The notes under the pieces: generated by a model
The model's database searches: none
What the model saw: only the letters and a program-made list of their open reading frames with translations
What the model was told of the DNA's origin: nothing
In this document: positions 1 through 31,871 of the stretch, piece by piece
Layout of the letters: each line of letters starts with the position of its first letter
Position numbering within the stretch: position 1 is the first letter of the stretch
Source of the DNA: a virus
Length of the DNA stretch: 31,871 bases
Direction: 5' to 3' (one strand)
Virus record (IMG/VR): IMGVR_UViG_3300020055_000091
Span: 1 to 31,871 of that record
Made by a program: the position numbers and the translations under genes

Positions 1-80
1 ATACTTATGAGTATATAAGGATGGAAACACTTTCAAGAAGAGTCGAGAGTTTAGAAACACTCCTAGCATCCAAAAAGTAA
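1..80 (+). CDS. 3' end of an unknown gene (partial)
   Basis: An open frame runs in from the window edge (first whole codon at position 3) and stops at TAA 78-80, giving 25 C-terminal residues. The end, METLSRRVESLETLLASKK, has heptad-like Leu/Val spacing and is probably a short amphipathic helix or coiled coil. A short ORF starting at ATG 21 is also possible, but the frame is open upstream, so the tail of a longer gene is more likely. A terminator hairpin follows about 30 nt downstream. The family cannot be recognised from so little sequence. Confidence 0.6.
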   Translation, partial: TYEYIRMETLSRRVESLETLLASKK

Positions 81-112
81 CCCTAATCGTAATTTAAAGA
101 GATTCGATAATG

Positions 113-141
113 AACCCACCACTTGGTGGGTTTGGTATTTT
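113..141 (+). terminator. Rho-independent-like terminator
   Basis: A perfect 8-bp stem (AACCCACC 113-120, GGTGGGTT 125-132) with an ACTT loop is followed by a T-rich but interrupted tail. It sits about 30 nt after the stop of the partial upstream gene and probably ends that transcript. Confidence 0.7.
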
Positions 142-178
142 AATTTATATATATTTCATTAAATACTAACGATAATTG

Positions 179-208
179 AGGACTCCATATATATTGAGTT
201 CTTTTTTT
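179..208 (+). terminator. Second hairpin with T-tract in the leader region
   Basis: AGGACTC (179-185) pairs with GAGTTCT (196-202), with one G-T wobble and a 10-nt loop, and runs into seven consecutive T (202-208). The shape is terminator-like, but no gene lies between it and the terminator at 113-141. It could be a back-up terminator, the end of a short transcript started near the TATATTTC at 150-157, or chance in AT-rich DNA. Confidence 0.35.
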
Positions 209-264
209 ATTAAATCTATATAGTTATTCTTTGGACAGTCCGATGTTTTGTAATATGAGAAAGT

Positions 265-275
265 TATATTCTTTA
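265..275 (+). promoter_or_regulatory. Possible degenerate promoter for the 296-526 gene
   Basis: TATATTCTTTA starts like the TATATTTATAT element found before the other structural operons and ends 20 nt before the ATG at 296, the same distance range as the good copies. It differs at several positions in its second half, so this is a weak call. The gene lies after two terminator-like hairpins and needs some promoter. The rest of 81-295 shows no gene that I can support. Confidence 0.3.
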
Positions 276-295
276 ACTAAAACGGAGGAAACTAT

Positions 296-526
296 ATGGA
301 AATTCTGAATAAGATTGGCTCTTGGGCTAAATCACTTACAGAAGTTGGTATTAGTTTAGTTGCTCTTGGAGTTGTACTTGAAGTTCTTTTCGGAGGTGTT
401 CATGTACCATTCTGGCCAAACATTTCGGTAGTAGATAATATTATGGGAATTCTTGGTTCATTGAGTAACGAAGGACTACTTGGTTTAGTAGGTGCCTTCA
501 TACTTTACCACATCCTTAAAAAATAA
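296..526 (+). CDS. Small two-helix membrane protein (76 aa)
   Basis: A 76-residue protein with two predicted membrane segments, about residues 17-33 (GISLVALGVVLEVLFGG) and 57-73 (LSNEGLLGLVGAFILYH), joined by a loop with a VPFWPN turn, and ending in KK. The start is supported by GGAGG 8-9 nt upstream (acGGAGGaaactatATG). It stands alone as one transcription unit, with hairpins upstream and a strong terminator just downstream. Size and topology would suit a holin or another small phage membrane protein, but no lysis enzyme is visible nearby and I do not recognise the family. The membrane protein call is firm; the role is unknown. Confidence 0.75.
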   Translation: MEILNKIGSWAKSLTEVGISLVALGVVLEVLFGGVHVPFWPNISVVDNIMGILGSLSNEGLLGLVGAFILYHILKK

Positions 527-554
527 GGATTTGAATTAAAAACAAATTTGTTAG

Positions 555-582
555 AAAACCTCACTTCGGTGAGGTTTTTTTG
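555..582 (+). terminator. Strong Rho-independent terminator (UUCG loop)
   Basis: A perfect 10-bp stem (AAAACCTCAC 555-564, GTGAGGTTTT 569-578) is closed by the very stable TTCG tetraloop and followed by an unbroken T run to 581. It ends the 296-526 transcript, and the late-type promoter motif begins only 6 nt further on. Confidence 0.93.
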
Positions 583-587
583 TTTAG

Positions 588-599
588 TATATTTATATA
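588..599 (+). promoter_or_regulatory. Late-type promoter motif, copy 1
   Basis: TATATTTATATA lies 20 nt upstream of the ATG at 619 and directly after the strong terminator. It is one of six copies of TATATTTATAT, all found just before structural genes. No -35/-33 partner is seen, as in T4-type late promoters, which use only a -10-like box. Confidence 0.7.
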
Positions 600-618
600 C
601 AACTAATATGGTAAAATC

Positions 619-1029
619 ATGAGTACAGATTTTGAATTATTTCCAGGTAAGAATCTAAGTGGCTTGTTCAAAGACATCTATGATAATCAACAGAACAAGA
701 AACAAAGAATATCAGAACTAATCGCTGAAATGAAAAAGGTAATCAGACATGCTGGTGATATGGCTGTAATTGGTCCAATCATAAAAGATTTAGTTGATAC
801 CTCAGTAAAGAACGATGATGCTCTAATCAAAATGGCAGCTATTGCTCAACGAATTATTGGTGCTCAACACAAAGCGGAAGGTGATAGTGGATTCTTATCT
901 GATGAAGAAAAAGAACAGCTTTTAAAAGAATTAGAAACTACAAGTAAAGAGGTTCTTGATGAGCAAGAACACAAAGTAGATGAACTTACTAATGAAATAG
1001 AAGAACTTAAACAGAAAGTTAATAAATAA
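619..1029 (+). CDS. Helical coiled-coil protein, possibly small terminase gp16-like
   Basis: A 136-residue, almost wholly helical, charged protein. Residues about 20-95 form helices around IIKDLVDTSVKNDDALIKMA, and the last 35 residues (KVDELTNEIEELKQKVNK) read as a coiled coil. The layout of a central helical hairpin with li...k.nd.l.kl spacing is reminiscent of the T4 small terminase gp16, which is also short and helical. That is a visual impression only, and it could equally be a baseplate or head assembly factor. It is the first gene after a late-type promoter and overlaps the spike gene by one base (TAATG), so the two are translationally coupled. The SD is weak. Confidence 0.8.
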   Translation: MSTDFELFPGKNLSGLFKDIYDNQQNKKQRISELIAEMKKVIRHAGDMAVIGPIIKDLVDTSVKNDDALIKMAAIAQRIIGAQHKAEGDSGFLSDEEKEQLLKELETTSKEVLDEQEHKVDELTNEIEELKQKVNK

Positions 1030-2354
1030 TGTCTAAAAGAAGAGCAGCATTAACATCTGTAATTAACGCATACGATGGTCAAAGTGAAATTGAATCATTT
1101 GATTATGGTGTGGTGGTTGGTGTTATTACAAACATTGATGATGAACGAATACCAAAACACTCGGCTGAATTTGATGATTATATAAGTGAACGAAGTGAAT
1201 ATGTTGGTGCCGTATTTGTAAAAACAGTATCAGACCCTGTAGCTAATATTGAAAATAGTAAACCCTACTATCCGCGAAATAGAAACAATATAATTTTACC
1301 AATTGTTGGTGAAACTGTACGAGTATTTAGAGGTGGTGGTGTAAGGGAATATGAACGAATTGCATCCAACCCCAATCTTAACTTAGGTAACTTTGCGAAA
1401 GATGCTGCAAAGAATCTTTTACCTAATGATGAAAAACCAAATAAATCTAAATCTAAAAATTATAAGGAAGTTTCACAGACCGGTACTTCCAATACAAGTG
1501 GAGCTGGTGCTGAAAAATTAAAAGATTACGGAGAATACTTTCAACCAGAAAGGGTTAATTCATTAAGATTATATGAGGGAGATACTTTAATTCAATCTCG
1601 ATTTGGACAATCAATTCGTTTTTCTGCATACAATAATGAAGAAAATACTTTTTCACCAACTATCATTATTAGAAATCGAGAAAATGATTTAACCACCCAA
1701 GAAAAGACAGGATTTATTACTGAAGAAGATATCAACCGAGATGGTTCAATTATTGCAATAACTTCTGCAGATTATAAATTAGATTTCCAACCAGGAATTG
1801 TTGATGATAAAGGAAATACTGATTTCAAAACAACCCCAATAAATTTTAAACTACCGAAAGAATATACAGGTAATGACCAAATGTTGTTATCATCCGAAAG
1901 AATAGTTTTATCTGCAAAATCAGAAGAAATGATTTTCTTTTCGAAGGGAAATTATGGATTTATTTCTGATGGTAAGTTTACAATAGATAATGGGAATGGT
2001 GGTGCTGATTTAGATTTTGGTGATGATGTAACTATAACTACTGACCGAAACAATGGAGATTTTTCAGTTAATACTGGTACCGGTGAAATCAGATTAAATA
2101 CAGATGAACTAGGAAACTCACCATCGCGAACTGGACCCGAAGACCCCACCGGTCAAAAAAGTTTAAGAAAAGAACCACTAGTTCGTGGTCAAGTTCTTGT
2201 AGATTTACTTAGTGAATTGATTGATGCAATCAACAAACAAGTGTATAATACCCCATCGGGTCCTACTGCGGTGGGTCCCACCAACCGTTCTGATTTTAAT
2301 GATATTAAATCAAGATTGGAAGAAGCACTTTCTACATTAAACTATACGGAGTAA
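1029..2354 (+). CDS. Baseplate central spike / hub protein (gp5/gpV-like)
   Basis: A 441-residue protein that probably trimerises below the tail tube to form the membrane-piercing spike. Evidence: an N-terminal beta region (about 25-115, with a VVVGVIT strand), a low-complexity linker (about 130-165, Lys/Ser/Thr/Gly), then the OB-fold signature GDTLIQSRFGQSIRF near residues 184-198, typical of gp5/gpV spikes. Next come Gly/Asn/Asp-rich short strands (about 300-355) suited to a beta-helix needle. A C-terminal helix, VRGQVLVDLLSELIDAI (about 385-402), is common in phage spike proteins. No lysozyme domain like that of T4 gp5 is present. It is coupled to the preceding gene by a TAATG overlap and is followed after 3 nt by the next gene. 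Confidence 0.82.
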   Translation: MSKRRAALTSVINAYDGQSEIESFDYGVVVGVITNIDDERIPKHSAEFDDYISERSEYVGAVFVKTVSDPVANIENSKPYYPRNRNNIILPIVGETVRVFRGGGVREYERIASNPNLNLGNFAKDAAKNLLPNDEKPNKSKSKNYKEVSQTGTSNTSGAGAEKLKDYGEYFQPERVNSLRLYEGDTLIQSRFGQSIRFSAYNNEENTFSPTIIIRNRENDLTTQEKTGFITEEDINRDGSIIAITSADYKLDFQPGIVDDKGNTDFKTTPINFKLPKEYTGNDQMLLSSERIVLSAKSEEMIFFSKGNYGFISDGKFTIDNGNGGADLDFGDDVTITTDRNNGDFSVNTGTGEIRLNTDELGNSPSRTGPEDPTGQKSLRKEPLVRGQVLVDLLSELIDAINKQVYNTPSGPTAVGPTNRSDFNDIKSRLEEALSTLNYTE

Positions 2355-2357
2355 TTT

Positions 2358-2936
2358 ATGGGTTGGGATATTTTCAATAGTATGATGAAACCCTATATGG
2401 AAAATCCAAATGGAGTAAAATCTAAAGAAGATTTTGCAAAAAAGTTTACGGATGCTTATGATACTCAAGTAAAAATAGGAACTGTTTTATGTAAGGGGAT
2501 TGGTGGTTCTCCGCTTCCACTTAAATCTGGTAATAAAGAAATAATGGAAAAATTAATGGTAGCTGCTTGTTCAATGGCATTAACCAAAAGCGATACGGGT
2601 AAGCATACTTTTCTAAAAGATGTTGGTTCTGCAGTAGTTGCATATTGGAGTACAGGATTATTACAATCAGTTCCACCAAGCATACCCGCAAGTGGTGCTG
2701 TTCAAAATATATCACTAACCAATGGTCAAGTTATGAACCCTGGTAAATGGCCAGAAACTCCACCTGAATTTCCAACTGACGATGTGGGTAATTTTTTAGA
2801 TACATTTACTTTGTATGCAAATATACACTTACTATCTATTGAGTTTATGTGTCAAACTTCTTCACTATATCCTGGATTTCCACTTTCACCAATACTACCA
2901 GGTATTCTTCAAACAAAGGGTTATCAACTTAATTGA
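2358..2936 (+). CDS. Conserved-looking structural protein, unknown function (192 aa)
   Basis: I cannot name the family. The N-terminal half is helical (WDIFNSMMKPYM..., then KEIMEKLMVAACSMAL), with the middle stretch AVVAYWSTGLL near residues 92-102. The C-terminal half is rich in Pro and aromatics (PGKWPETPPEFPTD, then FLDTFTLYANIHLLSIEF) and ends in YPGFPLSPILPGILQ. Hydrophobic stretches are broken by prolines, so a membrane protein is unlikely. The start has a good SD (cGGAGtaattt-ATG) that overlaps the end of the spike gene. Its place between spike and gp25 suggests a baseplate or hub component. It ends the first sub-operon, and a late-type promoter follows 18 nt later. Confidence 0.8.
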   Translation: MGWDIFNSMMKPYMENPNGVKSKEDFAKKFTDAYDTQVKIGTVLCKGIGGSPLPLKSGNKEIMEKLMVAACSMALTKSDTGKHTFLKDVGSAVVAYWSTGLLQSVPPSIPASGAVQNISLTNGQVMNPGKWPETPPEFPTDDVGNFLDTFTLYANIHLLSIEFMCQTSSLYPGFPLSPILPGILQTKGYQLN

Positions 2937-2954
2937 CCCATAATTTTTTGAGAA

Positions 2955-2965
2955 TATATTTATAT
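2955..2965 (+). promoter_or_regulatory. Late-type promoter motif, copy 2
   Basis: An exact TATATTTATAT ends 24 nt before the ATG at 2990, in the short gap between two structural genes. It can drive the long run of close-packed genes 2990-15570. No hairpin separates it from the upstream gene, so read-through from copy 1 is also likely. Confidence 0.68.
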
Positions 2966-2989
2966 TAAGATAAAACAAAACAATTTAAA

Positions 2990-3592
2990 ATGGATTCAAA
3001 GAAATTAGCAAAACTAATTAAAGTAATTGTAGAGGCAGAAGTTGCTAAGAAACAAGAGCAATTCTTATCTAAAACCTTCCCTAAAATTTTAGAGGAAGAA
3101 GTAAATCGTAGAGTGAAAAAAGCACTCAACGAGGCGAAGGGAGGTGTATCTTCCTCGCCAGTTGTAGAACAAGAAATTGACCCGTTTGCTCAAGCAGAGG
3201 CTGTACTACAACAAGAACGAGTACAACAAGTTCAAGAACAAAGACAGTTCACAAGTAATCCCGTCTTAAATCAAGTTCTTAATCAAACACAACCATTCAG
3301 TGCAGAACAGAGAAAAGGTACACAAGGAAATAAATCAGTATTAGATTCATTCCAAACTCAACAACCACAAGTTCAAGAAAGTTATGATAAAACAGTATCT
3401 TTCAATAACCAAGGTGCACAGATGGGATTAGAAGGAATGAGAAGTCAAATGGCAGCTCAAATGGGATATGGAGATATGCCAGGAGTTGGTGGTGCAAAGA
3501 AAACAGGACTTGGAGTCCAAACGGGTTTACCGGGCTTAGATAGAATATTAAATAGAGATAACTCTGAATTAGTTAAAAAATTTAAAAGGTAA
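2990..3592 (+). CDS. Gln-rich coiled-coil structural protein (200 aa)
   Basis: An unrecognised protein in three visible parts. The first, a charged helix (about 1-50), starts KKLAKLIKVIVEAEVAKKQEQ and includes KILEEEVNRRVKKALNEAK. The second is a long Gln-rich, low-complexity middle (about 60-165), including QQERVQQVQEQRQF. The third is a compact C-terminal tail, LPGLDRILNRDNSELVKKF, that looks like a docking peptide. Such helix-linker-peptide designs suit scaffold or connector proteins of the baseplate. There is no obvious SD (caatttaaaATG). Its stop overlaps the start of the following 26-codon ORF (TAATG). The coding call is good; the function is unknown. Confidence 0.75.
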   Translation: MDSKKLAKLIKVIVEAEVAKKQEQFLSKTFPKILEEEVNRRVKKALNEAKGGVSSSPVVEQEIDPFAQAEAVLQQERVQQVQEQRQFTSNPVLNQVLNQTQPFSAEQRKGTQGNKSVLDSFQTQQPQVQESYDKTVSFNNQGAQMGLEGMRSQMAAQMGYGDMPGVGGAKKTGLGVQTGLPGLDRILNRDNSELVKKFKR

Positions 3593-3672
3593 TGGTTGAG
3601 GGATTAATTGTAATAGTAATGGGAGTTATAGTTGTTATTACAATTATTCAACATTATATAAAAGGAGAGTAG
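3592..3672 (+). CDS. 26-residue single-span membrane micro-ORF
   Basis: ATG at 3592 overlaps the stop of the preceding gene (TAATG), and TAG lies at 3670-3672. The product is nearly all hydrophobic in its first 20 residues (GLIVIVMGVIVVITIIQ), followed by HYIKGE, which is a plausible single membrane helix. The SD of the next gene (GGAG 3664-3667) is inside its last codons. The exact tiling from stop to SD argues for translation, but this could simply be the leader of gp25, since AT-rich DNA easily encodes Ile/Val runs. Confidence 0.45.
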   Translation: MVEGLIVIVMGVIVVITIIQHYIKGE

Positions 3673-3675
3673 ATA

Positions 3676-4110
3676 GTGGCATATATCATTGGTAAAAAAG
3701 TTATTAAAGATACCGAAGAAGAATTTGATTCTTACGCGTATGGAATAACTTTACCTGTTAAAAGAGGAAATACTGGTTTCTTTGAACAGGCGTTTACCTC
3801 GTTTGAGCAAGCTAAATCTAATCTTAAAAATTTGTTATTAACTAAGAAAGGTGAAAGAATAATGCAGCCAGAATTTGGTTCTGGTTTACATTCTTTATTG
3901 TTCGAACAATTGGATAATAATTTAGAACAAAAATTAGAAGAAACTATTGTAGAATCTGTAAATTTTTGGTTACCCTATATTACTATTGATGAAATCGATG
4001 TTGAAATGACAGATGAGATGAAAGATAGACATGAGGCTAAAATGAAAATTGGTTTTAGAGTTGGTAATCAAATTGAAACTCAAGAGGTAACATTTACAAT
4101 ACAGGAGTAA
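3676..4110 (+). CDS. 25: Baseplate wedge protein gp25 (GPW/gp25 family)
   Basis: A 144-residue protein at the usual length for the family, which forms the sheath-contacting core of the contractile-tail baseplate wedge and resembles phage P2 gpW and T6SS TssE. The diagnostic stretch is KKGERIMQPEFGSGLHSLLF (about 57-76), which carries the family's E-P-x-FG core, followed by a helix (LEQKLEETIVESVNFWLPYI) and a final beta sheet. It uses a GTG start with GGAG 8 nt upstream; no in-frame ATG fits better. The gp6 gene follows 5 nt after the stop, the classic 25-6 order of wedge genes. Confidence 0.93.
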   Translation: MAYIIGKKVIKDTEEEFDSYAYGITLPVKRGNTGFFEQAFTSFEQAKSNLKNLLLTKKGERIMQPEFGSGLHSLLFEQLDNNLEQKLEETIVESVNFWLPYITIDEIDVEMTDEMKDRHEAKMKIGFRVGNQIETQEVTFTIQE

Positions 4111-4115
4111 AATAA

Positions 4116-6143
4116 ATGGCGTTAAACACAACAAATAAAAAAAACAATGGTAGAAAGATAAACTACCTAAACAAAGATTTTTCTCAGTTCAGACAAAATC
4201 TAATTCAGTACGCCAAAACTTATTTTCCACAAACCTATTCGGATTTTAACGAGTCATCGCCTGGTATGATGTTTATGGAAATGGCAGCTTACTTAGGAGA
4301 TGTTCTTGGATATTATATTGATGATACTTTAAAAGAATCACTAATAACAACCGCAGAAGACCCCAATAATGTTTTAAACCTTTCAACTTTTTTAGGATAT
4401 AAACCAAAGGTAACTTCACCTGCAATAACAAAGATATCAGTTTATCAATTAGTACCATCAAAATACAGAAGAAATTCTAGTAGTGGTGTTGATTATGAAC
4501 CAGATTCAGATTACTATTTAAGAATCAAAGAAGGTATGTTAATTGAATCTAATAAAGGTGTAACTTTTAGAACAACTGAATTATTAGATTTTAACGATTC
4601 AACTGATAGAGAAACATCTATTTATGAAAGAGATACAAATGGTAAACCAACCTTATATTTGATAAAAAAATCTGTTACTGCTATTTCAGCAACAGTAAAG
4701 ACAGTTACACAAGATTTTGGAACATCACCAAGACAATTTTCACAAATTAGAATTGCAGATACAAATGTAATAGATATTATTGATATACGAGATGAGTCTG
4801 GAAATAAATGGTATGAAGTTCCTTATCTTGCTCAAGAAATGGTTTATGTAGATTATCCTAATACTGAAAAGAATGATAAAGATTTAGCACAATTCAAAGA
4901 TTCCGTACCAAATATTTTAAAACTAATTAAAACTTCTAGAAGATTTGTTAAATCAATAAATGAAAACCAAGAAACTATTATAACATTTGGTGGTGGTAAT
5001 TCAACATCTTCAGATGAACAACTTATACCAAATTTAAAAAATGTTGGCTTAGGATTACAATCTTCTATCAATCGTTTAGGAGAATCATTTGACCCCGCGA
5101 ACTTTTTAAAAACCAAAACGTATGGACAGGCACCAACGGGTACTTTTACTGTTGAATATTTAGTTGGTGGTGGTGTAAGTTCTAATATTGAAAAAAATAC
5201 TTTAACACAAATTCAAGCAATTGCATTCGATGATGACACTAGTTCTTTTACTCCTGCTGAATTGAGATTATATAACTTTTGTAGAGACTCTGTTGCAGTT
5301 GATAATGAAGAACCAGCAACAGGTGGTAGAGGTGCAGAGACGATTAGCGAAATAAGACAAAATGCACTTGCAAACTTTAGTTCTCAAAATAGAGCAGTAA
5401 CTCGTAAAGATTATCAAGTTCGTGCATTATCAGTTCCAACAAAATATGGTGGTGTTGCCAAGGCATACTGTTCACAAGATGGAGAACTTGATAATAATTC
5501 GCCGAGTTCAATTTTATCTGACCCGAATACCTTACAACAATTTACTGATTTAGTTTCTTCTTTAAAAGATAGAAACCTTAGTGAAATGGAAATTAGAAAA
5601 GAAGTAGAAACTTTTTTAAGTGGTAAACAAACCAATTCTAAAGAGAAGAATAATCCATTTGCAATTAATCTTTACTTACTTGGGTATGATTCAAACAAAA
5701 AATTAAAAGGACTAAATCGTGCTATTAAGGAAAATGTAAAAACATATTTAAATGAATTTAGAATGTTGACAGATGGTGTTAATATTCTAGATGGATTTGT
5801 TATTAATATTGGTGTTGATTTTGAAATTAGAGTTTATAATGGATACAATAGTAGAGAAGTTTTAGTAAAATGTATTAAAGAAATACAAAACTACTTTAAT
5901 ATTGATAATTGGACATTTAATATGCCAATAAACATTTCGGAGTTGGAACTTTTAATTGCAGGAGTAGAAGGTGTTCAATCAGTACCTAATTGTGAAATTG
6001 TAAACAAATGTCAAGGTAGTTATTCAAATGTATCTTATAATATTTCCGATGCTACTAAAAATAAAATGGTTTACCCATCTTTAGACCCATCGGTGTTTGA
6101 AGTGAAGTATCCAAATAAAGACATAAAAGGGAGGGTTGTTTAA
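4116..6143 (+). CDS. 6: Baseplate wedge protein gp6 (BaseplateJ family)
   Basis: A 675-residue protein matching T4 gp6 (660 aa) in size and layout. In the baseplate it forms the dimeric wedge that closes the inner ring and works with gp25 and a gp7/gpI-type partner. Visible hallmarks are the N-terminal helical region NYLNKDFSQFRQNLIQYAK and SSPGMMFMEMAAYLGDVLGY (about 48-67), and the BaseplateJ core near 408-455 with NRAVTRKDYQVRALSVPTKY. A C-terminal part, INISELELLIAGVEGVQSV, follows. The SD is weak (cAGGAGtaaaataa-ATG). The gene ends with a one-base TAATG overlap with the next gene. Confidence 0.92.
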   Translation: MALNTTNKKNNGRKINYLNKDFSQFRQNLIQYAKTYFPQTYSDFNESSPGMMFMEMAAYLGDVLGYYIDDTLKESLITTAEDPNNVLNLSTFLGYKPKVTSPAITKISVYQLVPSKYRRNSSSGVDYEPDSDYYLRIKEGMLIESNKGVTFRTTELLDFNDSTDRETSIYERDTNGKPTLYLIKKSVTAISATVKTVTQDFGTSPRQFSQIRIADTNVIDIIDIRDESGNKWYEVPYLAQEMVYVDYPNTEKNDKDLAQFKDSVPNILKLIKTSRRFVKSINENQETIITFGGGNSTSSDEQLIPNLKNVGLGLQSSINRLGESFDPANFLKTKTYGQAPTGTFTVEYLVGGGVSSNIEKNTLTQIQAIAFDDDTSSFTPAELRLYNFCRDSVAVDNEEPATGGRGAETISEIRQNALANFSSQNRAVTRKDYQVRALSVPTKYGGVAKAYCSQDGELDNNSPSSILSDPNTLQQFTDLVSSLKDRNLSEMEIRKEVETFLSGKQTNSKEKNNPFAINLYLLGYDSNKKLKGLNRAIKENVKTYLNEFRMLTDGVNILDGFVINIGVDFEIRVYNGYNSREVLVKCIKEIQNYFNIDNWTFNMPINISELELLIAGVEGVQSVPNCEIVNKCQGSYSNVSYNISDATKNKMVYPSLDPSVFEVKYPNKDIKGRVV

Positions 6144-7198
6144 TGTATTACTTTTTAACAGCATCCAAGGATGCATCAATCTACTTACAACAACCAACTC
6201 AAAATACTGGGTTAGATGAGATATTAGAAGTTTCTAAAACTTATTATGGAAACTTAAAAGATGTTGCACACTCTTTAATTAAATTTGAAACAACACCGCT
6301 TTCACAATCAATAGTAAGTGGTGATATAACAATGAGTTCTGCAGAACTAATTCTTAGAGAATGTGAATCCAGCGAGATTCCATTGGATTATACAATTTAT
6401 GCATACCAAGTTTCTCAATCATGGGATATGGGAATTGGTACTCGTTTTGATGAAATTTCAACAGATGGTGTATCTTGGAACAAAAGAACAACTGATAATT
6501 GGTTATTAGGAGGATATACAACAGGTACTACTGGTTCATTTAATGGTAAAGGTGGAACTTGGTACACTGGTTCCGCTGCATCACAGTCATTCTCATATGA
6601 AACATCTGATATACAAATGGATGTACTAGAACCAATAAACTCTTGGTTAAGTGGTTCAATTCCAAACGAAGGTTGGATTATAAAACACTCATCTGCAGTA
6701 GAAAACAATACAACAGATTATGGTCAATTAAAATTCTTTTCAAAAGAAACAAATACCATATACCAGCCTAAAGTAAGAATTGGTTGGGATGATTCTTCTT
6801 TTGTAACCGGTTCTTTAACAGAACTTACCGCTGATGATATTCATGTAACATTCAAAAGATTAAAGACCAGATACAAGCGTGGAAGTAAACCTGAAATCAG
6901 AGTTTTCGGTAGAGAGAAATATCCTCTCAAAACATATACCAACACATACTCTTATACAGATGTAAAATATTTACCATCTTCTACTTATTATCAAGTAAAA
7001 GATGCAATTACAGAAGAGATAATCGTTCCATTTTCGGATTACACAAAAGTTTCATGTGATTCAAGTGGAAATTACTTTAAACTCAATTTAAGTAATTGGG
7101 AATATAATAGAGATTATTACTTTGAAATTAAAGTTGATAGAGATGGTGTAATTGAATACTTTGAAGATAAGGATTTAACTTTTACAGTAGAAAAATAA
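6143..7198 (+). CDS. DNRLRE-like beta-sandwich structural protein (351 aa)
   Basis: The N-terminal 230 residues read like a DNRLRE/carbohydrate-binding-type jelly roll. The opening ASKDASIYLQQPTQNTGLDE matches the D-A-x-[IV] and P-x-x-N-x-G pattern of that fold, and several Trp-containing strands follow (SQSWDMGIGTRF, DNWLLGGYT, PINSWLSGSIP, NEGWIIKHSS). The remainder (about 230-351) is a separate beta domain (RYKRGSKPEIRVFGREKYPL to FEDKDLTFTVEK). Its position right after gp6, coupled by TAATG with a strong SD (GGGAGGG), suggests a baseplate wedge or tail-fibre attachment part. The family call comes from visible motif spacing, not a search; the role is inferred. Confidence 0.78.
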   Translation: MYYFLTASKDASIYLQQPTQNTGLDEILEVSKTYYGNLKDVAHSLIKFETTPLSQSIVSGDITMSSAELILRECESSEIPLDYTIYAYQVSQSWDMGIGTRFDEISTDGVSWNKRTTDNWLLGGYTTGTTGSFNGKGGTWYTGSAASQSFSYETSDIQMDVLEPINSWLSGSIPNEGWIIKHSSAVENNTTDYGQLKFFSKETNTIYQPKVRIGWDDSSFVTGSLTELTADDIHVTFKRLKTRYKRGSKPEIRVFGREKYPLKTYTNTYSYTDVKYLPSSTYYQVKDAITEEIIVPFSDYTKVSCDSSGNYFKLNLSNWEYNRDYYFEIKVDRDGVIEYFEDKDLTFTVEK

Positions 7199-7199
7199 A

Positions 7200-8555
7200 A
7201 TGGCAATAGATAATCAGTTTAGAATTAACGAACTTATGGTTAGTGGTTCTCGAGCTATCATCTCAAAAGATGAAACTTCGGGTACTCATACTTTCGTGCA
7301 AGGTTCTAAACAAGTTGTCAATGACCCATATCCACATTTAAAAGGTGAACGAGATGGTGAAATCGTAGGTAGAGTTGAAAAACCAAAGTACGATGAAGAA
7401 CAACTTAAAAAGGCAATTGATGTAGAAGTAGACGAATTAATTGCACCACCACCAAAACCTAAACCAGATGTTGTACCTCGTAAACTTTATGAAGATTTAC
7501 GAAGACAATATAGAGAACAAGTTTCTTTAAACAATCAACTTAGAAATACAATATCAGAATTAGAATCTCAAATACTTGCATTATTGGCAGAAATAGAATC
7601 TCTTAAAATCCAGGTTGATGTTGCAAAACAACAACAAGCAGCTGCAGAAAATGAAGCTCAAATAACAAACGAGAAATATCAAGGATTATTACAAGATTTC
7701 TCTAGTGCCGTTATTAAAGGTACTCGTGAAGGTATAGAGAGAGTTTCCCTAACTGCACAAGTAGAAGGGTTGCAGGCACAAAAAGAATCACTTAGACAAC
7801 TCCTATCAACCACACAAAGACAACTAGAAACACAAAAAAGAGCTTTCGAAGTACAATCTGAAGCTCAACAAAGAGCATTTGATATTCAAGCTGAAGCTCT
7901 TAGAAACGCAGCAGAACAACAAGAACAGGCGTTTGAGATACAATCTGAAGCTCAACGAGCTGCTGCAGAACTTACTCAACAATTATTACAACAACAAATT
8001 GAAGCTGCACAACAACAGGCAGAAGAAACTCAAGAACAACTTGATAATGAAAATGCAGAACAAGCTGCTCAAGATATTGCTACCGGTAAACCAGGAACAT
8101 ATGATATTGGTCCTAGAGCTGCGTTCAAAATACCTCAATCAGAAATTAAAAGAGATGATAGAGTTTTATTTATTAAAACAAGTAGAGATAAGAGGGTTGA
8201 CCTTATTCAAGGTACTGCAATTAATGTTTACAACTTTGATGATACATCTGAGCAAACCTTTAATTTCAAACTTGATGGTGAGGCTAGTAAATGGTTACGC
8301 GTTCCATCATCAATTACAATCCCACCACGAGTTGAAGACGTAGCAGGTAAAGGATATGTAGAATTACAATGGAGAAATAAAACTGATGATACAAAAGGTA
8401 AGAGAAACACTACATTTGAAGGTGCGGTTACAATCACAACTTCTCTTGGTGAATCTTTTGTAGTAAAAGCATCATATGAAAGACAAGTAGATAGAAAAGA
8501 TACATGGGGTACTCGTGGTGGTACACGAACTGTTGTAGGTCAGGAGAGATTATAA
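7200..8555 (+). CDS. Long coiled-coil baseplate/tail protein (451 aa)
   Basis: Domain order: a short N-terminal beta piece (1-75), a Pro-rich hinge (APPPKPKPDVVPRK, about 81-95), a long Gln/Glu/Ala coiled coil (about 95-290), then a C-terminal beta domain (about 300-451) with AFKIPQSEIKRDDRVLF and FVVKASYERQV. The coil contains near-copies QKRAFEVQSEA, QQRAFDIQAEA and EQAFEIQSEA. An 11-residue step between the first two suggests hendecad, right-handed packing in place of pure heptads. A rod of this length, probably trimeric, would be about 25-30 nm and suits a fibre or spacer. It starts 1 nt after the previous stop, with a weak SD. No enzyme motif is seen. Confidence 0.78.
   Translation: MAIDNQFRINELMVSGSRAIISKDETSGTHTFVQGSKQVVNDPYPHLKGERDGEIVGRVEKPKYDEEQLKKAIDVEVDELIAPPPKPKPDVVPRKLYEDLRRQYREQVSLNNQLRNTISELESQILALLAEIESLKIQVDVAKQQQAAAENEAQITNEKYQGLLQDFSSAVIKGTREGIERVSLTAQVEGLQAQKESLRQLLSTTQRQLETQKRAFEVQSEAQQRAFDIQAEALRNAAEQQEQAFEIQSEAQRAAAELTQQLLQQQIEAAQQQAEETQEQLDNENAEQAAQDIATGKPGTYDIGPRAAFKIPQSEIKRDDRVLFIKTSRDKRVDLIQGTAINVYNFDDTSEQTFNFKLDGEASKWLRVPSSITIPPRVEDVAGKGYVELQWRNKTDDTKGKRNTTFEGAVTITTSLGESFVVKASYERQVDRKDTWGTRGGTRTVVGQERL
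7835..7960 (+). repeat. Internal direct repeats encoding coiled-coil units
   Basis: The 17-mer ACAATCTGAAGCTCAAC occurs at 7853-7869 and again at 7940-7956, 87 bp (29 codons) apart. Both copies encode the repeated QSEAQ unit of the coiled coil. Exact DNA identity suggests recent duplication inside the rod. Confidence 0.8.
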
Positions 8556-8558
8556 TAA

Positions 8559-10235
8559 ATGGCAATAACTAATTACAAAAAAGTAGAAGATACTAAAGGA
8601 TACTTTCTTAGTGACAAAGATAGAAAAATCTTTGAAAGGGAAGCATCTAAGGGTTTCTTTGGTAGTAGCCCTGGTGATGTTATTGAATTTATAGTTTATG
8701 ATTCAAATGATAATCCTCTACCACAAGAATCTGCAGAAGGTAAAACTGTTCGATATATCTCGTATAACGATAAAAATTATAAAGACTATTTTGGCAAGGC
8801 ACAGATATCTCGTTCAAATTATTCAATAAACCAATCTGAAGAATTTTTCATTGATACTGAAAAATTATTAAAAGAAGCTGGATACACTCAAGGTGTATTT
8901 AAAACATCTATAACTTTACTAAATAGAAGAATAGGTTCTGAGGTTAAACAAAATGATAATGTTTGGATACAAGAAATATCTCCATCACGAACTGAAATTA
9001 GAATTCTACCAACAATCGATATAAATGGAAAACCTAACTCTGATTTAGATTCAAGATATCAAACATTTGTAGATGATAAAATTTTTACAAGTGATGTATA
9101 TCCATTTTTAGATGAGTTTGTAGAACAATTTGATGTACAAAAAGTAATCGAATCGATGTACACCTTAAAAGGTAGAACTTCTACTGGTGTTAATTATGTA
9201 AAACTTATTGAGGCAGAATTTAAAATTGCAAACTTCGAAACTCTAGTTCAGAGAATTAGAGAAAAGTATTTACAAGCAATTAAATATTTTAAACTAAATC
9301 ACATTTATGATATAAATTCACCTCGATTTGGTCAACCAAGTAATACAACAAAGGATATTAGTTATTCAACTCGTCAAATAATGAATACAGCATTAGGAAT
9401 TATTACTCAATGTATTGAGTATTATTTACCTAAAAGAAACATTAATGAACAAGATGCTTATACTGAAGAAGAACAGCAAACTCTTGATGAATTACAAGAG
9501 TTGAGAGAAACTATACGAGATGGGGGTGTAATTAAAACACAAGTTCCACCAACCTCTCAAGAACCTATTGTTGGTTGTATGGACCCAAATGCATTAAATT
9601 ATAATCCTAATGCAACAGTAGATGATAGAAGATTATGTATTTATGAACCTGCTAAGACTAAATACGATGAGGTAGGTAGACCTGATATTCAATTTCATTC
9701 TCCACCACCACCTCCACCACCTCGACCACCTCAAACTCCAAAGTTGCCGGTAATTAGTTTATCTGATAGACAAAAAGAAGTGGATGAGGTGCCAAAACCA
9801 ATACCAGTTCCTAAACCAAAACCAAAACCTCTACCTATAATTTCATTATCAGATAGAAAAATTGAAGATAGGGTACCTGATTATCAAGAGAGAATTGATA
9901 AAGCAAACTTAGGCTCTGGTGGTCAATTAAATCCACTTGCTGGAATTGAATTAGATTTAAGTAATAGAAATGAAGCTGCATTAGCAACAGTTGTAACTAA
10001 TACATTTAATCAAGTTAATCCAACTGCAACTCAAGATTTCTTTGAGGATTTAAATAATGCTGGATTGGTAACAGAAGAAATTATACCAGCAGAAACAAGT
10101 GGAACAATTACTATCACCGCAGACCAATTTAATAATATGTCTAGTAACACTAGAATAAACTTAGGTTCAACGGTTTCGGGTGGTAGTGTAGTTTTAGATA
10201 AGAATATTAGAAGACGAGATATAAATCAGATATAG
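8559..10235 (+). CDS. Proline-rich baseplate/tail structural protein with GC-DPNALNYNP motif (558 aa)
   Basis: The N-terminal 250-300 residues form an alpha/beta domain (GYFLSDKDRKIFEREASKGF onward). Residues 339-362 hold GCMDPNALNYNPNATVDD followed by Cys360, a small two-cysteine motif (C340, C360) known from many marine Bacteroidota surface proteins and some marine phage virion proteins. Next is a polyproline stretch (about 381-393), then two copies of an ISLSDR unit about 29 residues apart with a PKPKPKP linker between them. The C-terminal part (about 440-558) is beta/Asn/Thr-rich. It lies 3 nt after the previous gene and 10 nt before the next. A structural role is inferred from context; the exact function is unknown. 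Confidence 0.8.
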   Translation: MAITNYKKVEDTKGYFLSDKDRKIFEREASKGFFGSSPGDVIEFIVYDSNDNPLPQESAEGKTVRYISYNDKNYKDYFGKAQISRSNYSINQSEEFFIDTEKLLKEAGYTQGVFKTSITLLNRRIGSEVKQNDNVWIQEISPSRTEIRILPTIDINGKPNSDLDSRYQTFVDDKIFTSDVYPFLDEFVEQFDVQKVIESMYTLKGRTSTGVNYVKLIEAEFKIANFETLVQRIREKYLQAIKYFKLNHIYDINSPRFGQPSNTTKDISYSTRQIMNTALGIITQCIEYYLPKRNINEQDAYTEEEQQTLDELQELRETIRDGGVIKTQVPPTSQEPIVGCMDPNALNYNPNATVDDRRLCIYEPAKTKYDEVGRPDIQFHSPPPPPPPRPPQTPKLPVISLSDRQKEVDEVPKPIPVPKPKPKPLPIISLSDRKIEDRVPDYQERIDKANLGSGGQLNPLAGIELDLSNRNEAALATVVTNTFNQVNPTATQDFFEDLNNAGLVTEEIIPAETSGTITITADQFNNMSSNTRINLGSTVSGGSVVLDKNIRRRDINQI

Positions 10236-10245
10236 GGAGTTAAAA

Positions 10246-13200
10246 ATGGCAAAACCAACAAGAAACGGAAATTACGCTGGTGAGATTTTTACATATCCCA
10301 ATGGAGAAAGCTGGGAGTGGAAGGTATCTCGTAATCCATTTACTAAGAAAATCAGAAAACAGGGCTGGAATCAGCTTACAAATGCTAACTCAAATAAAAC
10401 ATTTAGTGATGATGAATTAGAGGTTAAAGATGGATATGGTGATATAATTAATAACCCAGATTTATACTATATCACAGATGGGAATGGTAATCCAATTGAA
10501 ATAATTGGTTATGGAGAAGGGAATAACAATATTCCTAATGAGGATAACTCCCCATTTCCACCACCATTTCCACTAGAAGACCCAATACCACTTCCACCGC
10601 CACCACCAAGACCAGATCCTGTTGAGCAAGTGTCAGGTCATTATGATATCAGATTGTCTATTATTAATCAAGCCGGTTTTGGTGAATTATTGGTTAATGG
10701 TAAAAAAGATGATAGATTAACTCTTAATATTGCAAACGGTAATGTAATCAATACGCGAGAGTTGGTAGGAAAAAAACTTGAACTTCAATATGGTTTGGGA
10801 GACAAAAGGTCTTATACCAAATATGTTATTGAAACTAAAACTGAAACTCAACCAATTTTTGGTTCATTTGGTAAAAAAATATTAAAAGGACCTGCAATCT
10901 ATGTACAAAAGTACTCATATGGAAATGCACCATCTAGAGCTAGAGCGGTAGAACCAAGGTTTCTTGAACAATTTAATACACTTGGTCAATCAAAAGTTAT
11001 AAGTTTACCTTTCGATACATCAAACTTGTTTACTCCACCACCACCACCGGATCCAGACCCAATTGATGGAGATGCAGAAGATAGAGAAGATGATGTTTAT
11101 ATTCCACCTTTGAGTCCAACACGTGCAAATGGTAAGTTTACCTATCAAATTGATGTAGATTTTAATGGTGATGATGAAAAAACACAAAATCTTTTAAAAT
11201 ATTCATTCGGTTCTAAAAGTGGAGCTTTAATAGAAAAAGTATATTCGATAGTAAAAGAAGTTGAAGATACTCTTGATGTTGTTCAAAATTATCAAGCCAC
11301 CGTACCTTTTAATATTAATTTATTAAATGGTCGGATAGGATTAGAAAGACTATCTAAATATGATGCTTTCTTTTTATTGTATAAGAACGGACAGCTAATC
11401 AACACATCATCTGAGTTTAATCAAACATATGACTTATTACCAAATGTTTCTTATTTACTTAAAGTTGAGTTAAGAGCAAAACAAATTACAACAGAAACTC
11501 CTAGATTAACAGTAGGTGATAGTCAATATTCCATTGATAAGAAATCAACTGATGAGTTATTGGTTCAATATAGAGCAAATGGAGTTACTGATAAAGTTTT
11601 AGTTAGTTTTGGAAGTACTAAAAGAGAATTATTACCAAAATCAGGTAAAGATAATAAAACTAGAATTGCTGCAGATAAAGTAGGATTCGTAGGTTCGGTC
11701 TCTTTTAATGCAACTGATTTTGATAGAATCGGTAGACATAAAATCGTCTTAACACCTCAGAAATCATTCAATCCCCCAACACGAGTGGTGGGTGATGTAG
11801 CATTTCCAAGTGAGCCAATTATAGTTAATGGTGAATCGGTTGTATTTTATATTGATGTAACCGACACCAAAATAACAATTGGACCAGACATTACTCATAT
11901 CACTTATCCTGAAAACATTAAGGGAGCAGATTTTAAAGGATACGATGTTGAGTTTAGGATTAATTGGGCATCTGTCAATGCAAATTATGTAGAAGTATTT
12001 GCTGGTAAAGAATCACCACAACACCAATTGATTGATAAAGGAGACCCTCAAGGTGTTGCAACATTTAATGTTCGTGATGTTCTTACTCGTGCTGGACAAA
12101 GCATAGATGAATCACAAAAAAGTGTAAACTTTAAACTTCTTTTAAGACCGACTGGCCAGAAAAACCTCAAAGGTAAATTAGAAGAAATTAATATTCGTTT
12201 TGATAAGGGTGATTTAGAATTAAAACGAGGGGTTGTTGTACGAGATATTCGTGAAGCAATTAAAAATAGTTTTGAAACTAAAGTTCTTACTCAAGAAAAT
12301 TCTAAATATTTAACACACTTATTACATTTAGGAGAGGGTGATAATCGAATTATTTCAACTTGGGGTATTGATAAACAAACTTTTGATGACCCAAGTATTG
12401 TTTTAAAATTATATGAACCTCTACCAAAATCGGTTCAACCAAATCAACAAGTTTGGGTTTCTAAAATCCAGTCTATTCCAATTATTGAACAAATCACTTT
12501 AATTGATGAAGAAGTTAAAGAGTGTATTCCACTACAACCAAACTTCAATACTCAATTTGTAGATGATGTAGGATTACAGATTTATGATGATTTAGTTGCT
12601 AGTGGTTCTGCTACAAGTACAGATATTATTAATCAATTTGTAAGTGGAAGTGGATTCAACCTCAAAGATTTAGATATTCGGTTCGTATCTTCATCAACTG
12701 CTTTAATTGAATTTGATAATGGTAACTTAATTGAAGAAACTGAAGTTTCTGATTACTATTGGTCAAATTTTGTAAAATATTCTTCTGCAGAAGAAAGAGT
12801 TGAAAACTATGTTTATAAATTAGGACTTATTAATTTTTATTTAAATAGAATTACATTAGTAGAATCTGGTTCTCATTATACAAGTACTATTTCATTACAA
12901 AATGAAAAAACTAAACTAGAAAGACAGATAAATGATGTTAAAGCCGGATTTGATGCTTTTGAAGATTATTTATACAAAAATGAAATTTCAAGTTCCAACC
13001 AAAGTTATGTAGGTCTTTTAAGTTCTGCACAAAATTACGATGCAACCAATTCATCAAGGTTAACTTACAATCTACCAGAGCACATTATAAACGATAAGAA
13101 TAATGCAGAATATGTTTTATTCTTTGATATGATTGGTCAACATTTTGATAACTTGTGGGTTTATACAAAAGCTATTGCAAGAAAAAATAAACTAGAACAT

Positions 13201-15570
13201 AAGCACAAAGAAGGTGTAATTGATAAGTTTATTTATCAAATGTTAGAATCAATGGGTTGGGATGCCGATGTAGGAGTTAGTTCTCAAGCCTTATGGGAGT
13301 ATGCGTATGGTAAAGATAGTGATGGGACATCATATTCCGTACAGTCTGGTAAAGATAGACAAAATGAAATTTGGAGAAGAATACTTAATAACTTACCATA
13401 TCTGTTAAAACACAAAGGTACTCGTAGGTCAATGCATGCATTAATGGCATGTTATGGAATTCCGGCTTCTTTACTTACAATAATAGAATTTGGAGGACCA
13501 CGAGAAATTACAGAAAGTGGTACTACTAAGTTTACTTACGAAGACAGAACTGCATCAATTAATGTAAGTGGTTCTGCTGCAATTACTATACCTTGGAAAA
13601 CTTATAATGGAGATTTCCCAAATACTTTTGAAATTCGATTAAATACTGAAGAAAAACAAAACCAACAAATAGTTAGTGGCTCGGATTGGTCATTAGATAT
13701 TTTAAAAGATACTGGTTCACTTGGTAAGATTCAATTAACCGTAGGAAGTGATTTAGTAACTTCTTCAACAGTACCATTATTTGATGATGAATATTATCAT
13801 ATAGCAGTAACAAGAGAAAGTGGTTCTGACTTTACTCTTTATGTAAAACAAGGATTCCAAGAAAGAATTAGAAATGAAGTTTCTGCAACTTTAACTGCTG
13901 CATCTGCTTCATGGGAAAGCGGTTCAGAAATAAAAGTAGGTGGTTTAAATCTTAATGCATCGGTTGATGAAATTAGATTATGGACTTCCCCATTAAATGA
14001 AGCGGTAATTGAAAATCATACTCTTGTACCCGATGCAATTAATGGTAACCACAATTCAGCATCTTCTGAAGATTTAATTTTTAGAAACGATTTCGAGTAT
14101 CCAAAGGATAGAACGAATGATGTAGATATTAAGAATGTTTCTTATATTAGAACTTATACAACTTCTTCTGTTGCTAGTTCTTTCCCATCGGCATCAGTAT
14201 ATCCATATCAATATACTCCATACGATAGAACTGTAACTGCACAAGTTCCACAGACCGGATTTAATTATTCTAATAAAGTTAGATTTGAATCACAATACAA
14301 ACCTAATAGTACTACTGCATTAACCGCAACTTCTTCTATTGATTTATCTTATAGAACAAGAAGTACTAAAAGAAGTTTTGACCAATCACCAATTGATTCA
14401 AATAGATTGGGATTCTTCTTCTCGCCTGTAAAAGAAATCAATATGGATATCCTTCGTTCGACTGGGCCAATCAATGTTGATGATTTTATTGGTAACCCTG
14501 CAGATGATTATAACTACACTTATCAAGATTTAGATAACTTTAGAGAATATTATTTCCAAAGATATAATTTAAATTTTAATGAGTATATTCAGTTAGTAAG
14601 ACAGATTGAAAAAACAATGTTTGACCAACTAGCAGATTTAGCACCTGCCAGAAGTAAAGTTTCATCTGGTCTTTTAATTGAACCACATATTTTAGAAAGA
14701 AGTAAAACTCAATGGAATAAACCAAGTGGTGATGAAAATTATCACGAAACTGTAATAGATACAACAGATGTTACAACTATAAATGTAGAAAACCCACAGT
14801 ACTTAATGTATGTTTCTGCATCTAAAGATACAAACTTATCTGTTGAAAAAAGTTTTTATGATACTACTATAAATGATATAGAAAATACATCTTTAATCGG
14901 AGAAATTAATAACCATGTTGGAACCTATCAAAACCAAGAAGATACAACCTTAATTGGTACAATTACTCGAAATAGTGGTTCTACAATGGCTGGATTTGAA
15001 ATATTTATAGATGCACAAATTACCGGTTCATTATTAGATTCTTATTATCAATCATCTGGTTATCAACAAGTTGGTGGTTTTGGTAAAGATAGTTTAGCAG
15101 AAGGTGGATTTGGGTTATATGGTGAAAACTCATATTCTATAAGAACAAGAATTGATGGAGCTGGAAACCATGTAAAAGATAAAATAAGAGTTTTTAGAAT
15201 TAAAGAAGAGTTTGAAGAAATAGAACCACAAAACACTAACTTTAATGATGGTTCGATTGGTACGACTGATACAGTTGTCACACGATACAGACAAAAAGTT
15301 TTAGTACTATCAACAAGTGGTTCTGCACCAACGACTGGTAATGGTATTGTTGAAGTTGAGCCATTAAATGGTTATTTCTCAACTCACTATCGTTATGTTG
15401 AGGATTTACCAACTGGTTTAGAAAACTCATATTTCAATGGTTCAAAACAAACAGCAGCAACTACCCTAGATGGTGGTTCACCTGTTGAAACATTTACTAC
15501 TAACCCTAACACATTAAGAGTTTCTGATAGTGGTAGAGGAAGTGGAGAACCAATCTTAGAGGTTGATTAA
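10246..15570 (+). CDS. Giant baseplate wedge / tail protein with gpI-like and LamG-like domains (1774 aa)
   Basis: Domain order: a short N-terminal domain; proline hinges at about 105-125 and 261-275; several Ig-like beta domains (about 280-650); a long mixed region (about 650-1040); then a helical block, RILNNLPYLLKHKGTRRSMH through ALMACYGIPASLLTIIEFGG (about 1044-1084). That block is the hallmark of P2 gpI-type tail proteins, whose T4 counterpart is part of wedge protein gp7. A LamG/concanavalin-like sandwich follows (about 1105-1265), with DDEYYHIAVTRESGSDFTLY and SVDEIRLWTSPLNEAVIENH. The last 500 residues are beta-rich. The SD is GGGAG. Given gp25 and gp6 upstream, it probably completes the wedge and may anchor fibres or bind glycans. 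It ends the long operon. Confidence 0.82.
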   Translation: MAKPTRNGNYAGEIFTYPNGESWEWKVSRNPFTKKIRKQGWNQLTNANSNKTFSDDELEVKDGYGDIINNPDLYYITDGNGNPIEIIGYGEGNNNIPNEDNSPFPPPFPLEDPIPLPPPPPRPDPVEQVSGHYDIRLSIINQAGFGELLVNGKKDDRLTLNIANGNVINTRELVGKKLELQYGLGDKRSYTKYVIETKTETQPIFGSFGKKILKGPAIYVQKYSYGNAPSRARAVEPRFLEQFNTLGQSKVISLPFDTSNLFTPPPPPDPDPIDGDAEDREDDVYIPPLSPTRANGKFTYQIDVDFNGDDEKTQNLLKYSFGSKSGALIEKVYSIVKEVEDTLDVVQNYQATVPFNINLLNGRIGLERLSKYDAFFLLYKNGQLINTSSEFNQTYDLLPNVSYLLKVELRAKQITTETPRLTVGDSQYSIDKKSTDELLVQYRANGVTDKVLVSFGSTKRELLPKSGKDNKTRIAADKVGFVGSVSFNATDFDRIGRHKIVLTPQKSFNPPTRVVGDVAFPSEPIIVNGESVVFYIDVTDTKITIGPDITHITYPENIKGADFKGYDVEFRINWASVNANYVEVFAGKESPQHQLIDKGDPQGVATFNVRDVLTRAGQSIDESQKSVNFKLLLRPTGQKNLKGKLEEINIRFDKGDLELKRGVVVRDIREAIKNSFETKVLTQENSKYLTHLLHLGEGDNRIISTWGIDKQTFDDPSIVLKLYEPLPKSVQPNQQVWVSKIQSIPIIEQITLIDEEVKECIPLQPNFNTQFVDDVGLQIYDDLVASGSATSTDIINQFVSGSGFNLKDLDIRFVSSSTALIEFDNGNLIEETEVSDYYWSNFVKYSSAEERVENYVYKLGLINFYLNRITLVESGSHYTSTISLQNEKTKLERQINDVKAGFDAFEDYLYKNEISSSNQSYVGLLSSAQNYDATNSSRLTYNLPEHIINDKNNAEYVLFFDMIGQHFDNLWVYTKAIARKNKLEHKHKEGVIDKFIYQMLESMGWDADVGVSSQALWEYAYGKDSDGTSYSVQSGKDRQNEIWRRILNNLPYLLKHKGTRRSMHALMACYGIPASLLTIIEFGGPREITESGTTKFTYEDRTASINVSGSAAITIPWKTYNGDFPNTFEIRLNTEEKQNQQIVSGSDWSLDILKDTGSLGKIQLTVGSDLVTSSTVPLFDDEYYHIAVTRESGSDFTLYVKQGFQERIRNEVSATLTAASASWESGSEIKVGGLNLNASVDEIRLWTSPLNEAVIENHTLVPDAINGNHNSASSEDLIFRNDFEYPKDRTNDVDIKNVSYIRTYTTSSVASSFPSASVYPYQYTPYDRTVTAQVPQTGFNYSNKVRFESQYKPNSTTALTATSSIDLSYRTRSTKRSFDQSPIDSNRLGFFFSPVKEINMDILRSTGPINVDDFIGNPADDYNYTYQDLDNFREYYFQRYNLNFNEYIQLVRQIEKTMFDQLADLAPARSKVSSGLLIEPHILERSKTQWNKPSGDENYHETVIDTTDVTTINVENPQYLMYVSASKDTNLSVEKSFYDTTINDIENTSLIGEINNHVGTYQNQEDTTLIGTITRNSGSTMAGFEIFIDAQITGSLLDSYYQSSGYQQVGGFGKDSLAEGGFGLYGENSYSIRTRIDGAGNHVKDKIRVFRIKEEFEEIEPQNTNFNDGSIGTTDTVVTRYRQKVLVLSTSGSAPTTGNGIVEVEPLNGYFSTHYRYVEDLPTGLENSYFNGSKQTAATTLDGGSPVETFTTNPNTLRVSDSGRGSGEPILEVD

Positions 15571-15599
15571 AAAGAAAAATAATTAAAAATAAAATTAGT

Positions 15600-15610
15600 T
15601 ATATTTATAT
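15600..15610 (+). promoter_or_regulatory. Late-type promoter motif, copy 3
   Basis: An exact TATATTTATAT (continuing ATTG) sits in the 65-nt gap after the giant wedge gene and ends 25 nt before the ATG at 15636. No hairpin terminator is visible in the gap, only A/T-rich sequence. Confidence 0.7.
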
Positions 15611-15635
15611 ATTGAAACACATAGAGGAATAAATT

Positions 15636-16265
15636 ATGGCATATTTAGACAATTCGACAATTACTGTTGATGCAATCCTAACTAAAAAAGGTAGAGAAAA
15701 ACTAGCTTCAGGTCAAGGATTGGGAATTACAAAATTCGCTTTAGGTGATGATGAAGTAGATTACACACTCTACGAACCAGCTCACCCAAAAGGTTCTGCA
15801 TATTATGATGCAGCAATTAGAGCAATTCCAATTACTGAAGCATCACCAGATGAAACTCAAGTACTAAAATATAAGTTGGTAACTTTACCAAAAGGAACTA
15901 AAAAGATTCCAAAGGTAGAATTTGGTGTACCATCTATTTCAGTAACTCAAACTTCTGGTCAAGTATCATTGACACCAACTACATCACCAAGTGGTAATTC
16001 TCAAGCAGGATATACTATTGTTCTTTCTAACAAGAATGCAGGTTCCGTTGTTGGTCAAGGAACTGCAGCGGGTAGTGGAACTGTACCTGTATTCTTAGGT
16101 GATGAAATTACAACTACTGCAGCAGTAGAAACTGGATTAACTTTCACATTTATTCCTAATCCAAACATTACAACAACAATTAAGACAACATTGACGGTAT
16201 ATGGTAACGAAACTGGAGGTTCACAGACTATCCCAGTTACTATTACCTATGTACAACCAACATAA
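15636..16265 (+). CDS. Tail/virion structural protein with Ig-like C-terminus (209 aa)
   Basis: The N-terminal 95 residues (ITVDAILTKKGREKLASGQG, then ITKFALGDDEVDYTLYEPAH) form a compact domain of a type I associate with marine T4-like virion proteins. Residues about 98-209 are a Thr/Ser/Gly-rich beta sandwich (SISVTQTSGQVSLTPTTS and so on to TIPVTITYV) that looks like a single Ig-like domain, as on phage decoration or fibre proteins. The start is supported by GAGG upstream (agaGGaataaattATG). It is the first gene of a two-gene unit with the 397-residue protein. The function is not known; an accessory fibre or decoration role is inferred. Confidence 0.78.
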   Translation: MAYLDNSTITVDAILTKKGREKLASGQGLGITKFALGDDEVDYTLYEPAHPKGSAYYDAAIRAIPITEASPDETQVLKYKLVTLPKGTKKIPKVEFGVPSISVTQTSGQVSLTPTTSPSGNSQAGYTIVLSNKNAGSVVGQGTAAGSGTVPVFLGDEITTTAAVETGLTFTFIPNPNITTTIKTTLTVYGNETGGSQTIPVTITYVQPT

Positions 16266-16286
16266 TTAAACGGAGAATAAAACAAG

Positions 16287-17480
16287 ATGGCTAATATTCA
16301 AGGACAAGCGGGAGTTGATTTAAATGCTGAATTAACATCATATCTTAATGCGAATGGTGGTAGTTTAACAACTAATGATTTAACTCGTATAATTAACCGA
16401 TATGTAACAGGTGGTGATAAACTAACTGCACAAGGTGGTGCTGTTAATACTGGTATCTATAAAAGATTCCAAGAGTTTGACCAAGTTACAAACAAGGTAG
16501 AAGTAGTAACAACCGGTCTTTGGAGTGGAGATACTGGTTCTCTAACATCTTTTTATACTTCTTCTACTCAAGTTGCTCAAACAAGTGGAGATTACTACTA
16601 TAACATTTATGATACTGCTACTACTTCCTCTGTACAGTTTGCAGTTTCTTACGGTCATAAATTTGGTAGTGGTTCTACTTCTCTTGCAAATGACGATAAT
16701 TCAAACTTAGCATCAAAAGCAACTTACGCACAATACAAACAAATTTTATTAGAACAAGATGATAACTACTTTACTTTCTTTTCATCATCTGCTACAGGAA
16801 CACATGATTCAGATGACATTTATGTAATCAATGTTGCTCGTGCTCGTTATAAAGAAAAAATGGATGCGGGTAACTGGTCACTTAAATTAAGTGGTTCAAA
16901 TGGTATTTCAACATTCATTGATGATAGTGGTAAAAAGTTTTCAGATGTTGTTGGTAAAGCAGGTAGAGTATTTTATGTAGTTAGTGGTTCATTAAACTTA
17001 GGTTCACAATCGGAAGCAACAGTAAGTACTACAACTGCTTCAAATGGTGAAGGATTTGGATTATTTTATCCAGACCAAGGTTTAGTAATACTTAACCCAT
17101 CTGCTATATCGAACATAGTTGGTTCAGAAATCGCACCAACACTAACTGTAACTGCAGAAGAACAAAATCATAAACTATTATATAATGCAATCGTAGGTGG
17201 TGGAGACTTTGAAGCTCGTAGAACTGAAAATGTTTCTACTTCTCACTACTTCGTAAGAGCAACAAACAGAGAATTTAACTATTCAAACAACCCAACTTAT
17301 GTAACAGGTTCTGATGGTTCTTTTTCTGAATCAACATTCGAACAAGACCCAAAAACATTTATTACAACTGTTGGTTTATACTCAGACGCAAACGAATTAA
17401 TCGCAGTAGCTAAAACTTCACAACCAATCGTAAAATCATTTGATAAAGAAGTATTAATTAAAGTTAAACTAGATTTCTAA
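16287..17480 (+). CDS. Virion structural protein, fibre-like (397 aa)
   Basis: An unrecognised beta-rich Ser/Gly/Thr protein. The N-terminal 60 residues are helical (DLNAELTSYLNANG, TNDLTRIINRYVTGGDK). The middle is a large beta domain. The C-terminal 80 residues, from FVRATNREFNYSNNPTYV to ITTVGLYSDANELIAVAK and LIKVKLDF, recur in related form at the end of the 364-residue protein encoded at 17563. It is 21 nt after the previous gene, with SD cGGAG, and is closed by a terminator. The repeated C-terminal module suggests a common docking site on the virion. A sheath or tube identity cannot be excluded, but I see no specific support for one. Confidence 0.75.
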   Translation: MANIQGQAGVDLNAELTSYLNANGGSLTTNDLTRIINRYVTGGDKLTAQGGAVNTGIYKRFQEFDQVTNKVEVVTTGLWSGDTGSLTSFYTSSTQVAQTSGDYYYNIYDTATTSSVQFAVSYGHKFGSGSTSLANDDNSNLASKATYAQYKQILLEQDDNYFTFFSSSATGTHDSDDIYVINVARARYKEKMDAGNWSLKLSGSNGISTFIDDSGKKFSDVVGKAGRVFYVVSGSLNLGSQSEATVSTTTASNGEGFGLFYPDQGLVILNPSAISNIVGSEIAPTLTVTAEEQNHKLLYNAIVGGGDFEARRTENVSTSHYFVRATNREFNYSNNPTYVTGSDGSFSESTFEQDPKTFITTVGLYSDANELIAVAKTSQPIVKSFDKEVLIKVKLDF

Positions 17481-17501
17481 AAATAAATTAACCTCTGAAA
17501 C

Positions 17502-17531
17502 AACCCTCACCACTTAGGTGGGGGTTTTTTA
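17502..17531 (+). terminator. Rho-independent terminator
   Basis: A 10-bp stem (AACCCTCACC 17502-17511, GGTGGGGGTT 17517-17526, one G-T wobble) with an ACTTA loop is followed by a run of T to 17530. It ends the 15636-17480 unit, and the next late-type promoter starts 7 nt later. Confidence 0.9.
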
Positions 17532-17537
17532 TTTCGG

Positions 17538-17548
17538 TATATTTATAT
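17538..17548 (+). promoter_or_regulatory. Late-type promoter motif, copy 4
   Basis: An exact TATATTTATAT follows the terminator directly and ends 14 nt before the ATG at 17563, the shortest spacing of the six. The SD (AGAGG) begins immediately after the motif, so the leader would be only a few nucleotides if transcription starts about 7 nt downstream. Confidence 0.7.
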
Positions 17549-17562
17549 AGAGGAATTACATT

Positions 17563-18657
17563 ATGTTAAAATCAATACCAAAATCAAGCATATCTCGTAG
17601 AAGTTTTAAAGTTTACAAAAAATTTACAGCTTCCGAATCAGATTATACTGTGTTAACGGCATCTTCAAGTTTAGATGACCCAAACCATTCACTTTATCGG
17701 TCTATACAAGCAAAGTATTATACTGATAATGGTATAATTAATAATTTTGGTGCTTTACGAAATCCAAGAGATTTTGAAATCGAAAGACATTTCCCAGATA
17801 CAATTTATGTATTAAAACTAGACCAATTAAAATATGGGGAAGGTATAAAACCAAAATCATTATCAATTACTCCATCTGGTTCTGTATCTTTACAAGATGA
17901 TGGGTTTGGAAAACTAACTAGTCCAACACCATCTTATGGTATTACTAATTGTGATTTAGAAAATGAAATTTTAGAAATTAGTCAAAATGGAGTACTTTAC
18001 ACTTTAAATTTACAAAGTTTAGATTTAAATAATGGAAATATACTCGTAATTGATAATGGTAATCCAGAAACTTATGTAGTTATTTCTTTAGATTTTGAAT
18101 CTGGTACTCTTGTACTTGACGACCCATTTGATATAGCTGAAATTAGCTTAACTGAAGCAGCAATTGGAAATGTTTTCTATTCAGAAGGGTTAGTTGTTGT
18201 TACTCAAACGGATTCTGTTGATTTAACCGAATATTCAATGGAATATCGCTCAACACAAACCATTCATGAAACGGAAGTATTAATAGAAGTTAAGGCAGGT
18301 GAATTTAATTTCTCACAAAATCCATCTGCGGTTGATGTGGTGTTAAGTGGTTCTTATGATTTTACCACAACTACAATTTCAAATGTATCTCCTGCTAAAA
18401 CTACTAAGATAAAAGAAGTAAGAGATATATCACAAAAAACATCATTTACTGGTTCTTATGGTTCAACCACCGGTTCTTGGGAAGATTACTTTACCTATAA
18501 ATTATCAGACCCAACCGGGTCTTATCTTGCACCTTATATTACAACAATTGGGTTATATGATACAACTGGTGATATGGTTGCTATTGCAAAGTTACCAACA
18601 CCAATAAAAAATTTACCAGATTACGATTTAAACTTTATTGTTCGTTTTGATACTTAA
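17563..18657 (+). CDS. Virion structural protein sharing a C-terminal module with its neighbour (364 aa)
   Basis: The N-terminal region (SIPKSSISRRSFKVYKKFTA, then NNFGALRNPRDFEIERHFPD) and the central beta-rich part do not match a family I know. The last 110 residues repeat the pattern at the end of the 397-residue protein: EFNFSQNP, then YITTIGLYDTTGDMVAIAK, then LNFIVRFDT, aligned to EFNYSNNP, ITTVGLYSDANELIAVAK and LIKVKLDF. It therefore looks like a paralogous fibre or baseplate-associated protein attached in the same way. It is transcribed as its own unit between two late-type promoters, with an AGAGGA SD before the ATG. Confidence 0.76.
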   Translation: MLKSIPKSSISRRSFKVYKKFTASESDYTVLTASSSLDDPNHSLYRSIQAKYYTDNGIINNFGALRNPRDFEIERHFPDTIYVLKLDQLKYGEGIKPKSLSITPSGSVSLQDDGFGKLTSPTPSYGITNCDLENEILEISQNGVLYTLNLQSLDLNNGNILVIDNGNPETYVVISLDFESGTLVLDDPFDIAEISLTEAAIGNVFYSEGLVVVTQTDSVDLTEYSMEYRSTQTIHETEVLIEVKAGEFNFSQNPSAVDVVLSGSYDFTTTTISNVSPAKTTKIKEVRDISQKTSFTGSYGSTTGSWEDYFTYKLSDPTGSYLAPYITTIGLYDTTGDMVAIAKLPTPIKNLPDYDLNFIVRFDT

Positions 18658-18660
18658 TGT

Positions 18661-18671
18661 TATATTTATAT
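18661..18671 (+). promoter_or_regulatory. Late-type promoter motif, copy 5
   Basis: An exact TATATTTATAT begins 4 nt after the stop of the preceding gene and ends 17 nt before the ATG at 18689, with a strong SD (AAAGGAG) in between. It is the nearest candidate promoter for the two small genes and the sulfotransferase/GIY-YIG pair. Confidence 0.7.
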
Positions 18672-18688
18672 AAAAGGAGAAATATACT

Positions 18689-18877
18689 ATGGCTTACCAA
18701 ATTTTAGACTTAGAAGGTACTATTATTAAAACCGTTGAAACTGATGAGCTTTTACAAGCTGAATTTGATAATACTGATATCAACTTATTTTGGGATGATG
18801 AGGGATTAGTTGAATCATTAAAGGCTAATCACGACGATACAACGAATATTCAAATAGTTAAACGAGTAGTTGAATAA
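18689..18877 (+). CDS. Small acidic protein, unknown (62 aa)
   Basis: Sixty-two residues, acidic, beginning AYQILDLEGTIIKTVETDEL, with a WDDEGLVES stretch in the middle and a basic IVKRVVE end. The start is secure, with AAAGGAG 9 nt upstream. It overlaps the next small gene by one base (TAATG), so the pair is co-translated. The family is not recognised. It follows a late-type promoter, so a small virion or assembly part is possible. Confidence 0.7.
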   Translation: MAYQILDLEGTIIKTVETDELLQAEFDNTDINLFWDDEGLVESLKANHDDTTNIQIVKRVVE

Positions 18878-19062
18878 TGTCAAAAATATTAGAAAAATAT
18901 CAAAGTTCTGATTTTGCTAAGTTAGCAGATAAGTCAAAGGATAAAACTCCTTTGTCAGCTGATGATAGCGGAAACAAACTTCATAAAGATGATAAAACTC
19001 TTGCACAAGCGAGAGGCGGAAAATTATCAGAGAAAAAATACTCTGATTCGATAGAACGATAA
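18877..19062 (+). CDS. Small charged protein, probably disordered (61 aa)
   Basis: Sixty-one residues rich in Lys/Asp/Ser with no hydrophobic core (SKDKTPLSADDSGNKLHKDD), ending ARGGKLSEKKYSDSIER. It probably lacks a fixed fold. Its start overlaps the previous stop. The sulfotransferase frame that follows is in the same reading frame, separated only by this gene's TAA (19060-19062) and four sense codons before the first plausible start. No function can be assigned. Confidence 0.62.
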   Translation: MSKILEKYQSSDFAKLADKSKDKTPLSADDSGNKLHKDDKTLAQARGGKLSEKKYSDSIER

Positions 19063-19074
19063 AACTTTAGATTT

Positions 19075-19647
19075 TTGGCTTTACTTATTAGTCACTTAAA
19101 CCACTGGGGTTTTATTCACATTCCCAAAACAGGTGGTACAACAATTTCGCACATATTACAATCAAATCATGACTGTGAGATAATCACGGGTCATGATTCT
19201 GTGCGAGCTTTTGATGGTAATAACTATTTTTTATTTACTTTTGTACGAAACCCATTTACGCGAATACAATCTGCATTTTATCATGGAGTAAGAAAGGGTT
19301 TATATAAAAATGATTTTTCAAACTTCCTATTAACCGCAAATCAAAATGATTTATGGCTTTTACCTCAAACTTATTTTATTAACGCAGGAAGAAATGAAAC
19401 AAATCAGATTAATTTTATTGGAAAGTATGAAAACTTTGAATCTGATTTAATTAAAGTTATGAAGAAAATTAATATAGAGGGATTTGAAATAACTCATTTA
19501 AACAAAAACCCTTTATATGATAGACAACCGAATCTAAACCAAGATAAATACTACAAACTTCTTTATGAAGAAGAATGGCAGAAAGACTGGGTTCGAGAAA
19601 GGTATAAAGATGATTTTAAACAATTTGACTATGAGTTGGAAATATAA
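19075..19647 (+). CDS. Sulfotransferase family protein (190 aa)
   Basis: A Sulfotransfer_2-type enzyme that would move sulfate from PAPS to a sugar hydroxyl. Visible: the 5'-phosphosulfate loop FIHIPKTGGTTISHIL (13-28, K18, T22/T23), a GH pair (ITGHDSVR, H40) and the 3'-phosphate motif FTFVRNPFTRIQSAFYH (R58, S66). At 190 residues it is at the short end of the family but has both PAPS motifs. No ATG precedes the motif; TTG 19075 is the best start and no good SD is seen. It is in frame with the upstream 61-residue gene across one TAA. The substrate is unknown; it may decorate phage or host surface glycans. Confidence 0.85.
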   Translation: MALLISHLNHWGFIHIPKTGGTTISHILQSNHDCEIITGHDSVRAFDGNNYFLFTFVRNPFTRIQSAFYHGVRKGLYKNDFSNFLLTANQNDLWLLPQTYFINAGRNETNQINFIGKYENFESDLIKVMKKINIEGFEITHLNKNPLYDRQPNLNQDKYYKLLYEEEWQKDWVRERYKDDFKQFDYELEI

Positions 19648-20080
19648 AGGAGATTACATAACAGAACTTGGAGATATGCCCGAAAATGTATTTGGGTTTA
19701 TTTACAAAATCACAAATTCTGAAACTGATGAATATTACATTGGTAAAAAACAAGTGGTTTCAGTTCGTAAAAGAAATTTCGGTAAAAAAGAAATTGCATT
19801 ACTTGAAGATAAAAGAGTAAAGAAATACGAGATGGTTACCAAAGAATCAGATTGGAAAACTTATCGTTCCTCAAATGATAAAGTAAAATCTTGGTTTGAA
19901 ACCGATGAAGGTAGGTCTAAGTGTAAATTAGAAATCCTTAGATTTTGTACCAACAAAAAATCACTTACTTATTATGAGTTACAAGAACAGTTTGCTCATG
20001 ATGTGCTTGGAGATGAGTTAGCATTAAATGATAATTTATTAGGCAAGTTTTTTAGAAAAGATTTGGAAATATCAGAATAA
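19610..20080 (+). CDS. GIY-YIG nuclease family protein
   Basis: The GIY-YIG core is clear: GFIYKITN (29-36) and EYYIGKKQ (41-48), then ESDWKTYRSSNDKV and a late YYELQEQFAHDVLGDELALN carrying the expected metal-site Glu. This kind is common in T4-like phages, some as free-standing homing endonucleases. The start is chosen as ATG 19610 because AAAGG lies 7 nt before it; ATG 19631 (MSWKYKG) is the alternative, and a longer frame from ATG 19565 lacks support. It overlaps the 3' end of the sulfotransferase gene by 38 nt and lies just before the primase promoter. It could be a homing nuclease or act in host DNA breakdown. Confidence 0.82.
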   Translation: MILNNLTMSWKYKGDYITELGDMPENVFGFIYKITNSETDEYYIGKKQVVSVRKRNFGKKEIALLEDKRVKKYEMVTKESDWKTYRSSNDKVKSWFETDEGRSKCKLEILRFCTNKKSLTYYELQEQFAHDVLGDELALNDNLLGKFFRKDLEISE

Positions 20081-20093
20081 TTTCGTATATTTG
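20062..20093 (+). promoter_or_regulatory. Bacteroidota-type promoter before the primase gene
   Basis: TTTG (20062-20065), a 20-nt spacer, then TATATTTG (20086-20093) match the known Bacteroidota primary-sigma pattern, a TTG/TTTG -33 box and a TAnnTTTG -7 box with 17-23 nt between. Predicted transcription would start near 20100, leaving a leader of about 12 nt with an AAAGG SD before ATG 20112. The -33 box lies inside the end of the GIY-YIG gene. It differs from the late-type motif, which has no -33 partner. Confidence 0.65.
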
Positions 20094-20111
20094 CATCAAT
20101 AAAGGTAAAAT

Positions 20112-21053
20112 ATGCTTTCGCATCACGATAAACAACAAGTAGTAAATATACTTAACGAAGTATTAGGTTATGGAACTTCTATGAAAGGAGATGAACAGGC
20201 ACATCATTGTCCATTCTGTCATCACCACAAAAAGAAGTTACAAGTAAACCTACAAACTCAACAATGGCACTGTTGGGTATGTGATTCAAAAGGGAGAAAG
20301 ATTTCTTCGTTACTTAAAAGACTTCATGTAGATTCTCATAAACTGAAAAAGTTATATGAAATATATGGAGATGATTATGTAGTATATCAACAAGACACCG
20401 AAGAAGAAAAGGTAGAGTTGAGGTTACCTAAAGAATTTCAATCACTATTAAAAGAACCAAAAGGATTAAATCCCTTGTTCAGAAAGGTGAAAGAATATGC
20501 CGAAAAAAGAGGTATTACTCACGAAGATATTATCAGATATAATATTGGGTATTGTGATGGTGGTTTGTATGCCAATCGCATTATTATTCCTAGTTATGAT
20601 TCTGATAATAGACTCAATTACTTCATCGCACGGAGTGTATATGATGAGGAAAAATTTAAATACAAAAATCCACCGGTTTCAAAAAATGTTATCATGTTTG
20701 AAAACCAAATAAATTGGAACGAACCAATTACCTTAGTAGAGGGAGTATTTGATGCTATGGCAGTGAAGCGAAATGTAATCCCTCTACTTGGTAAGTTTGT
20801 ACCAAAAAAATTAAGTGATAGTATATATAAAGAAGGAGTTTCTAAAATCAATATATTACTCGATGAAGACGCTCAAGAACAAGCGTTACGATACACTATA
20901 CAATTTCAGAATAATGGAATTGAAACTACTAACATTAAACCTCAAGAAAAAGATGCTTCGGATATGGGATTTGAAAATGTTAATCAACTTTTAAAACAAA
21001 CCAAAAAAACAGAGTTTAGTGATATTATATCACAAAAATTATTAGGTTTATGA
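20112..21053 (+). CDS. 61: DNA primase (T4 gp61 / DnaG-type)
   Basis: A 313-residue primase, near the size of T4 gp61 (342 aa), which makes RNA primers for lagging-strand synthesis with a replicative helicase. The N-terminal zinc ribbon shows HHCPFCHHHKK and WHCWVCDSKG (C33, C36, C54, C57). The catalytic core has RIIIPSYDSDNRLNYFIARS, then the Toprim motifs TLVEGVFDAMAVKR (E210) and ILLDEDAQEQA (D251, D253), and a later KDASD motif (about 280-284). It is the first gene of a replication/recombination cassette behind a Bacteroidota-like promoter. The stop overlaps the next start by 4 nt (ATGA), so translation is coupled. No helicase gene is in the window. Confidence 0.92.
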   Translation: MLSHHDKQQVVNILNEVLGYGTSMKGDEQAHHCPFCHHHKKKLQVNLQTQQWHCWVCDSKGRKISSLLKRLHVDSHKLKKLYEIYGDDYVVYQQDTEEEKVELRLPKEFQSLLKEPKGLNPLFRKVKEYAEKRGITHEDIIRYNIGYCDGGLYANRIIIPSYDSDNRLNYFIARSVYDEEKFKYKNPPVSKNVIMFENQINWNEPITLVEGVFDAMAVKRNVIPLLGKFVPKKLSDSIYKEGVSKINILLDEDAQEQALRYTIQFQNNGIETTNIKPQEKDASDMGFENVNQLLKQTKKTEFSDIISQKLLGL

Positions 21054-22186
21054 TTCATGTAATTCCACACCACATAGCAGTAGGTTCATACACACGATGG
21101 TATGATATGATTGAATTCGAAGGACCAGTAACTTTTTATGAGTTTGATAATAAAGAAGAAATTGAAAGAAAACTTTTAGGAGAACCTCCATATGAAGATG
21201 AACTTTTAAAACATCTAGAAGTTATAAAACCAAAAACCACCGATGTAATTTTTTTTGATTACAAATATCTTTACAATTATCATAACATAGCGTTACACAA
21301 TAAATTACAAGAATTATCAAGAAAAAATAATAACTGTAAACTTGTTGCCTTTGATGATGATAATGCTACACCATATGATGATGATGAGAGATTTACAATA
21401 TTTTCAAATATATTTCAAGTAGAAGTTGAAAATGGAAAAATAATCAAACTACCAGAAAATTGTAACTATTATCGATATAGGGCTTCAAAACAAGAGTATT
21501 TTCCACATCTAGAATATTTAGTTGAAACTTTTAAATTAAACATTAGACAAAAAAAATGTAACTTAATCATTGGTGTTGATAAATTAGAACGATTAGAAAT
21601 ATTTAAATATTTTCATAATATAGGTTTAACTAAAGATAGTTATGTTGGATATAGTGGATTTACATCTACATACGATGATTCTGAATTAAGTGATTCGTTA
21701 ATCAAATTTAAAAAAGATAATATCCCAACTATATTAGACACCCCATTTTGGATGAGTGAAATGGGTTCGGTGAATGTAGAAATTCCGCCACTTCCTTTTA
21801 CAATGAATTCTTACTTTAGTTGTATTTTAGAAACACAAATACTTCTTGGTAATTACGTTCATCTAAGTGAAAAATCTTGGAATCCATTTCTATCAAAAAA
21901 TATACCTTTAATTCTTGGAAGTACTTATATAAATTTATATTTACAAGAAATTGGTTTCTGGTTGGCTGATGATTTATTTGATTTATCACCAAAAGAAACT
22001 AGAAGTGATATATTAAATCAATACAAGAAAAATTTAGATGTTATAAATAAAATGACACTAAATGAAATTCACGAATATTATCGTAAAAACATTCAAAAAA
22101 TAGATAGAAACTTTGAAATGATGAAACAGGCAAAATTCTTTTATAATGTCTCTAACTACAAATCATTAAAAAAAAGGATTCATTGA
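21050..22186 (+). CDS. Putative glycosyltransferase, GT10/fucosyltransferase-like C-terminus (378 aa)
   Basis: The best clue is at about 260-313: FSCILETQILLGNYVHLSEK, then SWNPFLSKNIPLILGSTYIN, then LQEIGFWLADDLFDLS. This follows the E-K-x-[WF]-x-P-[FL] ... P-[IL]-[IL]-G ... GF pattern of GT10-type sugar transferases and of many marine phage hypothetical proteins. The N-terminal half (IHVIPHHIAVGSYTRWYDM, then TTDVIFFDYKYLY) looks like a Rossmann-type alpha/beta fold but has no motif I can name. The ATG overlaps the primase stop. No membrane or signal segment is seen, so it is probably cytoplasmic. With the nearby sulfotransferase it may belong to a glycan-modifying set; donor and acceptor are unknown. 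Confidence 0.6.
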   Translation: MIHVIPHHIAVGSYTRWYDMIEFEGPVTFYEFDNKEEIERKLLGEPPYEDELLKHLEVIKPKTTDVIFFDYKYLYNYHNIALHNKLQELSRKNNNCKLVAFDDDNATPYDDDERFTIFSNIFQVEVENGKIIKLPENCNYYRYRASKQEYFPHLEYLVETFKLNIRQKKCNLIIGVDKLERLEIFKYFHNIGLTKDSYVGYSGFTSTYDDSELSDSLIKFKKDNIPTILDTPFWMSEMGSVNVEIPPLPFTMNSYFSCILETQILLGNYVHLSEKSWNPFLSKNIPLILGSTYINLYLQEIGFWLADDLFDLSPKETRSDILNQYKKNLDVINKMTLNEIHEYYRKNIQKIDRNFEMMKQAKFFYNVSNYKSLKKRIH

Positions 22187-22202
22187 CAGAAAATTTATAT
22201 AA

Positions 22203-25200
22203 ATGGTTATAAACAAAATTTATCATTTGGCAGATTTACATATTAGAAATCTCCAAAGACATAAAGAATACAGACAAGTATTTAAAAAGTTTTTAAAACA
22301 AGTTAAAGAAGATAAAATTGAGGATTCTGTAATTTATATCGGTGGTGATATTGCTCATGCAAAAACAGAAATGTCACCAGAACTTGTACAAGAAATATCG
22401 TGGTTCTTAACAGAATGTTCAAAATTAAGAGAAACTATCTTAATCACAGGTAACCACGATTGTAACTTAAATAATTCACATAGATTAGATGTACTTACTC
22501 CAATTATTGAAAATCTTAAAAACCCTCGTATTCATTACCTTCGAGATACTGGTGTTTACAATATCCACAATCTTACTTTTGTTGTTTACTCCATTCTTGA
22601 TAATAAAGAGAACTGGCCATCGGGATATGATGTAGAGGGAGAACATAAGATTGCTTTATTTCATGGGCCAGTAAATAAATCACAAACTGATATTGGATAT
22701 ACCGTATCTTCAAATTCATTTACAACAGATATGTTTGATGGATTTGATATGGTATTGATGGGTGATATTCATAAAAGACAGATTTTACAAGCATACGAAC
22801 CTGATAATGGATTACCTGTAATTTCATATTGTGGTTCAATGATTCAACAAAATCATGGTGAGGTTTTAGAAAATCATGGTTATTTACTTTGGGATGTTCC
22901 AACAAGAAGTTATGAAGAATTTGATATTCATAATGATTATGGGTTCTTAACTGTCGATGTAGTTGATGGTAAAATTCCACAATGGGTTTATGATGAGGTT
23001 GGCACAAAACTTCCAAAGTATCCAAGATTAAGATTAAGGTTTACCAATACCGAACCAAGTGATATGAAACTTCGTATCACCGAATTGAAAAAATTATTTA
23101 AGGTTGCAGAAGTTACGGTAACGAGAACAGATACAATCGGTCAATTAAAGACTAATACCAAAGTAAATAAAAATATTGTTGGTGATGTTAAAGATGAAAC
23201 CTTCCAAAACTCACTTATTAGAGATTACTTAGAAAGACAATACCTTCTAGAATCAGAAGAATTGGATAAGATTGCAGAAATCAACAAAGAGTTAAATACC
23301 CAAATAGATAATTCAGATATTGCCGGTAACATTCTTTGGACACCAAAAGAATTCCAATTCTCTAATATGTTCTCTTATGGAGAAGATAATAAAGTAAGAT
23401 TTGATAAAGCACAAGGTATTGTTGGTATCTTTGCTCCTAATGCTTCAGGTAAATCTTCACTCTTTGATGCATTATCTTTTTGTATCTACGATAAGAACTC
23501 AAGAACTCATATTGCTAAGAACATTTTAAACAATCGTAAGAGTACTTTCTATTGTAAGTTTAACTTTGAGATTGATGGAGTGGATTACTTCATTGAACGA
23601 ACTGCTAAGTATGTTAGAAAACAAACAGCAGTAAAGGTTGATGTCAACTTTTGGTCAGAACAAGGTGGTATTATCACTTCACTCAATGGAGAACAAAGAA
23701 GAGAAACCAATGCTAATATTGAAAAGTATTTAGGTAAGTTTGAGGACTTTGTTTTAACTGCACTATCCCTACAAGGAAACAACGCACTCTTTATTGATAA
23801 ATCACAAACAGAAAGAAAAGAAATCCTTTCTCAATTTATTGGTGTAGATATCTTTGATAAATTATATCAAAAGGCTGCAGATGAGAATCGCGATAATGCA
23901 ACACTTATCAGAAAATTCAAGTCAGATGATTTTACGACTAAACTTGCCGACATTGAAACTCAACTTAAAACCGACAAAAATGAGTACAAACTCTTAGAAT
24001 TAAATCAAAAATCTCTGAAGGAGGAAGAAGATTTATTAAACAGACAAATCATTAAACTAAATGAGAAAATTGTAAAGTTAAATGCCGATAGTGGAGTTTC
24101 TGTTGATGAATTAGAAGACAGATATTCAATTCTCGTAGAAAAGAAAAAAGAAATTGTTTTATCTAAATCATCTATTCAAGAACGAATTAATCATCGAGAA
24201 GAATTACAAATCACTTTGGATGAAATCCTTGACCAATTCGATGAAGAAGATTTAGAAGAAGGGATTGGTAAGTTAAAAGATACAAAAGAAACTTTACGAG
24301 ATGTAGAATCACAGATAGATAAGATAAAGTTAAAATTAGATTCTTTATATGAAAGGAAAGACCATTTAGATAAACACAAATACAATGAAGATTGTGATAT
24401 CTGCATGGAAAACTCTCAAACCATCTTAGAACAAAAAGAAAAGGTAGAATCTGGTATTAAAGAACACGAAGTTGAATTTAAATCAGCAGATGAAGAGAGA
24501 TTGATGGTCAATTTATTAATTGATTCTTTAAAAGGATATGAAGAAGAGTGGGATAAATTTCAAGATGCTAAAGATAAAGAAGATAAACTTGATAGAGAAA
24601 TTTCTCAACTTATCAACAAGTTATCGACAACCGAAACCGAAGAAATTAGATTAGAAACTCAAATCATTCAACTTGAACAGTTGATTGAAGAGTATTATAA
24701 GAACGAAGAGCAGATAAAGAAGAATAAGGAAATTAGAGAAGAAATTACAGGTGTTCGTGATAAACTGAAAATTGTTAAAGATGATTTGAAATCTGTAAAT
24801 GGTGATATTCTTAAATTGAATGGTAAAATTTCTGCTCTACAAAATCAAAAAGAAACTATTGAGGGTAGAATTGAAGAAGTTAAAGATTTAGAAGAACAAT
24901 CTAAGTTATTTGATTATTATCTAAATGCTCTTTCCAAAGATGGTGTAAGTTACGAACTCATTGAAAAATCACTTCCAATGATTGAAGGTGAGGTAAATAA
25001 TATCCTTGCACAAATCGTAGAATTTGGAATGCAATTAGAAATGGATGGTAAGAACATCAATGCCTACTTAGTTTATGGAGACCAAAAATGGTCTTTGGAA
25101 ATGTGTAGTGGTATGGAACGATTTATTTCTGGTCTTGCAATCCGAGTTGCGTTAATCAATGTATGTAATCTACCAAGACCTAATTTCCTTGTAATTGACG

Positions 25201-25379
25201 AAGGTTTTGGTACTTTGGATAGTGAGAACCTACAATCTTTATTTATGTTGTTTACATACCTTAAAACTCAGTTTGACTTCGTAATGGTAATTTCACACAT
25301 CGATTCAATGCGAGATGTAGTAGATGGTCTTATCGAGATTAAGAAAACACCAGAAGGATTTTCACAAGTTAAGTTTTAA
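22203..25379 (+). CDS. 47-46: Fused Mre11-Rad50 (gp47-gp46 / SbcD-SbcC type) recombination protein, single chain
   Basis: One 1058-residue chain holds both subunits of the DNA-end processing complex. Residues 1-340 are the Mre11/gp47 nuclease: HLADLH (D11, H13), GGDIAH (D49), GNHD (84-86), FHGP (H154) and GDIHKRQ (H190) form the metal-binding set. After a helical linker (about 335-376), Rad50/gp46 starts with APNASGKSS (411-419, Walker A, first Gly replaced by Ala). Two long coils flank a zinc hook CDIC (C731, C734). Then come the signature MCSGME (S969, G970), Walker B NFLVIDEGFGTLD (D999, E1000) and H-loop ISHID (H1032). In T4 and cellular systems these are normally separate proteins. The start has no clear SD. 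Confidence 0.93.
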   Translation: MVINKIYHLADLHIRNLQRHKEYRQVFKKFLKQVKEDKIEDSVIYIGGDIAHAKTEMSPELVQEISWFLTECSKLRETILITGNHDCNLNNSHRLDVLTPIIENLKNPRIHYLRDTGVYNIHNLTFVVYSILDNKENWPSGYDVEGEHKIALFHGPVNKSQTDIGYTVSSNSFTTDMFDGFDMVLMGDIHKRQILQAYEPDNGLPVISYCGSMIQQNHGEVLENHGYLLWDVPTRSYEEFDIHNDYGFLTVDVVDGKIPQWVYDEVGTKLPKYPRLRLRFTNTEPSDMKLRITELKKLFKVAEVTVTRTDTIGQLKTNTKVNKNIVGDVKDETFQNSLIRDYLERQYLLESEELDKIAEINKELNTQIDNSDIAGNILWTPKEFQFSNMFSYGEDNKVRFDKAQGIVGIFAPNASGKSSLFDALSFCIYDKNSRTHIAKNILNNRKSTFYCKFNFEIDGVDYFIERTAKYVRKQTAVKVDVNFWSEQGGIITSLNGEQRRETNANIEKYLGKFEDFVLTALSLQGNNALFIDKSQTERKEILSQFIGVDIFDKLYQKAADENRDNATLIRKFKSDDFTTKLADIETQLKTDKNEYKLLELNQKSLKEEEDLLNRQIIKLNEKIVKLNADSGVSVDELEDRYSILVEKKKEIVLSKSSIQERINHREELQITLDEILDQFDEEDLEEGIGKLKDTKETLRDVESQIDKIKLKLDSLYERKDHLDKHKYNEDCDICMENSQTILEQKEKVESGIKEHEVEFKSADEERLMVNLLIDSLKGYEEEWDKFQDAKDKEDKLDREISQLINKLSTTETEEIRLETQIIQLEQLIEEYYKNEEQIKKNKEIREEITGVRDKLKIVKDDLKSVNGDILKLNGKISALQNQKETIEGRIEEVKDLEEQSKLFDYYLNALSKDGVSYELIEKSLPMIEGEVNNILAQIVEFGMQLEMDGKNINAYLVYGDQKWSLEMCSGMERFISGLAIRVALINVCNLPRPNFLVIDEGFGTLDSENLQSLFMLFTYLKTQFDFVMVISHIDSMRDVVDGLIEIKKTPEGFSQVKF

Positions 25380-25545
25380 CTCGTAAAACATTTTGAGGTT
25401 TTACACTTTGAGGAGTGGGTTTGTTGATTCTTTGTTTTATCATCGATTCAATTAACCCACTTTTTGTATATCCATGTTCTGCACAATAGTGGTGCAATTC
25501 CTCGTATAATTCCTTTTTTATTTGTATTGTCGTATATTTTCCCAT
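25369..25545 (-). CDS. Ribbon-helix-helix (RHH) DNA-binding protein, 58 aa
   Basis: The only minus-strand gene supported here. ATG is at 25545-25543 and TAA at 25371-25369. The product begins GKYTTIQIKKELYEELHHYC and continues AEHGYTKSGLIESMIKQRIN, the strand-helix-turn-helix spacing of Arc/CopG/MetJ-type RHH dimers: strand TTIQI, helix A KELYEELHHYCAEH, turn GYTK, helix B SGLIESMIKQRI. A flexible Pro/Gln tail (KPTPQSVKPQ) follows. It converges on the Mre11-Rad50 gene, overlapping its end by 11 nt, and diverges from the giant tail gene. No SD is obvious. The palindrome at 25548-25565 directly upstream suggests autoregulation. The fold is a visual call; the target is inferred. Confidence 0.72.
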   Translation of the reverse strand: MGKYTTIQIKKELYEELHHYCAEHGYTKSGLIESMIKQRINKPTPQSVKPQNVLRVKT

Positions 25546-25547
25546 AA

Positions 25548-25565
25548 TATATAGAGTTCTATATA
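25548..25565. promoter_or_regulatory. 18-bp palindrome, candidate operator for the RHH protein
   Basis: TATATAGA (25548-25555), GT, TCTATATA (25558-25565) is a perfect inverted repeat with 8-bp arms, ending 2 bp before the RHH start codon in the divergent region shared with the tail-gene promoter. RHH dimers typically bind short palindromes in front of their own genes. The AT-rich setting makes chance similarity possible. Confidence 0.45.
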
Positions 25566-25591
25566 ATATATATAACTTAATTTTTTAAGGA

Positions 25592-25602
25592 TATATTTAT
25601 AT
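25592..25602 (+). promoter_or_regulatory. Late-type promoter motif, copy 6
   Basis: An exact TATATTTATAT ends 16 nt before the ATG at 25619, with an AGGAG SD in between. Its far edge is only 26 bp from the palindrome next to the divergent RHH gene, so a bound regulator could affect both directions. Confidence 0.7.
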
Positions 25603-25618
25603 TGTATAGGAGTTTTAT

Positions 25619-28600
25619 ATGGCTATAATAAAAAAATATTCACCTTTTCAAAATTTATCTAACTATCAAACTTTTTTGATAGATACAAATCCTAATTCAA
25701 GATATTTTAGAATTACCGAATTTAAAGATACTTTTACAGGTGGTAAAAATGGGTTCTTAATTGAGGGTTCGGAGCATCTAAAAGAAACAACCGAAGTTAA
25801 GATTGAAATTCTAGATGTTGAAGGTAATACTATATATTTTGAACCAGGTGAAGGTATACCCGAATACTATGAAGGTCTTTCTAAATTAGTTGCTGTTCAT
25901 GTTTATGATGATACTCCTATTGGGATAGCAAAAATAACAGTTCTTGGTGAACTTAAAAGTTATGTAGATTCTCAAGGTGTTGTAAGAACAATACCAGATG
26001 ATTGGAAAGGTGTTTACAATGTTAAGTGGGAAAAAGAATTTAAAGTAAACAAAAATCTTGTAAATGAAGATATTGTTCGTTTTTACAAAAGACCACAAAT
26101 AACAATTACCGAATTAATAAAACCAATATTTTCAAAAACAATACCAAGTGCTACCGATGTTGTTGAAGTTAGTGGGGTGCCTCAAAATCCACCATTAGAT
26201 ACTAATTTAACAAATTGGAGGGCGGGTACAAATTATAAATTAATTCGTGCAACTGGTTCTTGGGATAGAGATGTTGATGAAAATATAATAACAATTTCTT
26301 CGCTTAATTATTCACCAACAATAATTGAAGTTTTAAACGATACTGAAGTTTTAGTTGATGTTCCATATAGTGTAGGTGGTTTAGTCAAATCATTTGTATC
26401 ACAATCCGCATCAGTAACATATTCTGATTTTAATAACCAAGTAATAGCAGATTCTGCACTAACTGGTTCTTTTGCAAAAATTGATATGTCTCAACTAAAG
26501 ACTTTTGTTGGAGATGTTGCAAGAGTTAAAATATTTAGAAAATCAAAAAACACTGCAGGTGATTTTCAATTCGTTCAAGAATCAAAATTAGAATCAACAG
26601 AATTACTTAGAGATGTAACTACCCAAACTGATAATGAAATATCCTATGGTAATTTTACAGAAACTAATTTATCAACTTATTGGGAAACCTCTTCTAATGA
26701 CCACCCAACTTCAATTGATTCTTCTTTATTATCTCAAGCTGTAAAAGTTGATTATAATAATGTATTGGGTGGAACACAAAGATTAATAACTTCTGAATCG
26801 TTTTCTTTATCAAAAGATGTAGAATATACCCTTTCGTTTAAAACTCTTTTAAATGGTACTGCTACAACGGATAAATACATCAAAGCATACTTTAGTGGTT
26901 CTTATACAAATAATTTAGGAAATCCTGCATCATTTACTCAGTCATTTATGACGGTAAGTGGTTCGGCAATATATAATACAAGACAAAATGTATCTCAAAA
27001 TATTCTTGCAGAACGAGATATAGATGCAAAGTTAGTTTTAGAGTTTAAAGGTGATGATTGGTATGCTTCGAGTATATCTTTGAAAAATGCACAAGAAACA
27101 TCTTTTTCACCAGATGAATTTATCTTAATACAAGATATACCAAGAAAACTCGCAGCAGAAACTTTTGATTTTAGATTTGAGTTTTATGATATAAATAACA
27201 ATTATATTCCTGTTGATGTAACCGCAACCGCAACATTTACAGGTGGTAATGATTTTCCATCAAGTGGTAAAATTTTAACTTTTGAATCAGATAGAAATGC
27301 ATTTAGATTTTCAACTGGTTCGATTGCTAATCCATATAATCAAACAATACAATTTAAAACAACTACACAAAACTTAACTGGTTCAATATTATTTGAATCA
27401 CAAGCATTTGATGTTGATGGTAATTATTTATCACCAAGTAACTATTCACAATATCCTGGTCTTTTAACAAATATAACTACGGCAGGTGCATTACTAACAC
27501 TTAACAATTTTACAGGTTCATATAGTGGAGTCGGAACTCCACCTTATGTTGGTTCTATTGTTTATACTGCCTCGTTAGAAACCTTACAAGAATTTGAAAC
27601 TGTATATCGTTTAGAAGATGGTGATAACGCACCAGCATTGATTGTAACTTCAAATGCAAATCAGTTTATTTATGAACCAAGTAAACTTATACCAAAACCA
27701 AGTGGTCAAGCAATTACAGTTCGTGCACAAAGAAAAAATCTTGCATCACTAATTACACCAATAGAGGTTAATAGTGGTAGTAACTTACCTCCATTAACGT
27801 ATGTAAGTACAACAAATGGAGTTGATACTTATACAATTTCTGCAACTGAATTTTCTCAATCATTTGCTGCAAATAATTTTGATGAAGTAACTTATTCATT
27901 TACGGGTTCGGATGTATTTGGAAATAATCAAACTGATGAGATTACACTTTCAAAAGTTGTTAATTTTGATGCGGTTTCTTTTGTTCTATCAAATGAATCA
28001 ACTTCATTTCCAGCGAATTCAATTGGGGTAGTAACAGGTGGATTTAGTGCATCAAGTGGTTCGGTTAGAATGTTTATTGGTAGTAATGAAATTCCATTTG
28101 ATGATTCTTTATCAAAGAATACATTTGAAATCACCAACTTACAAGGAACAAATTGTACTCCAAATGGAGGACAAGGTTCAGACCCAACTACTAATGAATA
28201 TGGTATAACAGCAATGAGTGCAGATGAAGCAGCTCTTGCGGTAACAGTAACTTACAAGGCAGGTGATAATTCTACAACTCAATCATTTGATAAATTAGTA
28301 ACTTATAATAAGGCCAAAAAAGCACAACCAAGTATTACTTTTAGTGTAACTCCACAGGCTCAAACTGTATCTGCTAAATCTACTGGTGGTTTAATTGGAA
28401 CAATAACCGATGTGCAGGTTCTTGGATTTGAAGGAAATACGACTTTAACTTATAATCAAGGTACTCTTTCTCCAGGACAATATAAAATCACAGATGTAAC
28501 TGGTGTAACTGCCTCAGATACAACTCCAAGTACATCTACAATTGATATAACAACTTTTAGTGGAGATGATGTAACTGGTACTGCTACTATTGAATATCGA

Positions 28601-31600
28601 GATAGTGAAGGTACAAGTGGAACATCTAGTATTAAATTTAGTTTATCAAAAGCCAAAAAAGCTGCACCAAGTGTATTAACAAAAATATCACCATCAACTC
28701 AAACAATTAACTCAAGTTCGGCTGGATTTGAAACTCCACAAAATGTAGAAGTAATTGTATTAGAGGGGGGTGTAGAATATACCTATGATGATTCACTATC
28801 AAGTGGTGGTGATTCAAATGCTCAGAAATTTAGAATTATAGATATAGTATCTGGTTCACAAGTTGGTACAAGTCAATTTATTACACCAACAACACAATCA
28901 ATAGCAACTTATAGTGGTACTAATGGTAATGTAACCATGTCCTATGTTGATTCGGAAGGTACTTATGTACAAAATAAAGTAGCAAGATTTGATGTATCGG
29001 TTTCTAAGACGGGTGTTGATGGTGACCCTGCTAAAGCAGTTCATTTAAAAACAGATAAATTCATAATCTTATATGATGAATATGGAAATGTAAGTGGTTC
29101 TAGTATAATTGGATTAACAGGTTCTGCACAAGGATATGATACTCCTGAATATGAGTTTAGACAAAATGATAATATTATCCGGGCATTTAGTACAATCAAT
29201 ACAATGGAAGTTCCAACCGATGGTGGGTCTTTACCCTCAAAAGATGGAACTGCATTTTTTGAAGTAAGAACACGAGAACAAGGTGAATCTTATACAAATG
29301 TAGATGATGAAGTAGAGGTATATGGTGTTGGTAAAGGAAGAAATTATTTAATATTTTTAACAAATGAAACACATAATTTCCCTGCAGATGAATTTGGTAA
29401 TCCAAAACCTGGTGCATTAGAAGCGGGTAGCACAGAAGTAAGATTTTATAAAATGGTAAACGATGTTTTAACAAAGTTTACTTATGACGGAACTGCACCA
29501 TATGGAGCTAACACATACAGAACAGGTTCAATTGACCCTGGTGATTATGAAAATATTACAGCATCTGGCTCATCGGTTGGTGATGATTTTAAATTAACAC
29601 CCACATCAGTTTCTTCAAATTTAGGTGGTTTTGAAATCCATCTTATCGATAATTCAGATTCAACTAATGCAGAATTTGATAGACAATTCACTTTTTCAAT
29701 AAATGAAGATGGAATTAAAAATAAAGATTTAGAAATTAAAATAAGTGATGGTGGTAATTTTATTAAACCAGAATCAGGTTCTGTTTGGTCACCGAGTGTA
29801 TTACAAATTGAAGGTGTTAAGCAAAATATCACAGGTTCGGTAAATTGGACTGCTGGATTTGATTTATATGACCAAGCAACTGGTGGTTCTACTACAACAA
29901 CTGGTGATATTGTTTACGCAAGATATTCAGATTTTGAAAGTTCTTTTAATAGTGGAACAGTAAACTTTCCAATAACTGCATCGGTAACAAATAGTGAAAA
30001 TTCCTTTGTATATACAGATTCGGATTCAATAAAAGTTTTACAAAATGGTAGTTCTGCTATAACGGTTGATGTAAGTAATCCTGTCGAAGATGTGAGTTCT
30101 ACAAACGGTGGTTTTGTAGATGATTATACTGATACGGGTACAGATATTCAAGTATTTCAAGGAGCAGATTTATTAACATTCACAACTGGTACGGCAGGAA
30201 ATGGTGAATATACAGTTTCTACTTCTATTAGTCCAGCTTCAGGAATCCAACTTGGTACTATTAGTGGTAATGGTACAACAACTTTTACTATTAGTGACCA
30301 TGATGATATAGACCAAGATGAAGATAAAGTTACCATTACTTATTCAATATCTGGTAAAAGATTTGATGGTAGTTCATTTACTACATCAGCTAAACAAAAA
30401 ATATTTAAAGTAAAAGATGGACCTGCAGGTATTAGTGCATTTTCAATTGAATTAGTACCACCATCACAAGAAGTAATTATTGATATACAAGATAACATTA
30501 CTACACCAGATACTTTTGCAGTACAAGTATTTGATACTTCTGGCAACTATTCTTATGATGCAGCTTTATCTACTGGTGCTACTTTTTATATAGATACTTT
30601 AGCACAATCTAATACGGGCACAACCCCAACCAATTCATCAGGAACAATTACTCCTGGAACTCCTAGTAACGCAAATGGAAGTAATGTAACTTTTAATGTT
30701 TATGTAAAAGGTAGAGATGGTAATACTTCGTCTGCAATTTCTAAAACTCATAAGATTAATGTAGTTGCTGATGGTTCAACTGGTCCTGGTATTGTTTTCA
30801 CAGGCGAGTGGGATACTGATAGAATTTATCAATATGATTTATCAAATGGTAGGAGAGATGCGGTACTTTATGATGGTGTTTATTACGCAACTTTACAACA
30901 AGCAGGGACTTCGATTGGTACTCCTGATACCGAATCAACTTATTGGGAAAGTTTGGGTACTGATTCGTTTTTTGTTGCAGCTGAAATCGGTATTTTTAAA
31001 CAATCTTATGTTCAAAATACTTTAAACATTGGTACAACATCAAGAACTGTATCTGCTGCAAATATTACACTTCATGGTGCCGACCAATATCCATACTTTT
31101 CATTAGGTCAGTCGGCGGATACTGGTTCTCAAGGATATGCAGTAGGAAGTGGTATTTTTATTGGTCGAGATACTGATGGAGATTATAAGGCATCGTTTGA
31201 ATCTGCTGGTTCAAATTATTTAAAATGGGATGGTGGAAAGTTACTAATTCAAGGGGATATCGACGCAACAAGTATTTCTGCAGATTCTGGTTCTATTGGT
31301 GGCTGGACATTAGCTACAAGTTATTTAGATGGTGATAGTATTAGACTTGAAAAAGGTGGAAATATCACGGTTGGTTCTTCTAATAATGTTGTAAGGTTAT
31401 CTTCAACTGATTCAACTTATAGAATATGGGCTGGGAATGCAACTGCAGCTAATGCAAATTTTAAAGTAACAACTGGTGGTGCTTTAACAGCAACTTCTGC
31501 AGATATAACTGGTGTAATTAACGCTACAAGTGGTAATTTTACTGGGTTTGTAACTGCAGGTACTAGTCCTCAAATGAAATTCGGTGTTGGCGTTGCAACG

Positions 31601-31871
31601 GGTAAAAATGGTATTCATATTGATGCAAATGATTATTGGTACTCTGATGGAAATTTCTCATTTGGAAATGGGGGTATAACTTGGAATAGTAGTACTTCTA
31701 CTTTAAATATCGCAGGTAGTGTAAATATTGGTAGTACTTCTGCATCTACTATTGAAGATAAAGCCAATAATGCACTTATTAGTGGTTCAGCTGCTAAAGA
31801 TATTAATGATAATACTACTACTATTAGTGGTGGTAAGATTACTACCGATTCTCTTAGTGCAAATCAAATTT
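25619..31871 (+). CDS. Giant multidomain tail-tip/fibre protein, 5' part (partial, more than 2084 aa)
   Basis: The frame is open from ATG 25619 (SD AGGAG) to the window end with no stop, so the C-terminus is missing. Residues 1-180 form an N-terminal domain, probably the virion anchor (YQTFLIDTNPNSRYFRITEF). A long series of beta sandwiches follows. Two Ig-like units are joined at KAKKAQPSI (898) and KAKKAAPSV (1011), a 113-residue period. At 1722-1781 a CBM5/12-like unit carries FTGEWDTDRIYQYD, YDGVYYATLQQAG and STYWESLG (W1731, W1776). From about 1785 the sequence resembles tail-tip proteins of the lambda gpJ type: SADSGSIGGWTLA (W1896), SGNFTG, and repeated ISGGKITTDSLSANQI-type turns. A receptor-contacting fibre or tip role is inferred. 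Confidence 0.85.
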   Translation, partial: MAIIKKYSPFQNLSNYQTFLIDTNPNSRYFRITEFKDTFTGGKNGFLIEGSEHLKETTEVKIEILDVEGNTIYFEPGEGIPEYYEGLSKLVAVHVYDDTPIGIAKITVLGELKSYVDSQGVVRTIPDDWKGVYNVKWEKEFKVNKNLVNEDIVRFYKRPQITITELIKPIFSKTIPSATDVVEVSGVPQNPPLDTNLTNWRAGTNYKLIRATGSWDRDVDENIITISSLNYSPTIIEVLNDTEVLVDVPYSVGGLVKSFVSQSASVTYSDFNNQVIADSALTGSFAKIDMSQLKTFVGDVARVKIFRKSKNTAGDFQFVQESKLESTELLRDVTTQTDNEISYGNFTETNLSTYWETSSNDHPTSIDSSLLSQAVKVDYNNVLGGTQRLITSESFSLSKDVEYTLSFKTLLNGTATTDKYIKAYFSGSYTNNLGNPASFTQSFMTVSGSAIYNTRQNVSQNILAERDIDAKLVLEFKGDDWYASSISLKNAQETSFSPDEFILIQDIPRKLAAETFDFRFEFYDINNNYIPVDVTATATFTGGNDFPSSGKILTFESDRNAFRFSTGSIANPYNQTIQFKTTTQNLTGSILFESQAFDVDGNYLSPSNYSQYPGLLTNITTAGALLTLNNFTGSYSGVGTPPYVGSIVYTASLETLQEFETVYRLEDGDNAPALIVTSNANQFIYEPSKLIPKPSGQAITVRAQRKNLASLITPIEVNSGSNLPPLTYVSTTNGVDTYTISATEFSQSFAANNFDEVTYSFTGSDVFGNNQTDEITLSKVVNFDAVSFVLSNESTSFPANSIGVVTGGFSASSGSVRMFIGSNEIPFDDSLSKNTFEITNLQGTNCTPNGGQGSDPTTNEYGITAMSADEAALAVTVTYKAGDNSTTQSFDKLVTYNKAKKAQPSITFSVTPQAQTVSAKSTGGLIGTITDVQVLGFEGNTTLTYNQGTLSPGQYKITDVTGVTASDTTPSTSTIDITTFSGDDVTGTATIEYRDSEGTSGTSSIKFSLSKAKKAAPSVLTKISPSTQTINSSSAGFETPQNVEVIVLEGGVEYTYDDSLSSGGDSNAQKFRIIDIVSGSQVGTSQFITPTTQSIATYSGTNGNVTMSYVDSEGTYVQNKVARFDVSVSKTGVDGDPAKAVHLKTDKFIILYDEYGNVSGSSIIGLTGSAQGYDTPEYEFRQNDNIIRAFSTINTMEVPTDGGSLPSKDGTAFFEVRTREQGESYTNVDDEVEVYGVGKGRNYLIFLTNETHNFPADEFGNPKPGALEAGSTEVRFYKMVNDVLTKFTYDGTAPYGANTYRTGSIDPGDYENITASGSSVGDDFKLTPTSVSSNLGGFEIHLIDNSDSTNAEFDRQFTFSINEDGIKNKDLEIKISDGGNFIKPESGSVWSPSVLQIEGVKQNITGSVNWTAGFDLYDQATGGSTTTTGDIVYARYSDFESSFNSGTVNFPITASVTNSENSFVYTDSDSIKVLQNGSSAITVDVSNPVEDVSSTNGGFVDDYTDTGTDIQVFQGADLLTFTTGTAGNGEYTVSTSISPASGIQLGTISGNGTTTFTISDHDDIDQDEDKVTITYSISGKRFDGSSFTTSAKQKIFKVKDGPAGISAFSIELVPPSQEVIIDIQDNITTPDTFAVQVFDTSGNYSYDAALSTGATFYIDTLAQSNTGTTPTNSSGTITPGTPSNANGSNVTFNVYVKGRDGNTSSAISKTHKINVVADGSTGPGIVFTGEWDTDRIYQYDLSNGRRDAVLYDGVYYATLQQAGTSIGTPDTESTYWESLGTDSFFVAAEIGIFKQSYVQNTLNIGTTSRTVSAANITLHGADQYPYFSLGQSADTGSQGYAVGSGIFIGRDTDGDYKASFESAGSNYLKWDGGKLLIQGDIDATSISADSGSIGGWTLATSYLDGDSIRLEKGGNITVGSSNNVVRLSSTDSTYRIWAGNATAANANFKVTTGGALTATSADITGVINATSGNFTGFVTAGTSPQMKFGVGVATGKNGIHIDANDYWYSDGNFSFGNGGITWNSSTSTLNIAGSVNIGSTSASTIEDKANNALISGSAAKDINDNTTTISGGKITTDSLSANQI

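Follow-up and report, generated by a model that had tools for sequence, protein, structure and literature searches.

Conserved AT-rich boxes as probable late promoters of a T4-superfamily myovirus with a candidate phage-encoded sigma factor

Six copies of the 11-mer TATATTTATAT in a 31,871-nt viral DNA fragment (the whole stretch analyzed, hereafter the window) are probably the late, virion-operon promoters of a Bacteroidetes T4-superfamily myovirus, read by a sigma factor that the phage itself encodes. That the boxes are promoters is strongly supported by their position, strand bias, and conservation. In the mechanism we favor, the core box TATTTATA, usually extended to TATATTTATAT, would lie at the -10/-7 position without a -33/-35 element. 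Host RNA polymerase with host sigmaA would read early and replication promoters (TTTGG-N19-TAnnTTTG). Later, a phage sigma-70-family protein (the orthologs of KNV73_gp118) would displace the host sigma on core polymerase and direct the enzyme to the TATTTATA boxes, where transcription would start.

The window, an IMG/VR fragment from a phage whose sequence is incomplete, has a GC content of 31.9% and comes from the tail/baseplate region of a T4-superfamily myovirus, with gp25- and gp6-like wedge subunits, a primase, and an SbcD/SbcC fusion. In the fusion, SbcD- and SbcC-like (gp47/gp46-type) parts are joined in one 1058-aa ORF (22203-25379). Elsewhere, a sulfotransferase-like ORF overlaps an ORF matching phrog_447 and a homing endonuclease family (19075-20080). 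By gp6, the window is closest among named records to Microcystis phage Mel-JY01 (42.6%), LR756508 (40.7%), and Flavobacterium phage immuto (37.5%). For comparison we fetched 80 IMG/VR relatives, including two of ~288 kb (G001 and G002; 287 and 289 kb).

An exact scan of the window recovered all six copies of TATATTTATAT reported by the first-pass annotation, all on the + strand and none on the reverse strand (Table 1). Dinucleotide shuffles gave an expectation of 0.19, and none of 100 shuffles reached six. Allowing one mismatch raised the count to 9, which is near chance. None of the six boxes falls within a coding ORF by our ORF calls, even though intergenic DNA makes up only 4.9% of the window, and each ends 14-25 nt before an ATG; the intergenic placement and the start-codon distances previously described thus hold. 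In a more stringent comparison, sites upstream of ORFs were counted for every eleven-mer sharing this A/T composition, 330 words in total. TATATTTATAT ranked first with 6 upstream sites in the window, compared with 2 for the next best word and a control mean of 0.024.

Table 1. Putative promoter elements and associated genes in the window.
Feature	Position	Strand	Nt to next ATG	Core or late box in distinct orthologous upstreams	Context
Putative late box 1	588..598	+	20	17/17	before ORF 619-1029
Putative late box 2	2955..2965	+	24	29/31	before ORF 2990-3592, just upstream of gp25/gp6 baseplate genes
Putative late box 3	15600..15610	+	25		before ORF 15636-16265 (immuto gp107 ortholog)
Putative late box 4	17538..17548	+	14	1/2	before ORF 17563-18657 (immuto gp105 ortholog)
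Putative late box 5	18661..18671	+	17		before ORF 18689-18877 (62 aa, hypothetical)
Putative late box 6	25592..25602	+	16	2/2	before >2084-aa ORF running off the window
Terminator-like hairpin with T tract	553..580	+			directly 5' of box 1
Terminator-like hairpin with T tract	17502..17526	+			directly 5' of box 4
Host-type promoter TTTGG-N19-TATATTTG	20062..20093	+			before primase; only complete one in the window; consensus from class A
DNA primase (phrog_47)	20112..21053	+			gene under host-type promoter
gp25-like baseplate wedge subunit	3676..4110	+		0/33	operon-internal
gp6-like baseplate wedge subunit	4116..6143	+		0/31	operon-internal

The first-pass annotation had placed every copy before structural genes. 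That description is based on position and orthology, as the ORFs directly after the six boxes have no structural family assignment; in the tail/baseplate region of the window, such assignments are confined to the gp25- and gp6-like wedge genes. A minus-strand ORF (25369-25545) encoding a 58-aa Arc-like repressor (phrog_582, E 2e-5) adjoins box 6 and could regulate it.

The same pattern recurs in the relatives. Across the 80 fetched loci, many of which are near-duplicates, TATATTTATAT occurs 87 times on the forward strand and never on the reverse, in 41 distinct contexts. The motif scan with position counts that had been proposed as a check found coding copies absent from the window and all 32 forward copies in G001 and G002 intergenic, 24 of them 10-35 nt before a + strand ORF. 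With 9 upstream sites in G001 and 15 in G002, TATATTTATAT again had the most among the 330 same-composition words, the runners-up being mainly overlapping registers of the same sequence. The core TATTTATA is kept before the orthologs of ORF 619 (17/17) and of ORF 2990 (29/31; L007, one of the two misses, is truncated and has a start that was set wrongly). It is absent upstream of the operon-internal genes 1029, 2358, gp25, and gp6 (0/30, 0/25, 0/33, and 0/31), and upstream of the likewise operon-internal genes 6143, 7200, and 8559 it appears once (0/29, 0/25, and 1/22). Box 3 has a counterpart in both G001 and G002 and before immuto gp107.

Conservation extends to the named phages. In immuto, TATTTATA is the top upstream 8-mer, with 20 of its 30 forward copies lying 8-40 nt before an ORF. 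Because the 5' TA is not fixed at many of the immuto late boxes that retain TATTTATA, we take this 8-mer as the conserved core. Mel-JY01 has the same core before portal, tail-tube, and other late genes. The T4 late box consensus is TATAAATA. Forward copies of TATTTATA before ORFs number 24, 30, 20, and 10 in G001, G002, immuto, and Mel-JY01, and those of TATAAATA number 1, 5, 6, and 0. Some observations count against the favored explanation: a 50-kb stretch of LR756508 shows no TATTTATA enrichment although this record encodes the sigma, a small number of boxes are distant from called ORFs or on the opposite strand, and some are followed by ORFs not evidently late in function.

Three promoter classes can be distinguished in G001 and G002. 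Class A is TTTGG-N19-TATATTTG or TATCTTTG, class B is TTTGG-N19-TATATTAGC, and class C, the late box, is TATATTTATA. TAnnTTTG is the flavobacterial sigmaA -7 box (PMC9723704), and class A is, judged by its sequence, the flavobacterial sigmaA promoter type; such host-type promoters suggest that the host belongs to the Bacteroidetes. The upstream TTTGG is present at 35 of 44 class A sites, 23 of 23 class B sites, and 0 of 50 class C sites, and only 2 of the 50 have even TTTG at the expected interval. Late boxes accordingly lack the Bacteroidetes sigmaA combination of TTTG ~19 nt upstream of TAnnTTTG. The upstream profile contains no strong second element, in agreement with the initial impression that no second box is present. 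The 50 sites thus have a TATA-like box without a conserved -35 element, at what is predicted to be the -10 position relative to the transcript start.

Class A sites precede pol-A-like, primase (G001), helicase (G002), GroEL (G001), and clamp genes. Class C sites precede hub, head-completion, gp107, virion-structural, and portal-adjacent operons, with ORFs of no assigned function and, in G002, an ssDNA-binding gene among the exceptions. It is mainly because of this split by gene function that class C is called late, and we infer late timing from it. Late boxes lie within a narrow range of distances from the start codon, the same distance as host-type promoters, and the two are nearly mutually exclusive (one gene head has both). 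Terminators precede 11 of 47 late heads versus 17 of 167 heads without a recognised promoter, a difference that is only suggestive of their being commoner before late heads. In class B, the host TTTGG is found with the host spacing; written as TTTGG-N19-TATATTAGCTTTATAA, it comprises 23 sites with an invariant upstream element (L102-L116, L087-L101). In immuto, many small-gene heads (67-74 kb; L118:17000-24000) have a TA(T/C)(A/C)TTTAGGTATCAATAATTAAAAC-like sequence with GTTG upstream and probably form a strong early promoter array.

A candidate reader of the late box emerged from the search for a gp55-like sigma that the first-pass annotation had recommended. The gp55 PHROG profile gave one weak match, to immuto gp118 (KNV73_gp118, E 0.008), and this in immuto only; searches of whole records with Pfam Sigma70_r2, r4, and PHROG 12791 yielded nothing usable. 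Orthologs of gp118 are found in G001, G002, and 24 fetched loci, in Mel-JY01 and LR756508 (40.5% identity in the latter), and in at least 600 stretches of viral contigs. In relatives, a few kb separate the gene from the baseplate genes downstream of it. One relative, L008, overlaps the window over 6201 bp at 99.98% identity, reaches 2309 bp further left, and begins inside the sigma gene, of which it retains 75 C-terminal residues (L008:3-227). Given that so nearly identical a locus carries its C-terminus, the window's own phage very probably encodes this protein, with the gene ~2 kb left of the window.

The candidate belongs to the sigma-70 family, as indicated by matches to sigma models and by the sigma2-like fold of its predicted structure. 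NCBIfam SigI models match 26 of 39 members (best E 1.3e-5), although this should not be read as a family assignment, the first member scanned having no SigI match. A type III-E CRISPR-associated sigma model matches 17 of 39 members, and Pfam Sigma70_r2 weakly matches 7 of 25. The whole-protein model (pLDDT 76) has two helical domains, the second C-terminal; the N-domain model is better defined (pLDDT 87, pTM 0.77). Foldseek lists were rich in sigma factors, and that for the N-domain in sigma region 2 structures. The best viral match (E 2.6e-4) is unnamed and the next is a Bacillus phage sigma (E 2.6e-3).

The specific link to gp55, a divergent sigma whose homology is confined to domain 2, is weak, because no Foldseek match against the PDB reached E<0.001 and hhalign probabilities were low (8-21%). 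The gp55 structure (7d7c_F) had the top query-normalised TM-score (0.55), yet its E was 0.78, and a sequence-profile search of the PDB gave no relevant match. When 64 ortholog families were ranked against the gp55 profile, the sigma candidate came first by a clear margin (score 31.5 versus 21.1). SigI is nonetheless the better sequence match, so that the search led to a sigma-70-family protein in relatives, but one closer in sequence to SigI than to gp55. The orthologs in G001 and G002 end in acidic tails that include some hydrophobic residues (e.g. ..IDLEEDIFDDED), whereas the polymerase tails differ (..KFFSFG), and the Mel-JY01 and immuto orthologs lack such acidic tails. Comparison of these tails revealed no clamp-binding tail common to sigma and polymerase. 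Homologs of gp43, gp44, and gp45 are present in G001, G002, and Mel-JY01 and were not detected in immuto. A replisome difference therefore exists within one clade, immuto having a PolA-type polymerase and the others a T4-type one (L117-L120 versus L087-L116 and L215-L218).

Pairing this sigma with the late box is suggested by their co-conservation in three lineages, by the missing class B in two of them, and by analogy with T4 (PMC2988020). The boxes might instead be read by host polymerase with host sigmaA or an alternative sigma, phage proteins merely activating it. TATATTTA differs from the host -7 box TAnnTTTG by a single base, and TATATTTATA contains its TAnnTTT, which favors such a scheme. 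We nevertheless consider it unlikely: TTTGG, nearly always present in host-type promoters, is found at none of the 50 late sites, many immuto boxes lack the 5' TA required by the TAnnTTT register, and a sigma-family gene is co-conserved. Less probable again is that the phage sigma serves another class, such as TTTGG/TATATTAGC class B, and that something else reads the late box. The second helical domain of the candidate could contact an upstream element. However, immuto and Mel-JY01 carry the sigma but have no class B, whereas TATTTATA occurs in all three lineages; class B also retains the host TTTGG at host spacing.

The narrow range of distances to start codons could also reflect a translation or mRNA-processing signal, and Bacteroidetes naturally lack Shine-Dalgarno sequences (PMC6847099). 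A signal of this kind is very improbable here, given that the box marks operon heads and is missing ahead of genes within operons (0/33, 0/31, and similar), shares its start-codon distance with host-type promoters while being nearly mutually exclusive with them, and in two copies lies directly 3' of terminator-like hairpins. A genome of 31.9% GC might also be expected to repeat AT-rich words by chance, an idea refuted by the shuffle, 330-word, orthologous-upstream, and 80-relative controls and to which we give almost no weight. Late promoters read by a phage sigma thus account best for the boxes. A more far-reaching proposal, which we advance tentatively and regard as rather doubtful, is that a SigI-like two-domain sigma, not descended from gp55, reads a reverse-complement T4 box; such a late switch would have evolved separately and would bypass the host -33 element in a deep clade of T4-superfamily Bacteroidetes phages.

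No description of the late promoters or late sigma of this widespread marine clade was found in the open-licence literature, and a search for the 11-mer gave no phage paper among the matches listed. What appears new is a T4-family late core that differs mid-box, equals the reverse complement of the T4 core, and is putatively tied to a two-domain sigma. With the box as a simple rule, genes on many uncultured contigs can be sorted into early and late. A testable role is assigned to immuto gp118, a conserved hypothetical protein from a phage in culture, and the system lends itself to testing how late sigmas adjust to the unusual promoters of Bacteroidetes.

Several known systems invite comparison. 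Like SigI-type sigmas (NCBIfam NF006176), which 26 of 39 orthologs match, the candidate has an N-terminal sigma2-like part and a C-terminal helical domain; unlike them, it is phage-encoded and its predicted promoter has no -35 element. Flavobacterial sigmaA promoters (PMC9723704) lie at a similar distance from the start codon and share TAnnTTT with the late box, which differs in having no upstream element and in ending in ATA rather than G.

The closest parallel is with the late promoters of T4 (gp55/gp33/gp45; Straboviridae; PMC2988020, PMC7892883), to which the first-pass annotation had likened the boxes. Much of that likeness stands: virion operons are preceded by a short AT-rich box, predicted to lie at -10, that has no -35 element; the phages encode a divergent protein of the sigma-70 family whose N-terminal part is sigma2-like; and G001, G002, and Mel-JY01 have a gp43/gp44/gp45-type replisome. 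The strand and position bias of the box, its conservation ahead of orthologous late operons, and its separation from the host-type promoters of replication genes also fit a late promoter of this kind. Other parts do not carry over. The core here is TATTTATA and not the TATAAATA consensus of T4, and the candidate sigma is nearer to SigI models, with an extra C-terminal helical domain. It also has no recognised clamp-binding tail of the gp55 type, and immuto has no detectable gp45, whereas replication coupling through the clamp is central in T4. TATTTATA is the reverse complement of TATAAATA, with 6 of 8 positions identical in register, and this relation may have arisen by chance, both words being AT-rich and nearly symmetrical. 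An antisense reading would place the T4 box TATAAATA on the minus strand; we rejected it because the genes are on the + strand and the start-codon distance is that of host-type promoters. For the distant T4-family phages KVP40, 44RR, S-PM2, and Aeh1, late consensus sequences predicted in silico by the same logic were reported to be highly similar to that of T4 (PMC2988020). Aeh1 changes two bases at one end (PMC2988020), whereas the present box differs from T4 in the middle.

Follow-up and report, generated by a model that had tools for sequence, protein, structure and literature searches.

The window analyzed here, the whole 31,871-nucleotide stretch (31.9 kb) of IMG/VR virus record IMGVR_UViG_3300020055_000091 from position 1 to position 31,871, carries an ORF of 1058 codons that runs from an ATG through a stop codon and encodes an Mre11 (SbcD) nuclease at its N-terminus and a zinc-hook Rad50 (SbcC) ATPase at its C-terminus (Table 1). 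The initial annotation had placed the nuclease and Rad50 motifs in one uninterrupted frame, and all the motifs that it named were found there. Based on Pfam searches, the product matched Metallophos (PF00149) over residues 5-191 (8e-9) and AAA_23 over residues 387-623 (3e-12); in PHROGs it matched the SbcD-like phrog_100 over residues 4-363 (6e-29) and the SbcC-like phrog_77 over residues 288-1056 (8e-51). The upstream genes encode tail and baseplate-type proteins (gp25-like and Baseplate_J-like), a sulfotransferase-like protein, a SegE-type GIY-YIG endonuclease and a DnaG-type primase. The carrier is a myovirus-like aquatic phage, tailed and equipped with baseplate genes. A large ORF downstream, at 25619-31871, has at least 2084 codons, belongs to no known family and runs past the end of the window; it is likely to encode a tail or fibre protein.

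Table 1. Position of the Mre11-Rad50 fusion, its parts and the upstream primase gene in the window
Feature	Residues	Position	Strand	Basis
DnaG-type primase gene, upstream neighbour of the fusion		20112..21053	+	phrog_47, 1.9e-51
Fused Mre11-Rad50 (SbcD-SbcC) protein, 1058 aa		22203..25379	+	ORF, Pfam, PHROGs, relatives, structure model
Mre11/SbcD phosphodiesterase (nuclease) domain	1-245	22203..22937	+	PF00149; model vs 7dog_B
Nuclease motif V, GDIH	187-190	22761..22772	+	Invariant in 43/43 relatives
Mre11 capping domain	about 246-310	22938..23132	+	Model secondary structure; alignment with 7dog
Predicted helix-loop-helix at the position of the Mre11 Rad50-binding domain	332-367	23196..23303	+	Model; alignment
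Covalent Mre11/Rad50 linker	about 368-378	23304..23336	+	Coil in model; pN/pS 0.31
Rad50 ATPase N-lobe (Walker A, 411-418)	379-575	23337..23927	+	AAA_23; SbcC structure match
Coiled coil, arms of about 155 residues each	576-890	23928..24872	+	Helices in model
Zinc-hook CxxC (CDIC)	731-734	24393..24404	+	Both cysteines invariant
Rad50 ATPase C-lobe (signature, Walker B, D-loop, H-loop)	891-1058	24873..25376	+	Motifs; structure match

The N-terminal half shows the metallophosphoesterase domain with motifs I to V that characterizes Mre11/SbcD proteins: DLH at residues 11-13, GGDIAH at 47-52, GNHD at 83-86, HGP at 154-156 and the GDIH of Table 1. GNHD, like GDIH, was unchanged across 43 aligned relatives. 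In the structural model, residues 4-309 matched the nuclease-plus-capping structure of SbcD (7dog_B) with a Z score of 23.3 and 3.3 A over 273 residues, and the predicted capping domain is followed by a predicted C-terminal helix-loop-helix. Two of the motifs depart from the usual form. Motif II ends in His, and in motif V an Asp replaces the first His of GHxH, which is GHFH in T4, S-CAM7 and SPO1 and GHIH in E. coli. Proteins other than fusions can have this Asp too: D12 of the T5-like phage Stubb carries GDLH. The changed metal ligand could alter catalysis. In six of the 43 fused relatives (L158:6001-9102 and five others) motif I reads DIQ instead of DxH, with loss of the usual metal-binding His.

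The C-terminal half has the bipartite ABC head around a coiled coil with a CxxC hook that is typical of Rad50/SbcC. In addition to the Walker A and CDIC motifs, we located the CSGMER signature at residues 968-973, a Walker B with IDEG at 998-1001 and the H-loop at H1032. The hook cysteines, the GKS of Walker A and the DE of Walker B were unchanged across the 43 aligned relatives. When modelled, the two ATPase halves matched SbcC (7yzo_D) with a Z score of 27.8 and 3.5 A over 346 residues.

The junction between the two halves was examined in an AlphaFold2 model built from 42 relatives (mean pLDDT 79). The placement of the domains relative to each other is uncertain in this model because its pTM is only 0.50. 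It predicts the nuclease, the cap, a low-confidence stretch at about residues 311-331, two helices at 332-347 and 351-367 (block pLDDT about 79-89), a coil at 368-378 and, from residue 379, the strand with which the Rad50 head begins. The initial annotation had described a linker of about 40 residues (335-376) between nuclease and ATPase. Most of that stretch is occupied by the predicted helix-loop-helix, and the part that stands as linker is a tether of about 11 residues. This length fits the estimate of 9 to 12 residues obtained by Yoshida et al. from a gap of 28 A in the Thermotoga complex (PMC3175470). Within the helix-loop-helix, Q335 is invariant among the aligned relatives and I339 and Y342 are nearly so; the element aligns opposite the C-terminal ends of T4 gp47, S-CAM7, SPO1 gp21.3 and E. 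coli SbcD. An HMM of the helix-loop-helix alone gave no significant match to split SbcD proteins. By position and predicted structure, it probably corresponds to the Rad50-binding domain that ends an ordinary Mre11.

Searches of viral contigs yielded 80 loci with a protein query and 80 more with an alignment query; together with three phage records they make up the 163 loci compared here, some of which are overlapping fetches of one contig. The fusion was complete from about residue 10 to residue 1040 in 133 of them. At least 588 IMG/VR stretches match the fusion family; this is the number confirmed as relatives among the first 600 candidates. By tblastn no fused plasmid protein was found, and the plasmid relatives consisted of short matches to the ATPase C-lobe at 29-34% identity.

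Of the 163 loci, 161 have a relative of the primase gene near the fusion; for the large ORF downstream of it the number is 125. The 378-aa protein encoded between primase and fusion (21050-22186) had no Pfam, PHROG or NCBIfam match, and relatives of it occur in 35 of the 163 loci. Farther upstream, at 19075-20080, the sulfotransferase-like and the SegE-type GIY-YIG endonuclease ORFs share about 80 bases, which they read in different frames; the former has relatives in 67 loci and the latter in 110.

We also looked for recombinases and for separate Mre11 and Rad50 subunits in the longer records of the family. Eight long genomes, namely seven virus records of the family that measure 237-289 kb and Microcystis phage Mel-JY01 (190 kb), each contained one RecA-like gene, so that in these relatives the fusion co-occurs with a RecA/UvsX-type recombinase. 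No RecA match was obtained in five family records of 123-165 kb, which may be fragments. In the eight genomes with a RecA-like gene, phrog_77 had no full-length match other than the fusion itself. Separate subunits went undetected in all the long family genomes but one, in a screen whose phrog_100 profile failed on several records known to carry the fusion and could likewise fail on a separate SbcD of divergent sequence. The fusion need not be the sole enzyme of its kind in a genome, because the 735 kb phage LR756501.1 (locus L004) has both a fused protein, of 1202 aa, and a separate SbcC-like gene at 670999-672753. The match to this separate gene reads through stop codons.

Taken together, the gene probably encodes a single-chain Mre11-Rad50 enzyme, locked at 1:1, that would act as a homodimer and process DNA ends when the phage replicates by recombination. 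The fixed 1:1 ratio, already proposed in the initial annotation, follows from the single chain. Two copies of the fusion would form a homodimer equivalent to Mre11(2)Rad50(2), in which the helix-loop-helix would bind the Rad50 coiled coil at its base, in the simplest case within the same chain, by way of the 11-residue tether. ATP bound by the paired Rad50 heads, together with recognition of a DNA end, would regulate access to the nuclease site, and the tips of the coiled coils would be held together by the zinc hook. By resection or by cleavage of hairpins or blocked ends, the enzyme could then feed the phage RecA-like recombinase, as gp46/gp47 do in T4, where their action in recombination-dependent replication is established (restated in PMC3175470). 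It may possibly also share in the breakdown of host DNA.

In another reading, the fusion serves mainly phage-host conflict, by degrading host DNA or meeting host defences, instead of phage replication. T4 gp46/gp47 are annotated as contributing to host DNA degradation too, and in a profile search the ATPase half matched LmuB of Lamassu (1.6e-31). However, such a match is expected from shared Rad50/SMC ancestry. An entire Mre11 half, the neighbouring primase gene and the one RecA of the long genomes point to replication and recombination, which makes a main role in conflict unlikely. Assignment to a defence system from the PADLOC matches (LmuB and JetC) was rejected for the same shared ATPase/SMC ancestry.

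Alternatively, the fused chain could work as two parts, released by internal initiation or by cleavage near residues 368-389. The pN/pS ratios, which are comparative only because pS is high (0.55-0.71), were 0.19 for the nuclease, 0.12 for the cap, 0.16 for the helix-loop-helix, 0.31 for the linker, 0.19 and 0.12 for the two ATPase lobes and 0.35 for the coiled coil, the fastest-evolving part. The linker is thus about twice as free to change as the helix-loop-helix and is the least constrained stretch between both halves, as separation into two parts would have it. Yet selection against amino-acid change persists through the junction, no Shine-Dalgarno-like sequence was found at codons 300-400, and Met389, the only Met codon near the junction, would as a start drop the first strand of the ATPase lobe. 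An internal start at the junction was rejected because it has no ribosome-binding-like site, and we consider the two-part arrangement as a whole highly improbable.

The single chain itself is well established. Over query residues 150-450, one open frame was present in 162 of the 163 phage and viral loci (24-87% identity). According to the initial annotation, two separate genes would be revealed if relatives had a stop followed by a restart within residues 335-380; the relatives compared here showed none. The lone exception, L003, is broken in the nuclease domain at residue 193, away from the junction. A frame error at the junction is therefore excluded. Although sbcD and sbcC lie as separate genes in the same order in T4, SPO1, T5-like phages and E. 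coli, the chance that an assembly or sequencing error merged two such neighbours is negligible, given the identical frame in these independent contigs and a codon-level constraint unbroken across the junction. The ORF is a genuine and widely conserved Mre11-Rad50 fusion.

The single-chain enzyme belongs to a kind known since 2011, when Yoshida, Claverie and Ogata described Mre11/Rad50 fusions, Mimivirus R555 and twelve others (PMC3175470). The carriers besides Mimivirus include five bacterial strains, in some of which the fusion lies on a plasmid, several eukaryotes and Bacillus phage 0305phi8-36 (PMC3175470). From metagenomes they inferred that aquatic phages carry many R555 homologues, often beside primase genes (PMC3175470). 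The initial annotation had called the fusion unusual. This holds against the textbook T4, SbcCD and MRN systems but not in general, since fusions were described in 2011 and the present family is so widespread in IMG/VR. Our literature search found no later paper specifically on phage fusions. As in R555, both domains lie in one chain with the nuclease first. According to its published description, R555 resembles the phage protein in linker length and also has the His of motif II (GDxxH) and an Asp for the first His of motif V (PMC3175470). The primase neighbour is a feature shared with the aquatic R555 homologues. In contrast, our fusion has 1058 aa and R555 1351, its coiled coil is shorter, and it comes from a tailed phage, not from a giant virus of eukaryotes. 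The nearest predicted viral structures are giant-virus repair proteins, first that of Tupanvirus (1379 aa, 26% identity, E 9e-74) and then those of Harvfovirus, Yasminevirus and Catovirus.

Comparison with the split systems showed the same domains, and presumably the same recombination role, in T4 gp47/gp46 and in the homologues of SPO1, T5-like phages and cyanophages. However, these are two chains, and identity with them is low, 14-20% in the nuclease and about 21-24% in the ATPase. SPO1 and Listeria phage LP-124 also have an SbcC gene near a primase gene. A 1009-aa entry in a viral structure library hinted at a Listeria phage fusion, a candidate that was discarded because the genes are separate in the relative LP-124. 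Solved structures of E. coli SbcCD and of Thermotoga or Methanocaldococcus Mre11-Rad50 match both halves of the fusion, but they too consist of two chains against one here; E. coli SbcC alone has 1048 aa, with much longer coiled coils, and motif V of its SbcD is GHIH. In trees of both domains, which compare 12 fused rows with 6 split ones and contain several long branches, one branch parts the fused from the split rows (ATPase 97/96, nuclease 83/90), a topology compatible with a single origin of the fusions. One could go further and suppose that the fusion arose once in a phage lineage and was later passed to giant eukaryotic viruses, and that a single-chain enzyme with two changed metal ligands, mechanistically unlike two-chain Mre11-Rad50, became standard in much of the aquatic virosphere. 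We regard this scenario as speculative and rather improbable.

Short scaffolds and reads were the form in which the abundant R555-like sequences of aquatic origin were known in 2011; these sequences now have a long genomic context. They occur as full-length fusions beside a primase gene in large phage contigs, and, with the one exception, in long genomes where separate subunits were not detected. To determine the structure of an intact complex of fixed stoichiometry, one could conveniently turn to a single-chain Mre11-Rad50 of this kind, which has about 1,050 aa and a short coiled coil.

Two of the phage relatives deserve mention. Mel-JY01 (WWT39521.1) and the uncultured 484 kb phage LR756508, the source of L003, carry the same fusion at 37-40% identity with the same primase neighbour. 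The Mel-JY01 protein is annotated merely as 'AAA domain containing protein', and our literature search found no paper on this phage. In LR756508, unlike in the window, the nuclease half is interrupted. No group I intron was found in the insertion with Rfam. The inserted ORF, of 305 aa (L003:8671-9588), is HNH-endonuclease-like (phrog_1271, 3.5e-15, with a TnsA-like match) and lies immediately behind the GDIHKRQ motif, where it splits the fusion gene.
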